64,000 nt of DNA from Actinophytocola gossypii (GTDB lineage Bacteria; Actinomycetota; Actinomycetes; Mycobacteriales; Pseudonocardiaceae). The position numbers were made by a program, and so were the translations under genes. This document shows, piece after piece, positions 1 through 64,000 of this stretch; the first letter of the stretch is position 1; every line of letters starts with the position of its first letter. The stretch covers positions 124,001-188,000 of the forward strand of contig NZ_JAFFZE010000012.1 of NCBI RefSeq assembly GCF_025165815.1. The letters run 5' to 3'. The notes under the pieces are model-generated. The model searched no databases and was not told the origin of the DNA. It saw only the letters and a program-made list of their open reading frames with translations.

Positions 1-1
1 C

Positions 2-3000
2 ATTCCGTCCCGCCGCGACGGCGATGTCGTACTGGACGAGGAGGCCACCGCCGAACAGGCGGCGGAAACCGGCCTGTGGTGGCCGGTCACGAAATCGAGA
101 ATGGAACGCTGGCTCGATCTCACGCTGGTCGTCGACAATTCCCCGTCGATGTCCCTGTGGCATTCCCGGGTGGCCGCGTTCGTGGCGCTGCTTGAGCAGT
201 TGGGGGCGTTTCGCAGCATCCATGTCCGGCTGCTCGACACCGAGCGTTCCGCCGACGGTCCTCGGCCCGTGCTCCGCGGCGGAACGCCCGGCGCCCCGGC
301 CCGGGACCCCGCCGAGGTGCTCGACTCCTCCGGCCGGCGCGCGGTGCTGCTGCTGACCGACGGCATCGGCGAGGTCTGCCGTCCGGAGGTCCTGCACCCG
401 GTGCTGTCCAGGTGGGGCAGGCGCATGGCGGTCACCGTCGTGAACCTGCTCCCGCGGTGGCTGTGGGGCCAGGGCGGCCTGGACCCGCACCGGGCGCGGA
501 TGAACGTCGGTGGCGCGCTGAAACCCAACGCGCGCTGGACGTTCACGCTCTCCGACACGTCGCTGGCGTTCGAGCCGATCGCCCCGCCCGGGGCGGTCCC
601 GGTGCCGGTCATCGAGCTGCGACCGCGCTGGCTGAGCTGGTGGGCGCGACTCGTGGCCGGGGAGCACCGAGGCGCGGTCGACGGGGCCGTGCTGCTCGCG
701 ACCGACCGGCCGCGGGCCGCCCGCCGGGAGCCGGCCGACGAGGCCCTGTCGCCCCGCGAGCGGGTGCAGCGGTTCCGGAGCGTCGCGTCGCCGCCTGCGC
801 TGCGACTGGCGACCCTGCTGGCCGCGCTGCCGGCACGTCTGGATGTGGCCGAGGTGATCGCCCGGCGATTCGTGCCCGAGGCCGGATCGGAACACCTGGG
901 TGAGCTAGTTGCCTCGGGTCTGGTGGTGTACGCTCCGGAACTCAGGGAAAAGGGGTCCACTTGGGACACTGGTGGCACTCTGGAATTTCCTCAGGCAGTC
1001 CGTGAATTGCTGCTCAGCGGCGCACGGCGTTCGGAGACCGCCAGCGTCGTCAGAGTGGCAGCCGCCCATTTCGGCGAACGGATTCCGGTGCTCGGCCACC
1101 TCCGAGACGCCATCGCCGACCCGCACAACACACCGGACCCCGAGCGCACCCCCGACTCGGCGGACGATGTGGTCCTGGAGGGCGTCGTCATGCGCGCGCT
1201 CTCCGGGCCCTACCTCAGCCGCGCCGACCGGATACGTCACGCCGAACCGCGCGATCCTTCCGTCATCCCGGCTTCTGAATCAATCACGAAACCAATCAAG
1301 AGCCGGCCCGATCCCACTGCGAGCGAACCCATGCGCGAGACGACGACCGAGCGCGTCGATCGGTCCCAGGACCTGGTTCCCGTCCGGCACAGCGACACCG
1401 ACGCCGAACAGGCGACCCGACCGCTCGTGCACCCGTCGGTCTCGGGCAGGACGTTCCCCGAGCGGCAACCGGACGACCCGCCACCGGTGTGGGGAAACGT
1501 CCCGCCCCGCAACCCGAACTTCACCGGCCGGGACGAACTGCTGGAGCAGCTGGAGAAGCGGCTGAACGCGGGCGGCACGACGGCGGTGCTGCCCTCCGCC
1601 CTGCACGGCATGGGCGGCATCGGCAAGACGCACATGGCGACCGAGTACATCTACCGGCACCTGCAGGACTACGACGTCATCTGGTGGATAGACGCCGCGC
1701 AGACCGCCCAGATCCGGGCCGGGTTGACCGAGTTGGCCCGCATGCTCGGGCTGCCGGCCGAGACGAACGTCGCCATACCCGCGGTGCTCGAGGCGCTGCG
1801 CACCGGCCGCCCGTTCCGCCGGTGGCTGCTGGTCTTCGACGCCGCCGACAGCCCGTCGGCGGTGCTGCCGTACTTCCCCCGCAACGGTCCGGGCGAAATC
1901 CTCATCACCTCCCGCAACGCGGACTGGGCCGGAGTGGCCCGCCCGCTCGAGCTCGCGGTGTTCAAGCGCGAGGAGAGCATCGAGCTGCTCGGCCGCCGCG
2001 GCCCGGAGATCCCGACCGAGGACGCGGACGCACTCGCGGACAAGCTCGGCGACCTACCGCTGGCGATCGAGCAGGCCGCCGCGTGGCGGGCGGTCACCGG
2101 CATGCCGGTGCACGAGTACCTGCGCCTGTTCGACGAGTCGGTGGCGGAGATCCTCGACACCGCGTCGGCCCCGGACTACGAGGTGTCGGTCGCCGCCGCC
2201 TGGAACGTCTCGTTCGACGAGCTCCGGACCCGCAACCCGGCCGCGCACCAGATCCTGCACATCTGCGCGTTCTTCTCCCCGGAACCGATCTCCCGCGACC
2301 TGTTCACCGGGGTCAGCCGGGTGGTGTCCATCTCGCCCGAGCTGGACGCGGCGCTGCGGGACCCGATCAAGCTCGCACGCGCGATCCGGGACATCAACCG
2401 GTACGGCCTGGCCAAGATCGACCACGGCAACAACACGATCCAGCTGCACCGGCTGGTCCAGCTGGTCCTGCGCAACCGGGTGATGGCCCCCCAGATGCAC
2501 GCCCAGATGCAGCACGGAGCGCACCAGCTGCTCGCCGCGCTGGACCCGAACGACCCGGAGTCGAGCCGCTCCTGGCCGCGCTACCGCGAGTTGCTGCCGC
2601 ACGCCATCGCCGCCAACGTGATGAACTGCGACGAGAGCTGGCCGCGTCAGCTCGTCATCAACCTCATGCGCTTCCTGTCCGAGTGGCGCGACCACGAGGA
2701 AGCCGCGAAGCTCGCATTGGCCGCCCACGAGCACTTCACCCGCACGCTCGGACCGACCGACCCGCAGACCATGGACGTCTCCGCCCGCCTCGGCCGGTAC
2801 CTGGCGGCGGTGGGCCGCTACTCGGAGGCCGCCGAGCTCAACCAGCGCACCCTCGCACTGCGGTTGCAGGTCTCGGGAGAGGAGAACGAGGAGGTCTTCG
2901 CGCTCCAGCGCAACATCGTCTTCGATCTCCGCGTCCAGGGCGACTTCGCCGCGGCCACGAAGCTCAGCGAGGAGATCTACTTCAAGTCCCGGCGGATGTT

Positions 3001-3961
3001 CGGCGACGACGACCCCGAGACGCTGCACGCGGCCTACCAGCACGGCATCAGCCTCCGCCTGTCCGGCGAGTACCGTGCGGCGGCGGAGCTGGACCAGGAG
3101 ACCTACCGGCGGCAGACCGAGGTGCTCGGCCCCGACCAGCCACGGACGTTCAACACGCGCGCGGCGTGCGTCGTGGACATCCGCGAGGCCGGCGAGTACG
3201 GCCAGGCACGGGTCATGCAGGAGAAACACGCCGAACAGTTCCGCATTCGCTACGGCGACGACCACCCGGACGCGGTGACACACGCCTTCCTGCTGGCGAT
3301 CAGCCGGCGCAAGGACGGAGACCACAAGGGCGCGCTCGCCCTGTCGGGCAATGCTCTCGCGTCCTTCCGGCGCGCCTACGGCGAAGGTCACGCGACGACC
3401 ATGGCCTGCGCGCTCGCTCACTCGATCGATCTCCGGCACGCGGGTGAACTCGGCGCGGCCCGGGAGCTCGGTGAGCAGACGTTCGAGCGGTACCGACGCA
3501 ACTTCGGCGAACACCACCCGCACACCCTCGGGGTGTCGGTCGACCTCGGCGTCACACTGCGGCAGCAGGGGGACGTGGAGGCCGCCCGGGAACTCGACGA
3601 GCGCGCGCTGGAGCACTTCCGGGCCGGGATCGGCCCGGATCACCCGTACGCGATCGTCGCCTCGATCAACCTGGCGAGCGACCTGTCGCTGCTGGGCAAC
3701 CTGGAGAAGGCGATCGAGCTGGGTACGGACGCGGTGGACCGTAGCGGCCGGGTGTTGGGCGGGGACCACCCCACAACTCTGGCGGCGGCGTTCAACCTCG
3801 GGCTCGCTCTGGACGCGGCGGGCCGCCAGGACGACGCGAGGCCTTATCGGGAACCGGTCATCAGCAAGTACCGCACGGTCCTCGGCGAGGCACACCCCGG
3901 GACGCAGGCGGCCGGCCGGGGCGTCAGGGCCGAGTGCGACATCGACCCGATGTTGATGTAA
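2..3961 (+). CDS. fxsT: FxSxx-COOH system NB-ARC/TPR protein, 5' partial
   Basis: The reading frame is open from base 2 with no start codon before the Met codon at 101, so the gene begins left of the window. Counting from that Met, the protein shows an N-terminal SAV_2336/vWA-like region (VVDNSPSM at about 10-17), a charged linker, an NB-ARC ATPase with Walker A GMGGIGKT at about 503-510 and a Walker B-like LLVFDAADS near 575, then about nine 42-residue tetratricopeptide units from about 870 to the end, each with a G-x-x-H-P-x-T signature (for example FGEHHPHTL). This order matches the TPR protein of FxSxx-COOH peptide systems. It is probably a STAND-type signalling ATPase; its partner is unknown. 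It ends 5 bp from the convergent HExxH gene, so it belongs to the same locus but not the same transcript. Confidence 0.85.
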   Translation: MPSRRDGDVVLDEEATAEQAAETGLWWPVTKSRMERWLDLTLVVDNSPSMSLWHSRVAAFVALLEQLGAFRSIHVRLLDTERSADGPRPVLRGGTPGAPARDPAEVLDSSGRRAVLLLTDGIGEVCRPEVLHPVLSRWGRRMAVTVVNLLPRWLWGQGGLDPHRARMNVGGALKPNARWTFTLSDTSLAFEPIAPPGAVPVPVIELRPRWLSWWARLVAGEHRGAVDGAVLLATDRPRAARREPADEALSPRERVQRFRSVASPPALRLATLLAALPARLDVAEVIARRFVPEAGSEHLGELVASGLVVYAPELREKGSTWDTGGTLEFPQAVRELLLSGARRSETASVVRVAAAHFGERIPVLGHLRDAIADPHNTPDPERTPDSADDVVLEGVVMRALSGPYLSRADRIRHAEPRDPSVIPASESITKPIKSRPDPTASEPMRETTTERVDRSQDLVPVRHSDTDAEQATRPLVHPSVSGRTFPERQPDDPPPVWGNVPPRNPNFTGRDELLEQLEKRLNAGGTTAVLPSALHGMGGIGKTHMATEYIYRHLQDYDVIWWIDAAQTAQIRAGLTELARMLGLPAETNVAIPAVLEALRTGRPFRRWLLVFDAADSPSAVLPYFPRNGPGEILITSRNADWAGVARPLELAVFKREESIELLGRRGPEIPTEDADALADKLGDLPLAIEQAAAWRAVTGMPVHEYLRLFDESVAEILDTASAPDYEVSVAAAWNVSFDELRTRNPAAHQILHICAFFSPEPISRDLFTGVSRVVSISPELDAALRDPIKLARAIRDINRYGLAKIDHGNNTIQLHRLVQLVLRNRVMAPQMHAQMQHGAHQLLAALDPNDPESSRSWPRYRELLPHAIAANVMNCDESWPRQLVINLMRFLSEWRDHEEAAKLALAAHEHFTRTLGPTDPQTMDVSARLGRYLAAVGRYSEAAELNQRTLALRLQVSGEENEEVFALQRNIVFDLRVQGDFAAATKLSEEIYFKSRRMFGDDDPETLHAAYQHGISLRLSGEYRAAAELDQETYRRQTEVLGPDQPRTFNTRAACVVDIREAGEYGQARVMQEKHAEQFRIRYGDDHPDAVTHAFLLAISRRKDGDHKGALALSGNALASFRRAYGEGHATTMACALAHSIDLRHAGELGAARELGEQTFERYRRNFGEHHPHTLGVSVDLGVTLRQQGDVEAARELDERALEHFRAGIGPDHPYAIVASINLASDLSLLGNLEKAIELGTDAVDRSGRVLGGDHPTTLAAAFNLGLALDAAGRQDDARPYREPVISKYRTVLGEAHPGTQAAGRGVRAECDIDPMLM

Positions 3962-3966
3962 CCGGA

Positions 3967-5787
3967 CTATTCGGAGACGAGCCGGCCGATCCAGGACGCG
4001 ATGTCCTCGATGGCCGGCGCTTCGCCGTGCCCGTCACGCAGCCGCCGGTGGACCGCCCGAACCAGCTCGGGTCGGTGCAGCAGGGCACGGGCCGCGGGGT
4101 GGGGGCCGCCTGCCCGCAGCGCGAGCCCGAGTCCGACCAGCGAGCTGGGGCGGTCCGGGTCGGCGAACAGTTCCGCCCGGTAGCCCCGGGCCGCGTCGAG
4201 ATACCTACCGCTGGCGTAGGCGAGATCCGCCCCGGTGGCACCGGGAACGGTCTGCCACACGTCGGACAGCTCGGCCAGGTCCGCCGGGGTGAGGGCGAGG
4301 CGGACCAGGTCGACGCGGGCCCGCGACCACGACCCGTCCGGCACCGGCGTCGGCGGCAGGTCGGCTACGTCGACGGTGACCGGCGGACGAACCCGGCCGG
4401 CCGTCCAGGCGTCCGCCAGTTCGGTGACCACGGCGGGGCTCGGGCGCAGGTGCCGCACGCGCCAACCCGCCCGGTGGTCCTCCGTGGTGACGGCCGCCAG
4501 CTCCGCGATGTCCGCGGGTACCGGGTCGTTCTGCCACGGACCGAGCCGTTCGGCGATCCCGTCGAGGAACCGCCGGCCCGCGTCGGTGAGGACCGGATCG
4601 GCGCGGAGCTCCCGCAGGGTGTGCCAGCTCTGCCGCCGCCAGTACGCGAACTCGAACGCGGCGCGGCGGGACGCGCCGTCCGCCGAGGCCACGGCCCGCC
4701 AGAACGCCGCGACTCCGAAGAACGCATAGACCCCCTGCAGCGCACCACTCAGCGGCCGAGGGTCGTCGCGCCACGGGACGTAGATCCGCTCCCGGGGGTC
4801 GTCGTCGTACAGCCGGACCAGGTGCAGCACGCCACCGAGCACGATGTGCTGGAACTCGTGGATCAGCGTCGAGGCCAGCGCGGCGCCGTCGGTCGGGCGG
4901 CCCACCACCGCGCTGCCGAACGCCTCGCCGGTCGAGGCGCTCGGGTTTCGGAAGAGCACCCTCGGCTTCGGCACCAGCGAGTCGAGGCCGACCGGCATGC
5001 TCCCGGCGAAGGCCGGCGAGTGCCGGACGATGAGCTGGCACGCCTCGTCGATCAGACGCCGCCAGTCGTCGAGTTCCGCTCCCGGCAGCCGCTGCGGCGG
5101 CACCGGCTCGTAGAGCCCCCGGTAGGGATCGAGGTCGTCGAGGCGCAGTGTGAAGCGGCGGGTGTCGACGCTGACGCGCACCCGCCGTATCCCCCACCAG
5201 TCCGGGCCGTCGACCGGTTGGCTCGGGATCGCCACCACGCTGTCCCCGTTGCCGATCATGTAGCGGCCCGGCCCACCGCCGACCACGGCCACCGAGAACG
5301 GCGACGCACAGGCGACCCGGGCCATGCCGAGCGACGGCAGCATGACGTTTCCGTCCCAGACCGGCACCTCGGCCCGGAACTCGAGGCCCGCGCGGATCGC
5401 GGCGGCCGCGGCCAGTGCGTGCAGGTGGCCCAGATGCACCCACAGCGGGCACACGCCGTCGATCCCGGCGCGGAGCAACCGGATCGTGTACCCCGCCCAG
5501 CTACCCGTATATGGGTGGGAGAGCATGCGGTCGAGTGCCTTCGGCGACCTGCTCTCCACCCGTGCCAGAAGCTCCCAGGCCAGATCGAGAGACGGCATCG
5601 GTCCGCACAACGCCGGTGCTTTCACGGACTCCTCGGTCAGGGCACGCAGCAGCAGCTTCCGGCGGCTCCGCTCCGCACGCCGCAGCCGCCGCATCATGCT
5701 CGCATCACCGTCGAGACGCGCGAAAGCGTCGAAATCACGCCAGGACAACCGATGGAACGCCGGGTGTTCTTCTGCTGGCGCGGCCAT
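3967..5787 (-). CDS. HExxH-motif peptide-modifying protein (aKG-HExxH-type hydroxylase family)
   Basis: 606 residues. HEFQH at residues 310-314 sits in a helix-like context (TLIHEFQHIVLGG), as in the mod_HExxH family. Members of that family accompany RiPP precursors; some are known to be 2-oxoglutarate-dependent peptide beta-hydroxylases that use this motif to bind metal. There is no signal peptide, so it is cytosolic. Its ATG overlaps the stop of the upstream precursor-like gene as TGATG, which implies translational coupling and makes that peptide the obvious substrate. It lies tail to tail with the fxsT gene. The actual chemistry and target residue are inferred from the family. Confidence 0.8.
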   Translation of the reverse strand: MAAPAEEHPAFHRLSWRDFDAFARLDGDASMMRRLRRAERSRRKLLLRALTEESVKAPALCGPMPSLDLAWELLARVESRSPKALDRMLSHPYTGSWAGYTIRLLRAGIDGVCPLWVHLGHLHALAAAAAIRAGLEFRAEVPVWDGNVMLPSLGMARVACASPFSVAVVGGGPGRYMIGNGDSVVAIPSQPVDGPDWWGIRRVRVSVDTRRFTLRLDDLDPYRGLYEPVPPQRLPGAELDDWRRLIDEACQLIVRHSPAFAGSMPVGLDSLVPKPRVLFRNPSASTGEAFGSAVVGRPTDGAALASTLIHEFQHIVLGGVLHLVRLYDDDPRERIYVPWRDDPRPLSGALQGVYAFFGVAAFWRAVASADGASRRAAFEFAYWRRQSWHTLRELRADPVLTDAGRRFLDGIAERLGPWQNDPVPADIAELAAVTTEDHRAGWRVRHLRPSPAVVTELADAWTAGRVRPPVTVDVADLPPTPVPDGSWSRARVDLVRLALTPADLAELSDVWQTVPGATGADLAYASGRYLDAARGYRAELFADPDRPSSLVGLGLALRAGGPHPAARALLHRPELVRAVHRRLRDGHGEAPAIEDIASWIGRLVSE

Positions 5788-5984
5788 CAGTCGATCCGTT
5801 CACCGCCGGCCTCGTGTGTGCTTCGATACCGTGCGCGAACCGTCCGAGTCCGCTCAACCACGTGGCCCAGGGAACGGCGAAGGGGTTCGCTGTCCATCCC
5901 GCGTAATGTCGCGAATGGAACGTCGTCCAGGTCGATCAGGTCGGATTCGACACCTGGTTCGATATCCACCGAGAACGAATTCAT
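5787..5984 (-). CDS. FxsA-like RiPP precursor with a variant core
   Basis: 65 residues. It carries the signature of FxSxx-COOH precursors: SDLIDLDDVPFATLRGMD followed by EPLRRSLGHVV. In the family the chain ends in F-x-S-x-x; here the equivalent position reads RARYRSTH and is followed by eight more residues, EAGGERID. Tyr therefore replaces Phe and the motif is internal. The start at 5984 is chosen because GGAGGG lies 9 nt upstream and a good promoter (6010-6038) would start transcription near 6003; ATGs at 6020 and 6032 would lie upstream of that transcript start and have no ribosome site. The stop overlaps the HExxH gene start. No radical SAM FxsB gene is present in the window. Confidence 0.75.
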   Translation of the reverse strand: MNSFSVDIEPGVESDLIDLDDVPFATLRGMDSEPLRRSLGHVVERTRTVRARYRSTHEAGGERID

Positions 5985-6009
5985 GTATCCATTCCCTCCG
6001 CGCGGGGAC

Positions 6010-6038
6010 AGTATTTTCATGGTAGCCGACATTGTCAG
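6010..6038 (-). promoter_or_regulatory. Sigma-70-like promoter of the precursor gene
   Basis: On the minus strand CTGACA (6038-6033) and AATACT (6015-6010) are separated by exactly 17 bp; each hexamer matches the housekeeping consensus at five of six positions. The predicted transcript start near 6003 leaves a leader of about 19 nt containing GGAGGG before the ATG at 5984. Confidence 0.6.
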
Positions 6039-6041
6039 CCT

Positions 6042-6055
6042 TTGGTCCAGACCAA
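6042..6055. promoter_or_regulatory. Inverted repeat next to the -35 box, candidate operator
   Basis: TTGGTC-CA-GACCAA is a perfect palindrome with 6-bp arms. It ends 3 bp before the -35 hexamer of the precursor promoter and directly abuts the stop codon of the Crp/Fnr gene. The position suits a regulator site; which protein binds is unknown, the adjacent Crp/Fnr protein being the first candidate. Confidence 0.45.
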
Positions 6056-6757
6056 TCAGCCGGGTGGGGGGCGGCCGGCGGCGAGTTCGCGCAGGGTCTC
6101 CGGGTGCATGATCGTGATGCGCTGTCTGGCCGTCTCGACCACGCCCAGCTTGCGGAGCTCCTCCAGGCCCCTGGCCAGCGTGCTTCGTGACACCCGCGCG
6201 AAGCTCGCCAGTTCGCCCTGGTTGAAGTGCAGGTTCACCTGCTTGCCCTCGGCCCAGTCCGGGGCGTACTGGAGGGCCAGTTCGAGCAGCACCGCGGCCA
6301 GTCGTTGGGGGAAGTCCGGTCCGCCGGACTCCAGCCGCAGCCGGTCGGACTGCTGGAGGCGGATCGCGGCCGTGCGGAGCAGTTCCTCGCCGATGTGGGG
6401 GCGCCTGCGGAGCACGCCGAGCAGTTTCTCCCGGGCCACGACCAGCGTGTGCACCTCGTCGATCGCGGACATGGTGGCGGCTCGGGGCAGGCCGCTGATC
6501 GGGCCGAGCTCGCCGATGATCTCCGCGGGGCCGCGGGCGGCCAGCGGAGCGTCGTCGCCGCGGTAGTTCGTCGCGCTGATCTTGACCCAGCCCCGGAGGA
6601 CAACGAACATGCTGGCCGCGGGGCTGCCCTGGAGGGCGAGGACCTCCCCCGGCCGCCAGACCTTCCGATGCCCCGCCTGGGTGAGCGCGGCGCGTTCCTC
6701 CTCGGTCAGCCGGTACCAGGCTCTCCGTTCCCCATTCTCAGCGGTGGGAGCTCCCAT
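6056..6757 (-). CDS. Crp/Fnr family transcriptional regulator
   Basis: 233 residues: an N-terminal cyclic-nucleotide-binding beta roll (about 20-115, with GEVLALQGSPAASMFVVLRG and IIGELGPISGLPRAAT) and a C-terminal winged helix (about 150-225) with recognition region ELASFARVSRSTLARGLEEL. No cysteine cluster for an iron-sulphur centre is seen, so it is not an oxygen-sensing Fnr proper; the ligand is unknown. The start at 6757 is fixed by GGGGAGG 7 nt upstream; the longer open frame reaching 7138 has no such site. It lies 71 bp upstream of, and in the same direction as, the RiPP precursor gene, and divergent from a small membrane-protein gene. Confidence 0.85.
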   Translation of the reverse strand: MGAPTAENGERRAWYRLTEEERAALTQAGHRKVWRPGEVLALQGSPAASMFVVLRGWVKISATNYRGDDAPLAARGPAEIIGELGPISGLPRAATMSAIDEVHTLVVAREKLLGVLRRRPHIGEELLRTAAIRLQQSDRLRLESGGPDFPQRLAAVLLELALQYAPDWAEGKQVNLHFNQGELASFARVSRSTLARGLEELRKLGVVETARQRITIMHPETLRELAAGRPPPG

Positions 6758-6918
6758 ATCGTGGCCTCCCCAGTTCTGCCGAGTGTTCCATTTGACGCAT
6801 CGCCCGCATCGTCGGGACGCCACCATGGTCTTGGGCAACGAAACGAAACTTACGAACCGCAACCGACGATTGTGCCAGGCAATTGCCGACACCACCAGCC
6901 ACCTTTGGGGAGGACGCC

Positions 6919-7317
6919 ATGAGAAGCGCCGAGCTGGCCCTCGGCCGGCTGGAGAACCAGCGCCACCTGCCGAGCCCGACCCTGCAGACGCCGAAGTCCT
7001 TCGGCACCACGCCGGTCGTCTTCGCCCCGCACCCGCCGCTGGTCTCCGGTGGCTGGTACAAGGGCGCTGACCAGGAGATCCACGGGCCCGGCCGGTACCC
7101 GATGCCCCGGCCGGTCGAGAAGCGCGCCGGATCGGCACTGCTCTGGACGTTCTTCCTCGGCCCGCTCGGGCTCTGCTACCTGTCGCCGGCCGCGGGGCTC
7201 GGCGTCTCCGCGCTGACCGCGATCGTGCTGGCGGTGTCCTGGAACCTCCAGTTCCTGGCGGTGGTCTGGCCGCTGGTCATGGTGCTGGCGGTCCTGGTCG
7301 CCACGAACCGGCGCTGA
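6919..7317 (+). CDS. Small membrane protein of unknown function
   Basis: 132 residues. The N-terminal half is polar and proline-rich (RHLPSPTLQTPKSF, GPGRYPMPRPVEKRAG). The C-terminal half holds two or three hydrophobic segments (SALLWTFFLGPLGLCYL, ALTAIVLAVSW, LQFLAVVWPLVMVLAVLVA) ending in NRR. I do not recognise a named family. ATG 6919 is preceded by GGGGAGGA at a spacing of 5, which decides the start over an in-frame ATG at 6883. It is transcribed divergently from the Crp/Fnr gene across a 161-bp gap and is followed by a strong terminator. Confidence 0.7.
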   Translation: MRSAELALGRLENQRHLPSPTLQTPKSFGTTPVVFAPHPPLVSGGWYKGADQEIHGPGRYPMPRPVEKRAGSALLWTFFLGPLGLCYLSPAAGLGVSALTAIVLAVSWNLQFLAVVWPLVMVLAVLVATNRR

Positions 7318-7345
7318 ACCGGAAAGGAGGTGTCGGACAGCACGA

Positions 7346-7381
7346 GAGCGGGCCCCCCGCCGGTTGACCGGAGGCCCGCTC
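7346..7381. terminator. Bidirectional intrinsic terminator
   Basis: GAGCGGGCC and GGCCCGCTC form a perfect 9-bp stem, with a smaller CCGG-TTGA-CCGG hairpin at the tip. It lies between the convergent ends of the small membrane-protein gene (7317) and the cupredoxin gene (7394). Confidence 0.75.
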
Positions 7382-7393
7382 GTCAGGTGCCGG

Positions 7394-9571
7394 CTAGACC
7401 CGGCTGGCGGTGTTGCCGCCGATGTCCGACCGCGCCGCGGCGCGGACGATGATGTCCCGCTCGCGTGGGGTCAGCACGCCGGCTTCCACCAGCTCCCTGG
7501 TCGTTCGTTTCACGTGCCGGACGAACGCGTTGTGCGTCCGGTACCAGTCGTCCTGCGCGATCGCGTCGGCGACCGTGCAGCCGTTGGCCGTCTGCCGGTT
7601 GGCCACGTAGGTGTTCTCGGCACCGATGAACACCGTCGCCCTCGTGTCCGAGTTCGGGCACTCGTCGTTGACGGCCTCCACCACGGTGAACGAACCGGAC
7701 AGCTCGGCGGAGACGTTGCCGGCGTTGTCGGTCGCCCGGTACCACACCGTGTGCTCGCCGACGCCGACCGACAGGGGTTCGGTGTACTCGGTCCACGCAC
7801 CGTCGTCCAGCTTGTACTCCACCGACGCCACGCCGGAGTCGACGTCCAACGCGGTCAACGTGACCGTCGCGGTGTCCACGTAGTTCCAGTCGGCGTCCTG
7901 GTTCCCGGACACCTGGGCCGACACGCTCGGCGGCACGGTGTCCTGGTTCGGGTCGTCGACCACGGTGAACGACTCCGTGCCCTCCTCGGACACGTTGCCG
8001 GCCACGTCGGTCGCGCGGTAGGCGAAGGTGTGCGCGCCAGCCCCGCTCACCTGGACCGCCTCGGTGTACGCGGTCCACTCGCCCCCGTCCAGGGAGTACT
8101 CGACGGTGTCCACACCGGACCCCTCGTCCTCGGCGGTGACCGTGACCACCGCGCTGCCGAGGTAGTTGCCGTCGGCGTCCTGCTCACCGACGACGGTGGC
8201 CGACACGGTCGGCGCGGTGCTGTCCGTGCGCACCACGGTGAACGACGACGTGCCCTCCTCGGACACGTTGCCGGCCACGTCGGTCGCCCGGTACAGCACG
8301 GTGTGCGCACCCTCGGCGTTGACGGTGAGCGGCGCGTCGTACGCCGTCCACTCGCCGCCGTCGAGCTGGTACTCGACCGACGCCACGCCGGAGCCGTCGT
8401 CGGTGGCCGACAGGGTCACCACGGCGGAGTTGACGTAGTTGCCGTCGGCGTCCTGCTCACCGGTGACCTCCGCGGACACCGCGGGCGGGGTCGTGTCCTC
8501 GCCACCGCCGCCCTCGACGACCCGGAACGGCACCGAGCCGGTCTCCGACTCGTTGCCGGCCGCGTCGGTCGCGCGGAACTGCACCGCGTGGTCGCCAGGG
8601 TCGGTCACCACCACCGGCTCGGTGTACGGGTGGAAGCCGGTGTCGTCGATCTCGTACTCCACCAGCTCCACGCCGGAGCCCTCGTCGGTCGCGGTGACCG
8701 TGACGGTGGCGCTGCCGACGTAGTTGCCGTCCGCGTCCTGCTCACCGGTGACCTCCGCGGACACCGCGGGCGGGGTGGTGTCCTCGCCACCGCCGCCCTC
8801 GACCACCGAGAACGACGTCGTGCCCTCCTCGGACACGTTGCCGGCCACGTCGGTCGCCCGGTACAGCAGCGTGTGGTCGCCGACTGCGTTCACCACCACC
8901 GGCTCGGTGTAGGCGGTCCAGGCGCCACCGTCCAACTGGTACTCGACGGTGTCCACACCGGACCCGTCGTCGGCCGCGGTCAGCGTCGCGGTCGCGCTGC
9001 CGACGTAGTTGCCGTCGGCGTCCTGGCTGCCGGTGACCTCCGCGGTCACCGTCGGCGGGGTGGTGTCCTCGCCACCACCGTCACCGGTCACGACCAGCTC
9101 GCCGGCCATCTGGCTGTGGCCCTGGACGGTGCAGTAGTAGCGGTACGTGCCCGGGGTGAGCGTGACGGTGGCCTCGTGCAGACCGCCGTTCCCGTCGAGC
9201 GGGTTGGCGGTGATGTTCAGGCTCACGTCGTGGTTGTAGCCCGGCGTCGACGTGTCGAACGTCAACGTGTGGGTCATGTACGTGGTGTTGCCGGTCGACT
9301 CGTTGTTCTCGAAGACGATCGTGGTCTCCCCCGCCACCGCGGTGGTGGGGGCCTCGCCGTACGAGTTGATGTCGTCGGTGCCGGTCCAGCGCAGCGTCTG
9401 CGCCGCGGCGGCCGACTCTTCCTGCGCGGCCTCGTCCGGCGCGGTGGGCGCGGCCGGCGCCGTCTTGATCGGCCGTGGGGACGCCGGCTCCGGCGACGCC
9501 GAGGCCGGTGCCGCCACCAGCCCCAGCACGGTCAGCGCCGCGGCCGTCGCGGCGACTAGTGGTCGGAACAT
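7394..9571 (-). CDS. Exported cupredoxin with five OmpL47/Ig-like repeats
   Basis: 725 residues. A signal peptide (about 1-25) precedes a plastocyanin-like domain (about 59-164) with type-1 copper ligands in THTLTFD and YYCTVQGHSQM (His, Cys, His, Met). Five near-identical repeats of about 92 residues follow (about 172-635), each with SGV..VEY.LDGG.WTAYTEP and a YRATDVAGNVSEEG ending, typical of OmpL47-type beta domains. The last 85 residues form a helical module (FVRHVK...AARSDIGG) also found in the neighbouring ThuA protein. It is extracellular and probably carries electrons. It is the third gene of a minus-strand set after the laccase and ThuA/PQQ genes, but a long hairpin upstream could separate its transcript. 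Confidence 0.8.
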   Translation of the reverse strand: MFRPLVAATAAALTVLGLVAAPASASPEPASPRPIKTAPAAPTAPDEAAQEESAAAAQTLRWTGTDDINSYGEAPTTAVAGETTIVFENNESTGNTTYMTHTLTFDTSTPGYNHDVSLNITANPLDGNGGLHEATVTLTPGTYRYYCTVQGHSQMAGELVVTGDGGGEDTTPPTVTAEVTGSQDADGNYVGSATATLTAADDGSGVDTVEYQLDGGAWTAYTEPVVVNAVGDHTLLYRATDVAGNVSEEGTTSFSVVEGGGGEDTTPPAVSAEVTGEQDADGNYVGSATVTVTATDEGSGVELVEYEIDDTGFHPYTEPVVVTDPGDHAVQFRATDAAGNESETGSVPFRVVEGGGGEDTTPPAVSAEVTGEQDADGNYVNSAVVTLSATDDGSGVASVEYQLDGGEWTAYDAPLTVNAEGAHTVLYRATDVAGNVSEEGTSSFTVVRTDSTAPTVSATVVGEQDADGNYLGSAVVTVTAEDEGSGVDTVEYSLDGGEWTAYTEAVQVSGAGAHTFAYRATDVAGNVSEEGTESFTVVDDPNQDTVPPSVSAQVSGNQDADWNYVDTATVTLTALDVDSGVASVEYKLDDGAWTEYTEPLSVGVGEHTVWYRATDNAGNVSAELSGSFTVVEAVNDECPNSDTRATVFIGAENTYVANRQTANGCTVADAIAQDDWYRTHNAFVRHVKRTTRELVEAGVLTPRERDIIVRAAARSDIGGNTASRV

Positions 9572-9600
9572 GTCAGGGTGCCTCCAAATGGGGCGGGAAA

Positions 9601-9633
9601 GGGCCGGCCGGCGCGCGGTGCGCCGGCCGGCCC
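9601..9633. terminator. Long hairpin between two exported-protein genes
   Basis: A perfect 14-bp GC stem (GGGCCGGCCGGCGC pairing with its complement) encloses a 5-nt loop in the 69-bp gap between the ThuA gene (stop 9641) and the cupredoxin gene (start 9571). No T-run follows. It may be a terminator or processing site that sets a different level for the cupredoxin. Confidence 0.6.
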
Positions 9634-9640
9634 GCTCGAA

Positions 9641-12600
9641 CTAGAGCTCCCGCACCCGGATGTTGCGGAACTCGATCACATCGTTGTTGCCGTGGTTCTG
9701 CAGACCGAGATATCCACTCAGGAACTGGCGCAGATCCGTCGGCGGGTCACCCGCACGCGAGGACTCCTTGCCCGGGGTGTTGTCGAACTCGTTGATCACG
9801 ATCCCGTCGCGGATGATCGTGTAGTGCTGTCCGACGACCCGGACCTCGTACTCGTTCCAGACGCCCTTGTCGGTCGGGTTGGCGCCGTCGAGGTCCACCG
9901 GGTCGAAGTTGTAGATCGACCCGGTCTTCTGCGGCTCACCGGACTCACCGTCGTAGATCTGGATCTCGTGTCCACAGTAGATCGCGACCCACGCCTCGGA
10001 GTTCCGCGCCGAGCCGACCGTGCCGCAGCTGCCCGGCGGGCGCTCCTCGAGCGGTGTCCTCGGGTCCGGGAACCTGGTGAACATCCCGGTGTTGGCGCGG
10101 TGTCCCTCCGGCGACATGTCGCGGAACTGCGCCTTGAACGAGAAGTCCCCGTACGCCTTGTCCGCGTACCACAGCATGCCGAGCCCGCCGCTGGATCGCA
10201 GGAAACCGTCCTCCTGGATCGAGAACGATCCGGACGGCGCCTGTTCCCAGCCGCGCAGGGTCTCCGGCGTGCCGTTGAACAGCGTCTCGTAGCCGGTGAC
10301 GCCCTTGCGGCCGATCTCCGACTCCTCCGCCGCGGTGTCCAGCTTCGCCTTCTGGTTGGCGTTGATGATGCCGAGCTGCCGGAGCTGCTTGGTCACCTGC
10401 TTGACGTGCCGGACGAACGGACGGTGCCGGTCCCAGGTGACCTCGTCGTTGATCAGGTCGTCGATCTTGCACCCGGCGCCGACGTTCTTGTTGTTGACCG
10501 TCGTGTTGGCGTCGAGGAAGGTCACCTTGGTGTTCGGGTCGGACACCACACATCCGACGTTGACCGCGTGCCGGATCGTCGCCGTCTCGCCGTCCGCGTA
10601 GGTCACGGTCAGCTTGGCGGTGTACGGACCGACCCGCTTGTAGGTGTGGGTCGGGTTGGCCTCGGTCGAGGTCGTGCCGTCGCCGAACTCCCACAGCCAG
10701 GACACACCGCCGGCCTTCAGGCCGTTGAACCGGTGGGTCAGCGCCTGGTCCTGCACCGCGACCGACGAGGTCGTCGTGGCCGGGGTCGGACCGCCGCCCT
10801 GGTAGGTGATCCGGAGCAGCTTCTGGTTCGGGGTGACCGAGAAGAAGCCGCCGCCGTAGTCCAGCACGTACAGCGCGCCGTCCGGACCGAACTTGGCGTC
10901 CATCCACTGGTTCAGCTGGTTGTCGCCGCCGCCGAGCGGAATGATCTTCCGCAGGTCCTCGGCGAACACCGGCGGCTGGGCCTCCGGCACGCCCTCCGGG
11001 TTCACCGTGACCGCGACCCGGTTCTGCGGGTTCGTCTGGTCACCGATGAACCACTTGTCGTCCCAGTACTTCGGCCACGCGACACCGCTGTCGGTGTTCA
11101 CCCGGTCGTAGTGGTAGGTCGGACCGGACATGACCGCCTGACCGCCACCCTTGAGGTAGGGCTGGGTGTAGGTCGCGTCCTCGGCGTTGTACGTCGGGAC
11201 GTTGCTGTTCGGCCGGTTCGGGAACACCGGGCCGCCGCCGTCCGGCGCGTACCAGATCATGTTGTTCTTGATCGGCGGCAGGTTGATCAGACCGGTGTTG
11301 CGCGGCGAGGTGTTCAGCGGGTTGTCACAGTCGTACCACCCGGTCAGCACCTCGGCGTCGGTGTTGCTGCGGTCGCGGTACGGCTGCTTGTTGCCCATGC
11401 AGTACGGCCAGCCGTGGTTGCCCGCCTCGGTCATGATCGTCGCGGTCTCGTACTTCGCCGGCCCGAGCTCGGGGTTCGGGGCCGACGCGTCCGGACCGAC
11501 CCACCCGGTGGTCAGCCAGTTGTGCTCCGGGTCGATCTGCAGGCGCGAGATGTTCCGCACGCCCATGGCGTAGATCTCCGGCCGGGTCTTGGCCGTCCCC
11601 TCGGGGAACAGGTTGCCCTCGGGGATCGTGTAGGTGCCGTCCGCCTCCGGGTGGATGCGGATGACCTTGCCGTTCAGGTCGTTGGTGTTACCCGACGTGC
11701 GGCGAGCGTCCTGGAACGAGACACCCTTGTACTCGGCGGTCCAGTTGTTGCCGGAGTAGCCGTCCGAGCCCTGCGACGAGTTGTTGTCGCCGGACCCGAT
11801 GTACAGGTTGCCGTCCTTGTCGAACGCCATGCCGCCACCGGCGTGGCAGCAGCTGTGGATCTGCGCGTCCCACTCCAGCACGTCGACGCGGCTCGCCAGA
11901 TCCAGCGTCTGCGCATCGTGGTCGTAGGTGAACCGCGAGATCGTGCGCTTGCCGATCCGGTTCTCCCGGTCGATCGACTCGTGCGGCATCCAGTAGACCC
12001 AGAGCCAGCCGTTCTCGGCCCAGTTCGGGTCGGTCACGAGGCCGAGCAGGCCCTCCTCGTTCTTGACCAGCTCACCACCGCTGCCGCGGTTGCCCATGAC
12101 GTCCAGGGTCGCCAGCAGCTTGACTTCCTTGGCCTCCGGGTCCCACTGGTGGATCGTGCCGCAGCCGAGGCCGATGTCCGGGTTCGTCCAGTCGTTCGGC
12201 TGGGGCACGGCGTTCTCGGCACAGGCGGCCTTGCCGACGTAGAACACCGTGCCCTCGGGCGCGATGGTCAGGCCGTGCGGCTCGCCGATCTGGTCGAGCT
12301 CACCGGGCTGGTTCTCCGCGGTCAGGCGCTCGACCTTGTAGTTCGACGCGATGGTCGCCTTGCAGTCCGCGCGCACCATGCCGGTCGTCCACTTGAGGGC
12401 GCCGAGCAGGTGGGTGCGGAACGCGGTCTCGCCGTAGCTGCCGTTCGTGTGACCCATGCCGGTGTAGAAGGACCGGCCGCCGTCGTAGTCACGGCACCAG
12501 GAGATCGGGTGGAACGGGCCGTTCGCGCCCGGACCGGCGTCGTAGTGCCGCTCCTCGACCTGCGCGACGGTGTGCACCTGGCCGAGCGGGTTGGTGTCCC

Positions 12601-13618
12601 AGTTCGTCCACTTGTCGGTGCGGGTGACCTCCATCGGCAGGCCCGCGGTCGCCGGGTGGTGCCGGTCGGTGAAGTTGACCACCGACTCCTGCGGCTCCGG
12701 CTCCGGCGGCGGCGCCGACTCGGCGGTGTACAGGCCCCAGTCCGCGAGCTGGGTCGCGGACTCACCGCGGTTGGCGGTGATGTCGAGGCGGAAGTGCGCG
12801 TACGCCGTCGTGTTGTCGAGCTCGAACTCGCGGAGCTGGAACCGCTCCGGGAACTCCTCGTCGGTCCTGGCGTCCAGGTCGACCCAGTTGGTGCCGTCCG
12901 TGCTGGCCTGCAGGGTCCAGTTCGCCGGGTCCCGGCCGTCGAAGTCGTTGGCCGAGGTCATCGAGTACTTGGTCACCACGGCCGGCTCGTCGAGGGTGTA
13001 GGTGACCCACCCGGTCTCGGCGAACGTCAGCCACTTGGTGTCGGCGTCGTTGTCGGTGAGCTGCACCGCGGTCTCCCGCGGCGGGTTCTCCCCGCTCGTG
13101 CCGACGTCGGCGACCGGGATCGGCGGGGTCAGCGCGCCGACCGGGCGGGCGCCGACCAGGCCGGTGAACCAGTCGGAGTTGGGCTGGAACTTCGCCGCGT
13201 CGGCCACACCGAGGTAGCCGTTGCCGGCCTTGATGAAGTTCTGCAGCGCGGTCTCCTGCGCCCCGGTGAGCGACAGGCCCTCGGCGGAGAGCATGACCAC
13301 GCCGCGGAAGCGGGCGAGGTTCTCCGCGCTGAACACGGCCGGGTCCGAGCTGACCGCGACGTTCATGCCGTTGCGCTGGGCGAGCCCGGCGATCGCGTCG
13401 GTGGCCCGGACGACCGGGTCCTTCTGGTCGGCGGCCGGTCCGTGGAAGACCAGCACGTTGACCGGAGCGGCCGTCTGCGCCGCCGCCTGGGGCGCGGTGG
13501 TCGTGGTGATCGAGGGCGCGACCAGTGTCCCGAAGGACATCGCCGCGCTGAGCAACACCACCCCGGCTGTTCGCCAGGATCGGCGTTGGGACAAGCCAGT
13601 GGGAACTCTTCGTCCCAT
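9641..13618 (-). CDS. Exported ThuA / PQQ-dehydrogenase-like / PKD / DUF1080 multidomain protein
   Basis: 1325 residues. RRSWRT and a hydrophobic stretch form an export signal (about 1-45). A ThuA-type domain begins near 46 and resumes near 310; between lies a discoidin-like segment (WTLQASTDGTNWVDLDA). A soluble glucose/sorbosone dehydrogenase beta-propeller follows (about 420-860: EGLLGLVTDPNWAENGWLW, HAGGGMAFDKDGNLYIGSGD), then a PKD domain (WEFGDGTTSTEANPTHTY), a helical module shared with the cupredoxin protein (FVRHVKQVTKQL), and a C-terminal DUF1080 lectin/hydrolase-like domain (about 1075-1325). RBS AAGGAG precedes ATG 13618. It probably oxidises or cleaves an extracellular carbohydrate; activity of the propeller is not shown by sequence alone. 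Confidence 0.8.
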   Translation of the reverse strand: MGRRVPTGLSQRRSWRTAGVVLLSAAMSFGTLVAPSITTTTAPQAAAQTAAPVNVLVFHGPAADQKDPVVRATDAIAGLAQRNGMNVAVSSDPAVFSAENLARFRGVVMLSAEGLSLTGAQETALQNFIKAGNGYLGVADAAKFQPNSDWFTGLVGARPVGALTPPIPVADVGTSGENPPRETAVQLTDNDADTKWLTFAETGWVTYTLDEPAVVTKYSMTSANDFDGRDPANWTLQASTDGTNWVDLDARTDEEFPERFQLREFELDNTTAYAHFRLDITANRGESATQLADWGLYTAESAPPPEPEPQESVVNFTDRHHPATAGLPMEVTRTDKWTNWDTNPLGQVHTVAQVEERHYDAGPGANGPFHPISWCRDYDGGRSFYTGMGHTNGSYGETAFRTHLLGALKWTTGMVRADCKATIASNYKVERLTAENQPGELDQIGEPHGLTIAPEGTVFYVGKAACAENAVPQPNDWTNPDIGLGCGTIHQWDPEAKEVKLLATLDVMGNRGSGGELVKNEEGLLGLVTDPNWAENGWLWVYWMPHESIDRENRIGKRTISRFTYDHDAQTLDLASRVDVLEWDAQIHSCCHAGGGMAFDKDGNLYIGSGDNNSSQGSDGYSGNNWTAEYKGVSFQDARRTSGNTNDLNGKVIRIHPEADGTYTIPEGNLFPEGTAKTRPEIYAMGVRNISRLQIDPEHNWLTTGWVGPDASAPNPELGPAKYETATIMTEAGNHGWPYCMGNKQPYRDRSNTDAEVLTGWYDCDNPLNTSPRNTGLINLPPIKNNMIWYAPDGGGPVFPNRPNSNVPTYNAEDATYTQPYLKGGGQAVMSGPTYHYDRVNTDSGVAWPKYWDDKWFIGDQTNPQNRVAVTVNPEGVPEAQPPVFAEDLRKIIPLGGGDNQLNQWMDAKFGPDGALYVLDYGGGFFSVTPNQKLLRITYQGGGPTPATTTSSVAVQDQALTHRFNGLKAGGVSWLWEFGDGTTSTEANPTHTYKRVGPYTAKLTVTYADGETATIRHAVNVGCVVSDPNTKVTFLDANTTVNNKNVGAGCKIDDLINDEVTWDRHRPFVRHVKQVTKQLRQLGIINANQKAKLDTAAEESEIGRKGVTGYETLFNGTPETLRGWEQAPSGSFSIQEDGFLRSSGGLGMLWYADKAYGDFSFKAQFRDMSPEGHRANTGMFTRFPDPRTPLEERPPGSCGTVGSARNSEAWVAIYCGHEIQIYDGESGEPQKTGSIYNFDPVDLDGANPTDKGVWNEYEVRVVGQHYTIIRDGIVINEFDNTPGKESSRAGDPPTDLRQFLSGYLGLQNHGNNDVIEFRNIRVREL

Positions 13619-13659
13619 CCCTCACTCCTTCGTTGGTGGTAGGGGCCTTGTCGGGGGAA

Positions 13660-14688
13660 TCAGTGGCCGCCGTGTCCGGTGGTCGGCGCCTGGGTGGTGG
13701 CCGCGGCGTGCGTGTGGCCGTGGAAGCGGTCGATCGCCTCCTGCGCGCCGGGCGGCATGGAGCCGTCGGCGTTGCGCACCAGGAAGATGCCGGCCATCCC
13801 GTTGGTGTCGGTGTGGGCCTGGTAGTGGCAGTGGTACATCCACGCGCCGGGGCCGACCGCCTCGCCGGCGAGCACCTGGAAGCCGAACGAGCTGCCCGGG
13901 TCCAGGTTCTTGTTGTCGACCACGTTGGAGTAGTCGCTGTCGCCGCGCAGCATGCCGGTGCGGGTGTCCGCCCAGCGGTGTGCGTGCAGGTGGAAGGTGT
14001 GCGGCTGGCTGCCGTGCCCGATGCAGACGAACTCGACCCGCTCCCCGTGGCGGCACTCGAACATCGGGGTGTTCGGCGCGGTCTTGTTGTTGATCGTCAT
14101 CTCGCTGAACACGACGGTGAACTGCCGGTCGGGCAGCAGGTCACCCTGGCGGCGGACGATCAGCCCGCCGTACAGGCCGCGCAGGATGCCGCCGGTGCCG
14201 TGCTCGCCGCCGAGGGCGTGGTCGTGGTAGTGCCAGTAGCCCGCGCTGCCCGGCATGTAGAAGCCGCCGCTCGCCCGGTACTGCTCCTGGGTGCGCCAGG
14301 TGTATACCCGGGTCTCCCCCGGCTCGTTGAACGAGCCGTTGAGCGGGGCGCCGTCGGAGTTGGTGTCGTAGTTGACGCCGTGCGGGTGGATCGACAGCCG
14401 CTGGTCGGTGGTGTTGACCAGCTCGATCTCGAGGGTGTCGCCCTCGTAGATCTCCAGCAGTGGTCCGGGGACGGTCGCCTGTCCCGGCGCGAGCCCGTAG
14501 CCGATCAGGTTGTCGCCGATCCGCTCGGCGTACATCGTGAGCCGCCTCGTGCGCGCGCGGGCGGCGCTGGCCGCGGGCTGGTTGAGCATGGCGGCGGGTC
14601 CGACGGCGGCGATCGCTCCGCCGGCCATCACGGAACCGGCGATCAGCGATCGCCGGGAAACCCTCGTTGGGGCGCGTTTGTCCATCAT
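13660..14688 (-). CDS. Two-domain multicopper oxidase (small laccase type)
   Basis: 342 residues with a twin-arginine signal (SRRSLIAGSVMAGG) implying folded export. All four copper-binding motifs are visible: HPHG, WHYHDH, HTFHLHAHRW and HCHYQAHTDTNGM. With only two cupredoxin domains it belongs with the small laccases, which act as trimers and reduce oxygen to water while oxidising phenols or metals. The C terminus is His-rich (HGHTHAAATT, GHGGH). It is the first gene of the minus-strand set with the ThuA/PQQ and cupredoxin proteins, 41 bp before the second. Two adjacent ATGs could start it; GGAGACCG lies just upstream. A long near-perfect palindrome lies about 215 bp upstream. Confidence 0.9.
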   Translation of the reverse strand: MMDKRAPTRVSRRSLIAGSVMAGGAIAAVGPAAMLNQPAASAARARTRRLTMYAERIGDNLIGYGLAPGQATVPGPLLEIYEGDTLEIELVNTTDQRLSIHPHGVNYDTNSDGAPLNGSFNEPGETRVYTWRTQEQYRASGGFYMPGSAGYWHYHDHALGGEHGTGGILRGLYGGLIVRRQGDLLPDRQFTVVFSEMTINNKTAPNTPMFECRHGERVEFVCIGHGSQPHTFHLHAHRWADTRTGMLRGDSDYSNVVDNKNLDPGSSFGFQVLAGEAVGPGAWMYHCHYQAHTDTNGMAGIFLVRNADGSMPPGAQEAIDRFHGHTHAAATTQAPTTGHGGH

Positions 14689-15348
14689 CGGTCTCCAGTT
14701 GGCGGGATTGGTGACGAGCAGGCGTGATGGCCGGACGACCTCGCGGAACTCCGCGTCGGAGGTGAGTGGGAAGGTGCGACACGACCGTGTCGGCTCGCCG
14801 TGGCGACTAGCACGGAAGTGGAACGCATCCGTGCACCCGCCGCGATGACATCCTTGTCATGCTGTTACGCCCTTCGGCCCGCTTCTGATCAAACGAGTCG
14901 AACTTATGTCGTTCAGCGACAAAAGTTAAGGGCCAAATGGCTCAATGGAGTGAGCACCCCCACCCGGTCTGGGTGCCTGGGGGCCGGTGATCCGCCTGTT
15001 CGTTCGGCGCCTGATCAAATCCGGCCGTTCGCGACTCTCCGTGAGGAGCACCCGCTCGTTCACCCGTCCGGGCGCAGCCTAACCGCTACTTCACACGCGC
15101 GCGGACCCGGCCACCGGTGTCGCCGGTGTGCACCCCGCGTGATCGCCGTGGGCCGGGGCCGGCTCCCGCGAGACGACGTCGAGCGGTCCCGGACCGGGCG
15201 CGAACCGGCTCCGGACGGGCGATGTCTCAATTGGACAACAACGCCGGCGGCACCGTGGCCAGGGCCGTTCTTCTCACGGTCCGCGACGAGGGCACCACGT
15301 CCCGCCGCCGGTCGACGACCCGATGACCAGTCGGCCGCCTCGGGTCGG
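14689..15348. other. 660-bp intergenic region upstream of the laccase gene
   Basis: No convincing gene is seen. It holds a 27-bp operator-like palindrome (14901-14927), two copies of CTGATCAAA (14885 and 15010 regions), and a CACCC-GGTCT-GGGTG hairpin near 14970. A 69-codon plus-strand frame at 15117-15326 is Arg/Pro-rich, lacks a ribosome site and resembles no family. The end next to 15349 is the 3' side of the reductase gene. Confidence 0.5.
14901..14927. promoter_or_regulatory. 27-bp near-perfect palindrome, candidate operator
   Basis: Outer arms AACTT/AAGTT and inner arms TGTCG/CGACA flank the centre TTCAG. Eleven of thirteen base pairs match across a single central base. It lies in an AT-richer stretch about 213 bp before the laccase start, fitting a dimeric regulator site for the exported copper-protein operon. 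Confidence 0.55.
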
Positions 15349-16377
15349 TCATCGTTCGTCGTCGGTGGCGCGGTCGAGAGCGACGAGCCGTTTGCCCAGG
15401 TTGGTCCCGTCGAACAGGCCCTGGAGGGCGGCGGGGGCGTTGGCCAGCCCGGTGGTGACGTCTTCCCGCCACACCAGTTTCCCGTCGGCTACCCAGCCGG
15501 CGAGTTCGCCGAGGGCGGCGGGGAACTCCGCGAGGAAGTCGAGGAAGATGAAGCCCTCCATGCGTGCGCGCCGGAACGCGAGCCGCATGTAGTTCGCCGG
15601 CGCGTTCCCGTAGCCCTGGGCGGTGTAGCCGGACGAGATCGAGCCGCACAGGGCGATCCGGGCACCGATGGCCAGGTTGTCGAGCGCGGCCTCCAGCAGT
15701 GGTCCGCCGACGTTGTCGAAGACGGCCGACACCCCGTCCGGAGCGAACCGGCGCAGGGCCGCTCGGACGTCGTCGTGGTAGTCGAGGCACTCGAACCCGG
15801 CGACGTCGGTGACCCACCGGACCTTCTCGGGAGTGCCCGCGGTCCCGAGGACACGGGCACCGCGCAGGCGCGCGATCTGGCCGGCCAGCGAGCCGACGCC
15901 GCCGGCCGCGCCGGTGACCAGCACGGTGTCGCCGGGGGACACGTTCAGCACGTGCGTGATCCCGACGTAGGCGGTCAGGCCGCTGGTGCCGTACACCGAG
16001 AGCATGTGCTTCGGGTCCAAGCCCGGCGGGACGGGGTTGACGCCGAAGAGCCCCTCGCCGCACGCGATCGCGTAGTCCTGCCAGCCGAGCGTCCCGTAGA
16101 CCCACTGTCCTCGGGGCAGTGCCGGGTTTCTCGATTCGAGTACCTCGCCGACGCCGCTTCCGCGCATCACGTCGCCGACCGCGACCGGGTCGGTGTAGGT
16201 CGCCTCCGCGTTGAGCCACGTCCGCTGGGTCGCGTCGATGCCGAGCCACCGGACGCCGACCAGCGCCTCACCGTCCCGAAGCGGAGGAACGGGTGCGGTC
16301 TCCAGTTCGAAGGTGTCGGCCTCGATGCGGTGCGCCGGCCTGTTCCGCAGAACGACACGCCGGTTCTGTCTGGTCAC
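15349..16377 (-). CDS. NADP-dependent medium-chain oxidoreductase (CurA/leukotriene B4 dehydrogenase type)
   Basis: 342 residues from GTG 16377. The nucleotide-binding motif GAAGGVGSLAGQIARLRGARV-type stretch lies near the middle, and the N terminus (NRRVVLRNRPAHR) and the segment YMRLAFRRARMEGFIFLDF match zinc-free double-bond reductases that use NADPH to reduce enones. No zinc-ligand cysteines are seen. The start is chosen because AGGGGAG lies a few bases upstream and the protein then begins as its family does; a GTG at 16440 would add 21 atypical residues. It is divergent from the cell-wall hydrolase pair, with an inverted repeat between them. Confidence 0.85.
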   Translation of the reverse strand: MTRQNRRVVLRNRPAHRIEADTFELETAPVPPLRDGEALVGVRWLGIDATQRTWLNAEATYTDPVAVGDVMRGSGVGEVLESRNPALPRGQWVYGTLGWQDYAIACGEGLFGVNPVPPGLDPKHMLSVYGTSGLTAYVGITHVLNVSPGDTVLVTGAAGGVGSLAGQIARLRGARVLGTAGTPEKVRWVTDVAGFECLDYHDDVRAALRRFAPDGVSAVFDNVGGPLLEAALDNLAIGARIALCGSISSGYTAQGYGNAPANYMRLAFRRARMEGFIFLDFLAEFPAALGELAGWVADGKLVWREDVTTGLANAPAALQGLFDGTNLGKRLVALDRATDDER

Positions 16378-16407
16378 GGACTCCCCTGTTCGCCGCGTGA
16401 ATAGTTG

Positions 16408-16423
16408 ACCGACTTTCGTCGGT
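16408..16423. promoter_or_regulatory. Inverted repeat between divergent genes
   Basis: ACCGAC-TTTC-GTCGGT has perfect 6-bp arms and lies 31 bp upstream of the reductase start and 75 bp upstream of the lysozyme-like gene. It could serve as an operator for either side; no regulator gene adjoins it. Confidence 0.35.
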
Positions 16424-16497
16424 AGTCGTGAGTGGGCCACGTGCGGACACTGGCTGGCGTCGAGGGCACACCCTTTCGGGGAAGGGAAGACTTAGCG

Positions 16498-17070
16498 ATG
16501 ACTACCCGCACATCCGCACGACGGTCGAGGTTCGCGCTTGCCGGGGCGATCGCCGCCACCGTCGCCGCCGTCGGGCTGGTGACCGGCTCGGCGATGGCCA
16601 GCCCGGCCGCCGACCCCGCCGCGCCGGGCACGCACGTTCCGGCCACGATCGAACCCGCCGAGTGCGAGAGCATCCCGCCGGACCGCGATCTCGCCGTCAC
16701 CCAGACCGTCCACCAGGTCGGGCTCGACCTCGGCGCGTCGGACAAGGTCATGCTGGCCGCGTTCGAGGCGGGCTGGGTCGAGTCGCACATGAACAACCTG
16801 CCGTGCGGGGACAAGGACTCGCTCGGCGTGTTCCAGCAGCGCCCGAGCCAGGGTTGGGGCACGCCGGAGGAGATCATGGACGTCACCTACGCCGCCACCC
16901 AGTTCTTCGAACAGGCCATCCACAACGAGCCGCTCTACCCGGACCTGACCGCCGGCCTGCTGGCCCAGACGGTGCAGCGGTCGTGCTGCCCGGAGCGCTA
17001 CGACGAGGCCGAGCCGAAGGCGCTGGAGATGCTGGCCGAGGTCGGCGCACTGAGCTCCCGGGAGCGGTGA
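16498..17070 (+). CDS. Exported lysozyme-like protein
   Basis: 190 residues with a signal peptide (RRSRFALAGAIAATVAAVGLVTGSAMA). The mature part contains MLAAFEAGWVESHMNNL followed by SLGVFQQRPSQGWG, the active-site region of actinomycete lysozyme/transglycosylase-like proteins in which the Glu of VESH is the likely acid, and paired cysteines (CGDKD, SCCPERY). It probably cleaves peptidoglycan outside the cell. ATG 16498 follows a GGGAAGGGAAG stretch. Its stop overlaps the next start by one base (TGATG), so both hydrolases are made together. Confidence 0.75.
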   Translation: MTTRTSARRSRFALAGAIAATVAAVGLVTGSAMASPAADPAAPGTHVPATIEPAECESIPPDRDLAVTQTVHQVGLDLGASDKVMLAAFEAGWVESHMNNLPCGDKDSLGVFQQRPSQGWGTPEEIMDVTYAATQFFEQAIHNEPLYPDLTAGLLAQTVQRSCCPERYDEAEPKALEMLAEVGALSSRER

Positions 17071-18125
17071 TGCGCGCCAGGACCACGCTCGGCGCGGCCG
17101 CGCTGATCGTCGGCGCGGTGATTGCGGGGCTCGCCACGCCGGCGCAGGCCGGACAGGCCGACCCGTTCACGGCCGCGGCCGCCGAGTTCGACGTGCCCAG
17201 GGACCTGATCGTCGCGGTCGGCTACGGCGAGACCCGGCTCGACGGGCACGGCGGCGCGCCGAGCCAGGACAACGGGTTCGGTGTCATGCACCTGGTCAGC
17301 AACCCGTCCCGGCACACGCTCGAGCGGGCCGCGCGGCTCACCGGGGAACCGGTCGCCGAGCTGCGCACCGACACGGCGGCGAACGTCCGGGGCGGCGCGG
17401 CGGTGCTGCGCGCCATGGCCGACGAGCACGGGCTGTCCGGTGCCGACCGGGACCGGCTCGGCGCCTGGTACCCGGTGGTCGCGAGCTACGGCGGTGCCGC
17501 CGACGACCGGGTCGCCCGGATGTACGCGGACATGGTGTACGACCTGCTGCGCGCGGGTGTCGACGCGCGAGGGGTGACCGCAGAGGCCCGGGACGTGCTG
17601 CCGGAGCTCGGGCGGTTCGCTTCCGTGCGGGCGCTGGACGAGGGCGCCGGTGCGCTCGACTACCCGGGCGCGATCTGGAACCCCGCGCACAGCGCGAACT
17701 TCGCCGCCGGGCGCACCGACACGATCCGGACGGTGGTCGTGCACGTCACGCAGGGGTCGTACGCGGGCTCGATCAGCTGGTTCCAGGACCCGGCCTCGCA
17801 GGTCAGCGCGCACTACGTCATCCGGTCCTCGGACGGCGAGATCACCCAGATGGTGCACGACCAGGACACCGCCTGGCACGCCCGATCGGCCAACGCCAGC
17901 TCCATCGGCATCGAGCACGAGGGCTGGATCGACGACCCGGCGTGGTTCACCGAGACCATGTACCGCTCGTCGGCGGCGCTGACCGCCTGGCTGTGCGACA
18001 CCTACGGGCTGGCCAAGACCCGGGACGTGATCGTCGGGCACAGCGAGGTGCCGGGCAACGACCACACCGACCCCGGCCCGAACTGGGACTGGGACCACTA
18101 CATGTCGCTGGTCAACGGCGGCTGA
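17070..18125 (+). CDS. Exported N-acetylmuramoyl-L-alanine amidase
   Basis: 351 residues with a signal peptide ending near PAQA. The N-terminal half (about 30-190) resembles a lytic-transglycosylase-like or lysozyme-like fold (VAVGYGETRLDGH, NGFGVMHLVSNPS). The C-terminal half is an Amidase_2 domain with zinc and catalytic motifs VVVHVTQGS, WHARSANASSIGIEHEG and HSEVPGNDHTDPGPNWDW. It cleaves the amide bond between muramic acid and the peptide stem. It is coupled to the preceding lysozyme-like gene through a TGATG overlap, so the pair may attack glycan and peptide bonds together. A strong terminator follows. Confidence 0.88.
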   Translation: MRARTTLGAAALIVGAVIAGLATPAQAGQADPFTAAAAEFDVPRDLIVAVGYGETRLDGHGGAPSQDNGFGVMHLVSNPSRHTLERAARLTGEPVAELRTDTAANVRGGAAVLRAMADEHGLSGADRDRLGAWYPVVASYGGAADDRVARMYADMVYDLLRAGVDARGVTAEARDVLPELGRFASVRALDEGAGALDYPGAIWNPAHSANFAAGRTDTIRTVVVHVTQGSYAGSISWFQDPASQVSAHYVIRSSDGEITQMVHDQDTAWHARSANASSIGIEHEGWIDDPAWFTETMYRSSAALTAWLCDTYGLAKTRDVIVGHSEVPGNDHTDPGPNWDWDHYMSLVNGG

Positions 18126-18131
18126 GCGGGC

Positions 18132-18160
18132 GAGGAGGGCCGGCCGGGCCGGCCCTCCTC
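18132..18160. terminator. Bidirectional GC-rich terminator
   Basis: Fourteen-bp arms GAGGAGGGCCGGCC and its complement meet around a single central G. It fills the gap between the convergent amidase gene (18125) and the transporter gene (18162). Confidence 0.75.
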
Positions 18161-18161
18161 C

Positions 18162-19448
18162 CTACATGAAGTAGCGCAGCCAGACGTACAGCCACGCCAG
18201 CAGCAGGCTGAACACCGTCACCACGATGCCGTACCGGGTGAACTGCCAGAAGCTGATCCGGTGACCGGACCGCGCGGCGATCCCGATGGCGACCACGTTG
18301 GCGCTCGCCGCCACCGCGGTGCCGTTGCCGCTGAAGTCCGCGCCGAGCGCGAACGCCCACCACAGCGCCTCGCCGGTCGCCGGGTTCGGCGCCTGGGCGA
18401 CCACACCCTCCACGATCGGGGCCATCGTCGCGGTGTACGGGATGTTGTCGAAGAACGCGCCGAGCACACCGGAGCCGAACAGCAGTGCCGTGGCGGCCAC
18501 GAAGTAGTTGTCGCCGAACTGCTCGATCGCCCACTCGCCGACGGTGTCGATCACACCGGTGTGCACCAGGCCGGCGACCATGATGAACAGGCCGGCGAAG
18601 AACGCGAGCGTGCCCCACTCGACCTCGTCGAGCACCTCCTCGGCGTCGACGCGGGCCACCAGGTACATCACGCCGGCCCCGACCAGCGCCACCACCGACG
18701 GCTCGACGTGGAGCACCGAGTGCAGGCCGAAGCCGACCACCACGAGGCCGAGCACGACCAGGCAGCGGATGAGCAGCTTCGGGTCCTTGATCGCCCGCTT
18801 CTCCTGCAGCGAGAGCACCTCGGCGACCCGGTCGGCGTTGTAGACGAACGACTTGCGGAACAGGAACTTCGTCAGCACCACGAACAGGGCGAAGATCACG
18901 ACCACGACCGGCGCCATGTGCACCAGGAAGTCGTTGAACGTCAGACCGGCCCGGCTGCCGATGATGATGTTCGGCGGGTCACCGATCAACGTCGCCGCGC
19001 CGCCGATGTTGGACGCCAGCACCTCGGCGATCAGGTACGGCTGCGCGGGGATCCGCAACCGGTTGCAGACCACGATCGTCACCGGGGCGACCAGCATGAT
19101 CGTGGTGACGTTGTCCAGGAACGGCGACGCGACCGCGGTGATCAGCATCAGCATGACCATCAGCCGGTACGGCTGGCCCTTGGACCGCTTGGCCGCCCAG
19201 ATCGCCAGGTAGTCGAACAGCCCGGTCGGTTTGATGATCCCGACGATGATCATCATCCCGAACAGCAGGAAGATGACGTTCCAGTCGATGCCCTCGTGCT
19301 CGGAGTAGAACACGTCCGCGCCGGGGACGAGGCCGAGCACGGCCATCGCGCCCGCGGCGACGAGCACGACCTTGACCTTGCCCACCTTCTCCGTGGCGAT
19401 GAAGTAGAACGCCACGAAGAAGATCGCCAGTGCGAGGACCGCGCTCAT
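18162..19448 (-). CDS. ArsB/NhaD (SLC13-type) ion permease
   Basis: 428 residues and about eleven hydrophobic segments. Family motifs are visible: FLDNVTTIMLVAPVT with the buried acidic DN, GGAATLIGDPPNIIIGS, and in the second half FFDNIPYTATM and GADFSGNGTAVAASANVV, the repeated halves of the ion transporter superfamily. Relatives are sodium/proton antiporters or arsenite/dicarboxylate permeases; the ion is not decided by sequence, and no ars genes are near. It sits 18 bp after the CBS-domain gene in the same direction, which suggests that the CBS protein gates or senses for the transporter. Confidence 0.85.
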   Translation of the reverse strand: MSAVLALAIFFVAFYFIATEKVGKVKVVLVAAGAMAVLGLVPGADVFYSEHEGIDWNVIFLLFGMMIIVGIIKPTGLFDYLAIWAAKRSKGQPYRLMVMLMLITAVASPFLDNVTTIMLVAPVTIVVCNRLRIPAQPYLIAEVLASNIGGAATLIGDPPNIIIGSRAGLTFNDFLVHMAPVVVVIFALFVVLTKFLFRKSFVYNADRVAEVLSLQEKRAIKDPKLLIRCLVVLGLVVVGFGLHSVLHVEPSVVALVGAGVMYLVARVDAEEVLDEVEWGTLAFFAGLFIMVAGLVHTGVIDTVGEWAIEQFGDNYFVAATALLFGSGVLGAFFDNIPYTATMAPIVEGVVAQAPNPATGEALWWAFALGADFSGNGTAVAASANVVAIGIAARSGHRISFWQFTRYGIVVTVFSLLLAWLYVWLRYFM

Positions 19449-19466
19449 TGTGCGGAACCCACTGGC

Positions 19467-19961
19467 TCAGTCGCCGAGGTTGTTGACGGCGAGACTGGTC
19501 AGCAGGCGCTCGAGCGTGACCGCTCCGGTCAGCACGCCCCGCGCGTCGACGACCGCGACCAGGGGGCTGCGCAGCCTGGCCATCGCCGCGGCGACCTCGA
19601 GCAGGGTCGCGTCCTCGGCGACGGTGACCGGGCGGGCCGCCTGCCGGGGCAGGCACTCGCCGACCGTGCGCTCGCCGAGTTCGGTCCAGAACGTGTCGGC
19701 GTGCTCCTCGTCGATGGTCCGCGCCAGCGCCGGGTCGTCCTGGTACGACGACGGCACGGCGAGCCGGAGGACCTGGGTCCCGGGCAGCACCACCGACGGC
19801 CGGGAGAACTCGTCCACCAGGATCAGGCCGGGCAGCCGTCGCACGACCATGGCCCGTACCACCCGGATCACCGGGTCGTCGGCCGTGACCGTCGGCATGG
19901 TGACGGCGATGTCGCGTGCTTTCATGGCCTCGATCCGTGGTGAAGTCTCCGAAGTGGTCAC
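19467..19961 (-). CDS. CBS-domain pair protein
   Basis: 164 residues from GTG 19961, or 152 from the ATG at 19925 ([18 protein letters not shown]), which is the usual start of such proteins; neither has a clear ribosome site. Two CBS modules are visible (about 14-65 and 110-160), joined by a linker. CBS pairs bind adenine nucleotides and regulate partners. It is cotranscribed with, and upstream of, an ArsB/NhaD-type permease, an arrangement that suggests energy-dependent control of transport. Confidence 0.8.
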
Positions 19962-20094
19962 CTTCCAAGTCTTTGCTGGTCAGGGCCTTGAAACCATTGG
20001 GGCTGACACCCAACTCGAGTGGGGTGCGGCATGTAGGCCGGGATGGGGGCCGCCCCGCATGGACATCCGCGCGCGGGGCGACCACCCTGGAGCG

Positions 20095-21060
20095 ATGAGC
20101 GTCAACCCCGCACCGGTGCGGCCGGAGCGGTCGCTGTTCCGGCGGCTGTTCCTGATCAACGGGCTGGTGTTCACCATCGGTACGGTGGTGCTCGCGTTGT
20201 CGCCGGCGACGGTGTCCGCGCCGGTGCTGGTGACCGAGATCCCGGTGCTGATCGTCGGCCTCGCGGTGATCCTCGCGGCGAACGCGGTGCTGGTGCGGAG
20301 CAGTCTCGCGCCGCTCGGCTCACTGGCCACGCTGATGGAGCGGGTGGACCTGCTGCGGCACGGCGACCGGCTCCTCGAACGGGGCAACGGGGACCTCACC
20401 CACCTGATCCGCACGTTCAACGAGATGCTCGACCGGCTCGAGGCCGAGCGCAGCGCCGCGAGCGCGCACGCGCTGGCCGCGCAGGAGGGCGAGCGGCAGC
20501 GGATCGCCCGCGAGCTGCACGACGAGATCGGGCAGAGCCTGACCGTGGTGCTGCTCGGGCTCAAGCGGGTGGTCGACCAGGCGCCGGCCGAGCTGCGCGA
20601 GGAGCTGCACGGCGTGCAGGAGGGGGTGCGTGCGAGCCTGGACGAGGTGCGGCAGGTGGCCAGACGGCTGCGCCCGGGCGTCCTGTCCGACCTGGGGCTC
20701 GCCAGCGCGCTGAGCGCGTTGAGCAGCGAGTTCTCCGAGATGAGCGGGGTACCGGTGACCAAGAAGGTCTCGGACCTGCCGGTCCTCGACGACGACGTGG
20801 AGCTGGTGCTCTACCGGATCGCGCAGGAGGGGCTGACCAACGTGGCCAGGCACGCGAGAGCCAGCCGGGTCGAGCTGACCCTGCGCCAGGAGCTCGACGG
20901 CCTGACCCTGCGGATCTCCGACGACGGCCGGGGCGGCGTGCTCCGCGAGGGCGCCGGGATCCGCGGCATGCGGGAACGGGCGCTGCTGGTCGGCGCCACG
21001 CTCACCATCGACTCCAAGCGCGGCGACGGCACCGACGTGATCCTGGTGGTGCCGGCATGA
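20095..21060 (+). CDS. Sensor histidine kinase, NarX/DesK-like
   Basis: 321 residues. Two transmembrane segments (about 17-35 and 43-65) flank a very short outer loop, so the sensor probably detects a membrane or intracellular cue. A HAMP-like linker follows, then a HisKA_3 dimerisation domain with the phosphorylated His in ARELHDEIGQS, and an HATPase_c domain (QEGLTNVARHARAS, DDGRGG, GIRGMRERA). ATG 20095 has GGAG just upstream; an in-frame ATG at 20059 is weaker. The stop overlaps the response regulator start as ATGA, so kinase and regulator are coupled. Confidence 0.92.
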   Translation: MSVNPAPVRPERSLFRRLFLINGLVFTIGTVVLALSPATVSAPVLVTEIPVLIVGLAVILAANAVLVRSSLAPLGSLATLMERVDLLRHGDRLLERGNGDLTHLIRTFNEMLDRLEAERSAASAHALAAQEGERQRIARELHDEIGQSLTVVLLGLKRVVDQAPAELREELHGVQEGVRASLDEVRQVARRLRPGVLSDLGLASALSALSSEFSEMSGVPVTKKVSDLPVLDDDVELVLYRIAQEGLTNVARHARASRVELTLRQELDGLTLRISDDGRGGVLREGAGIRGMRERALLVGATLTIDSKRGDGTDVILVVPA

Positions 21061-21695
21061 CCGCCACACGGATCCTGCTGGCCGACGACCACGCGCTGGT
21101 CCGGCGGGGCCTGCGGCTGATCCTGGACGCCGAGCCGGACCTGGACGTGGTGGCCGAGGCCGCCGACGGCGCTGAGGCGGTGAGCCTGGTCGGCGCGGGC
21201 GGCATCGACCTGGCGATCCTGGACATCGCGATGCCCAGGATGACCGGGTTGCAGGCGGCGCGGGAGATCGCGCAGCGGGCACCGGACGTGCGGATCCTGG
21301 TGCTGTCCATGTACGACAACGAGCAGTACCTGTTCGAGGCGCTGAAGGCGGGCGCGTCCGGGTACGTGCTGAAGTCGGTGGCCGACCAGGACCTGATGGC
21401 CGCCTGCCGGGCCGCCATGCGCGGCGAGCCGTTCCTGTACCCGGCGGCGGTCACCGCGCTGATCCGCGACCACCTGCGCCGGGGCAGGCTGCCGGACAGC
21501 GTGCTCACCCCACGCGAGGAGGAGATCGTCAAGCTGATCGCCGAGGGCAACTCCACCAAGGAGATCGCCGACCTGCTCATGATCAGCGCCAAGACCGTCG
21601 ACCGGCACCGGGCGAACATCCTCGCCAAGCTCGGCATGCGCGACCGCCTGGACCTGACCCGGTACGCCATCCGCGCGGGCCTGGTGGAGCCGTAG
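21057..21695 (+). CDS. NarL/LuxR-family response regulator
   Basis: 212 residues. The receiver domain has the acidic pocket LLADDH, the phosphorylated Asp in LAILDIAMP and the Lys of VLKSV. The C-terminal LuxR-type helix-turn-helix reads LTPREEEIVKLIAEGNSTKEIADLLMISAKTVDRHR in shape. It overlaps the kinase gene by 4 bp and is its partner. Targets are unknown; the divergent CBS/transporter operon is the nearest candidate. Confidence 0.93.
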   Translation: MTATRILLADDHALVRRGLRLILDAEPDLDVVAEAADGAEAVSLVGAGGIDLAILDIAMPRMTGLQAAREIAQRAPDVRILVLSMYDNEQYLFEALKAGASGYVLKSVADQDLMAACRAAMRGEPFLYPAAVTALIRDHLRRGRLPDSVLTPREEEIVKLIAEGNSTKEIADLLMISAKTVDRHRANILAKLGMRDRLDLTRYAIRAGLVEP

Positions 21696-21706
21696 GTCCC
21701 GGGTGG

Positions 21707-23728
21707 TCACAGGTGGTCGCGGGGGAAGGTCATGGTCCAGTTGCGGGACCGGACGCGGGTCTGGCCCTCGAAGGCGTCCAGGCGGGCGTGCAGGTGGAAG
21801 TCGGTCGGGGTGCAGGTCAGCACCTGGCGGGTCTCGATCCGGGTGGCCCAGTCGCCGCGGGCGAACGTCATGACCCACTCGGTCTCGCCGCGGACCGAGG
21901 AGTAGTCGTCGGCGGTCCAGCTGTAGCGCTCCCGCACGTCCTTGCGGATCTCGGTGCCGGTGTCCTCGTAGCGCACCACGCCGGTGTCCTTCACCACGTC
22001 CAGCGCCGAGTCGTAGGTGATCATGCTGCGGCCGACGTCCCAGCGGTAGTCCCCCTGCTCCAGCACCGTCGTCGCCAGCGGCCGGGTGCCCTCCGGCTCG
22101 TCGAACGGGCGCAGGCTGACCTCGTCCGGCGCGGCGACCGGGCGGATCGGCAGCTCCAGGAAGCTCCCCGCGGTGTGCACGGACAGCCGCACCGGCTCCG
22201 GCGGGGGCCAGGCCAGCGGCCAGTACGACGTGGAAAGCGACAGCCGGATCCGGTGCCCGGCGGGGAACGCCTGCGCGACGCCGTTCAGCGGGACCTCCAC
22301 CTGGTACCGGCGGCCCGGCACCAGCGGCTCGGGGTGGTCGTGCGAGTCGCGGTGGCACAGGTTCAGCAGGCCGTAGGTCACCCGGGTGGCGCGCCCGTCC
22401 TCGGCCACGTCGGACAGCCGGGCCGCGACCATCGCTACCGGCCGGTCGGCCGACACGTCCAGCCGCACCACCGGTGAGCCGAGGATCTCGCACTGCTCGG
22501 TCAGCACGTCGGAGGTGAACACCAGCGAGCCGCCGTCCTCCTCGCGCTGGTCGTAGGGCAGGTCCGGCGGCGCGCTGTAGGAGGACCACTTGCCGGCGAA
22601 CTGCCCGACCGACAGCGGGGACTCGATCGTCACCACGTCCACCGGCACCTTCGCGTCCCGGTGCGCGATCCGGTGCGGCGCCAGCGGGTGCAGGTCGCGA
22701 CGGATGTTCGGCGACGGCCAGCTCGGCTCCCCGACCCAGCGGCCGGGGCGTTGTTCGTAGGACGTGGACGGCGGCACGCTGTCCTGCATCCAGGTCCGCA
22801 GCACCGGTTCGTCCACATCGGACTCCCCGTTCCGCAGCCACCGGTCGAACCAGCGCACCACCTCCTGCAGGTAGCCGATCGCCGGCCCCGGCACGCCCAG
22901 GTGCGGGTACTTGTGCGACCACGGCCCGATCAGCCCCTTGCGCGGCACGTCCAGGCCCTCCACCAGCCGCAGCACGGCGTTGGAGTAGCCGTCGGCCCAC
23001 CCGCACGAGGCGAACACCGGCACCCGGATAGCCGAGAAGTCCTCGCACACCGACGCGTGCCGCCAGTAGTCGTCGCGGCGCTGGTGGCGCAGCCACTCCG
23101 CGACCCACGGCCGCGCCGCGTCCAGCCGCTCGGTCCACATGCGACGCCAGTCCGCGCCGGCCAGCGCCGGGTCGGGCGGGCATACGGAGTAGGCGAACAT
23201 GGTGCCGGACTCGGCCAGGTTGTCCGACAGCATGCACCCGCGCATGTAGTGCATGTCGTCGGCGAAGCGGTCGTCGGTGAACGAGGCGATGCAGATCGCG
23301 CCGAGGCTCGGCGGTTGCCGCGCGGCGACCTGGAGCGCGGAGAACCCGCCCCAGGAGATGCCCATCATCCCGGTCGTCCCGTCGCACCACGGCTGCGCGG
23401 CGAGCCAGGCCAGCACGTCCTCGGCGTCGCGCTGCTCCTGTTCGAGGTACTCGTCGACGAGCACGCCGTCGGAGTCACCGCTGCCCCGGATGTCCACCCG
23501 CACGCAGGCGAAGCCGTGCCCGGCCAGGTACGGGTGCGCGATCGAGTCGCGGACCGAGGTCAGGTCCCGCTTGCGGTACGGGATGTACTCCAGGATCGCC
23601 GGCACCGGGTGCTCGTCGGAGTCCAGCGGCCGCCAGATCCTGGCGGCCAGCCGGGTTCCGTCCGTCGTCGGGACGACGACGTGCTCGTCCTCCTTGATCT
23701 CGTACGGCAGTGAGGTGACGACACGCAT
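21707..23728 (-). CDS. CocE/NonD-family alpha/beta hydrolase (X-Pro dipeptidase-like, S15)
   Basis: 673 residues without a signal peptide. The nucleophile motif GISWGG, the region GSGDSDG, and HKYPH-containing segments mark the S15/CocE catalytic domain (about 15-330); a C-terminal jelly-roll domain follows (GSPVVRLDVSADRPVAMVAARLSD, FPAGHRIRLSLSTSYWP). The family includes cocaine esterase, cephalosporin acylases and X-Pro dipeptidyl peptidases, so an acyl or amide substrate is likely. ATG 23728 is chosen with AAGGGGGA 10 nt upstream; a GTG at 23749 overlaps the upstream stop as GTGA and is the alternative. It follows an ATP-grasp gene and is probably translated with it. Confidence 0.85.
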   Translation of the reverse strand: MRVVTSLPYEIKEDEHVVVPTTDGTRLAARIWRPLDSDEHPVPAILEYIPYRKRDLTSVRDSIAHPYLAGHGFACVRVDIRGSGDSDGVLVDEYLEQEQRDAEDVLAWLAAQPWCDGTTGMMGISWGGFSALQVAARQPPSLGAICIASFTDDRFADDMHYMRGCMLSDNLAESGTMFAYSVCPPDPALAGADWRRMWTERLDAARPWVAEWLRHQRRDDYWRHASVCEDFSAIRVPVFASCGWADGYSNAVLRLVEGLDVPRKGLIGPWSHKYPHLGVPGPAIGYLQEVVRWFDRWLRNGESDVDEPVLRTWMQDSVPPSTSYEQRPGRWVGEPSWPSPNIRRDLHPLAPHRIAHRDAKVPVDVVTIESPLSVGQFAGKWSSYSAPPDLPYDQREEDGGSLVFTSDVLTEQCEILGSPVVRLDVSADRPVAMVAARLSDVAEDGRATRVTYGLLNLCHRDSHDHPEPLVPGRRYQVEVPLNGVAQAFPAGHRIRLSLSTSYWPLAWPPPEPVRLSVHTAGSFLELPIRPVAAPDEVSLRPFDEPEGTRPLATTVLEQGDYRWDVGRSMITYDSALDVVKDTGVVRYEDTGTEIRKDVRERYSWTADDYSSVRGETEWVMTFARGDWATRIETRQVLTCTPTDFHLHARLDAFEGQTRVRSRNWTMTFPRDHL

Positions 23729-23745
23729 CCGCTCGGTTTCCCCCT

Positions 23746-25014
23746 TCACTCCTCGGCGAACTCGAACGGCAGCGCCGCCACGCACCGCTCGTACTTGTCC
23801 TCCAGTTCCGCCACGCTGTCCGCGCCGACGATGATCTCGGCCAGCTCGTAGCTGTAGCTGTCCTGCGACATCCCGTCGGACAGCCGCGCGCCGTCCGCGG
23901 CGCGGCGCAGGACGTGCACGCCGTCGATGTCCCGCTGCACCGCCTCGATGTCCGCCGGCGACGGGCCACGCACCAGCAGACCGTCCTCGAATCGCCGCAG
24001 GTACCACCGGGCCGAGATCGCGTACTCCCCCTCGCCCTTCTGGCCGGGGTCCTCACCGAGCGCGACCTTCACCATGTAGTGGTGGTTGGGGAACCCGTCG
24101 ACCTGCTCGAACAGCTCCGCGTGCGACTGGGAGTGCCGGGGGTTGATCTCCAGCACGGTGACCTCGTTGGTCTCCGGGTCGCAGAAGAACTCGATGCTGA
24201 ACGTGGCGTTGTCGTAGCCGATGCCCGCCATGACCCGCCGGGACACGTCGGCGAGCCGGTCGCACATGGTCGCCGGCAACCGCGCCGGGTACTGGTGGCG
24301 CAGGAAGCTCGACACCCCGGGGTAGATCAGCGAGTCCAGCACGCCGTACACCACGACCTGTCCGTCCTGGACGTAGCCCTCGACCGCCGCGCGGTTCCCG
24401 GACAGTGCCCGCTCGGCCAGCGCCACCTGCCCGCCGACCTCGGCGATCTCCGGCGGCAGGTCGGCCTGGGCGAGCACGTACTCGAACGGCTCCCCCACCC
24501 GGCCGATGCCGTCCCGCAGCTCGGCGACGGCCTCGTCGAACTCCTGGTCGCTGGTGACCTCGAAGGCGAGTTTGGACGAGAACGACTTCACCGGCTTGAG
24601 CCAGCACGGGTAGCCGACGTCCGCCGGCAGCACCGGGTCCTCCAGGTCCACCACGCCGAACGGGGCGTACTCCTTGATCACGTCACGTTGGACGAGCCTG
24701 CTCCAGTACTTGTGCTCGCACTTCAGCACCGCGTCCAGACTCGCGCCGCGCACGCCGAACCGCTCGCACAACAGCGGGACGATCGTGCTGACCGGGAAGT
24801 CCCAGAATCCCACGATCGCGTCGATCGTCTCGTCGAACGCCGCGATCCTGCTCTCGGCCTCGGCCAGCAGGCGCTCGATCTCGATGTCGCCGAACTGCAG
24901 TTCCGGGATGGTCAGCAGGCCGTGGAAGGCGTAGCGGTCCGCGTCCGGGATCCGCTCCAGTAGCCGCTGGTTCTCCTCGTCGAGGCCGAGCACCACGATG
25001 TTGCGCTTCGTCAA
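23746..25014 (-). CDS. ATP-grasp ligase of unknown substrate
   Basis: 422 residues from a TTG start with GAGGAG six bases upstream. The central region has ATP-grasp features: a lysine-rich substrate loop (CWLKPVKSFSSKLAFEV), SIEFFCD and the magnesium-binding VLEINPRHSQSHAELFE. Such enzymes join a carboxylate, activated as acyl phosphate, to an amine or thiol. The N terminus (IVVLGLDEENQRLLERI) is a Rossmann-like preATP domain. Neighbours are a DUF6098 protein upstream and a CocE-type hydrolase downstream in one operon. It could be an amino-acid or dipeptide ligase; the substrate cannot be named from sequence. Confidence 0.75.
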   Translation of the reverse strand: MTKRNIVVLGLDEENQRLLERIPDADRYAFHGLLTIPELQFGDIEIERLLAEAESRIAAFDETIDAIVGFWDFPVSTIVPLLCERFGVRGASLDAVLKCEHKYWSRLVQRDVIKEYAPFGVVDLEDPVLPADVGYPCWLKPVKSFSSKLAFEVTSDQEFDEAVAELRDGIGRVGEPFEYVLAQADLPPEIAEVGGQVALAERALSGNRAAVEGYVQDGQVVVYGVLDSLIYPGVSSFLRHQYPARLPATMCDRLADVSRRVMAGIGYDNATFSIEFFCDPETNEVTVLEINPRHSQSHAELFEQVDGFPNHHYMVKVALGEDPGQKGEGEYAISARWYLRRFEDGLLVRGPSPADIEAVQRDIDGVHVLRRAADGARLSDGMSQDSYSYELAEIIVGADSVAELEDKYERCVAALPFEFAEE

Positions 25015-25024
25015 GTCCCACTCC

Positions 25025-25444
25025 TCAATGCGTCGCGCGGCCCGCGTCGAGCCGGTCCCGGTAGCGCTGGTGCGCGTGCCGGACCAGCTCGCCGGAGAGC
25101 CAGGCGATGGGTTCCACGTCGTCGAGCAACGGCTCGTTGTCCGGTCCGAAGTCGACGACCCGTCCGGTCAGCACCCACGGCCGGGCGCCCTCCCGGAGTT
25201 CGCGTAGGTACTGGCAGATCCGACGGGCGAGCCAGTCCTCCGGGGGCAGCGACCACCAGGCGGGCACCCGCATCGGGTTCGCGGACAGGCCGGGCATGAC
25301 CAGCCCGCTCTCGTGGTCGGTACTGGCGTGCTGGGCGTCGGCGACCGGACCCGGCGAGTAGCGCAGGTACAGCTCGACGCCGTGCTCCATCAGCTGGGTC
25401 AACTCGTCGAGCCGCTCCAGCGTCGGCATTCCCAGCGGATCCAT
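25025..25444 (-). CDS. DUF6098-like protein
   Basis: 139 residues, soluble, with LERLDELTQLMEHGVELYLRYSPGP, a central LSANPMRVPAWWSLPPEDWLARRICQYL and TGRVVDFGPDNEPLL near the end. I recognise the pattern of the uncharacterised actinobacterial DUF6098 family, but no function is known. The stop lies 10 bp before the TTG start of the ATP-grasp gene, whose ribosome site overlaps it, so the two are cotranscribed. It is divergent from the pseudouridine synthase gene, with only 54 bp between the starts. Confidence 0.65.
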   Translation of the reverse strand: MDPLGMPTLERLDELTQLMEHGVELYLRYSPGPVADAQHASTDHESGLVMPGLSANPMRVPAWWSLPPEDWLARRICQYLRELREGARPWVLTGRVVDFGPDNEPLLDDVEPIAWLSGELVRHAHQRYRDRLDAGRATH

Positions 25445-25498
25445 GACCAGGGGGATGCCCCCGGAACGACCTTCGAAAACCCCACTACGCTCCCGCTG

Positions 25499-26281
25499 GT
25501 GGGGTGGAGCTGGGCGGAGCTGCGCGCGGCCTCGGTACTCGCCGAGGACGACGCGGTGCTCGCGCTGCACAAGCCGGCCGGCATCGCGGTGACCGGTGAG
25601 CGGCACGACGTCGACCTGGTGGAGCTGGCCGAGGCGGCGGGCGAGCGGCTGTACCCGGTGCACCGGATCGACAAGGCCACCTCCGGGCTGGTGCTGTTCG
25701 CCAAGGACCTGGCCGCGCACGGCGGGCTCACCCGGCAGTTCGCCAAGCGGGAGGCCGACAAGGCATACCTGGCGGTCACCCGCTCCACCGGCCTGCCGGA
25801 CGAAGGCGTGATCGAGCTGCCGCTGTCGGCCGGGCGCAAGGGCCGGGTGCGGATCGCCGCCCCGAGGGAGCGGATCCGGCACGACGACGGCCGGTGGTGG
25901 GTGTCCGAGGCGGACCTGCTGGACACCAAGCGGTACCCGTCCACCACGCTGATCCGGTCACTGTGGACCGACGGGGAGCACACCGTGCTCGTCGCGGTGC
26001 CGGTCACCGGGCGACGGCACCAGATTCGGGTGCACCTGGCCTGGATCGGGCACCCGATCGCCGGCGACCCGCTGTTCGGCGGTGCCGCGGAGCCAAGGAC
26101 GTACCTGCACTCGTGGCGGCTCGGCCTGGCCGCCCCCTGGCTCGACCCGCCCAGGCTGGAGCTGGCGGCCGTCCCGGACGACGGCTTCTGGGCGCCGCTG
26201 CGCGACCCGCGGCCCGACGTGGCGGAGCTGCTGGCTAACGCGGCTCGACCGCGTAGTACTTCGCCAGGTCGGCCGGGGTGA
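25499..26281 (+). CDS. RluA-family pseudouridine synthase
   Basis: 260 residues from GTG 25499. The catalytic motif is YPVHRIDKATSGLVLFAK, where the Asp attacks uridine, and GRRHQIRVHLAWIGHPIAGDPLFG is the second family signature. It probably converts uridines of rRNA or tRNA to pseudouridine. There is no ribosome site before GTG; a -10-like TACGCT ends 7 nt upstream, so the message may be leaderless. The 3' end overlaps the convergent papain-like gene by 47 bp. Confidence 0.85.
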   Translation: MGWSWAELRAASVLAEDDAVLALHKPAGIAVTGERHDVDLVELAEAAGERLYPVHRIDKATSGLVLFAKDLAAHGGLTRQFAKREADKAYLAVTRSTGLPDEGVIELPLSAGRKGRVRIAAPRERIRHDDGRWWVSEADLLDTKRYPSTTLIRSLWTDGEHTVLVAVPVTGRRHQIRVHLAWIGHPIAGDPLFGGAAEPRTYLHSWRLGLAAPWLDPPRLELAAVPDDGFWAPLRDPRPDVAELLANAARPRSTSPGRPG

Positions 26282-26804
26282 TGTGCACCGGGTCGCGGGT
26301 GAAGATCGCGCCGCTGCGTTCCATCGCGCGGGCGACGAACCCGGAGCAGATGTGCTCACCGCTGACGAAGAACGAGAACTTCGACCCGGTGAGCACGGTC
26401 AGCGCGATGCTCACGATCGTCGTCCAGCCGTACTTCGGGCGGGCCGCCACGACCCAGTCGGCGAACGCCAGCACCTGCTTGACGTCGGCGGGCTCGATCC
26501 CGGTGTGGACCACGGCGTAGTCGCGCGGGTGGTAGTCGCGCACGCTGCTGCGCACCATGCCGGTGCCCATCACCTCGACCAGCTCACCCGCCGGCCCGAC
26601 GACCAGCGCGGCGTGGGTGAACCACGCGTACCTCCGGTCCTCGCCGTGGATCCGCAGGCGCTGGCCGAACCCGATGAGCTTGGCGAAGAACGAGTTCCCG
26701 TGGGTGAGCAGGATGTCGCCGGCGTGCCACTCGCCGGCCGACTCCCCGGCCGGCGCCCACTCGGCGGACAGGCGGGCCACGGGTCGGAACTCCGGTGTTC
26801 GCAT
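26235..26804 (-). CDS. Permuted papain-like (NlpC/P60/YiiX type) protein
   Basis: 189 residues. WHAGDILLTHGNSF at the N terminus, WFTHAALVVGPAG with the likely catalytic His, and HICSGFVARAMERSG with the likely Cys show the circularly permuted order (His before Cys) of the YiiX/LRAT-like branch of NlpC/P60. Relatives act on lipids or peptides. There is no signal peptide. AGAGGAGGAGG precedes ATG 26804, which fixes the start. The gene is divergent from the sugar kinase operon, and its stop lies inside the 3' end of the convergent pseudouridine synthase gene. Confidence 0.8.
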   Translation of the reverse strand: MRTPEFRPVARLSAEWAPAGESAGEWHAGDILLTHGNSFFAKLIGFGQRLRIHGEDRRYAWFTHAALVVGPAGELVEVMGTGMVRSSVRDYHPRDYAVVHTGIEPADVKQVLAFADWVVAARPKYGWTTIVSIALTVLTGSKFSFFVSGEHICSGFVARAMERSGAIFTRDPVHITPADLAKYYAVEPR

Positions 26805-26867
26805 CGTGTCCTCCTCCTCTCGGATAATGACAAGAGGGACGTGGCCGCCGCCTGATACACACCTGAC

Positions 26868-26897
26868 TTGACCGGTGCCGGTTCGAGTCGCGAGGAT
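26868..26897 (+). promoter_or_regulatory. Promoter of the kinase-aldolase-lacI operon
   Basis: TTGACC (26868-26873) and GAGGAT (26892-26897) are 18 bp apart. The palindromic operator begins 2 bp after the -10 box and covers the transcript start, as expected for repression. Confidence 0.55.
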
Positions 26898-26899
26898 GA

Positions 26900-26917
26900 T
26901 GTGGCAACGTTGCCACA
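26900..26917. promoter_or_regulatory. LacI-type operator, site 1
   Basis: TGTGGCAACGTTGCCACA is a perfect 18-bp palindrome with the central CG typical of LacI-family sites. The same 18 bp recur at 44238-44255, and two degenerate copies lie at 40723-40756. It overlaps the predicted transcript start of the kinase operon, which encodes a LacI protein. Confidence 0.8.
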
Positions 26918-26941
26918 CCGGTGTCGGAGGGGGTCGGGCGC

Positions 26942-28300
26942 GTGGCGGAGCGGCTCGCCGGGATCGACGTGGGGACGACCAACTGCAAGGTCGGCCTCTA
27001 CACGCCCGACGGCACCGCGCTGGCCGAACGCGGCCGCCCCACCCCGCCGGACGCCGACGACCTGGTCGCCGGGGTGCTCGCCGACCTGGCCGGCTGCGTC
27101 GCCGAGGCCGGGCCGCCGGACGCGATCGGGGTCACCGGCGTCGCCGAGGGCGGCGTTCCGCTCGGCGCCGACCTGCGGCCGCTGCGACCCCTGCTGTGGT
27201 GGTGGGACGACCGCGCCGCCGAGCAGGCCCGCTGGCTCGCCGGCGACGTCGGCCGGGCCGCGATCTTCACCAGGACCGGCGTCGACGTCGCCGCGAAGAC
27301 CCCGCTGGCGACCTGGCTGTGGCTGCGCCGCGACGACCCGGCCTGCCTGGACCGGATGCGGGCGTGGGTCGGCGTCCCCGAGCTGGTCGCGACCGCGCTG
27401 TGCGGCGATCCGCTCGGGCACCGCACCCTGGCCGGCCGGTCCGGCGCGTTCGACCAGCGCGCCGACCGGTGGGACCAGGACCTGCTGGCACTCGCCGGCG
27501 TCGACCAGGAGCGGCTGCCGTCGGAGAGCACCGGCCGCACGACGGACGGGGTCCCGGTCGTGGTCGCCGGCCACGACCACCTGGTCGCCGCGCACGCGGC
27601 CGGCGTCCGCGCGCCGGGGGCGGTGGCGGACTCGCTGGGCACCGCGGAGGCCGTGGTCACCGTGTCCGACCGGGCGCCGGGGCCGGACGCTGCCGGCACC
27701 GGGATGTCCTGGAACCGCACCGCCGACGGCCGGCACTGGGCCATGGTGTCCGGCTTCCCGCACGCCGGCCGGCTCGTCGACTGGCTGTGCACCCTGGCCG
27801 GCGGCGACCACGCCCACGTCGACGCGCTGGCCGCGACCGTGGACCGTCCGACCGGTGTCGTCGTGCTTCCCTACCTCGCCGGCCGGGCCGCGCCGGCGCC
27901 CGACCCGGACCTGCGGCTGTCCGTGCACGACCTCGCCTCGCGACACGCCCTGCCCGACGTCCTGGTCGCCGTGCTGGAGGGCGCGTGCTGCCACGCCCGC
28001 TGGATGGCCGAGGCACAGGCCGGGCACGCCGGCACGAAGCTCGGTCGGGTCACCGTCCTCGGCGGCCCCAGCCGGGGGCGGGTGCTGATGGAGGTCAAGG
28101 CGCACGTGTTGCCCGGCCCGGTCCGGCTGGTGCGTGCCGCCGACGCGGCCCGTACCGGCGCGGCGCTGCTCGCCGGACACGCGATCGGCCTCGACACCCC
28201 AACGCTCGGTAGCGACGAGCTGCCCCGCGACGACGTTCTCGCCGACCGGTACGACACGATGTACCGGGACTTCCTGTCCCGGGTTCAGGAGGAGACATGA
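26942..28300 (+). CDS. FGGY-family carbohydrate kinase
   Basis: 452 residues from GTG 26942, with GGAGGGGG upstream. LAGIDVGTTNCKVGLY is the N-terminal phosphate-binding motif; the family core continues with WWWDDRAAEQA, VVAGHDHLVAAHAAG and VTVLGGPSRGRVLM near the ATP site. FGGY kinases phosphorylate ketoses, polyols or related sugars. It opens the operon with an aldolase (4-bp overlap) and a LacI regulator, so its product is probably the aldolase substrate or a direct precursor. It is slightly shorter than the usual 480-520 residues. Control is by the operator at 26900-26917. Confidence 0.88.
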   Translation: MAERLAGIDVGTTNCKVGLYTPDGTALAERGRPTPPDADDLVAGVLADLAGCVAEAGPPDAIGVTGVAEGGVPLGADLRPLRPLLWWWDDRAAEQARWLAGDVGRAAIFTRTGVDVAAKTPLATWLWLRRDDPACLDRMRAWVGVPELVATALCGDPLGHRTLAGRSGAFDQRADRWDQDLLALAGVDQERLPSESTGRTTDGVPVVVAGHDHLVAAHAAGVRAPGAVADSLGTAEAVVTVSDRAPGPDAAGTGMSWNRTADGRHWAMVSGFPHAGRLVDWLCTLAGGDHAHVDALAATVDRPTGVVVLPYLAGRAAPAPDPDLRLSVHDLASRHALPDVLVAVLEGACCHARWMAEAQAGHAGTKLGRVTVLGGPSRGRVLMEVKAHVLPGPVRLVRAADAARTGAALLAGHAIGLDTPTLGSDELPRDDVLADRYDTMYRDFLSRVQEET

Positions 28301-29157
28301 CCCTGGCCTCGTTGGCTTCCCTGGCCCGGCCGTCCGGTGGGCTCGCCATGGTGGCGATGGACCAGCGGGAGAGCCTGCGCGGGATGCTCGCCGAGCACAC
28401 CGACGGGCCGGTGACCGACGCCGACCTGGTGCGGTTCAAGCTGGCCGTGGCCGCCGAGCTCGGCCCGCACGCCAGCGGGTTCCTGATCGACCGCGAGTAC
28501 GGCTTCGAGCAGGTGGCGGACCTCGGCCTGCCGTGCGGGCTCATCCTCGCCGCCGACGCGCTGACCCACCCGCCGGAGGGCGGCCCGGTGGTGCGCACCG
28601 CGATCGACGACGCCGTCGACCCGGCGGCGGCCGCGGCGCGTGGCGCGCACGCGTTGAAGCTCCTGCTGATCTGGCGCCCGGACGAGCGCGACGCGTGCCT
28701 GGCGCTGGCCGAGGACTTCATCCGGCGGTGTGCCGGCGCCGGACTGGTGTCGGTGCTGGAGGGCGTGGTCCGGCCAGGGCCCGGTGACGACTTCGACGCC
28801 CTGCTGCTGGAGGCGGCCGCCGAGCTGGGCGCGCTCCGCCCGTCGCTCTACAAAGGACAGGTGCCGCGGTTCGGCAAGGGCGACCAGGTGGCGATCGGGC
28901 GGGTGTGCGAGCGGATGACGGCCGCGCTGCCGGTGCCGTGGGTGGTGCTGTCGCAGGGTGTGTCGATCGCCGACTTCCCGCCGTCGGTGCGCACGGCGTG
29001 CGCGGCCGGCGCCTCCGGTTTCCTCGCCGGCCGGGCGGTGTGGAGCGACACGCTGGCCGATCCGGTGCCGCTGCTGCGTTCCCGGTCGGTGGACCGGCTG
29101 CGCGCACTCGCCGAGGTGGTCGACGAGACCGCCCGGCCGTGGCGGGAAGCGGCCTGA
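28297..29157 (+). CDS. Class I aldolase of the YihT/LacD type
   Basis: 286 residues. The sequence follows the sulfofructose-phosphate aldolase YihT closely by eye: SGGLAMVAMDQRES at the N terminus, GFLIDREYG, HALKLLLIWRPDE, GLVSVLEGVVRP, SLYKGQVPRFGKGD with the Schiff-base lysine, VVLSQGV and AGASGFLAGRAVW. LacD-type tagatose-bisphosphate aldolases share this fold. It should split a phosphorylated ketose into dihydroxyacetone phosphate and an aldehyde. It overlaps the FGGY kinase gene by 4 bp (ATGA) and precedes the LacI gene by 5 bp. No other sulfoquinovose genes are present, so the substrate is open. Confidence 0.82.
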   Translation: MTLASLASLARPSGGLAMVAMDQRESLRGMLAEHTDGPVTDADLVRFKLAVAAELGPHASGFLIDREYGFEQVADLGLPCGLILAADALTHPPEGGPVVRTAIDDAVDPAAAAARGAHALKLLLIWRPDERDACLALAEDFIRRCAGAGLVSVLEGVVRPGPGDDFDALLLEAAAELGALRPSLYKGQVPRFGKGDQVAIGRVCERMTAALPVPWVVLSQGVSIADFPPSVRTACAAGASGFLAGRAVWSDTLADPVPLLRSRSVDRLRALAEVVDETARPWREAA

Positions 29158-29162
29158 GCCCC

Positions 29163-30200
29163 GTGTCGGAGGAGCCAACCCTCGACGAGCCGAAGCGCCG
29201 TCCGACGATCGGCGACGTGGCCAAGGCGGCCGGCGTGTCACCGTCGACGGCGTCCAGGGCGCTGACCGGCCAGGGCTACGCCGCCGCGGCGGTCAAGGCG
29301 AAGGTGCTGGCTGCCGCGGACCAGCTCGGCTACGTGCCCGACGAGTTCGCCAGAAGCCTGAAAAGGCGGACGAACCGGCTGGTCGGCGTGGTGATCTCGG
29401 ACCTGCGCAACCAGTTCTACGCCGACCTAGCGGCCGGCATCGAGCAGGTGCTCGGCGCCGCCGGCTACCAGATGGTGCTGGTCAACGACGACGGCGACAC
29501 CGACCGCGAACTGGCCGGCGTCCGCACGCTGCTGGCGATGCGGGTACCCGGCACGATCGTCACCCCGCTGTCGTCGGAAGCAGGCGCGCTGCTGACGTCC
29601 CAGGGCGTGCGGGTCGTCGAGGTGGACCGCCAGATGGCCGAGAGCCAGTGCGACGCCGTGCTGGTGGACTCCGAGCACGGCGCGCGGGCGGCGACCGGTC
29701 ACCTGCTGGAGCTGGGCCACCGCCGCATCGCGTTCCTGATCGACGAACTGGAGTGGACCACGGGTGTGGGTCGCCTGACCGGCTACCGCGAGGCCCTGCG
29801 CGAGCGAGGTGTCGACTACGACCCCGAGCTGGTGGTCCGCGTCGGCTTCGGCGAGGGCAGCGCGGCCACAGCGATCGCGTCCCTGCTGGAGGTCCGCCCG
29901 GACGTGACCGCGGTGTTCGCCGCGAACAACCTGATGGCCGAGGGCGTGTGGCAGGAGATGCAACGCCGGAAGCTGCGGGTGCCGAAGGACGTCTCCCTGG
30001 TGGCCTTCGACGACCTCCCGTGGATGAGCATGGTGCAGCCGGCCGTGAGCGCGGTCTCCCAACCGGTGGTGGCGATGGGCGCCAAGGCCGCGGAGCTGCT
30101 CCTGGCCCGCCTGTCCGGCACCCTCACCGGCGACCCCCGCACCGTCTGGCTCGAACCCACCTTCGAACGCCGAGGCTCCACCCGCCGGCTACCGGGCTGA
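29163..30200 (+). CDS. LacI-family transcriptional regulator
   Basis: 345 residues from GTG 29163. The N-terminal helix-turn-helix reads PTIGDVAKAAGVSPSTASRAL in outline, with a hinge helix (EFARSLKRRTNRLVGVVI) and a periplasmic-binding-protein-like sensor domain (about 65-340: NDDGDTDRELAG, EVDRQMAE, AANNLMAEGVW, AFDDLPWMSMVQP). It is the last gene of the kinase operon. Four copies of a LacI-type palindrome lie within 18 kb, before its own operon, the binding-protein gene and the ten-gene minus-strand operon, so it most likely represses all three and is released by the sugar or a phosphorylated intermediate. Confidence 0.92.
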   Translation: MSEEPTLDEPKRRPTIGDVAKAAGVSPSTASRALTGQGYAAAAVKAKVLAAADQLGYVPDEFARSLKRRTNRLVGVVISDLRNQFYADLAAGIEQVLGAAGYQMVLVNDDGDTDRELAGVRTLLAMRVPGTIVTPLSSEAGALLTSQGVRVVEVDRQMAESQCDAVLVDSEHGARAATGHLLELGHRRIAFLIDELEWTTGVGRLTGYREALRERGVDYDPELVVRVGFGEGSAATAIASLLEVRPDVTAVFAANNLMAEGVWQEMQRRKLRVPKDVSLVAFDDLPWMSMVQPAVSAVSQPVVAMGAKAAELLLARLSGTLTGDPRTVWLEPTFERRGSTRRLPG

Positions 30201-30224
30201 CGCGCATCACTCCGCAATCGTCCC

Positions 30225-30241
30225 ACCCGCCGGACGCGGGT
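30225..30241. terminator. Short hairpin between convergent operons
   Basis: ACCCGC-CGGAC-GCGGGT lies between the lacI stop (30200) and the FAD oxidoreductase stop, whose codon starts at 30241. It could end both transcripts, though the stem is only 6 bp. Confidence 0.4.
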
Positions 30242-31728
30242 CAGATCGTGAGGATCTGGCGTTCGTCGAGGAGGTGTTGTTGGAGGTCGGCGACGTCGAC
30301 CTGTTGGACGGGTCGGTCTGTGGTGAGGGCGCGCCAGGCGGCGAGGCCGGCGGCGTGGCCGAGCATCTCGTACTGGGGTTCCATGCGGACCGAGCTGAAG
30401 GCCACGTGGGACGCGGACAGGCAGACCGGGACCAGCAGGTTCGTGCAGTCGGCGTAGCGGGGCACGATCGCGCGGTACGGGACCTGGTACGGGCGCACCG
30501 GCACGGACAGGTAGCCCTCGTTGTACACCGACGGGATCGGGTCGGGGTGTTCGTACACCCAGCGCCACGTGCGGCGTACCTCGCGGATGTCGATGTGGTA
30601 CGAGCCCATGGCGATCGTGTCGTACTTGGGGGTGGGGGCGGTGTGCAGGTCGTGTTCGGTGAGGGTGTACTCGCCGAGCATCCGCCGGGCCTCGCGCACG
30701 TACAGCTGGTGCGGGAGGCCGCCGTCGAACTCGTCCGCGGCCCAGCCCCATTCGCCGAGACGGTCGCGGACCTGGCGGGGCACGGCGGGGTCGGTGCTCA
30801 TGAAGTGCAGGAAGTCGACCGTGTACTCCTGGTACCGGCGGACGATCGCCGCCCGCTCGGCGGGGCCGGCGTCGGGGTAGGCGCGGTTGGCGCCGTCGAG
30901 CAGGTTCACCGACAGCGGGCCGATGGAGTTGCCGTCGCACTTGCCGTTGGGGAGGTTGCGGACCAGGCCGAGCACGTCCGGCGGCTCCAGGTCGCGCTCG
31001 GCGAGCATCGCGAAGTACCGGCGGGCCAGCTCCCACTCCTCCTCGCGGTAGCCGTCGCGGCGGGTGAACGGGAGCCGGTCGTCCGCTGTGGACAGACAGA
31101 CCCGGTAGCCGTACGCCATCACGGCGCCGTCGCCCTCGCCCGCGTCGACGGTGGGTGAGGAGTCGATCAGGGGGAGCAGCGAGCCGTCGGCGGCGAACGG
31201 GGACAGGTACGGCTCGAAGTTGTGCTTGCCGGGCGCCCATTCCCGCCGGCCGGCGAACGTCTCGCCGTGCAGGGAACGGCTCTCCCGGCCGACGCGGTAC
31301 GGCACGCCGGCGGCGGCGAGCAGGTCGCCCTCGTAGGACGCGTCGACGTACACGCCCGCGCGGTACGACCGGCCGTCGGTGCCGTGCAGTACGGAGATCG
31401 ATCCCTCCACGGCGGACACGCCGACGCCGAACACGACCGCCACGCCGGCACGGTCCAGCCACGACTCGAAGATCCGCTCCGCCACGTGCGGCTCCGGGCC
31501 GGCGTAGCGGGACGTGCCGTAGTGCTCCGCGACGGCGGCGGCGAACTCCCCCGCCATGCCGCCGAGGACCCTCGGGTCGCCGATGTCGGTGTAGCCGAGC
31601 CCGCCGGAGACCATCCCGCCGACGTGCCGGCCCGGTTCGAGCAGCGTCACCGGCACCCCGTGCCGCGCGGCCGCGACCGCGGCGCACACCCCGGCCGCCG
31701 TCGCGCCGTAGACCACCAGCTCAGCCAA
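30241..31728 (-). CDS. FAD-dependent oxidoreductase (FAD_oxidored family)
   Basis: 495 residues from TTG 31728, which has GAGG six bases upstream and overlaps the previous gene by 8 bp. The N-terminal dinucleotide fold is AELVVYGATAAGVCAAVAAARHG, followed by GGMVSGGLGYTD and YVDASYEGDLLAAAGV, signatures of the FAD_oxidored family found in carbohydrate loci. The C terminus has LLVPVCLSASHVAFSSVRMEPQ, typical of the flavin-binding end. There is no signal peptide. It is the last gene of the ten-gene minus-strand sugar operon and probably oxidises a sugar or sugar acid; the substrate is not predictable. Confidence 0.82.
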   Translation of the reverse strand: MAELVVYGATAAGVCAAVAAARHGVPVTLLEPGRHVGGMVSGGLGYTDIGDPRVLGGMAGEFAAAVAEHYGTSRYAGPEPHVAERIFESWLDRAGVAVVFGVGVSAVEGSISVLHGTDGRSYRAGVYVDASYEGDLLAAAGVPYRVGRESRSLHGETFAGRREWAPGKHNFEPYLSPFAADGSLLPLIDSSPTVDAGEGDGAVMAYGYRVCLSTADDRLPFTRRDGYREEEWELARRYFAMLAERDLEPPDVLGLVRNLPNGKCDGNSIGPLSVNLLDGANRAYPDAGPAERAAIVRRYQEYTVDFLHFMSTDPAVPRQVRDRLGEWGWAADEFDGGLPHQLYVREARRMLGEYTLTEHDLHTAPTPKYDTIAMGSYHIDIREVRRTWRWVYEHPDPIPSVYNEGYLSVPVRPYQVPYRAIVPRYADCTNLLVPVCLSASHVAFSSVRMEPQYEMLGHAAGLAAWRALTTDRPVQQVDVADLQQHLLDERQILTI

Positions 31729-33544
31729 GGCGCGCCTCGCAGGCCAGCAGCAGCACGCCGACACACCACGCGTGGGACAGCGTCAACAGCATTCCCTTCG
31801 GTTGGTAGCACGCGGTCTGGTAGAAGCGTTCGCTCACCATTCCCCGGTACGCGTTGAAGTCGCCGTCCGCGCGGGCCACGAACTGGCGGAAGCAGGCCAG
31901 GTTCTCCTCGGCCGACGCGGTGTAGTACGTCTCGCCGGTGTGCTCGCCGAGCCGGGCCAGCTCGGCGGCGCAGATCAGGCCGTAGGAGTGCAGGTGCTGG
32001 TTCGCCGGCGACGCCTGGTCCGCGCCTCGGCTGCGGAAGTCGTAGTGGCCCAACAGGGTGTGCGGCGGGAAGTCGACGTCGTAGGTGTAGCGGAACGTCA
32101 GCGTCCAGTCGGCCGCGCGCCGGGCCAGCGCCAGCCACTCGTCCGCGCCGTCGGCCTCGTACAGCGACACGTACGCCATGATCGCCAGGTAACCGTCCTC
32201 GGACGACGGTGCCAGGTCCACGTCCTCGGGTGCGCCGTACAGGAACTCCCGCTCCACCGCGCCCGCGTAGAAGCGGCCGGCCCGCCGGGCGGCGTCGAGG
32301 TAGCGCGGCTCGTCGAACAGGGCGGCGGCCTCGACCAGTGCCGGGATCCACGCCAGGCCGCTGGTGCCGTTCCGGTCCAGCACCTCGCCGGTCGCCACGT
32401 CGTAGCCGGCGCCGAACGAGCCGTCGGCGGCCTGGCCCTTGACCGCGACGTCCAGGTTGGACACCACCGCGGCGCGCCACTGCGGCGGGCCGCCGAGGGC
32501 GACCGCTCGGGTGAGGAACAGGGTGGCCTCGCCGAGGGTCCTGGCGTGCACGCGCCGCCGGTCCGGGGTCCAGCCGGCGTTCCAGCCGTTCGCGCGGGTC
32601 CACTGGCCCCAGAACGTGCCGCCTGGGGTGAGGTGGTTGGCGATGTTGTCCAGCACGGCGGTCGCGGCGTCCACATAGGAGTCGTTGCCGACCCGTCTGC
32701 CGTGCCGCAGCAGGGCGTAGGCGTACGGGACGCCGCTGATCCACGACACGTGCATGGCCTGCCGGTCGCCGTGCTCCCCCAGCGCGTGCCGGTCGAACGC
32801 GGCGGTCTCCAGCAGCACCGCGTCCTCGGCGACGTAGTGCCACCGGTACAGGCCCCACGCGGTGAGCGCGGCCGCATCCTCGACCGAAACCCACGGCACG
32901 GTGTCGGCGTCCACCGGCGCGGTCCGGCGGTGCAGGTCACACAGCACCCCGGCGTAGGCGTGCCGGTCGGGGCCGAGCACGTGCAGGTCGAACCGCAGCG
33001 TCTCGGTCCGGCCCGGGTACCACTCGAACGCGGGGGTGTCGGCCGGCAGCGGGTTCGGCGAGCCGTCGTAGACCACCGGCTCCTCGCGGTACGGGAAGTG
33101 CAGGCGCAGCACCGGGTGCTCGCCGTCCATCGCGAGCCCGACGCCGGCCTGGCCGAGCGGCGACCACTCGGTGGTGACCAGCGCCGCGCCGCCCTCGCGG
33201 TCCCAGGCGAACACCGCGGGCGTGGCGCAGCGGTCGGCGCGCAACCCCCACTCGGCGGACTCCAGCAGCGCCGGGTCGGGTGCGTCGCGGGTGAACCTCG
33301 GGTACCGCACCCGGCACCCGGCGACCCGGTTCTCGCCGTAGAAGGCGCCCGGCACGAGCCAGCCGGGGTCGTCGGTCTCGCCGAGGCGCACCGACACCCG
33401 CAGGCCGGCGACCACCGGCTCGGACGCGACACAGGTGACGTCGAGCCGGACGGCGAACCGCGAGCCATCGACGTCGCACACCGTGCGGTCGACCGACAGG
33501 GCGTCCGGCCGCGCGGAGAGGACCGTGACGTCGAACGGAATCAC
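31721..33544 (-). CDS. Six-hairpin (alpha/alpha)6 glycosidase-like protein
   Basis: 607 residues from GTG 33544, which overlaps the alpha-mannosidase stop as GTGA (a GTG at 33553 is also possible). The N-terminal third is beta-rich; from about 210 the chain has helical repeats with aromatic acidic motifs (WGLYRWHYVAEDAV, MHVSWISGVPYAYALLRHG, WGQWTRANGWNAGW, RNGTSGLAWIPALVEA, SSEDGYLAIMAY), as in six-hairpin glycosidases. I cannot assign a numbered GH family. It is cytosolic and surrounded by sugar genes, so it probably hydrolyses or lyses an imported oligosaccharide. Confidence 0.7.
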   Translation of the reverse strand: MIPFDVTVLSARPDALSVDRTVCDVDGSRFAVRLDVTCVASEPVVAGLRVSVRLGETDDPGWLVPGAFYGENRVAGCRVRYPRFTRDAPDPALLESAEWGLRADRCATPAVFAWDREGGAALVTTEWSPLGQAGVGLAMDGEHPVLRLHFPYREEPVVYDGSPNPLPADTPAFEWYPGRTETLRFDLHVLGPDRHAYAGVLCDLHRRTAPVDADTVPWVSVEDAAALTAWGLYRWHYVAEDAVLLETAAFDRHALGEHGDRQAMHVSWISGVPYAYALLRHGRRVGNDSYVDAATAVLDNIANHLTPGGTFWGQWTRANGWNAGWTPDRRRVHARTLGEATLFLTRAVALGGPPQWRAAVVSNLDVAVKGQAADGSFGAGYDVATGEVLDRNGTSGLAWIPALVEAAALFDEPRYLDAARRAGRFYAGAVEREFLYGAPEDVDLAPSSEDGYLAIMAYVSLYEADGADEWLALARRAADWTLTFRYTYDVDFPPHTLLGHYDFRSRGADQASPANQHLHSYGLICAAELARLGEHTGETYYTASAEENLACFRQFVARADGDFNAYRGMVSERFYQTACYQPKGMLLTLSHAWCVGVLLLACEARLG

Positions 33545-35973
33545 GGGAGCCACTCGATCAGGTCGGTCTCCACCACCGGCTGGTCGTGGTCGCGGGGCAC
33601 CAGGAACGTCTTGATCTCGGCCGGCCCGAAGGTCGCGGTGACCGTGCGGCCGAGCACCTCGACGGTCGCCTCGCCGCCCCGGCCCGCGGTCTCGTAGGCG
33701 CGGACCACGAGCGCGTCGGCGCCCTCGGCGTCCTCGGCGGCCTTGAGCACCGTCGGCAGCACCGACGCCCCGGACACCGCCATGAACGACCGCACCGCCG
33801 GCAGGTCACCGTCGTGGTAGGACTCCAGCAGCGGGAACGCGGGCTGGTTCAGCTCGGCCGCGCACCGCACCACGGCGGCGTCGCGCCAGTCGCCGGCGTG
33901 CGGCACCAGGCGGCAGGTGAACTCCTGGCGGCCCTGGTCCTGGTAGACGTACAGCTCGTCGTCGTCCAGTTCCTTCGGCTCGTGCCAGGCGTACACCGGG
34001 CTGCGCGCGGCGGTGACGCCGATGTCGCCGCCGAGCACGTCGTGGCCGTACTTGCCGTCGTTGAGCACCGCGAGCCCGGCGCGCCGGCCGTCCGGCAGCT
34101 CGCCGGACACGTCGACCCAGGCCTGCGCGGCCTCCTCGCTGCCGTTCGCCGGGCGCTCCACGTGCCCGTACGGGATCTCGAACGTGGCCCGCACGTCGGA
34201 CAGCGCCGTGGGGAACCGCAGCTTGAGCAGCTTCCGCCGCTCCTGCCAGTCCAGCGTCACCCGTACCTCGACGTGCCGGTCCCGTACGCCGAGCACGTAC
34301 TCCTCGGTCAGTGTCGACGCCCCGTACCCGCTGGTCACGCGCAACACCGCCCGCACGGGGCCGTGCTCCACCAGCCGCACCGAGCGCGGGGTGAACACGC
34401 CGTCGACGGAGTCGTAGGCCCGCACCCGGTGCCCCCAGGTGTCGGACTGGTCGTCGATGACGACGGCGTGCCCGCCCGGGGCGGCGACGTCCACGCCGGA
34501 GACCTTGTCACGCAGGGAACGCAGCCAGCCGGTCGCCGGGTCGACCTCGAGCGCGACGAACTCGTTCTCCAGCCGGGTGTCGGTCGCGGTGACCGCCGGC
34601 GCCGGCTCGCCGTCGCCGCCGGGGTAGAGCCGGTACACCCGGTAGCCGAGCGGCGGCACGTCGGCGGCGAGCACCAGGCGGCGGCGCCAGCCGTTGACGG
34701 TGGCCTTCGAGCGGGTGCGCTGCACGGCGACCGGGTGGCCCTCGTCGTCGACCGCGCGGGTGCCGAACGCGGGGAAGCCGCCGAACTCGAACTCCACGTC
34801 GGCGACCAGCCGCCACGGGTGCGGGTTGACGACCACGAGCGGGGTCATGTCGGGCTCTGGCTCGATCGCGATGCGCCGGGTCATCGACTGCACCGCGCGG
34901 TTGAACGCCTCGACGGCCAGCGACACCGCGTGCCCGTACTGGTCGCGGGCGTCCTCGTAGGCCGGTTCGATCGCCGCGCCGCCGAGGGTGTCGTGGAACT
35001 GGTTGAACAGCACCAGCTTCCACGCCCGCTCCAGGTCGGCGGCCGGGTAGGGCACACCGGCGACCGAGGACGCGACGGTGGCCCACTTCTCCGCGCGGGC
35101 CAGGAGGTTCTCCGCCCGCCGGTTCCACCGCTTGACCCCGGAGTGCGCGGAGTAGCAGCCGACCGCGTGGTGCTGCAGCTCGCCCACGTGCACCGGGACG
35201 TCCTCCCCGGAGGCGACCAGCCGGTCGAAGAAGTCACGCGGGTGCCCGCAGCGCATCCGGGGCAGGCCGCCGGTGGCGTCGAGGCGGCGGATGCTGTCCA
35301 GGTTCGCCTTGGTGGGGCCGCCGCCGTGGTTGCCGACGCCGTAGAACACCATCAGCTCGCGCGCGTCGGCGGGCAGCTGCGCGAGCGACTTGTCGACCTG
35401 GTAGCCGAGGTCGGCGCCGGAACTGCAGTACTCGTGCGGGATCCGGTAGGTCAGCACCCGCGACCCGTCCGGTGACTCCCACCAGAAGTACGGGCCGGGA
35501 AGCGCCATCTCGTGCGGGCCGGGACGCATGAAGACGTAGGCGTCCATTCCGGACCCGCGCAGCAGCTGCGGCAGGGAGGCGTTGTGCCCGAACGGGTCCA
35601 CGTTGCACCCGACGGTGCAGGTGACGCCGAACCGGTCCTTGAGGTAGCGCTGCGCGTAGAGGGCCTGCCGCACGAACGACTCCCCCGACGGCAGGTTGCA
35701 GTCCGGCTCGATCCACCAGCCGCCGACCACCTGCCAGCGCCCCTCGGCGATCCGTTTGCCGATCTCGGCGAACAGGTCCGGGTCGTGCTCCTCGACCCAG
35801 GCCAGGTACAGCACGGAGTCGCAGGTGAACACGAACTCCGGGTACTCGGTCATCCGGTCGATGGCGGAGGCGAAGGTGGCGCGGACCTCCTGGTAGCCCT
35901 CCGGCCACTGCCACAGCCAGACGGGGTCGATGTGCGCGTTCCCGATCATGTGCAGTAGACGCTGGTCGGACAC
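33541..35973 (-). CDS. GH38 alpha-mannosidase
   Basis: 810 residues from GTG 35973 (GGGAGA upstream). The catalytic domain shows NAHIDPVWLWQWPEG with two zinc ligands, NVDPFGHNASLPQLL with the nucleophile Asp, and NQFHDTLGGAAIEPAYEDA completing the zinc site. The C-terminal half is beta-sandwich (VALEVDPATGWLRSLRDKVSG). Family members remove alpha-linked mannose with retention. There is no signal peptide, so it works on imported mannosides. The stop overlaps the six-hairpin glycosidase start. It suggests that the regulon handles an alpha-mannoside or a mannose-like sugar. Confidence 0.9.
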   Translation of the reverse strand: MSDQRLLHMIGNAHIDPVWLWQWPEGYQEVRATFASAIDRMTEYPEFVFTCDSVLYLAWVEEHDPDLFAEIGKRIAEGRWQVVGGWWIEPDCNLPSGESFVRQALYAQRYLKDRFGVTCTVGCNVDPFGHNASLPQLLRGSGMDAYVFMRPGPHEMALPGPYFWWESPDGSRVLTYRIPHEYCSSGADLGYQVDKSLAQLPADARELMVFYGVGNHGGGPTKANLDSIRRLDATGGLPRMRCGHPRDFFDRLVASGEDVPVHVGELQHHAVGCYSAHSGVKRWNRRAENLLARAEKWATVASSVAGVPYPAADLERAWKLVLFNQFHDTLGGAAIEPAYEDARDQYGHAVSLAVEAFNRAVQSMTRRIAIEPEPDMTPLVVVNPHPWRLVADVEFEFGGFPAFGTRAVDDEGHPVAVQRTRSKATVNGWRRRLVLAADVPPLGYRVYRLYPGGDGEPAPAVTATDTRLENEFVALEVDPATGWLRSLRDKVSGVDVAAPGGHAVVIDDQSDTWGHRVRAYDSVDGVFTPRSVRLVEHGPVRAVLRVTSGYGASTLTEEYVLGVRDRHVEVRVTLDWQERRKLLKLRFPTALSDVRATFEIPYGHVERPANGSEEAAQAWVDVSGELPDGRRAGLAVLNDGKYGHDVLGGDIGVTAARSPVYAWHEPKELDDDELYVYQDQGRQEFTCRLVPHAGDWRDAAVVRCAAELNQPAFPLLESYHDGDLPAVRSFMAVSGASVLPTVLKAAEDAEGADALVVRAYETAGRGGEATVEVLGRTVTATFGPAEIKTFLVPRDHDQPVVETDLIEWLP

Positions 35974-35981
35974 TGGTCTCC

Positions 35982-36548
35982 CTAGTCGTCGCCCGCTGCC
36001 CACGCGTCGACCCGCTCGGAGAGCAGGTGCAGGAGCAGCAGGTGCATTTCCTGGATCCGTGCGGTCTCGGTCGAGTCGACCACCAGCGCGTGGTCGGCGT
36101 GCGCGGCGGCCGGACCACCGCCCGAGCCTCCGAAGTAGACGGTAGTCGCCCCCTGCCGGCGGGCCGCCGCCAGCCCGCGCACCACGTTCGGCGATCGGCC
36201 GCTGGTGGAGAACGCGGCCACCATGTCACCCGGCCGCACGAACCCGACCACCTGCCTGGCGAACACGTCCTCGTAGGCGAAGTCGTTGGCGATGCAGGTG
36301 AGCACCGACGGGTCCACGGTCAGGGCCACCGCCGGCAGCGGCCGCCGGGTGCGCTTGTACCGGCCGATCAGCTCGCCGGCCAGGTGCTGCGCGTCCGCCG
36401 CGCTGCCGCCGTTGCCGAACGTGAACAGCCGCCCGTCCGCCTCGTACACCTCGATCAGCCGGTCCGCCACCTTGTCCAGCTCCGGCAGCAGTTCCCGCAC
36501 GCGCTCGGCCACCCCGATGTGGTCGGCCAGTTGGTCGGCCAAGCTCAT
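35982..36548 (-). CDS. SIS-domain isomerase, GmhA-like
   Basis: 188 residues. FTFGNGGSAADAQHLAGELIGRY, LTVDPSVLTCIANDF, FSTSGRSPNVV and QEMHLLLLHLLSERVD match sedoheptulose-7-phosphate isomerases (GmhA), including metal-site residues. No other heptose-pathway gene is near, so a catabolic aldose/ketose phosphate isomerase role is more likely than lipopolysaccharide-type heptose synthesis. The start overlaps the ROK kinase stop as ATGA, linking the two steps. The mannosidase gene starts 8 bp beyond its stop. Confidence 0.85.
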   Translation of the reverse strand: MSLADQLADHIGVAERVRELLPELDKVADRLIEVYEADGRLFTFGNGGSAADAQHLAGELIGRYKRTRRPLPAVALTVDPSVLTCIANDFAYEDVFARQVVGFVRPGDMVAAFSTSGRSPNVVRGLAAARRQGATTVYFGGSGGGPAAAHADHALVVDSTETARIQEMHLLLLHLLSERVDAWAAGDD

Positions 36549-37495
36549 CTGGTCTCCTCCAACAGTCGCATCCCCACCGCGGCCGCGCCGACCACGCCCA
36601 CCCGGTCGCCGAGGGCGGCCCGTTCGACCCGGACCGCGCGTCCGCCCGGAGTCATCGCCGTCGTCCGGACCACCTCGCGGGCCGGCGCGACCAGGGCCTC
36701 GCCCGCGCGGGTGACGCCGCCGCCGAGTACCACGACCTCCGGTTCCAGCACGTTCACGATCGAGGTCAGCCCGCTGCCGAGCGCGCTCGTCGTCTCCCGC
36801 CACACCCCGGCGGCGAACGCGTCCCCGGCGGCCGCGTGCTCGGCGACGTCCGCCGCGGTGAAGGAGTCCACCGTGGCCAGCGAGCTGGCCGGGTCGAGCT
36901 CCTCGGCCGCCCGCTCGGCGATCGACGTGCCGGACACGTACGCCTCCAGGCAACCCCGGCCGCCGCAGCCCCGGCACACCCGCCCCCGCCGGTCGACCAC
37001 CACGTGCCCCAGCTCGGCGCCGTTGCCGGTGGTGCCCCGGTAAACCCGGCCGTCGAGCACGACGCCGCCGCCGACACCGGTGGACAGCGTCAGGTACACC
37101 AGGTGCCTGCTCCCCGCGCCCGCGCCGAACCGGAACTCCGCCTCCGCGGCCGCGGTGCCGTCGTTGTCCAGCGCCGCCGGTGCCCCGAACGCCCGCGCGG
37201 CGAGCCGGGTGACCGGCACGTCCCGCCAACCCGGCAGGTGCGGCGGCGCGAGCAGCACCCCGCGCTCGGCGTCCAACGGGCCACCGCAGCCGATGCCGAC
37301 CGCGGCGACGTCCGCCAGGTCGGCCCCCGCGTCGGCGACCGCCTTGCGCCCCAGGGCGAACAGCGCCTCGAGCACCGCCGACACCCCGACCGGGGTCGGC
37401 GCGACCAGGAACGAGCGCGCCCGCCCGTCCGGGTCGACCAGGCCCGCGGCGAGCTTGGTCCCCCCGATGTCGAGTGCCAGCACGGCGGAATTCAT
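36545..37495 (-). CDS. ROK-family sugar kinase
   Basis: 316 residues. The N-terminal ATP motif VLALDIGGTKLAAGLVD, the active-site region ALDNDGTAAAEAEF, and the ROK zinc site GHVVVDRRGRVCRGCGG-RGCLEAYVSG (Cys-x-x-Cys...Cys) are all visible, without an N-terminal DNA-binding domain, so it is an enzyme rather than a repressor. It probably phosphorylates the imported hexose at C6. It overlaps the permease upstream and the SIS isomerase downstream by 4 bp each, consistent with kinase then isomerase acting in sequence. Confidence 0.88.
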   Translation of the reverse strand: MNSAVLALDIGGTKLAAGLVDPDGRARSFLVAPTPVGVSAVLEALFALGRKAVADAGADLADVAAVGIGCGGPLDAERGVLLAPPHLPGWRDVPVTRLAARAFGAPAALDNDGTAAAEAEFRFGAGAGSRHLVYLTLSTGVGGGVVLDGRVYRGTTGNGAELGHVVVDRRGRVCRGCGGRGCLEAYVSGTSIAERAAEELDPASSLATVDSFTAADVAEHAAAGDAFAAGVWRETTSALGSGLTSIVNVLEPEVVVLGGGVTRAGEALVAPAREVVRTTAMTPGGRAVRVERAALGDRVGVVGAAAVGMRLLEETR

Positions 37496-38388
37496 CCCTT
37501 GCGTCCCTGGGTCGCGATGCCGTAGAGGAAGTGGCGCTGGGCCAGGAAGAACACGACCACCATCGGCAGCGTCGTGATCACGCTGCCGGCCAGGACGATC
37601 TCCCACTGCTGCTCACCGGACTGGCCGAACTGGTCGGAGATCGCCTTCAGCCCGCGCGGCAGCGTGTACAGCTCCTCGTCGCGCAGGTAGATCAGCGGCT
37701 TGAGCAGGTCCGACCAGCTGGCCTTCAGCTCGAACACGAACGTCACGATCATCGCCGGCTTGCACAGCGGCACCGCGATCCGCCAGAACAGCCCCCAGTA
37801 GCTCGCGCCGTCGATCCTGGCGGCCTCGAACAGGTCCCGCGGCAGGCCCAGGAAGAACTGGCGCAGCAGGAAGATGTAGAACGCACTGCCGAACAGGTTC
37901 GCCGCCCACAGCGGCACCTGCGTGGTGGACAGCCCGACGCTGTTCCAGATCAGGTACACCGGGATCATCGTGACCGCGCCCGGCAGCATCATCGTCGCCA
38001 GCACCAGGCCGAACAGGAAGTTCCGCCCGGGGAACCGGAAGTAGGCGAAGCCGAACGCGACCAGCGCGCTGGCGATCGTCACCGCGGTCGCCGCCGCGAC
38101 GGCCACCACGACGCTGTTCAGGAACCACTGGAGGACCGGCGCCGCCTGCCAGACGTTGACGTAGTTCTCCCACGCCCACTGGCTCGGCAGCAGCGCGTTG
38201 TCGAACACCTGAGAGCGCGGTTTGAGCGACGCGCTGAGCACCCAGAAGAACGGGTACAGGAACAGCACGGACGCGCCGAGCAGCCCGATCCAGAACAGCA
38301 CCCGGCTCTTGCGGCCGCGCCGGGGCCGCACCGGCTGGGCCGGCGGCGTCCTCGGCGTTTCGGGCGGTGCGACGGTCGGAGCGGCCAT
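37492..38388 (-). CDS. Sugar ABC transporter permease (MalG/CUT1 type)
   Basis: 298 residues with six predicted membrane segments and the EAA loop FEAARIDGASYWGLFWRI near 195. It forms the inner-membrane channel with the permease encoded just upstream (TGATG overlap) and takes substrate from the lipoprotein two genes upstream. No ATPase gene is in the operon, as is usual in actinomycete CUT1 systems, where a shared MsiK-type ATPase serves several importers. The stop overlaps the ROK kinase start by 4 bp. Confidence 0.9.
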   Translation of the reverse strand: MAAPTVAPPETPRTPPAQPVRPRRGRKSRVLFWIGLLGASVLFLYPFFWVLSASLKPRSQVFDNALLPSQWAWENYVNVWQAAPVLQWFLNSVVVAVAAATAVTIASALVAFGFAYFRFPGRNFLFGLVLATMMLPGAVTMIPVYLIWNSVGLSTTQVPLWAANLFGSAFYIFLLRQFFLGLPRDLFEAARIDGASYWGLFWRIAVPLCKPAMIVTFVFELKASWSDLLKPLIYLRDEELYTLPRGLKAISDQFGQSGEQQWEIVLAGSVITTLPMVVVFFLAQRHFLYGIATQGRKG

Positions 38389-39332
38389 CAGCGGTCACCG
38401 CCCTCGTAGTAGACGAACCGTTTGCTCACCTTCACCTGGATCGCCGTGATGATCATGATGATGACGAACAGCAGCCACGCCATCGCCGACGCGTAGCCCA
38501 TGTGCAGGAACTGGAACGCCTGCTGGAACAGGTAGATCAGGTAGAACAGGGCGGCTTCGCTGGAGTAGCTCGCCGACGCCGCGCTGCCGTAGAAGGCGGC
38601 GTAGGCCTCGTCGAAGGTCTGCAGCGCGCTGATCGTCTGGATGATCAGGGTGAAGAACAGCGCGCCGCTGATCATCGGCACGGTGACGTGCCGGAACCGC
38701 TGCCAGCGCGACACGCCGTCCAGGTCGGCCGCCTCGTACAGGTCCCTCGGCACGTTGTTCAGCGCGGCCAGGTAGATCACCACGGTTCCGCCGACCGACC
38801 ACAGGTTCATCAGCACCAGGCCGGGTTTCACCCACGCCTCGTCGGTGCTCCACTGCGGCCCGTCGATGCCGACCAGCCCGAGCGCCCAGTTGACCATGCC
38901 GACCTGGCCGTTGAACAGCAGCAGGAACAGCACGCCGATCGCGACCTTCGGGGTCACCTCGGGCAGGTAGAACAGCGTGCGGAACACACCGGCCGAGCGC
39001 CGGCCGATCCGGGAGAGCATCGAGGCGAGCGCGAGCGACACGATCATCGTGCTCGGCACGATCATCACCGCGTAGATCAGCGTGTTGCTGAGGCTCTTGC
39101 GGACCTTCGGGTCGGACAGCAGCTTCTCGTAGTTGTCCCAGCCGACGCCCCTGGTCTCCTGCAGGCCGTCGTAGTTGGTGAACGACAGCACCAGGCTGAT
39201 GATCATCGGCCCGGCGGTGAGCACCAGGAACCCGATGATCCACGGCGACAGGAACGCGAACGCCGCCAGGGTCTCCCGTCGCTGATTCTTCCCGCGCGGC
39301 CGGCGCTTCCTCTGGCGGGTGGCCGTGCTCAT
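38388..39332 (-). CDS. Sugar ABC transporter permease (MalF/CUT1 type)
   Basis: 314 residues: a basic N terminus (TRQRKRRPRGKNQRRE), six membrane segments and the EAA loop LYEAADLDGVSRWQRF. It pairs with the MalG-type permease that follows and overlaps it by one base. It begins 4 bp after the stop of the binding-protein gene, so the three transport genes are one unit. Confidence 0.9.
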   Translation of the reverse strand: MSTATRQRKRRPRGKNQRRETLAAFAFLSPWIIGFLVLTAGPMIISLVLSFTNYDGLQETRGVGWDNYEKLLSDPKVRKSLSNTLIYAVMIVPSTMIVSLALASMLSRIGRRSAGVFRTLFYLPEVTPKVAIGVLFLLLFNGQVGMVNWALGLVGIDGPQWSTDEAWVKPGLVLMNLWSVGGTVVIYLAALNNVPRDLYEAADLDGVSRWQRFRHVTVPMISGALFFTLIIQTISALQTFDEAYAAFYGSAASASYSSEAALFYLIYLFQQAFQFLHMGYASAMAWLLFVIIMIITAIQVKVSKRFVYYEGGDR

Positions 39333-39336
39333 GGGG

Positions 39337-40689
39337 TCAGTTCCCCGCGGCCGCGTTGTCCAGCGCGGTCTGCGCCTCCTGCTGGGCCTGGGCCATCGCG
39401 TCCGCCGGCGACTGCTGGCCGGACAGCACCCGGTTCACCGCGCCCTCCCAGGCGGCCTTGAACTCCGATCCGGCCGGCGAGGCCGGCATCGAGAACGCGG
39501 ACTCCTGCGCCTCCAGCACGCCGTTGACCGCGTCCTCGTAGACGGGGGTGTCGCTCAGGTCGACGATCTCACCGAAGATCTTCTCGTCCGCCACCTCGTT
39601 GCCGGTGTAGACGCCGGTGAACGCCAGCCCCTCGGCCTCGCGCTTCTCCGCCCGCGCCTCGGCGGCGGCGATCCACGAGTCCGCGTCGGACATCGTCTTG
39701 ATCCACTGGCAGGCCAGGTCCTTGTTCTTGCCGCCGGCCGGGACCGCCCACGCACTGCCGGTGACCCAGTCGATCGGGTCGCCGTTCTGGTCGGTGAACG
39801 GCTTCACGGTGAGCTTCAGGTCCGGGGAGACCTCGCCGAGCACGTTGAGGTACCAGTCCTCCATCGGGAACGCGGCCAGCTGGTCGGTGGCGAACTGGTT
39901 CTTCTCGCCGAAGAAGTCGAACGAGTCGCGGAACGCCTTGAACGAGCCCCAGCCGCCCTGCGCGTCGATCATGCCCACCGCGTACTCCAGCACCGCGACC
40001 AGCTTCGGATCGTCCAGGTTGGCCGTCTTGCCGTCGGCGCTGATCATGTCCACGCCGTTGGCCTTCGCCCACATCGGCAGGAACTCCGGGATCTTCGGGT
40101 CGAAGCCGATGCGCGCGAGGTCGGCGCCGTTGCGCTTGGTCAGCTTGGTGGTCGCCGCGGCCAGGCCGTCGCGGTCGGACGGGTCGAGGTCGTCCGCGGT
40201 CAGGCCGGCGCTCGCCACCGCGTCGTCGTTGATCATCATGACGCGGTTGTTGTAGAACTCCGGGAGCCCGTAGAGCTTGCCGTCGAGCGTGACCTCCTCG
40301 AGCGCGGGGTCGCGGTACTGGTCGAGGTTGATCTGCTCCTTCTCGACGCAGCTGTCCAGCGGCTCGATGGTGCCGCGGGCGGCGTAGGTGCCGAGCAGCT
40401 GGCGGTCGATGAAGATCAGGTCCGGGGCGGTGCCGGAGGCCACCGCGGACAGGAACTGCTGCGCGTCGAAGGCGTTGCCGCCGATCTTGACCGTGCTCGG
40501 CGCGATCGCCTCGTTGGCCAGGTCGACGCGCACCGAGGCGATCTCGTCGTCGACACCGAAGCCGAGGGTGGTCAGGGTGACGGCCTCGCCTTCGGTTGGC
40601 TGGTCGTCCCCGCCGACCCCGCCGCAGCCGGACAGGACGAGCAGGCCGATCGCGGCCACGGCCACGGTGCGTGCGTAACGAGTGGACAT
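39337..40689 (-). CDS. Sugar-binding lipoprotein of an ABC importer
   Basis: 450 residues. The lipoprotein signal is short and clear (RTVAVAAIGLLVLSGCGG, Cys about 20). The mature part is a cluster-1-type solute-binding protein (LTTLGFGVDDEIASVR, FIDRQLLGTYAARG, SAWAVPAGGKNKDLACQW). ATG 40689 has GGAGGAA seven bases upstream. The gene is preceded by a double LacI-type operator (40723-40756), so it may have its own regulated promoter within the operon. The ligand is unknown; oligosaccharides are usual. Confidence 0.9.
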   Translation of the reverse strand: MSTRYARTVAVAAIGLLVLSGCGGVGGDDQPTEGEAVTLTTLGFGVDDEIASVRVDLANEAIAPSTVKIGGNAFDAQQFLSAVASGTAPDLIFIDRQLLGTYAARGTIEPLDSCVEKEQINLDQYRDPALEEVTLDGKLYGLPEFYNNRVMMINDDAVASAGLTADDLDPSDRDGLAAATTKLTKRNGADLARIGFDPKIPEFLPMWAKANGVDMISADGKTANLDDPKLVAVLEYAVGMIDAQGGWGSFKAFRDSFDFFGEKNQFATDQLAAFPMEDWYLNVLGEVSPDLKLTVKPFTDQNGDPIDWVTGSAWAVPAGGKNKDLACQWIKTMSDADSWIAAAEARAEKREAEGLAFTGVYTGNEVADEKIFGEIVDLSDTPVYEDAVNGVLEAQESAFSMPASPAGSEFKAAWEGAVNRVLSGQQSPADAMAQAQQEAQTALDNAAAGN

Positions 40690-40722
40690 CCGAGGTTCCT
40701 CCGCGTCGTCGAGGGGAACAAG

Positions 40723-40756
40723 TGTGGTAACGATCCCACATGGAATCGTTGCCACA
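40723..40756. promoter_or_regulatory. Double LacI-type operator, sites 2 and 3
   Basis: TGTGGTAACGATCCCACA (40723-40740) and CATGGAATCGTTGCCACA (40739-40756) match the perfect site at 15 and 14 of 18 positions and overlap by two bases. Together they also form an almost symmetric 34-bp element whose outer ends are TGTGGYAACGAT half-sites. It lies between the GH36-like stop (40759) and the binding-protein start. Confidence 0.75.
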
Positions 40757-40758
40757 AC

Positions 40759-42429
40759 CTAGGACGGCTCACCTGCCCCGTCAAGACCACGGCGGTAGTC
40801 GGCCCACACTCGTGACACGTCTCCGAGGTCGGCGGCGGTCAGTTCCTCGCCGCTGAGGTCGACGTGGGTGGCGTAGTACAGCGCCGGGACCCCCAACTCG
40901 GGCTGGACGGCCAGGTAGGCGGCCCACTCGGCCCGGTCGGGCAGACACCACCCGTCGGCGTCGACCGGCACGCCGGGGCACGCCGCGTGCACGACCTCGG
41001 CGCGGTAGCGCATGTGCGGCACCACCGGGCCGTCCGGGTCGACCGCGTCGAGCATGCGGATGTCGTTGAGCCGCAGCATGTCGGTGATGTCGGTGAACGC
41101 GGGGTTGGGCGTGTGGGTGACGATCAGCGCGTCCGGTTTCACCCGTTTCGCCGTGGTGTACACGAGGGCGAGCAGGTCGTGCAGGAGCGCGGCGCCCCAC
41201 TTCCGGCCGGCGTGCCGCAGGGCGGTGCCACTCGGGGTGCGGGCGAGGAAGTCGACCTTGAGCCCGTCGGCGTCGAGGTCCCCCAGCATGTGCTCGACGG
41301 CGTCGGTGACGATCCGGCGGCCGGTGGGGTGCTCGGGGTCGAGCGCGACCGGGGTGCCGTCGGGGAGCCGGACACAGGCGTCGGCGGGGGCGCCGTCGGG
41401 GTCCCAGGCCTTCCACCACAGCAGCACGCGCTGGCCGAGGGCGTGCCGGCCGGCGATCCAGCCAACCAGGTCGGGCCATTTGCGCTGGTCGGGGCGGCAG
41501 GTGGCGTAGTGCTCGGCCCACTTGTCGTCGACCACGACCGTGCCGGGGACGACGTCGTGGCGGGCGAGGTGGTCGAGGAACGCGTCGTAGTGACGCTGGG
41601 TGGCGAAGTCCTTCGTGGACCGTCCGGTGGTCAGCGACAGGTGGTGCTGGGCGCCCCAGCCGCAGAACATCGGCTCCAGCCACCACCGGTGCGGCGGCGC
41701 CGGTTCCCGGGCAAGGCTCCGGGTGAGCAGCAGGTCCCGGTGTGCGCGCAGCGCGGCGGGCGGATCGGTATGTCCGAAGTGGACGACCAGGGTCGGTGTG
41801 GTGAAGGTGCCGTCGACTTCGGTGTGACCCTCGTAGTCGAGGCGGAGGGCGAAACCGTCGGTGCCCGCGGCGTAGTGCATCGAGGTGAACGTCTGCTCCT
41901 CGACCGGCGCGGCGAGGGCGAACGACACCCAGTCGCCCTGGTCGCGCCGGCCGGCGACGCACCAGGGGGCGGGCGCGAACAGCCAGCGGCCGACGCCGGG
42001 TTCGGCGCCGTCGCCGGTGACGCCGATGACCGCGGGTTCGACGGCGGGACGGAGGACCCGGCTCGGGTGGTCGGGGTTGGGCGAGTACACCGTGCGCAGT
42101 GCCGAGCCACTGGGCAGGAACCCGTTGGGCGGGCGGTGGCCGCCGAGCAGGTGCGCGGTGAGCAGCCGGCCGGTGCCGCGGACGGTGGTGCGCAGTTCGA
42201 TCCGGTCGTCGTGCAGCTCGACGGTGGTGACCCGTTCGGTCCACTGTGAACTGACACAGCGAACCTCGATCCTACCGTCCGAACGGGACACCACGGGTTC
42301 GCCGAGGGTCTCGTCCGGCCTGGTCATCGTGTCCAAAGAGGACAAGAGGCGCAGTCGGAACCACAGGCCGTGCTCGTCGCGGATCTCGGCGGTCAGGCGG
42401 CGTTCGTCGAGGGTGAGGGTGTAGGTCAT
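40759..42429 (-). CDS. GH36/GH31-clan glycosidase-like protein
   Basis: 556 residues from ATG 42429, which overlaps the metallo-beta-lactamase stop as ATGA. An N-terminal beta-sandwich (1-230) leads to a barrel with GTVVVDDKWAEHY, GLKVDFLARTPSG (the Asp is the likely nucleophile, as in GH36) and VDADGWCLPDRAEW. The layout is that of alpha-galactosidase-like enzymes, but I cannot place it in a characterised subfamily. It is cytosolic. In the operon it probably trims an alpha-linked sugar from the imported substrate. Confidence 0.75.
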   Translation of the reverse strand: MTYTLTLDERRLTAEIRDEHGLWFRLRLLSSLDTMTRPDETLGEPVVSRSDGRIEVRCVSSQWTERVTTVELHDDRIELRTTVRGTGRLLTAHLLGGHRPPNGFLPSGSALRTVYSPNPDHPSRVLRPAVEPAVIGVTGDGAEPGVGRWLFAPAPWCVAGRRDQGDWVSFALAAPVEEQTFTSMHYAAGTDGFALRLDYEGHTEVDGTFTTPTLVVHFGHTDPPAALRAHRDLLLTRSLAREPAPPHRWWLEPMFCGWGAQHHLSLTTGRSTKDFATQRHYDAFLDHLARHDVVPGTVVVDDKWAEHYATCRPDQRKWPDLVGWIAGRHALGQRVLLWWKAWDPDGAPADACVRLPDGTPVALDPEHPTGRRIVTDAVEHMLGDLDADGLKVDFLARTPSGTALRHAGRKWGAALLHDLLALVYTTAKRVKPDALIVTHTPNPAFTDITDMLRLNDIRMLDAVDPDGPVVPHMRYRAEVVHAACPGVPVDADGWCLPDRAEWAAYLAVQPELGVPALYYATHVDLSGEELTAADLGDVSRVWADYRRGLDGAGEPS

Positions 42430-44237
42430 CGGACGTCCACCAGGGCCTCGGCGTGCTGGCCGAACCGGGTGCCGCCGACGGTGAGGTCCGCGCCGAGCCG
42501 GGCGCGGCGGCGACGCTCGTCGGTCGGGGTGACGGTGAACCCGAACGTCTCGGTGGCCCGGCCGGGTACCGAGGTCGTCGCCGTCGCGGGTTCGGCCGCC
42601 CAGCCGGCGGGGGTGACCAGCCGGACGGTGACGTCGTCGGCGTCGGCGAACGGGTTGCGTGCCTCGACCTCGACCTCGAACGGGCGGCCCGGTCTCGTAG
42701 TGGCCTGGTAGGGCCGGATCCACGCGCCGACACCCTCGGCCTCGAAGTCCACTTCGGACAAAGGAAGCAGGTCGCGGTGCAGCCTGGCCAGTTCGGCGCC
42801 CTTCTCGGTGAGCAGGTCGAGGTAGGCGTCGTCGACCAGGCGCGGCGCCCAGTGGCCGGAGATCATCAGCTCCGGCGCGAGCGTGCGGTACAGCTCGGCG
42901 CTGCGGGTGAAGTCGTCGATCCGGAACCGGTTCTTGTACTGGAGGTTCAGCACCTCGGCCCGCTCCCCCGGCCGCCAGGTGGTGGTCTGCTGGTCGCCGG
43001 TCGCCACCACCCGCCGGCCGTCCACCTCGAACGCGATGGCGACCGCGTACAGGGTGTGGCCGGGCAGCGGGTAGGTGGCCAGCTCGTACTCGTGCCAGCG
43101 GACCGGGCGACCGGCCTCGAGCACCCGGTCGACCGGGATCGGGTCGTACCAGAGGCAGGGCAGGTCGTACCGGGTCGGCACACCGAGCACGTCGGCGACG
43201 GTGCGTTCGGCCCAGACCTGAGTCCCCTCGACCTCGCGGAGCAGGTTGAACCCGGCCACGTGGTCGTCGTGGTAGTGCGTCGGCATCGCGACCTCGACCC
43301 GGTCGACCCCGAAGTCCCGGCGCAGCACCCGCAACGACGGCAACCATGGCCGGCGCGACGACCGGTCGTCCCCGGTGGGCAGGTCGACGATCATGTCGAG
43401 CCCGAAGTCGATCAGCAGCGCGTTGCCGGTGTCGGACAGCAGCACGTAGCTGGTGGCGAAACTGTGCCGGTTGCGCAGCAGGTGCGGGCTGAGTTCCTCG
43501 AACGGATGCTCCCACTGGCCGCGGGCGTCCCACGGGGAGTCCCGGCGCGAGTCGGTGAACGCCCGCAGCCGCCGCTCCAGCAGGTCGAACGCCGGCTGTG
43601 GCTCGGCGATCGGCTCCCCGTGCGAGGGCAGTACGAGGTCGGGTCCACGCTCGGCGAGGTCGTACAGCGACAAGACGGTCGCCTTGAGCCCTTCCAGCGC
43701 GGAGTAGGACCACTGGGTGGCCGCGAGCGACCAGACCTTGCCCGGGCTGTGGATCAGGTCGCCGGTGAACGCGAGCCGCCGGCCGTCGACGTCGACCAGA
43801 TAGGACACCGAGCCGAGCGTGTGCCCCGGGGTGGGGACGGTCGTGACGTCGAACCCGCCGAACCGCCGCGTCCGGTACTCGGGCACGGTTCCGGTCACCG
43901 GGACGGGTTCGAGCAGCGAGAACCGGTCCTGCCGGAGGTCGTAGTAGTTGGTGAGGACCCGGGCCTGCCAGTACTCGTCCACCCGGTCGAACAGATCACG
44001 CTCGCTGGGCGGCACCCAGATCCGCGCCCCGTGCGCGACCGCGCGCCGCAACCCCTGCACCTGGTCCCGGTGGTGGTGCGTGACGAGCACGTCCGTGACC
44101 CGGTCCGCACCGAACTCGTCCAGGTGGTCGAGCACGCCCCCGTCCCCGAAATCGACGAGCACCGCCTCCCGGTCCCGCACCAGCACGTACACGTTGCACG
44201 TGTCCCGGAACAGATACACCCCGACGGCCAGCTCCAT
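42426..44237 (-). CDS. Tandem metallo-beta-lactamase-fold protein
   Basis: 603 residues holding two MBL domains. The first (about 1-215) has THHHRDQVQG, PTPGHTLGSVS, FTGDLIH and PSHGEP; its HxHxDH motif reads H-x-H-x-D-Q, so one metal ligand is replaced. The second (about 245-470) has a complete THYHDDH, PLPGHTLYAVA, ATGDQQ and SGHWAP. A C-terminal beta domain (about 500-603) follows. MBL enzymes include lactonases and phosphodiesterases. It is the first gene of the ten-gene sugar operon. The palindromic operator directly abuts the ATG and no ribosome site is seen, so the message may be leaderless. Confidence 0.8.
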   Translation of the reverse strand: MELAVGVYLFRDTCNVYVLVRDREAVLVDFGDGGVLDHLDEFGADRVTDVLVTHHHRDQVQGLRRAVAHGARIWVPPSERDLFDRVDEYWQARVLTNYYDLRQDRFSLLEPVPVTGTVPEYRTRRFGGFDVTTVPTPGHTLGSVSYLVDVDGRRLAFTGDLIHSPGKVWSLAATQWSYSALEGLKATVLSLYDLAERGPDLVLPSHGEPIAEPQPAFDLLERRLRAFTDSRRDSPWDARGQWEHPFEELSPHLLRNRHSFATSYVLLSDTGNALLIDFGLDMIVDLPTGDDRSSRRPWLPSLRVLRRDFGVDRVEVAMPTHYHDDHVAGFNLLREVEGTQVWAERTVADVLGVPTRYDLPCLWYDPIPVDRVLEAGRPVRWHEYELATYPLPGHTLYAVAIAFEVDGRRVVATGDQQTTTWRPGERAEVLNLQYKNRFRIDDFTRSAELYRTLAPELMISGHWAPRLVDDAYLDLLTEKGAELARLHRDLLPLSEVDFEAEGVGAWIRPYQATTRPGRPFEVEVEARNPFADADDVTVRLVTPAGWAAEPATATTSVPGRATETFGFTVTPTDERRRRARLGADLTVGGTRFGQHAEALVDVR

Positions 44238-44255
44238 TGTGGCAACGTTGCCACA
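44238..44255. promoter_or_regulatory. LacI-type operator, site 4
   Basis: The same perfect palindrome as at 26900-26917, here extended to 20 bp by a flanking T and A. It touches the start codon of the tandem MBL gene, the head of the minus-strand sugar operon. Confidence 0.8.
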
Positions 44256-44260
44256 AGGAG

Positions 44261-44282
44261 GTCAGGCCTGCCAATGCCTGAC
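44261..44282. terminator. Hairpin at the end of the conservon operon
   Basis: GTCAGGC-CTGCCAAT-GCCTGAC has perfect 7-bp arms. It lies 20 bp after the first P450 stop and before the sugar operon, so it probably separates the two transcripts. Confidence 0.5.
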
Positions 44283-44301
44283 GGTGACGTTCAGGACCCC
44301 G

Positions 44302-45540
44302 TCAGCTCAGGTGGACCGGGAGCAGGGCGGCGGAGTTGGAGAAGAACGACGGCACCGGGGGCAGGGTGGCCGCGTCGGCGGCGAGGCGGACGTCCGGGTA
44401 GCGCTCGAACAACGCCGGCAGCGCGACCTGGGCCTCCAGCCGCGCCAGGTGGGCGCCGAGGCAGATGTGCGGGCCGCCGCCGAAGGCCAGGTGCTTGACG
44501 GCGGGGCGGGTGATGTCGAAGGTGTCCGCCTCGGCGCCGTGCTGGGCGGGGTCGCGGCCGACGCCGCTGTACGGGGCCAGGATCGCCTCGCCCTTGGGGA
44601 TCCGGACGCCGGCGATCTCGATGTCCTCGAACGGGTACCTGGCCGGGAAGTTGCCGATCGGGGCGTCCCAGCGGAGCGTCTCCTCGACCACGCGGGCCCA
44701 CACCTCCGCGCCGCCCGACCGAGCCATCTCGAGCTGGTCGGGGTGGGTGAGCATGGCCCGCACGCCGTTGACGATCAGCGACAGCGTGGTCTCGTGCCCG
44801 GCGGTCAGGAGCAGCCAGATCGTGTCGATCAGCTCCTCCTGGGTCAGCTTCTCCTGGTCCTGCTCGCCGATCTCGATCAGCGCGCTCGTGAGGTCCGCAC
44901 CCGGCTCCTCGCGGCGCAGGTCGACCAGGCGGTTCAGCAGCTCGTGCCGGTCGCGCTGGGTCGCCACGACCTCCTCGGCCGTCGTGTTGGTGCGGAAGAT
45001 GCTGTCCACCAGCTCGCGGAGCCTCGGGCGCCAGTCGACCGGCACGCCGGTCAGCTCGCAGATCATCTGCATCGGCACCGGGTAGGCGTAGTGGGTGCGG
45101 AGGTCGACCGAACCGTCGGCGGCCGCGTGGTTGGGGAGGTCGTCGAGCAGCGCGCTGACGATCTCGTTGAGGCGCGGGCGCAGCTGCTCCACCCGGCCGC
45201 GGGTGAAGGTGCGGGTCACCGGTCGGCGCAGGCGCTGGTGCACCTCGCCGTCGCTGGTCACCATGTTGGTCACCTTGATCATGCCGACCAGCGGCCACTC
45301 GTCGGTGACCTCGCCGGACTTGATCGCGTTCCAGTTCCGCCAGTCCTTGCTCACCCGCGAGTCGGTGACCAGGTCGGCGAGCAGCGCGTGGTCGGTGACC
45401 GCCCAGACCGTGACGTCCCCCGGCAGCACGACCCGGATCACCGGCCCCAGCTCCCGCATCCTGGCCGACTCACCGTGGTGGTCGGTGCCCATGGGGTCGA
45501 GGTGCATGACGGGAACCTGTGCGGCGACCGAGTCGGTCAT
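44302..45540 (-). CDS. Cytochrome P450 (second of the conservon)
   Basis: 412 residues. The heme-binding loop FGGGPHICLGAHLARLE, the I-helix TAGHETT and the K-helix EETLR place it among soluble bacterial class I P450s that need a ferredoxin. It starts 18 bp after another P450 gene in the same direction and is the last gene of the conservon. In known conservons one or two P450 genes often close the operon; their substrates are undetermined. Confidence 0.88.
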   Translation of the reverse strand: MTDSVAAQVPVMHLDPMGTDHHGESARMRELGPVIRVVLPGDVTVWAVTDHALLADLVTDSRVSKDWRNWNAIKSGEVTDEWPLVGMIKVTNMVTSDGEVHQRLRRPVTRTFTRGRVEQLRPRLNEIVSALLDDLPNHAAADGSVDLRTHYAYPVPMQMICELTGVPVDWRPRLRELVDSIFRTNTTAEEVVATQRDRHELLNRLVDLRREEPGADLTSALIEIGEQDQEKLTQEELIDTIWLLLTAGHETTLSLIVNGVRAMLTHPDQLEMARSGGAEVWARVVEETLRWDAPIGNFPARYPFEDIEIAGVRIPKGEAILAPYSGVGRDPAQHGAEADTFDITRPAVKHLAFGGGPHICLGAHLARLEAQVALPALFERYPDVRLAADAATLPPVPSFFSNSAALLPVHLS

Positions 45541-45558
45541 CGGGCTGAGCCTCCTGGC

Positions 45559-46800
45559 TTATCTGGGGACCGGGCCGGACGGGGTGAACCTGACCGGAAG
45601 GCTGGCGGGGCACCGCGTCCAGGGTGACGGAAGCAGCTGGATCTCGTCAGCCGGTACCGACAACGTCACATCATGTAGTTGGTGCAGCGCCGTGTCGACC
45701 GCTATCCGTGTGATCATGCGCCCGGCCCGCTGCGCCGGGCAGGCGTGCGGACCCGCGCTCCACGCGAGGTGTGACCGGTTGCCGACCTCCAGCCACGAGT
45801 CGTCGGTGTGCACCCTCGGATCCTGGTTCGCCGCGCCGAGACCGAGGATCAGCGCGTCGCCGCGCTCGATCGGCATGCCGGCCAGCTCGCAGTCGACCAG
45901 CGCGTACCTGGCCGGCATGTTCGACATCGGCGGGTCGCGCCACAGCACCTCGTCGAGCGCGTCGTCGAGGCCGAGCCGGCCGCCGCGCAGCCGGCCGGCG
46001 AACCGGTTGTCGGCGAGCATCAGCCGCAGCGACTGGGCGATCCAGGACGTCGTGGTCTCGTACCCGGCGGAGATCATCAGCACCATCGACTGCTGGATCT
46101 CGTAGTCGTTGCGCAGGTTGTTGTGGTTGAGGAACGCGGTGGTCAGGTCGTCGGCCGGCGCCTGCCGCCGGGCCTCCATCGCCCCGGTGAGGATCCGCTC
46201 CAGCTCGTGCGCGGCCGGCTGGGAGTCCTCGGCGGAGCTGAACAGCGCGATCAGCGCCGCCCGCAGCTGGTGGCCCTGCGCGGGCGGCAGACCGAACAGA
46301 CCGGCGACGGTCAGCATCGGCACCACGGCCGCGTAGTCGGACACCAGGTCGGCGGTGCCCTGGTTGGAGAAGCCGCGGATCAGGTCGGCGCAGGTGGCCC
46401 GGATGAACCGGCTCATCCGGTGCTCGTCGAGTCCGGCGAGACCCTCGTCGAGCGGCGCGCGCAGCCTGCGGTGCTTGTCGCCGTCGGCGAAGTAGCAGTT
46501 GTCCCGGGGGAACATCATCGGGCCGAGGCCGGAGTCCGGCGGCACGACGCCCTCGTAGAACATCCGCCAGTTGTTGGGGTCGCGGGAGAACAGCTGCTCG
46601 TTGCGCACGACCTGGCAGAGCTCGTGGTGGCCGAGGACGAGCCAGGCGTTGATGCCCGGCTCCAGCTCGACCGGCGCGATCGTGCCCCACCGCTCCGCCA
46701 GCGCCCGGTAGGCGGCCTGCGGGTCGGCGACGGTGGTCGTGGTGATCAGCGGCGTCAGGCCGGTCATCTCCGAGAGCCTGAGCCGGTGGGTGGTGGTCAT
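45559..46800 (-). CDS. cvnE: Conservon-type cytochrome P450
   Basis: 413 residues. The heme loop reads AWSAGPHACPAQRAGRMI, with Cys-Pro in place of the more common Cys-x-Gly, and the I-helix SAGYETTTSW has Tyr for the usual His before Glu-Thr. Both traits fit the diverged P450s of conservons. The start directly follows the stop of the G-protein gene with no spacer, so translation is coupled. The role is thought to be in membrane-associated signalling complexes; the substrate is unknown. Confidence 0.85.
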   Translation of the reverse strand: MTTTHRLRLSEMTGLTPLITTTTVADPQAAYRALAERWGTIAPVELEPGINAWLVLGHHELCQVVRNEQLFSRDPNNWRMFYEGVVPPDSGLGPMMFPRDNCYFADGDKHRRLRAPLDEGLAGLDEHRMSRFIRATCADLIRGFSNQGTADLVSDYAAVVPMLTVAGLFGLPPAQGHQLRAALIALFSSAEDSQPAAHELERILTGAMEARRQAPADDLTTAFLNHNNLRNDYEIQQSMVLMISAGYETTTSWIAQSLRLMLADNRFAGRLRGGRLGLDDALDEVLWRDPPMSNMPARYALVDCELAGMPIERGDALILGLGAANQDPRVHTDDSWLEVGNRSHLAWSAGPHACPAQRAGRMITRIAVDTALHQLHDVTLSVPADEIQLLPSPWTRCPASLPVRFTPSGPVPR

Positions 46801-47415
46801 CTACGCGTAGGCCTTTGCTGGGAAGCGGAGGGCGTGTTCGACGAGCGTGATCAGCGTGGCGGCCGACGACTCCCGGGAGCGGGCGTCGCAGTCGACGATC
46901 GGGGTGTCCGGCAACAGGTCGAGCGCGTCGCGCAGCTGGTCGGCGGTGTAGCGCGGGGCGCCGGGGAACTGGTTGACCGCCACCGCGAACGGCATCCCGG
47001 TACGCAGCTCCAGCTGGTCGAACACCTCGAAGCTGTCCTCGATCCGGCGCGGGTCGACCAGCACGAGCGCGCCGACCGCACCGTCGGCGAGGCCCTCCCA
47101 CAGGTCCCAGAACCGCCGCTGGCCCGGCGTGCCGAACAGGTACAGCACGACGTCCGGGCTGACCGTGATACGACCGAAGTCCATGGCCACCGTGGTGGTG
47201 GTCTTGCCGTCCAGCCCGGCCAGCGAGTCCACGCCGACGCTGGCGACGGTCATGGTCTCCTCGGTGCGCAGCGGCGCGATCTCGCTGACCGACCCGATCA
47301 GCGTCGTCTTGCCGACGCCGAACGCGCCGACGACGAGGATCTTGACCGACTGCGCGACCGTCGGCGAGACGTACCGGCTGTGGTCGGCGATACCGTCAGA
47401 GCTTGCGGAGACCAT
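46801..47415 (-). CDS. cvnD: Conservon small GTPase-like protein
   Basis: 204 residues. A P-loop GAFGVGKTTLI and the switch/G3-like LYLFGTPGQRRFWDLWEGL match the MglA/ATP-GTP-binding proteins of conservons, which act like G proteins downstream of the CvnA sensor. NQFPGAPR occupies the position of the NKxD base-recognition motif. It overlaps the DUF742 gene by 20 bp, with GGAGAAGG before its ATG. Confidence 0.93.
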   Translation of the reverse strand: MVSASSDGIADHSRYVSPTVAQSVKILVVGAFGVGKTTLIGSVSEIAPLRTEETMTVASVGVDSLAGLDGKTTTTVAMDFGRITVSPDVVLYLFGTPGQRRFWDLWEGLADGAVGALVLVDPRRIEDSFEVFDQLELRTGMPFAVAVNQFPGAPRYTADQLRDALDLLPDTPIVDCDARSRESSAATLITLVEHALRFPAKAYA

Positions 47416-47749
47416 TGAGCACCTTCTCCAGGAGGTCGCGGTCGGGCAGCGCGTGACGCGGTGCGGCGGAACGAATCGACAGGTGACCGGAGTCGACCAG
47501 GTCCGAGGCGATCACCACCACCAGGCTCACCGGGAGCCGCAGGTGGGCCGCGGCCTCGGCCAGCGAGAGCACGCCCCGGCAGACGTCGAGCAGCGCGCGT
47601 TCCTGGCGGCCGGCGGTGACCGGCGTCGGCATCTCCGGGTCGACGCGCAGCAGCGTCTCCGGCCGGATGGTGTTGCGCGACGGGTGCGCGCGGCCGGACG
47701 TGATGACGTACGGCCGGACCGGGTGGTCGGTGAAGTCGGCTTCGTCCAT
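47396..47749 (-). CDS. cvnC: DUF742 protein of the conservon
   Basis: 117 residues matching DUF742: RPYVITSGRAHP near the N terminus and a winged-helix-like middle (CRGVLSLAEAAAHLRLPVSLVVVIASDLV). In conservons this protein links the sensor to the GTPase. It starts 4 bp after the stop of the roadblock gene. Confidence 0.93.
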   Translation of the reverse strand: MDEADFTDHPVRPYVITSGRAHPSRNTIRPETLLRVDPEMPTPVTAGRQERALLDVCRGVLSLAEAAAHLRLPVSLVVVIASDLVDSGHLSIRSAAPRHALPDRDLLEKVLNGLRKL

Positions 47750-47753
47750 GCGC

Positions 47754-48149
47754 TCAGCCGGTGCGGGTCGGCGTGCTCAGGGTCCGCTCGCCGATCGTCA
47801 GCACCTGGGCCTGCATCTGCTGGGCGATCAGCGCGGGGTCGATGAGCTGCTCGGTGACCACGGCCAGCCGCGAGCCGTCGCCAGCGCCGCGGACGAACAG
47901 AAACCCGCCGTCGAACTCGACCATCACCTGCCGGGGGCCGGCGCCGGAGCCGAACTCCTTGCTGACGCCCTGGCCGAGCGAGCTGAGGCCGGCGCACGCG
48001 GCGGCGAGCTTGTCGGCCACGTCGACCGGGGTGTGCTCGGTGCGTACCTTCAGCAGCCCGTCGGAGGTCAGGACGACCGCATGCCGCACGCCGCGCACCG
48101 TCCTGATCAACTCCAGCATCCAGCTGTTGTCGCCGGGGTGGGTGCTCAT
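47754..48149 (-). CDS. cvnB: Roadblock/LC7 protein of the conservon
   Basis: 131 residues of Roadblock/LC7 fold (WMLELIRTVRGVRHAVVLTSDGLLK, CAGLSSLGQGVSKEFG). Such proteins act as GTPase regulators for the MglA-like CvnD. The start overlaps the sensor stop as ATGA. The genes cvnA, B, C and D keep the canonical order. Confidence 0.93.
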   Translation of the reverse strand: MSTHPGDNSWMLELIRTVRGVRHAVVLTSDGLLKVRTEHTPVDVADKLAAACAGLSSLGQGVSKEFGSGAGPRQVMVEFDGGFLFVRGAGDGSRLAVVTEQLIDPALIAQQMQAQVLTIGERTLSTPTRTG

Positions 48150-49741
48150 CGGTCCTCCGTGTCCTGGCTCGGGTCCTGGTGGTTCGAACGGGTGGTCGCC
48201 GGGCGACCGGCCGCGCTGAGGAAGGCTCCCATCCACTGGCCTGCCTCCTCGGCGGACTGGGCGCTGTCGGCGGTCAGTTCGCCGTGCTGCTCGCCCGGCC
48301 AGCCGACGGGCTCGGCCGCGTTGGCGGCGGCCTCCGCGCGGCGGGACCGGCGGCGCGGCAGCTCGGGCAGCTGCTCGGACGGCTCCGTGCCGGTGCCGGG
48401 CGTGGCGGCGGAGTCGGCCGGCGCGGGTTCCGGGCGCGGTCTCGGCCGAGGCTCCGGGCTCGGCGGCACCGGGGCTTCCGCAACGTGGGACTCCCGCGAC
48501 GGGAACGTGGGACTCGCGGGGGTCGCGAGGGTTTCCGGCAGGGGGGTCGGGGCCGGCTCGGGGAGGATCGGGTCGTCGACGCGGTCGGTGCGGCGGGTGA
48601 GGACGTGGCCGCCGGCGACCCTGCCGCTGGGGGCGACGGGCTCGGTCAGCTCGGCCGGGACCAGGACGATGGCGCGCAGGCCGCCGTAGACGGACTCGGT
48701 GATGTCGACCCGGAAGCCGTGCCGGCGGACGTACGCGCCGACCACCGGCAGGCCGGTCTGCGGGATCTCGCCCAGGTCGGCGAGGCCGACGACGTGGCGG
48801 CCGGAGGCGATCTCGCGGACCTGTTCCAGGCGGATGTCGTCGAGGCCGACGCCGCCGTCGTCGATCTCGATGACCGCGCCGCGCTGCACGTGCCGCAGCG
48901 AGACCAGGACCTGGGTGGTCGGCGGCGACGACTGGGTGGCGTTGGCGAGCAGCTCGGCGATCACGTGGATCAGCGGCTCGACCACGCGCGCGGAGACCGC
49001 GACGCCCGGGTCGCCGGAGACCTCGACGCGCTGGTAGGCGGTGATCCGGCCGGCGGCGCCGCGAACGACGTCGGCGATCGGCAGCGCCTGGTGCCACTGC
49101 TGGCCGGGCCACTCGCCGCACAGCGCGGCCAGGCTCTGCGCGTTGCGGGCCTGCTGGGCGGCGGCGTGGTCGACCCGCATGCTGGTGTGCAGCACGTCGG
49201 CGTCGGCGGGGTGCCGCTGCACCATCCGGGAGGCCTCCTCCTGGATGCGGTGCGCGGAGGCCTGCACCTTCCGGCCGAGCGTGACGACCGCGGCCTGCAC
49301 CGCCTCGGTCCGCGCGTGCATGTCCTCGCGGACGCGGGCCAGGTGCCCGGCGGCGCGGACGAGCAGCGCGGCGGAGACGTCGTCGCCGCCCGCCTCGGGC
49401 AGCGGCGGCTGCGATGGGGCCTGGGTCAGCGCCGGGAGCTGCAGTTCGACGATGTTCTCCATCGCGAGCCGGCGGGTCTCGCAGATGCCGGCGAGGTCTC
49501 TGGCCTCGTCGTCGAGCCGGTGCAGTTCGTCGACGTGGTCGCGGGCGGCGCGCGCCGACCGCAGCGCGCCGGCGGCCACGACGCCGATCGCGACGACGCC
49601 GGCGGCGACCCACCACAACGAATCCGCGAGCGAGTCGTTGAACAGCAGTGGGGACGCGAGGACGTAGGCGGTGACGCCGACGATGCTGATCCACATGCCG
49701 GCCTGCCTGGGCAGAGTCGACACGGGTGAGGAAGTGGTCAT
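48146..49741 (-). CDS. cvnA: Conservon sensor histidine kinase-like protein
   Basis: 531 residues from ATG 49741 (533 from GTG 49747). Two membrane segments (about 18-35 and 44-62) precede a helical region (about 70-200) and an HATPase_c domain (ELLANATQSS, IDDGGVGLD, GLPVVGAYVRRHG). The usual phosphorylated His is not evident, as in other conservon sensors. The last 150 residues are Pro/Glu/Arg-rich and partly encoded by a repeat (48482-48519). Neither start codon has a ribosome site; a short in-frame leader with good sites lies just upstream, separated by one TGA. Confidence 0.88.
   Translation of the reverse strand: MTTSSPVSTLPRQAGMWISIVGVTAYVLASPLLFNDSLADSLWWVAAGVVAIGVVAAGALRSARAARDHVDELHRLDDEARDLAGICETRRLAMENIVELQLPALTQAPSQPPLPEAGGDDVSAALLVRAAGHLARVREDMHARTEAVQAAVVTLGRKVQASAHRIQEEASRMVQRHPADADVLHTSMRVDHAAAQQARNAQSLAALCGEWPGQQWHQALPIADVVRGAAGRITAYQRVEVSGDPGVAVSARVVEPLIHVIAELLANATQSSPPTTQVLVSLRHVQRGAVIEIDDGGVGLDDIRLEQVREIASGRHVVGLADLGEIPQTGLPVVGAYVRRHGFRVDITESVYGGLRAIVLVPAELTEPVAPSGRVAGGHVLTRRTDRVDDPILPEPAPTPLPETLATPASPTFPSRESHVAEAPVPPSPEPRPRPRPEPAPADSAATPGTGTEPSEQLPELPRRRSRRAEAAANAAEPVGWPGEQHGELTADSAQSAEEAGQWMGAFLSAAGRPATTRSNHQDPSQDTEDR
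48482..48519. repeat. Tandem short repeat inside cvnA
   Basis: AACGTGGGACTCCCGCG (48482-48498) and AACGTGGGACTCGCGG (48504-48519) are two copies of one motif, 22 bp apart. In my recollection GTGGGACTCGCG-type repeats are common between genes in Amycolatopsis. Here they encode part of the disordered tail of CvnA (SPTFPSRESHV). Confidence 0.6.
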
Positions 49742-49753
49742 GATCACCAGTTG

Positions 49754-49798
49754 TCAGATCGCAGGTCCGTTGTCGCCGCTCATCGGTTCCTCGCTCAT
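49754..49798 (-). CDS. 14-residue leader peptide upstream of cvnA
   Basis: ATG 49798 opens MSEEPMSGDNGPAI, ending in TGA 12 nt before the cvnA ATG and in the same frame. GAGGAACCG precedes both its first ATG and a second ATG at 49783, because the DNA is a tandem 15-bp duplication. It may be a coupling peptide for cvnA or the remnant of an older N terminus cut by a stop codon. Confidence 0.35.
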   Translation of the reverse strand: MSEEPMSGDNGPAI

Positions 49799-49807
49799 CG
49801 GTTCCTC
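49778..49807. repeat. Tandem duplication of 15 bp
   Basis: GCTCATCGGTTCCTC occurs twice in direct succession (49778-49792, 49793-49807). On the minus strand each unit supplies GAGGAACCG and an ATG, so it duplicates a ribosome site with its start codon. Confidence 0.8.
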
Positions 49808-49833
49808 ACTGTATGCGCTTCCCCATAAGCAGC

Positions 49834-49851
49834 GGGATAGGAGATTATCCC
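49834..49851. promoter_or_regulatory. Inverted repeat between cvnA and the divergent ATPase gene
   Basis: GGGATA-GGAGAT-TATCCC has perfect 6-bp arms and lies in the AT-richer centre of the 285-bp divergent region. A minus-strand TTGACC follows at 49858. It could be an operator for cvnA, the divergent gene or both. The rest of the region (49860-50026) shows no gene; a TCCAC-A-GTGGA palindrome sits near 49900. Confidence 0.4.
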
Positions 49852-50026
49852 AACGGTCAAGGCGGCCGGCAGCTGCCCGGCGAACCGGGCGTTGACCATC
49901 CACAGTGGACAATCGGTAGACCGTCCATAATAGACTAGACAGGGCCGGGTCCTGCGCTTTGGCGGTTTTCCGGGCACAGTGGTTGCGTATTGTGCATCCG
50001 GTGGAGCCGGGCAGACAGGCGGTGGC

Positions 50027-51934
50027 ATGAACGTGACAATCGGCGACCGGGTGGCCGGGCGCGCCGACGTGCTGGTGGGCAGGGCCGCCGAGCTGGCCCT
50101 GTTCGACCGGATCCTCTCCGGCGAGCTGGACCGGAACGTGCTGCTCGTGCACGGTGCGGGCGGCATCGGCAAGACCCAGCTGCTCCGCGCGTGGGCCGAC
50201 GCCGCCCACGACGCCGGCCGCCCGACCAGGTGGATCGACGCCAGGTCGATCGAGCCGAAGCCGGCCGCCATCGCCGCCGCGCTGGCCGACGTCCGCGCCG
50301 GCACGGTGGTGCTCCTCGACGGCTTCGAGCGGATCGCGGCCGGCGCCAGGGAGCTGCGCGACGACGTGGTCCCCCGGCTGCCGGGCGACGCCGTGGTGGT
50401 GATCGCCGGCCGGGACCGGCCGGACGCCGGATGGTTCGCCGGCGGCTGGGCGCGGGTGTCGTTCGCGCTGGAGCTGGCCGCCCTCGACCAGGCCGCCGCG
50501 GTCGAGTTGCTGGGTGCGCACGGCGTCCCGGCGGAGCCGGCGCGGGAGATCGGCCGCTGGGCCGCCGGCTCGCCGCTCGCGCTGGTGCTCGCCGCGGGCG
50601 CCTGGCACCGGCACGGCCGGATCACGCCCGAGCCGAGGCTGGTGGCCACCCTGGTCCGGCTCACCGCGGCCGTGCGCTGGGGCACCACCCGCTTCGACGC
50701 GCTCGCCGCGTGCGCGATCGCCCGGCGCACCACGCTGGAGCTGCTGGCCGACACGCTGGACCGGCGGGCGGACGCGGAGAGCGCGTTCGGCTGGCTTGCC
50801 GGGCTGCCGTTCGTCGACCAGGTCGGCGACGCGGTCACCCTGCACGACGCCGTGCGCGAGCCGATGCGCGAACACCTGCTCGGCGGGCGCCCGGCCCGGG
50901 AGCGGGAGCTGCGCAGGCGCATCGCCGACCACCTGTACCGGCTGGGCACGCTCGGCGACCGGTCGGTGCTCACCGACCTGGCGCACCTGGTGCGCAAACC
51001 GGTGCTGCGCTGGACGTACTGCTGGGACGGCAGCGCGCGCTACCACGCCGACCGGATCCGGCCGGGCGACACCGAGGTGCTCGGCACCGCGCTGACCGCC
51101 CGCGGGTACCCCGAGTGGTGGGCGACCAGCGAGCCGTACCACCGGCTGGCGCCGCGGAACGTCGTCGTGGCGCGGGACGACACCGGAACCCCGGTCGGCT
51201 ACGCGGTGTGGCTGACACCCGGTTCGGCACCACGTTCCGTGCTCGCCGGCGACGCGTTCGGCCGCGACTGCCTGGACTTCGCCGCCCGCGTGTGCGCGTC
51301 GGAGGACGTGGTGATCTGGCGGGACAGCATCGACCTGTCCGACGACGAGGGCGCCGCGCTGGCGATGCTGAACATCGCGGTCGCGCTGCGGGCCGACGTG
51401 GCCAACCCCCGGCACGCGATCGTCCCGCTGTTCCAGCACAACGAGCGGCTGCACGAGTTCTGCCTGGCGGTGGGCGGGACGGTGGTGCCGGAGCTGGACC
51501 GCACGGTCGACGGGCGGCCGCTGTGCGCGTACTGGATCGACTACGGGCCGGGCGGGCTGCGCGCGCACCAGCTCGACCAGGTGTACCGGGAGCTGGGGCT
51601 GCCGCCCGCGCTGTCGGTCGGCCAGGTGCGCGCGGCGCTGGAGTCGTTCGCGGTGGCGGCGGAGCTGGCCGAGCACCCGCTGGCGGTGGGGATCGGGGTG
51701 GAGCAGCGCGCGGAGTCGGTGCGTTCGACGCTGCGCTCCGGCATCTCGGCGGCGTTCGGCACCAGCCAGCGCGAGGAGGAGCTGCGGGCGGTGCTGTGGC
51801 AGCGCTACGTCGAGCCGGGCGCCACCTCGGCCGCGACGGCCAGGGGCCTGTCGATGAGCAAGGCCACCTACTTCCGCCGGCTGACCGAAGGCGTCCGGCG
51901 GCTGACCGAGCACCTGGCGCACGCGACGCGGTAG
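50027..51934 (+). CDS. AAA/STAND-type ATPase with C-terminal helix-turn-helix
   Basis: 635 residues from ATG 50027 (weak GGCGG upstream; an in-frame start at 49979 is possible). The N-terminal ATPase has Walker A VHGAGGIGKTQLL (about 36-48) and Walker B-like VVLLDGFERI. A middle region (about 350-500) looks acetyltransferase-like in composition (VVARDDTGTPVGYAVWLTP). The C terminus (ATARGLSMSKATYFRRLTEGVRRL) resembles a DNA-binding helix-turn-helix. It is probably a regulator or STAND sensor, encoded divergently from the conservon. No member with a known role comes to mind. Confidence 0.7.
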   Translation: MNVTIGDRVAGRADVLVGRAAELALFDRILSGELDRNVLLVHGAGGIGKTQLLRAWADAAHDAGRPTRWIDARSIEPKPAAIAAALADVRAGTVVLLDGFERIAAGARELRDDVVPRLPGDAVVVIAGRDRPDAGWFAGGWARVSFALELAALDQAAAVELLGAHGVPAEPAREIGRWAAGSPLALVLAAGAWHRHGRITPEPRLVATLVRLTAAVRWGTTRFDALAACAIARRTTLELLADTLDRRADAESAFGWLAGLPFVDQVGDAVTLHDAVREPMREHLLGGRPARERELRRRIADHLYRLGTLGDRSVLTDLAHLVRKPVLRWTYCWDGSARYHADRIRPGDTEVLGTALTARGYPEWWATSEPYHRLAPRNVVVARDDTGTPVGYAVWLTPGSAPRSVLAGDAFGRDCLDFAARVCASEDVVIWRDSIDLSDDEGAALAMLNIAVALRADVANPRHAIVPLFQHNERLHEFCLAVGGTVVPELDRTVDGRPLCAYWIDYGPGGLRAHQLDQVYRELGLPPALSVGQVRAALESFAVAAELAEHPLAVGIGVEQRAESVRSTLRSGISAAFGTSQREEELRAVLWQRYVEPGATSAATARGLSMSKATYFRRLTEGVRRLTEHLAHATR

Positions 51935-52011
51935 CGAGTGCGAACATCCGCCCCGGTCCGCCACCATGATCGCTTACGATCGTCCTGGTTCGGGGTGGGA
52001 GGAGCCAGGTC

Positions 52012-52521
52012 ATGGAGCTTGCTGCGGTTCATCGACGACGGGCAGTTCGCCCGGTACTTCATCGGGGACGCCAAGACCTCGCCGGAACGCCCAAGCAACG
52101 CGACCTACAAGCTCGGTCTGGTCGCCCCGCACAGCGCGTTCACCCCGCACGCGCACGGCGGCGAGCACTTCGTCCTGTCCCTCGGGCACGCCTCCTGCGG
52201 GCTCTACGACACCGAGCGCCGCCGGGTGACCTCGCTGCGGCTCGGGCCGGGCACCCTGGTCCGGATCCCGGCGATGATGCCGCACTCGTTCGGCAACCGG
52301 GCCGGCCGCTGCTGATCCTGGCCGCGAACTCCGGCTACGGCATCGACCACGAGGACTACGCGATCACCGCCGACGCGGCCCGCGACCGCGGCGACGACGA
52401 CCTCGCCGCCGCGCTGACCAGGCTCGACGACCGGCCACCGCTGCCGACGAACTGGCGCGAACGCCTCGCCACCGGCCTGCGCCGGGTGGCCGCACGGGTG
52501 GCCCCAAGAACCTGCCGATGA
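52012..52521 (+). pseudogene. Cupin protein gene broken by frameshifts
   Basis: ATG 52012 has GGAGGAG upstream, but after four codons the cupin sequence continues in the next frame (LLRFIDDGQFARYFIGD, HSAFTPHAHGGEHFVLSLGH, LVRIPAMMPHSFGN). Near 52303 it returns to the first frame (RPLLILAANSGYGIDHEDY). One inserted and one deleted base explain this. The metal-binding His residues of the cupin remain. Either the gene is dead or the sequence has two base errors. The frame's end overlaps the asparagine synthase remnant. Confidence 0.6.
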
Positions 52522-53171
52522 TCATCCACGAGCTGCACCGCGACGACCCGTCACCGCTGGCGCGGGCGGACGCGTACCTGGAGTCGTACCGCAAGTGCCT
52601 CGCCGACCTGCCGGTGCTGCTGACCCCGTCGGCGCACGCCGAGCTGGCCGGCGCGCCGCCGCTGACCGACCACGTCGCCCCGTACCTGCGGCAGGGCCGG
52701 ATGCACGGCCTGCTGAACCAGCTGCTGCACACGAACCTGCGGACGAAGGGCGCCCACCACATCCTGACCAAGGTCGAACGGCTGACCGCCGCGAGCGCGC
52801 TGGAGGGCCGCGCGCCGCTGTTCGACCGCGCGGTCGTCGACCACGCGTTCCGGATCCCCGCCCGGTGGAAGCTGAACGGCACCGTCGAGAAGTGGATCCT
52901 CAAGGAGGCGGTGCGCGATCTGCTGTCCGCGACCATCGTGGACCGTCCCAAGAGCGGCATGCTGGTTCCGGTCCAGCAGTGGCTGCACGGCCCGCTCCGC
53001 GAGCTGAGCGAGGACCTGCTGCTCGGCCCGTCCGCCCGGGCCAGGGACCTGTTCCGCCAGGACACGATCCGCTCGTGGCTGCGCGGCGACGGCACCCTGC
53101 TCCCCCGGCAGGGCGGCAAGCTGTGGCTGGTGCTGACCCTGGAACTGTGGCTGCGATCATTCGTGGACTGA
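52518..53171 (+). pseudogene. Asparagine synthase C-terminal remnant
   Basis: 217 codons from ATG 52518 match only the last third of AsnB-type asparagine synthases: RTKGAHHILTKVERLTAASALEGRAPLFD, WKLNGTVEKWILKEAV and IVDRPKSGMLVP. The glutaminase domain and the SGGxDSS ATP pyrophosphatase motif are absent, so it cannot be active alone. Upstream frames still read LRRVAARVAP and PKNLP, suggesting an older longer gene with another frameshift near 52503. It forms a decayed patch with the broken cupin gene. Confidence 0.65.
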
Positions 53172-53190
53172 ACCCGACGACAGGAAAACC

Positions 53191-53619
53191 ATGACCGACC
53201 AGCTGACCCCGCCCGAACAGAACGACCTGCTCGGCGAGGCCACGAAACTCCTGGTGGACCAGCTGCCCGCGGGGTGGCACCGCCTGATCCTCGACTACAT
53301 GGCACTCGGCAAGAAGGTCAACGTCGGCGCGGCGGTCCGGATGGCCGACGGCACGACGCCGCGGGTGAGCGCCCCGCGCGAGCTGGCGCCGCTGTTCTCC
53401 CGGCTCCGCGGCGGCATGTACGTCGCGGGCCGGGGCACGTGGTACTCGTTCCGGCTCATCGTGGACCCGCCCGCGCGGTACTCGGTGCAGTACAACTGGA
53501 ACGACCAACCGCCGTACCCGACCCCACCAGCACCCGAGCACTTCCGCCTCGAACAGGAACGGTTCCCGCGCGCCGAGGACGCCATGCCGGAGTGGTTCCG
53601 CCGGGGTCTGACCGGCTAG
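53191..53619 (+). CDS. YezG-type (DUF600) immunity/antitoxin-like protein
   Basis: 142 residues. The middle and end (YSVQYNWNDQPPYPTPPAPEHFRLEQERFPR, MPEWFRRGL) follow the YezG/DUF600 family, immunity proteins of polymorphic or contact-dependent toxins. No toxin gene is adjacent, so it is an orphan immunity gene that may protect against relatives. It starts 19 bp after the asparagine synthase remnant. Its stop shares the tetranucleotide CTAG with the stop of the convergent DUF3800 gene. Confidence 0.7.
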   Translation: MTDQLTPPEQNDLLGEATKLLVDQLPAGWHRLILDYMALGKKVNVGAAVRMADGTTPRVSAPRELAPLFSRLRGGMYVAGRGTWYSFRLIVDPPARYSVQYNWNDQPPYPTPPAPEHFRLEQERFPRAEDAMPEWFRRGLTG

Positions 53620-54476
53620 ATCCGGAAGGGCGCGAGCAGCGCGAGCAGCTCCCCGTCCCCCCGCCCCGCCAGCTCGTCCGACACGATCCGCCGGGCCACG
53701 CCGGCCAGGAAGTCGGCGACCTGCACCCGCGCGTCCAACCGCGCGGCCACGAGCCGCACCCCGTCCAGCCGCCCACCGCACAACTCCACGAGCCGGGCGA
53801 TCCGGTACTCGGTGAGCGCCAGCTGCCGATCGTGCACGATCGACACCGGCCCGCCCCAGTACGCGACGGCCGCCACGATCGCCGGCCCGATCGGGTCCAG
53901 CAGCGGCAGCTCCCTCGGATCCCGCGCCCGGTAGGCGTCGATCCGCTCCCGCCCGGTGCGGATCGACGCCAGCGTGGCCCGCACCTCGGGGTCGAGGTCG
54001 AGCCGCAACAGGTGGTCGAGGTCGGCGAAGAAGTCGGACCCGCCGCCGTTCCGGTTCCTGGGCCGGGCCAGGTCGTTGAACGACGCGAGGAACGCGGCCC
54101 ACCGTTCCGCACCGGCTTCCCGGGGTCCGCGCCGGTGCAGCAGCTCGGCCGTGCCCGGCCCGGTGTCGGCGAGCAACTCGACCATCCGCCGCACCAGGAA
54201 CAGCGACTTGTCGACGAGCAGCACCACCGCGTGCCCGCGGATCGGCCCGGACGGCCCGAGCAGCCACAGCAGGGCGTCCCGGTGCTTCTCCCGCAGCAGG
54301 TGGTTGGCCTTGTACTCGGTGGCGGGCGACCGGATCAACTCCCGGAGCTCCCGCACGCACGCCTGCGCCGCCCCGACGTCCAGGGCGACGCTGGCGTGCG
54401 CGAACACATCGGTCACCCCGCCGACGAGCTTCTCCCCCTCCGCCCCGGACTCGTCGCACGCGATCTCGAGCCGCAT
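53616..54476 (-). CDS. DUF3800-like protein
   Basis: 286 residues. RLEIACDESGAEGE at the N terminus, TEYKANHLL, VVLLVDKSLFLV, PVSIVHDRQLALTEY and VQVADFLAGVARRI follow the conserved acidic positions of DUF3800, predicted to have an RNase H-like fold and often found in defence or mobile regions. Catalysis has not been shown for the family to my knowledge. It is convergent with the YezG-type gene, overlapping by 4 bp, and stands downstream of no partner of its own. Confidence 0.7.
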   Translation of the reverse strand: MRLEIACDESGAEGEKLVGGVTDVFAHASVALDVGAAQACVRELRELIRSPATEYKANHLLREKHRDALLWLLGPSGPIRGHAVVLLVDKSLFLVRRMVELLADTGPGTAELLHRRGPREAGAERWAAFLASFNDLARPRNRNGGGSDFFADLDHLLRLDLDPEVRATLASIRTGRERIDAYRARDPRELPLLDPIGPAIVAAVAYWGGPVSIVHDRQLALTEYRIARLVELCGGRLDGVRLVAARLDARVQVADFLAGVARRIVSDELAGRGDGELLALLAPFRI

Positions 54477-54528
54477 CGCCGCAGCGTACGCGCGGTGAGG
54501 CCGGTCGGTCAGGTGGATAACCGACGGG

Positions 54529-56493
54529 TCAGCGGAAGTCGTGCCACCTCGATTCTGTGCTGGCGGTGCGCGGAGCCGGTGGGGCGTGCACCTGCGGGGC
54601 CGCCGAGACCTCGGGCAGCGCGGTCGCGCCGGGGTGCAGGGACACCGGGAGGTGCAGGCGGCTGCGGCGCAGGTCCACCTCGACGGTGGCGCCGGTGCTG
54701 GACGGGATCGTGAACTGGGTGTCGCTCAGGGTCAGGACCAGGCCGAGCACTCGGCCCTTCGGCAGCACGGCGTCGTGGGCGTTCAGCCGCCACGTCACGG
54801 TGTACCAGCGGCCGGGGCGCAGGGGCGTCGGCCGGGTCAGCGAGTCGCGGTGTGCGGCGTCGAGCCAACCCCGGGTCATCACCTGGTAGTCCGAGGTGAC
54901 CACGTTCTTCGCGGTCTCGCGGTAGCAGGCGTCGTCGGACTCGGTGGACGCGCCCCAGCAGGACTCGGTGGACAGGGTGCGCACGCCCTCGCCAGGACCC
55001 ATCGAGTCGATCCTGGGCGCGCGGCCGTAGTCGACCAGGCGCGCGGACAGCTGCGTGTTCGGTTGGGACACCCGCACCCGCAGCGTCACCTCCGGCGTAC
55101 CGCTGATCCGCAGGTCGCGGTTCAGCGGCGCGGACAGGAACACCTGCCGGCCGGCCACCTCCGCGTTCGGGTTGGACACCGCTCGGGTCTCGCGCAGGGA
55201 CGGGTCGTCGGTGATCGACGTCGTGCCTCGGCCGGGGACCAGGCCCAGGGTGCCGGTGGTGCCGTCACCGGCACCGAGCGAGACCGGGAACGGGAACGCG
55301 CCGCGCGCCGGCCAGGTCCGCTCGTTCACCCACACGTCCGGGGCGCGCTCGATCGTCGCCATCGGTTCGCGCATGACGCCGTTGCGCAGGTCCTGCAGCC
55401 AGTAGTCGAACCAGCGGTGCAGCGTCGCCACCCACTCGGCGCGGCGGAAGTCGAACGGGTCGACGTGGCCCGGCTGGCCGAGCCAGATCTTGCGCGGCAC
55501 GCCGTTCCGGGCGAGCGCGTCCCACCACTGCGCGAAGTGCTTGGTCTCGACGTTCAGGTCGTTGATGCCGTGCACGACGAACACGCTGGCCTTCACCTTG
55601 CGCGCGTCCGGCACGAAGTTCCGCTCGTGCCAGAACGCGTTGTAGTTGCCGGTCTCGTTCGCCGACCCGGCGAGCAGTTCGTCCCGCACCGGCTGGCACA
55701 CCTCCGGCGGGCGGCCGTTGACGTAGCCGGACAACCAGGCCGGGCCGAAGTCGGTGGTGTAGCGCGCCCCGTTGTCCCGGTAGTAGTCGTACCAGCTGGA
55801 GATCGCCGCGATCGGCACGATCGTCTCCAGCCCTTCGACGCCGGTCGCGGCGACACCGTTGGCGACCGAGCCGTCCCACGACTTGCCGATCATGCCGACC
55901 TTGCCGGTGGTCCAGGTCGCACGGGCCGGGGTGCCGTCGGCGTAGGTGGCCTGCCCGCGCCCGTTGAGCCAGTCGATCACGGCCTTCACGCCGAGGATCT
56001 CCTCGCGCCCGCCGACGTCGCCGCAGCCGGTGGAGCGGCTGGTGCCGTTGAAGTCGACGGCGGCGAAGGCGTACCCGCGCGGCACGAAGTAGTTGTCGTA
56101 GAACAGCGGGAACTGGGTGACCGTGCCGTCCTCGGCGTACTCCTTGAGCTCGCTCTCGTTGCCCCGGCCGCAGCACTGGTAGTACGGCGAGGCGTCCATC
56201 ACCACGGGGATCTTCACCCCGGCGCGCGCGGTCTCCTTCGGCCGGACCAGGTCGACGACCACCTGGTCCTTGGCACCGTCGCCGTCGTTGTCGAGCGGCG
56301 TGGTGACCCACACGCTCTCCCGGATGGCGTCGGCGTAGTCGTAGACGGGCACGGTCTCGGTCCCGTCGACATGCGGCGGTGCCGATGGCGCCGCGACCGC
56401 GGCGGGCGCCGAGAGCAGCGAGGCGGACAGGCCGGTCAGCACCACGACAATCCCAGGCAGGAGCGCGGCGCGGCGCAGGGCAGGCAGGGGCAT
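54529..56493 (-). CDS. Exported X-Pro dipeptidyl-peptidase (S15)
   Basis: 654 residues with a signal peptide (LRRAALLPGIVVVLTGLSASLLSAPAAVAA). The nucleophile motif GKSWDGSVA, the Asp-bearing VHGINDLNVETKH and the His of GQPGHVDPFDFRR form the alpha/beta hydrolase triad; a jelly-roll domain ends the chain (LRVRVSQPNTQLSARLVDYG). It removes X-Pro dipeptides from peptide N termini outside the cell. It is a distinct lineage from the cytosolic S15-like protein at 21707-23728 and stands alone in the minus-strand series. Confidence 0.88.
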   Translation of the reverse strand: MPLPALRRAALLPGIVVVLTGLSASLLSAPAAVAAPSAPPHVDGTETVPVYDYADAIRESVWVTTPLDNDGDGAKDQVVVDLVRPKETARAGVKIPVVMDASPYYQCCGRGNESELKEYAEDGTVTQFPLFYDNYFVPRGYAFAAVDFNGTSRSTGCGDVGGREEILGVKAVIDWLNGRGQATYADGTPARATWTTGKVGMIGKSWDGSVANGVAATGVEGLETIVPIAAISSWYDYYRDNGARYTTDFGPAWLSGYVNGRPPEVCQPVRDELLAGSANETGNYNAFWHERNFVPDARKVKASVFVVHGINDLNVETKHFAQWWDALARNGVPRKIWLGQPGHVDPFDFRRAEWVATLHRWFDYWLQDLRNGVMREPMATIERAPDVWVNERTWPARGAFPFPVSLGAGDGTTGTLGLVPGRGTTSITDDPSLRETRAVSNPNAEVAGRQVFLSAPLNRDLRISGTPEVTLRVRVSQPNTQLSARLVDYGRAPRIDSMGPGEGVRTLSTESCWGASTESDDACYRETAKNVVTSDYQVMTRGWLDAAHRDSLTRPTPLRPGRWYTVTWRLNAHDAVLPKGRVLGLVLTLSDTQFTIPSSTGATVEVDLRRSRLHLPVSLHPGATALPEVSAAPQVHAPPAPRTASTESRWHDFR

Positions 56494-56534
56494 GGTCAGA
56501 AACCTACGTTCCAGGACGCCCGCTGGGAATCCCC

Positions 56535-57203
56535 CTATTCGTCGAAGTCGCGGGCGGCCAGGTCGGCGAACGCGCGCAGGGCGTCGTCCGACTGGCGGCC
56601 GGTGGCGGACACGACGACCTCGTCGCCACCGCGGGCACCCAGGGCCATCAGGGCCAGCACGCTGGTGCCGTCGGCGGACTTGTCGCCGAATCGGACGGTG
56701 ACCGAGGCGTCCAGTTCGGACAGCGTGCGGGCGGTGAGCGCCGCCGGGCGGGCGTGCAGGCCGATCTCGTTGGTGAGCCGGACACGGATCTCCTCGCCCT
56801 CGGCGGGAGCGGCCACCTCGGGCTCGCTGCCGGCGGCCCGCGCGGCCGACGCGACGGCGGCCAGGTCGGCGCCGCCCTGCGCGGCCACCGCCGCCGCCAC
56901 GGCGCCCTCGACCAGCGGCGCGTCCACCAGGACCACCCTCGACGGGTCGTCCAGGGACTCCACGGCCAACTCGGCGACCATCCGGGCGCTGCCGAGGTCG
57001 TACAGCACCGCCGCGGCGCCGACCCGCGCGAGCGCCTCGCTCACCGCGTCGAAGTCGGTGCCGATACCGCCATCGGCCGTACCGCCGGCGGCCGCGACCG
57101 TCACGTCCGGCGCCATCTGCCCCGCGACCTCCGCCACCCCGGCGGCCAACCGCGCGCTGTGCGACACCACCACCAGCCCGACCCGCTCCGCCCCGTCATG
57201 CAA
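56535..57203 (-). CDS. dhaM: DhaM phosphotransfer protein (EIIA-HPr)
   Basis: 222 residues from TTG 57203 with AAGGGAG six bases upstream. The first half is the EIIA-Dha domain (VGLVVVSHSARLAAGVAEV, phosphorylated His in SHS); the second (about 138-222) is an HPr domain with NEIGLHARPAAL. An EI domain is absent, so phosphate comes from the general PTS enzyme I encoded elsewhere. It passes phosphate to ADP bound on DhaL. It is the last gene of the dha operon, joined to dhaL through a 17-codon micro-ORF. Confidence 0.9.
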   Translation of the reverse strand: MHDGAERVGLVVVSHSARLAAGVAEVAGQMAPDVTVAAAGGTADGGIGTDFDAVSEALARVGAAAVLYDLGSARMVAELAVESLDDPSRVVLVDAPLVEGAVAAAVAAQGGADLAAVASAARAAGSEPEVAAPAEGEEIRVRLTNEIGLHARPAALTARTLSELDASVTVRFGDKSADGTSVLALMALGARGGDEVVVSATGRQSDDALRAFADLAARDFDE

Positions 57204-57249
57204 TGAAGGCTCCCTTCGTAGCGTCGAGTGCGCCGAAGACGTCCTTCAT
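57196..57249 (-). CDS. 17-residue micro-ORF bridging dhaL and dhaM
   Basis: ATG 57249 overlaps the dhaL stop as ATGA and encodes MKDVFGALDATKGAFIA, ending at 57196, seven bases inside dhaM. Its DNA contains GAAGG-GAG-CCTTC, a small hairpin that holds the dhaM ribosome site. It may keep ribosomes moving across the gap; whether the peptide is stable is unknown. Confidence 0.4.
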   Translation of the reverse strand: MKDVFGALDATKGAFIA

Positions 57250-57866
57250 CGCACTGGCCCGGCCGCGAACGAGCCCAGGATCAGGGCCGTGGACCGGGCA
57301 CCGGGATCCACGTGGCCGGCGCTGCGTTCGCCAAGGTAGGAGGCGCGGCCCTTGCGCGCGACCAGCGGCTCCGTCGACTCCGCGCCCGCGCGGGCCGCCT
57401 CGGCGGCCGCCGTCAGCAGCTCCGACACCGAGTCGGCCGACCTGGCCGCCTCGACGGCTGGGCTCAGCGCGTCGACCATGGTCTTGTCGCCGACCTCGGC
57501 CTTGCCGCGGGCCACGACGCCGCCGAGCGCGGCCTCCAGCGCCGCGACCACTTCGGCCGGGCCAAGCTCGGCGGCGTCCTTCACCACCGCCGACGCGCGC
57601 AGGAACGCGGTGCCGTACAGCGGCCCGGCCGCGCCGCCGACCTTCGAGATCAGCGTGCTCGCCACCAGCTTGAGCACCGCCGCAGGCGTGTCCGGGGTGC
57701 CCTCGTCCAGGGCGGCCACGACCGCCGTGAAGCCCCGGTTGAGGTTCTCCCCGTGGTCGCCGTCGCCGATGGCGCGGTCCAGGGCGACCAGCTCGTCGCG
57801 GTGGGACGCCACCACCGCCGCCGCGGCGCGGACCGCGTCGGCCACGGACTCCGCCGTGCACGCCAT
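57246..57866 (-). CDS. dhaL: Dihydroxyacetone kinase subunit DhaL
   Basis: 206 residues. AIGDGDHGENLNRGF carries the Asp residues that bind ADP-magnesium, and SKVGGAAGPLYGTAFLRA and VGDKTMVDAL complete the family pattern. DhaL keeps its nucleotide bound and is rephosphorylated by DhaM, then phosphorylates dihydroxyacetone on DhaK. ATG 57866 overlaps the dhaK stop as TGATG. Confidence 0.93.
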   Translation of the reverse strand: MACTAESVADAVRAAAAVVASHRDELVALDRAIGDGDHGENLNRGFTAVVAALDEGTPDTPAAVLKLVASTLISKVGGAAGPLYGTAFLRASAVVKDAAELGPAEVVAALEAALGGVVARGKAEVGDKTMVDALSPAVEAARSADSVSELLTAAAEAARAGAESTEPLVARKGRASYLGERSAGHVDPGARSTALILGSFAAGPVR

Positions 57867-58867
57867 CAGCTGCCCCACCGCAGCGCGGCGGTGCGGACCG
57901 GGGCGTCCCACAGCCCGGTCAGCTCGTCGTCCAGCTTCAACACCGTCAGGCTCATCCCCTGCATCTCCAGGCTCGTCACGTACGGGCCGACCAGGCGCCG
58001 CTCCACCACGATGCCCCGGTCGGCCAGCATCCGCTCGGCGATCCCGTGCGCCAGGTACAGCTCCAGCAGGGGGGTGGCGCCCATCGAGTTGGTGAACAGC
58101 AGCACCCGGTCGCCCTCGCGGAACGGAAGATCCGCCAGGACCGGCTCCAGCAGCCGGGCGACGATGCCGTCCGCGTTCTCCGCGGGCAGCCGGGCGCGGC
58201 CTGGCTCGCCGTGGATGCCGATGCCGACCTCCATCTCGTCGGCGTCGAGGTCGAAGCTGGGCTCGCCGACGTGCGGCACGGTCGGGGCGGCCAGCGCCAT
58301 GCCCATCGACCGCACGTTCGCGACCACCCGCTGGGCCAGCGCCAGGCAGGCGGCCAGGTCGTCGCCGCGCTCGGCGGCGGCGCCGACGATCTTCTCCAGC
58401 AGCACGGTGCCGCCGACGCCGCGCCGGCCGGCGGTGTAGAGGGAGTCCTGCACGGCCACGTCGTCGTCGATCACGACGGTGGCGACCTCGACGTCCTCAG
58501 CCTGCGCCAGCTCGGCCGCGGTCTCGAAGTTCAGCACGTCGCCGGTGTAGTTCTTGACGATCAGCAGCGCGCCGGCCCCGCCGTTGGTGCGCTCGATCGC
58601 GGCCTGCACCTGGTCGGGGGTGGGCGAGGTGAACACCGGGCCGGGGCAGGCGGCGTCGAGCATGCCGGGACCGACCAGGCCGCCGTGCATCGGCTCGTGC
58701 CCGGAGCCGCCGCCGGAGATGACCGCGACCTTGCCCTGCACGGGGGCGTCCGCGCGGACCACCACCGCCGGGTCCGGCACGACCGTGACCAGGTCGGCGT
58801 GCGCCAGCTCCAGCCCGCGCAGCGAGTCGGCGACCACGGTGGCCGGGTCGTTGATGATCTTCTTCAT
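57866..58867 (-). CDS. dhaK: Dihydroxyacetone kinase subunit DhaK
   Basis: 333 residues. ISGGGSGHEPMHGGLVG binds dihydroxyacetone, VKNYTGDVLNF is conserved, and the His of GIGIHGEPG forms the covalent hemiaminal with the substrate. The product, dihydroxyacetone phosphate, enters glycolysis. It heads the dhaK-dhaL-dhaM operon and is divergent from the BrkB-type gene (104 bp between starts). No regulator gene adjoins. Confidence 0.95.
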   Translation of the reverse strand: MKKIINDPATVVADSLRGLELAHADLVTVVPDPAVVVRADAPVQGKVAVISGGGSGHEPMHGGLVGPGMLDAACPGPVFTSPTPDQVQAAIERTNGGAGALLIVKNYTGDVLNFETAAELAQAEDVEVATVVIDDDVAVQDSLYTAGRRGVGGTVLLEKIVGAAAERGDDLAACLALAQRVVANVRSMGMALAAPTVPHVGEPSFDLDADEMEVGIGIHGEPGRARLPAENADGIVARLLEPVLADLPFREGDRVLLFTNSMGATPLLELYLAHGIAERMLADRGIVVERRLVGPYVTSLEMQGMSLTVLKLDDELTGLWDAPVRTAALRWGS

Positions 58868-58971
58868 CGAAGCCTCCAGGCGTGATCGACAGCCGCCAAC
58901 CTCGATTCCTACCCCTTCGCGGCCGATCCCGAAAGCGGGTGTCGGACCGGCAGCCGGGGGTAACCGACCCC

Positions 58972-59895
58972 ATGGCGACCGAAGGCCCCGGCGACCTGCC
59001 GAAGCGCTCCTGGTGGGCGGCGCTCAAGCGCACGGTCCGCGAGTTCGACGACGACAACATGCTCGACTGGGCGGCGGCGCTGACCTACTACAGCATGCTG
59101 TCGCTGTTCCCCGGGATCGTGCTGCTCACCGCGCTCGTCGGCCTCGCCGGGGAGTCGGCCACCCAGACCCTGATCGACAACGTCCGGCAGGTGGCGCCCG
59201 GCCAGGCCAGCGACACCGTCGTCAACGTGATCCGCGAGCTGTCCGGGTCGGCCTCGGTCGCCGGGCCGCTCGCCATCGCCGGCCTGCTCGGCGCGTTGTG
59301 GTCGGCGTCCGGGTACATCGGCGGGTTCATCCGGGCGTCGAACACCATGTACGAGGTGGAGGAGGGCCGGCCGGTCTGGAAGACGCTCCCGCTGCGGGTC
59401 GGGCTGACCCTGGCCATGGTGGTCCTGCTGGCCGCGTGCGCGATCGGCGTGGTGGTCAGCGGCGGCATCGCCGAGCAGGTGGGCAACATGCTCGGCCTCG
59501 GCGACACCGGCCTGCTGGTGTGGAGCATCGCCAAGTGGCCGGTGCTCGCGTTCCTGATCAGCCTGGCGATCGCGCTGCTGTACTGGGCCGCGCCGAACGT
59601 GCGGCACCCCGGGTTCCGCTGGCTGACGCCCGGCAGCGCGCTCGCGGTGGTGCTGTGGGTGGTCGCCTCGGCCGGGTTCGCGTTCTACGTCGCCAACTTC
59701 GCCTCGTACAACAAGGTGTACGGCTCGCTGGCCGGCGTGATCGTGTTCCTGGTGTGGCTGTGGATCTCGAACCTGGCGGTGCTGCTCGGCGCCGAGCTGG
59801 ACGCGGAGCTGGCCCGCGGCAAGGAGATCACCGAGGGACTCCCCGAGGAGACCGAGCCGTTCCTCCCACCGAGGGACACCCGGGCGATGGATTGA
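58972..59895 (+). CDS. YihY/BrkB-family membrane protein
   Basis: 307 residues with six hydrophobic segments. DWAAALTYYSMLSLFPGIVLL near the N terminus and VYGSLAGVIVFLVWLWISNLAVLLGAELDAEL near the end are family hallmarks. The C-terminal tail is soluble and acidic. The function is unsettled; relatives were once called ribonuclease BN. ATG 58972 is chosen with GGGGG upstream, but a GTG 33 bp earlier is possible. A hairpin follows the gene. Confidence 0.85.
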   Translation: MATEGPGDLPKRSWWAALKRTVREFDDDNMLDWAAALTYYSMLSLFPGIVLLTALVGLAGESATQTLIDNVRQVAPGQASDTVVNVIRELSGSASVAGPLAIAGLLGALWSASGYIGGFIRASNTMYEVEEGRPVWKTLPLRVGLTLAMVVLLAACAIGVVVSGGIAEQVGNMLGLGDTGLLVWSIAKWPVLAFLISLAIALLYWAAPNVRHPGFRWLTPGSALAVVLWVVASAGFAFYVANFASYNKVYGSLAGVIVFLVWLWISNLAVLLGAELDAELARGKEITEGLPEETEPFLPPRDTRAMD

Positions 59896-59911
59896 CCGCG
59901 CACCCGGATTG

Positions 59912-59928
59912 CCCGCGCCGATCGCGGG
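59912..59928 (+). terminator. Hairpin after the BrkB-type gene
   Basis: CCCGCG-CCGAT-CGCGGG begins 17 bp after the stop. It is short and lacks a T-run but stands where the transcript should end. Confidence 0.45.
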
Positions 59929-59933
59929 TAGGC

Positions 59934-59966
59934 CCCTCGGACGACTTCTGAGCGCCGGTCCGAGGG
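59934..59966 (+). promoter_or_regulatory. Hairpin that covers the catalase ribosome site
   Basis: CCCTCGGAC (59934-59942) pairs perfectly with GTCCGAGGG (59958-59966) around a 15-nt loop. The right arm contains most of GAGGGAG, the only ribosome site of the catalase GTG start at 59974. In the folded state initiation should be hindered. Confidence 0.5.
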
Positions 59967-59973
59967 AGCCACG

Positions 59974-62085
59974 GTGAACGACAAGCACGAGCAGCTCGAC
60001 CCGGTCCGCGAGGACCCGACCGACACCCACCTCACCACGCAGCAGGGGGTGCGGATCGGTCAGGACGACGACTCGTTGAGCGCGGGCGAGCGCGGCCCGA
60101 CCCTGCTGGAGGACTTCCACGCCAGGGAGAAGATCACCCACTTCGACCACGAACGCATTCCCGAGCGGGTGGTGCACGCTCGCGGCGCGGGCGCCTACGG
60201 GTACTTCGAGCCCTACGACGACTCGCTGCGCGAGTACACCTGCGCGGAGTTCCTCACCGATCCGTCGACGCGTACCCCGGTGTTCGTGCGGTTCTCCACG
60301 GTCGCCGGGTCGCGCGGCTCGGCCGACACCGTCCGCGACGTGCGCGGGTTCGCCACCAAGTTCTACACCCGGCAGGGCAACTACGACCTGGTCGGCAACA
60401 ACATGCCGGTCTTCTTCATCCACGACGGGATCAAGTTCCCCGACTTCGTGCACGCGGTGAAGCCAGAGCCGCACAACGAGATCCCGCAGGCGCAGTCGGC
60501 GCACGACACGCTGTGGGACTTCGTCGGGCTGCAGCCGGAGACGTTGCACATGATGATGTGGCTGATGTCCGACCGGGCGCTGCCGCGCAGCTACCGGATG
60601 ATGCAGGGCTTCGGCGTGCACACGTTCCGGCTGGTGAACGCCGCGGGCCGGGGCACGTTCGTGAAGTTCCACTGGAAGCCGGTGCTCGGCACGCACTCGC
60701 TGGTGTGGGACGAGACGCAGAAGATCGCCGGCAAGGACCCGGACTTCAACCGGCGCGACCTGTGGGACGCGATCGAGGCCGGGCAGTACCCGGAGTGGGA
60801 GCTCGGCGTGCAGCTGATCCCGGAGTCCGACGAGTTCGCGTTCGACTTCGACCTGCTGGACGCCACGAAGATCGTGCCGGAGGAGCGGGTGCCGGTGCGG
60901 CCGGTCGGGCGGCTGGTGCTCGACCGCAACCCGGAGAACTTCTTCGCCGAGACCGAGCAGGTCGCCTTCCACACGGCGAACATCGTGCCGGGCATCGACT
61001 TCACCAACGACCCGCTGCTGCAGGCGAGGAACTTCTCCTACCTGGACACCCAGCTGATCCGGCTCGGCGGGCCGAACTTCAGCCAGCTCCCGGTGAACCG
61101 CCCGGTCGCGCCGGTGCACCACAACCAGCGGGACGGCTACCACCAGTCGACGATCAACACCGGGAAGACCAGCTACACGAAGAACGCGCTGTCCGGCGGC
61201 TGCCCGGTGGCCGACGGCGCGTTCCCGGAGGTGTTCGAGCACTACCAGGAGAAGGTCGAGGGGGCCAAGATCCGCCGCCGGGCCGAGTCGTTCAAGGACT
61301 ACTACAGCCAGGCGACCCTGTTCTGGAACAGCATGTCCGACGTGGAGCGCGAGCACATGGTGAGCGCGTTCCGGTTCGAGCTCGGCAAGTGCGTCGACAT
61401 GGGCGTGCGCGCGCGGGTGGTCGAGCAGCTCAACCACGTGGACCACGAGCTGGCGACCCGGGTCGCCCCCGGTGTGGGGGTGCCCGCGCCGGCCGAGGAG
61501 GTGCGGCCCAACCACGGCGCCAGCTCGCCCGCGCTGAGCCAGCTGAACGCGCCGACCGCCACGATCGCCACCCGCAAGGTCGCGGTACTGGTGGCCGACG
61601 GGGTGGACGGCACCGGGCTGGCCGGTGTGGTCGACGGGCTGCGCGAGCGCGGTGCGATCGTGGAGCTGCTGGCGCCGGCCGACGGCTCGGTGCGCGACTC
61701 GGCCGGTACCGAGGTGCCTGTGGACCGGGCGCTGAACACGATGGCCTCGGTGCTCTACGACGCGGTGCTCGTGCCCTGCGGTCCGTCCAGTGTGGAGACG
61801 CTGGCGGCGGACGGGTACGCGGTGCACTTCGTGCTGGAGGCGTTCAAGCACGCCAAGGCGGTGGCCGCGTTCGGGTCCGGCGTCGACCTGCTGCGCCGGA
61901 TCGGGGTGCGGGAGGTGCGGTTCGCCGAGGACACGAACGTCGAGTCCGACCTCGGCGTGGTGACCACCACCGCCGCGGCCGGCGACCTCACCGGCGAGTT
62001 GTCGGCCCGGTTCGTCGAGGCGTTCGCCGACGGGATCGCCGCGCACCGGGCGTGGGCGAGGAGGACCGACGGGGTGCCGGCATGA
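59974..62085 (+). CDS. katE: Large-subunit catalase (HPII/KatE type) with C-terminal GATase-like domain
   Basis: 703 residues from GTG 59974. The distal His lies in [16 protein letters not shown], the Asn in [11 protein letters not shown], and the heme-ligating Tyr in [14 protein letters not shown]. The C-terminal 150 residues (from about 530, [15 protein letters not shown]) form the DJ-1/PfpI-like domain typical of clade 2 catalases. It converts hydrogen peroxide to water and oxygen, usually in stationary phase or stress. The next gene overlaps by 4 bp. A leader hairpin covers the ribosome site. Confidence 0.95.
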
Positions 62086-63149
62086 GTCCGGGGCCCGCGA
62101 AGCGGGTCGTGGTGACCGGCGCGAGCGGCAACGTCGGCAGCAGCGTGCTGCGCGAGCTGAACGACGACCCGGACGTCGGCACGATCGTCGCGATCGCCCG
62201 GCGGTGCCCGGAGTGGACGGTCGACAAGGCCGAGTGGGCGGTCGCCGACGTGGCCACCGACGACCTGGTCCCGCTGCTGGCCGGCGCGGACGTGGTGATC
62301 CACCTGGCGTGGCTGCTCCAGCCGGCGCGCACCCCGGTGACCACGTGGGAGGCCAACGTCATCGGCAGCGTGCGGGTGTTCGAGGCCACCGCGGCCGCCG
62401 GGGTGCCGGCGCTGGTGTACGCGTCGTCGGTCGGCGCCTACTCCCCCGGCCCGAAGGACACGATGGTCGACGAGTCGTGGCCGACGCACGGCTGGCCGGC
62501 GGCGTCCTACACCCGGGAGAAGGCCTACCTGGAGCGCGTGCTGGACGGGTTCGAGGCCCAGCACCCGGACGTGCGGGTGGTGCGGATGCGTCCGGGGTTC
62601 CTGTTCCAGTGGGAGGCGGCCAGCGAGCAGCGCAGGCTGTTCGCCGGGCCGCTGCTCCCCCAGCGGCTCGTCCGGCCGTCGATGATCCCGGTCGTGCCGG
62701 ACCTGCCCGGCCTGCGGATGCAGGTGCTGCACACCGACGACGCGGCGCTGGCGTACCGGCTGGCCGCGCTCGACGGGCACGCGCGCGGCGCCTACAACCT
62801 GGCGACCGAGCCGGTGCTGGACGCGCCGCTGCTGGCCGAGCTGCTGGGTGCGCGGGTGGTTCCACTGCCGGTCTGGGCGCTGCGCGGCCCGCTGGTCGCG
62901 GCGTGGCGGCTGCACCTGACGCCGGCCGACCCGGACCTGTTCGACGCGGTCCTGCGGCTGCCGCTGATGGACTCCACCCGCGCCCGCGACGAGCTCGGCT
63001 GGACCCCGCGGTACGACGCGGCCACCACGGTCGGCGAGCTGCTGGCCGGGATGCGCGACGTCGGCGGCCTGCCCACCCCGCCGCTGGAGCCCACCGTCCC
63101 CGGGGGCCGCGCCCACGAACTCCGCACCGGCCCCGGCAGCACGCCCTGA
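62082..63149 (+). CDS. NAD-dependent epimerase/dehydratase family protein
   Basis: 355 residues. The N-terminal nucleotide motif VVVTGASGNVGSSVLREL, VYASSVGAYSPG and the catalytic YTREK (Tyr-x-x-x-Lys) are those of atypical extended short-chain reductases. The C-terminal part has a substrate-binding region (AYNLATEPVLDAPLLAELLG). The substrate is unknown. It starts inside the catalase stop (ATGA), so it is produced with the catalase and may act in stress metabolism. A terminator follows. Confidence 0.85.
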   Translation: MSPGPAKRVVVTGASGNVGSSVLRELNDDPDVGTIVAIARRCPEWTVDKAEWAVADVATDDLVPLLAGADVVIHLAWLLQPARTPVTTWEANVIGSVRVFEATAAAGVPALVYASSVGAYSPGPKDTMVDESWPTHGWPAASYTREKAYLERVLDGFEAQHPDVRVVRMRPGFLFQWEAASEQRRLFAGPLLPQRLVRPSMIPVVPDLPGLRMQVLHTDDAALAYRLAALDGHARGAYNLATEPVLDAPLLAELLGARVVPLPVWALRGPLVAAWRLHLTPADPDLFDAVLRLPLMDSTRARDELGWTPRYDAATTVGELLAGMRDVGGLPTPPLEPTVPGGRAHELRTGPGSTP

Positions 63150-63174
63150 GCGCGCGACGGCGGACATGAGAGAA

Positions 63175-63217
63175 CCCCGAGTTGCTGCCAGGTCGGGGGT
63201 CCGCCAGCAACGCGGGG
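63175..63217. terminator. Bidirectional terminator
   Basis: CCCCGAGTTGCTG (63175-63187) pairs with CAGCAACGCGGGG (63205-63217) with one mismatch, around a 17-nt loop. It separates the convergent epimerase and STAS genes. Confidence 0.7.
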
Positions 63218-63250
63218 TCACTGGGGTCATCGCCGCCGGAGCGGCGCGCG

Positions 63251-63610
63251 TTACACGTTCAGTTCCGGATGTCGCCGGGACAGCGCCTCGTCGACCTCGG
63301 CACGGATGTCGAGGTGGTCCAGCAGCCCGGTGAGCCGCAGCGGGCGCAGCACCTCGCGGCGGGTGGCGACGAAGCGGACCTCGACGCCGCGGGTCCTGGC
63401 CCGTTCGTCGATCCCGACCAGTTCGGCCAGGCCGGCGGAGGACAGGAACGAGACGCCGTCCAGGTCGACGACCATGGGGTACGGGGCGGCGGTCAGGGCG
63501 AGCGCGGTGTCCAGCGCTCTTCGCAGCTCGTCGAACACGTTGAGGTCGATCTCCCCGATCACCCGGGTGAGCACGGCGAAGTCGTGGATCTCTCGTTGGA
63601 TGTGCAGCAC
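63251..63610 (-). CDS. STAS-domain anti-sigma factor antagonist
   Basis: 119 residues from GTG 63610, with GAGG eight bases upstream (GTG 63619 falls inside that site). The STAS signature is MVVDLDGVSFLSSAGLAELVG, where one of the adjacent serines is the usual phosphorylation site. Such proteins release a sigma factor by binding an anti-sigma kinase. No kinase or sigma gene adjoins within the window. It is divergent from the gene starting at 63792. Confidence 0.88.
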   Translation of the reverse strand: MLHIQREIHDFAVLTRVIGEIDLNVFDELRRALDTALALTAAPYPMVVDLDGVSFLSSAGLAELVGIDERARTRGVEVRFVATRREVLRPLRLTGLLDHLDIRAEVDEALSRRHPELNV

Positions 63611-63696
63611 CAGAACCACCTCTGTCTCGGTCGTACCGGACGTGGCTGCTGGCTGAACCTGCTCCTACCGTAGCGTGCCCGCCCCGAACCCGCCAC

Positions 63697-63712
63697 AACG
63701 ACATACGTCGTT
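63697..63712. promoter_or_regulatory. Inverted repeat in the divergent STAS region
   Basis: AACGAC-ATAC-GTCGTT has perfect 6-bp arms, 86 bp before the STAS start and 80 bp before the next gene. A second repeat, GTTGCT-CAGGTCA-AGCAAC, lies at 63746-63764. They may be operator sites; the rest of the region shows no gene. Confidence 0.35.
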
Positions 63713-63791
63713 CTACCGATGTCTCGACGGCCCGACAGGGCAAGAGTTGCTCAGGTCAAGCAACGTGGTGAGCACAGGAGATGGGGAAGCG

Positions 63792-64000
63792 GTGACCGAC
63801 CCGGACTGGCACGACGAGCTGGTGCTCGTCGCCGAACTGTCCAGCGTCAACAACCAGATTGCCCGGTACGTACTCCGGCTTCTCGACGCGGACGCCGGAA
63901 GACGAGAGCAGGTGGGCGTGGCCGATGAATGCGCATTAGGTGGGCGCCTCGTCGACCTCGGCTACACATTGCAGAATCGTGCAGTGCACCGGGCCGCAGG
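63792..64000 (+). CDS. Unrecognised protein, 3' partial
   Basis: GTG 63792, with GGGGAAG upstream, opens a frame that runs off the window after 69 codons (TDPDWHDELVLVAELSSVNNQIARYVLRLLD, then GGRLVDLGYTLQNRAVHRAA). It is soluble, acidic at the start and probably helical. I do not recognise a family. It is divergent from the STAS gene, so a role near that regulatory system is possible. Confidence 0.6.
   Translation, partial: MTDPDWHDELVLVAELSSVNNQIARYVLRLLDADAGRREQVGVADECALGGRLVDLGYTLQNRAVHRAA

Follow-up and report, generated by a model that had tools for sequence, protein, structure and literature searches.

In the soil bacterium Actinophytocola gossypii an 18-bp palindrome very probably serves as the operator of a LacI-family protein, encoded at 29163-30200, that would act as the local repressor of thirteen genes. 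The most likely task of these genes is the uptake and trimming of a hetero-oligosaccharide that contains mannose, and sequence comparison suggests that the switch governing them is conserved as far afield as Streptomyces. The window, by which we mean the whole 64,000-nucleotide stretch analysed, carries an FGGY kinase, an aldolase and lacI on the + strand and ten convergent genes on the - strand, an arrangement that matches the two convergent operons and thirteen genes originally predicted:

26942..28300, + strand: FGGY-family sugar kinase (PF00370, PF02782)
28297..29157, + strand: class I DeoC/LacD-family aldolase (PF01791); nearest PDB entry the sulfofructose-phosphate aldolase YihT
29163..30200, + strand: LacI-family regulator, the proposed repressor (PF00356, PF13377); orthologs in relatives
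30241..31728, - strand: FAD-dependent oxidoreductase (PF12831); no match in a PDB sequence search
31721..33553, - strand: GHx, no family; predicted beta domain and (alpha/alpha)6-type toroid
33541..35973, - strand: GH38 alpha-mannosidase (PF01074, PF09261, PF07748)
35982..36548, - strand: SIS-domain (GmhA-like) sugar-phosphate isomerase (PF13580)
36545..37495, - strand: ROK-family sugar kinase (PF00480)
37492..38388, - strand: ABC importer permease 2 (PF00528)
38388..39332, - strand: ABC importer permease 1 (PF00528)
39337..40689, - strand: importer sugar-binding protein, no Pfam family; nearest PDB chain 4r9f, MBP1 (E 2.2e-22)
40759..42429, - strand: GHy, no Pfam family; predicted beta-sandwich and TIM-type barrel like GH31/GH36 enzymes
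42426..44237, - strand: tandem metallo-beta-lactamase-fold (MBL) protein whose gene opens the ten-gene operon (PF00753 twice)

Three glycosidases had been claimed for this set. The GH38 enzyme is certain, whereas the products of 31721-33553 and 40759-42429 are glycosidase-like by predicted fold only, and neither GHx nor GHy matches a Pfam or NCBIfam family at threshold. The best Pfam match of GHx (GH127, E 0.19) falls far below the cut-off, and its Foldseek rows, which comprise a polysaccharide lyase at the top as well as GH116, GH76, GH94-type and epimerase folds (8-14% identity; TM-scores of at most 0.42 by query length), spread so widely that we give it no family name.

The palindrome, TGTGGCAACGTTGCCACA, is of even length with a central CG, a feature that PMC4052901, in the part consulted, gives for most LacI-family motifs. 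The perfect copies and the degenerate double copy that were predicted are all present, and they precede the kinase-aldolase-lacI operon, the ten-gene operon and the binding-protein gene, as had been proposed. The predicted operators and likely promoters are as follows:

26900..26917, no strand: operator O1 (predicted), perfect, before the kinase-aldolase-lacI operon
40723..40756, no strand: operator O2 (predicted), a pair of overlapping copies with a centre-to-centre distance of 16 bp (40723-40740, 3 mismatches; 40739-40756, 4 mismatches)
44238..44255, no strand: operator O3 (predicted), perfect, directly abutting the MBL start codon
26868..26897, + strand: likely kinase-operon promoter (TTGACC and GAGGAT with an 18-bp spacer), from sequence reading and likeness in genome G004
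40752..40780 (ends approximate), - strand: likely binding-protein promoter (TTGACG and TAGGTT with a 17-bp spacer)

In shuffled versions of the window, matches with no more than 3 mismatches averaged 0.01. Across the genome (7,384,836 bases, 99.01% complete) copies at this tolerance occur at three places only, O1, O2 and O3, each of which precedes a cluster gene; the reversed control pattern occurs at one place. The motif is thus not common in the genome, and a chance palindrome is ruled out by the window shuffles, the whole-genome scan and a comparison of 297 genomes described below. Two neighbouring genes, a P450 gene (44302-45540) and the gene at 26235-26816, were rejected as members of the regulon, neither having relatives in the related neighbourhoods compared. 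The latter gene diverges from O1, which could still touch it.

The sites stand in a consistent relation to promoters. In an alignment of importer promoters TTGAC is present in all 16 rows, and TANNTT follows 17 or 18 bp further in 15 of them; strict consensus promoter scans and a terminator scan gave no matches, the kinase-operon and binding-protein promoters included. The kinase most likely starts at the GTG at 26942, after GGAGGGGG, rather than at 26868. Because O3 abuts its start codon, the MBL gene has no leader; in Allokutzneria the MBL leader is 21-22 bp. The double arrangement of O2 is found in relatives too.

The protein encoded at 29163-30200 combines a helix-turn-helix domain (PF00356) with a sugar-binding effector domain (PF13377), both over cut-off. 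Of 34 PF00356 matches in the genome it is the one inside the window, in agreement with the claim that the window's only LacI gene sits in the first operon. Among 297 genomes of the family the perfect site is present in six, which span three genera and are not mutually independent, and an ortholog of LacI, sought by scoring 7 candidates per genome, is found in exactly those six. Ten further genomes that carry the cluster, seven of them Streptomyces, all encode a LacI ortholog (51-57% identity) and all have a site scoring at least 20.8 beside lacI or before MBL, as measured with a matrix for which only Actinophytocola sites were used in training. Over 93,546 control positions in six stretches lacking the core cluster this matrix peaked at 19.1, in one cluster-free stretch, and next at 11.3. 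In Streptomyces the plain pattern, with up to 3 mismatches allowed, occurs no more often than its reversed control, so that the case in that genus depends on position and matrix. The cluster and the importer promoter are present in one genome, G114, that has neither the LacI ortholog nor the operator; by its sequence it has kept the promoter and lost the operator, and the loss of LacI could be an assembly gap, this genome being 93% complete. The uniqueness of the sites, the six-of-297 match, the ten further genomes and G114 all support the original prediction that one palindrome marks a local LacI regulon.

Since LacI paralogs can have similar operators and the genome offers 34 LacI-type proteins, a different member of this set might bind the palindrome, with the cluster lacI as a passenger. 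We regard this as highly improbable, because it is the cluster ortholog and not the 40-41% paralogs that tracks the site, both in ten genomes examined closely and in the 297, and because lacI remains beside the sites despite its changed position. That change is seen at the kinase operon. The site before the kinase, also present in G003 (perfect) and G004 (1 mismatch), was found only in three Actinophytocola genomes, whereas the MBL and importer sites are common to Streptomyces. Two of the three sites are old, and lacI has relocated in Actinophytocola, where the kinase-preceding site occurs. Together with G114, this move of lacI between operons with a new site provides a compact case of repressor-site co-evolution.

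The restriction of the kinase site would also fit a regulon that consists of the ten-gene operon alone, the kinase and aldolase belonging to a separate pathway and O1 serving lacI autoregulation. In keeping with this, the 500 bp in front of FGGY contain no site with a score above 0.1 in four Streptomyces loci, and several cluster genomes lack FGGY and aldolase in the stretches seen. In four Streptomyces loci, however, FGGY and aldolase lie downstream of GHx within the cluster, and the Actinophytocola kinase site would govern all three genes of its operon regardless. We therefore consider the smaller regulon unlikely and retain the thirteen-gene set.

The sites, their uniqueness in the genome, their spacing from the promoters and their conservation together with LacI are features of the sequence; alongside them we infer binding, repression, induction and operon extents as follows. 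When the sugar is absent, LacI dimers would occupy O1, O3 and, side by side, O2. Occupancy of O1 would place the regulator in control of its own gene, O3 would lie in front of the first gene of the ten-gene operon, and O2 would act on a promoter inside that operon which serves the importer and the genes behind it. As the sites overlap or come just after conserved promoters, bound LacI would likely repress by blocking RNA polymerase. A sugar imported or produced by the system would be the inducer that releases LacI.

GH38 and the importer, with GH2, GH84 and GH1 in relatives, suggest a mannose-containing, perhaps N-glycan-like substrate; the N-glycan-like form is our leading guess, held with somewhat less than even confidence. 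Of 17 genomes, 6 have GH84 next to MBL and 4 have a GH2 nearest to beta-mannosidases; the window's own cluster has neither. The PF07555 profile had no match in the genome, where a control profile likewise matched nowhere. GH38, GH1 and GH2 are also compatible with xanthan-type side chains, and the predicted (alpha/alpha)6-type fold of GHx, with a polysaccharide lyase as its top Foldseek row, may point the same way. Xanthan-derived or other uronate-bearing mannosides nevertheless have a low probability as the substrate, since GH84 better fits N-acetylglucosamine and the thirteen genes include no lyase or GH88 family match.

For the N-glycan-like substrate, the ROK kinase and SIS isomerase may process mannose, a tentative assignment, and there is about an even chance that the FGGY kinase and aldolase split a second sugar as its ketose 1-phosphate. 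In PDB the aldolase is closest to sulfofructose-phosphate aldolases (E 3.2e-55, about 190 bits; best LacD E 5.4e-17), and a relative in G005 (51-53%) is accompanied by a PfkB kinase and by a protein that matches fucose isomerase weakly and below cut-off, which together resemble a sulfo-EMP set. With the predicted GH31/GH36-like fold of GHy, these likenesses would suit breakdown of sulfoquinovose or another sulfosugar. This is improbable because the partner enzymes are missing: no Pfam family of a sulfoquinovose isomerase, a PfkB/PfkA kinase or a sulfolactaldehyde reductase or dehydrogenase is present among the thirteen genes, and GH38 and the MBP1-like binding protein point toward mannose. With rather less than even odds, the cluster could represent an actinobacterial route, so far undescribed, for a hetero-oligosaccharide that contains mannose. 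In such a route two glycosidase families outside Pfam and NCBIfam (GHx, GHy) would act with an FAD oxidoreductase and tandem MBL on a modified residue or an unusual linkage, while the ketose 1-phosphate split by the YihT-type aldolase would carry no sulfonate. The switch and gene set are now delimited for a sugar pathway carrying two uncharacterised glycosidase-like families, so that assays can begin from a predicted inducible promoter.

The gene mix had not been recognised from a described pathway, and our literature searches likewise listed no paper whose entry describes it. An alpha-mannosidase with an importer, as expected of an N-glycan locus, is present as GH38 and the MBP1-nearest binding protein (ligand predicted). 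With the Streptococcus pneumoniae N-glycan locus and its NgtS-P1-P2 importer, in the part of PMC5215778 consulted, the cluster shares GH38, a ROK protein, and a binding protein with two permeases. The GlcNAc-acting enzyme is GH20 there and GH84 beside the cluster in some relatives here; relative to that partial account, the thirteen genes lack GH92, GH125, GH29 and GH85 and add the FGGY kinase, aldolase, FAD oxidoreductase, MBL, GHx and GHy. The sulfo-EMP pathway, in the portions of PMC9594981 and PMC8873060 consulted, also has an aldolase next to a sugar kinase, one of the YihT family that the aldolase here resembles, but the kinase here is FGGY rather than PfkB and the matching isomerase and sulfolactaldehyde enzyme are lacking. 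Local LacI-family sugar regulons, surveyed in PMC4052901, which in the part consulted includes ManR for mannose and mannosides, have in common with this one the even palindrome with central CG, sugar-gene targets, autoregulation (predicted here) and sites near start codons; here, in contrast, one site overlaps a leaderless-start region and another is a double operator. The system is thus a real local LacI regulon of a known kind, built around an undescribed gene set.

The original prediction placed one palindrome at three points of the window, perfect at two and as a degenerate double at the third, and this is what we find: the 18-mer TGTGGCAACGTTGCCACA occurs exactly at 26900-26917 and 44238-44255, and a copy with 3 mismatches at 40723 overlaps a copy with 4 mismatches at 40739. 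The predicted layout of three plus-strand and ten minus-strand genes was confirmed by gene calling and Pfam.

26942-28300, plus strand, FGGY kinase
28297-29157, plus strand, DeoC/LacD aldolase
29163-30200, plus strand, lacI
44237-30241, minus strand, ten-gene set from the start of the tandem metallo-beta-lactamase-fold gene (MBL) to the stop of the FAD oxidoreductase

With the chosen gene starts, consecutive genes in these sets overlap or lie no more than 10 bp apart, the sole exception being a 69-bp gap upstream of the binding-protein gene, and the double operator sits inside this gap. The proposed genome-wide scan, at up to 3 mismatches, located the 18-mer at three places only in the whole 7.38-Mb genome, and the reversed control pattern at one. 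The palindrome and the reading of these genes as a putative LacI regulon hold on sequence evidence, which comprises this rarity, the co-occurrence of site and regulator, and conservation in a wider set of genomes. Two cytochrome P450 genes lie on the minus strand directly upstream of the MBL operon (44302-46800); for the first of them no relative was found in the neighbourhoods compared.

Among 297 genomes of the family, the exact site is present in six (G000, G003, G004, G022, G062 and G095), and LacI, searched at an E-value of at most 1e-75 with seven candidates scored per genome, was found in the same six. The chance of this overlap is 1.1e-12 if genomes are taken as independent, which they are not, the six coming from three genera. 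Allowing up to 2 mismatches yields matches in 11 genomes; each of the other five has one 2-mismatch site, and none of 15 genes used as queries occurs within 1.5 kb on either side of it. The reversed control at this threshold matches in 32 of the 297, so the weight rests on the exact sites. GHx, a glycosidase-like protein of the ten-gene set, has a match in seven genomes, one of them weak (30%), and five of the six with a strong match carry the exact site. In G004 the site and LacI are present along with most cluster genes, but GHx and the FAD oxidoreductase are missing.

A scan for GHx with one genome per species yielded 13 loci: Actinophytocola algeriensis, Amycolatopsis, Pseudonocardia, Gandjariella, Allokutzneria, an Acidimicrobiaceae MAG and seven Streptomyces. 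G003, G022 and G095 account for three of the 13; the remaining ten genomes each have a LacI match (51-57% identity) and a site scoring at least 20.8 beside lacI or before MBL, on a matrix trained on 12 sites from three Actinophytocola genomes. Six control stretches that lack the core cluster (93,546 positions) top out at 19.1, followed by 11.3. Searched as a plain pattern with up to 3 mismatches, the motif was not commoner than its control in the ten genomes, and the Streptomyces case therefore rests on position and matrix. The 19.1 site (L054, 8997-9014) stands some 420 bp upstream of an isolated aldolase relative in G001, a genome without a LacI ortholog, and is perhaps a remnant or chance. 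In Streptomyces sp. ODS25 (L074) LacI matches a second time, at 53%, and a 3-mismatch site is found about 16 kb off (G324 contig C24:286925); the system may be present there in two copies.

In G114 GHx is present with the greater part of the cluster, and the best LacI match, at 41% identity, lies on a different contig. Matrix scans of the cluster region found no site scoring above -5.1 in the importer promoter and none above 10.8 in the whole 19 kb. G114 may be a natural control, in which the importer promoter is retained (TTGACG, 17 bp, TAGATT; L053, 12270-12500), the operator is lost and a LacI ortholog was not found in a 93%-complete genome.

Genomes from Actinophytocola through Streptomyces have sites in common ahead of MBL and of the importer genes. 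Outside Actinophytocola, lacI is located after GHy, a second glycosidase-like protein, Gandjariella being an exception in that GHy was not found. In three Actinophytocola genomes it follows the aldolase, with a third site before the kinase; near FGGY in four Streptomyces loci no matrix site scored above 0.1. Since this place of lacI and the kinase site were found only in Actinophytocola, the regulator and the new site seem to have joined the kinase-aldolase genes there. Streptomyces montanisoli has a weak double site before a GH84 gene (L086:10775-10808, scores 14.2 and 15.2), a possible extra regulon member.

When 16 importer promoters were aligned by hand on TTGAC near the operator, this motif was followed by G or C in all 16 and, 17 or 18 bp downstream, by TANNTT in 15, Amycolatopsis (CAGACT) being the exception. 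In Pseudonocardiales the operator starts where the -10 ends, and in Streptomyces the -10 falls within the left half of the operator. In the window the MBL start codon adjoins the operator directly. The two overlap by one base in G004, the codon follows by one base in G003, and the distance is 17-22 bp in G022, G062 and G095. A start codon at the operator edge suggests that the MBL transcript would be leaderless in Actinophytocola.

GHx and GHy are without family in the sense that neither reaches the threshold for a Pfam or NCBIfam family or has a strong sequence match in the PDB. The GHx model (pLDDT 74, 14 sequences) combines a beta domain with an (alpha/alpha)6-type toroid; that of GHy (pLDDT 65, six sequences, two partial) shows a beta-sandwich with a barrel, its top Foldseek rows being a galactosaminidase, MYORG and alpha-galactosidases at 11-15% identity. 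GH38 is closest to Ams1-type and other alpha-mannosidases, and the binding protein to MBP1 (4r9f), which we take to be a mannan-binding protein. Counts among 17 genomes, which are minima because they cover partial stretches, several of them cut, place GH38 in all 17, LacI in at least 16, GH1 in at least 10, GH84 in at least 6 and GH2 in at least 4; one GH2 checked is closest to beta-mannosidases. This combination resembles N-glycan loci (PMC5215778). The Pseudonocardia nigra GH84 (L089, about 5570-6401) matches in two different frames and may be broken or misread.

The aldolase is closest to YihT. Its relative in G005, of the same genus as the window, is neighboured by a PfkB kinase and by a protein that matches fucose isomerase below the cutoff (L055, 264-3518), a three-gene row that forms a sulfo-EMP-like set. 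Upstream of the G114 aldolase is an incomplete gene for a xylose-isomerase-like TIM barrel, and four Streptomyces loci have a racemase-like gene, two of them also an OtnK-type kinase.

As a class, a LacI regulon such as this is ordinary, since one survey gives about 90% of the LacI regulons it covers as local and even palindromes with a central CG for 1173 of 1303 regulators (PMC4052901). What is of interest is that the gene set is undescribed and that regulator and operator share a clean history.
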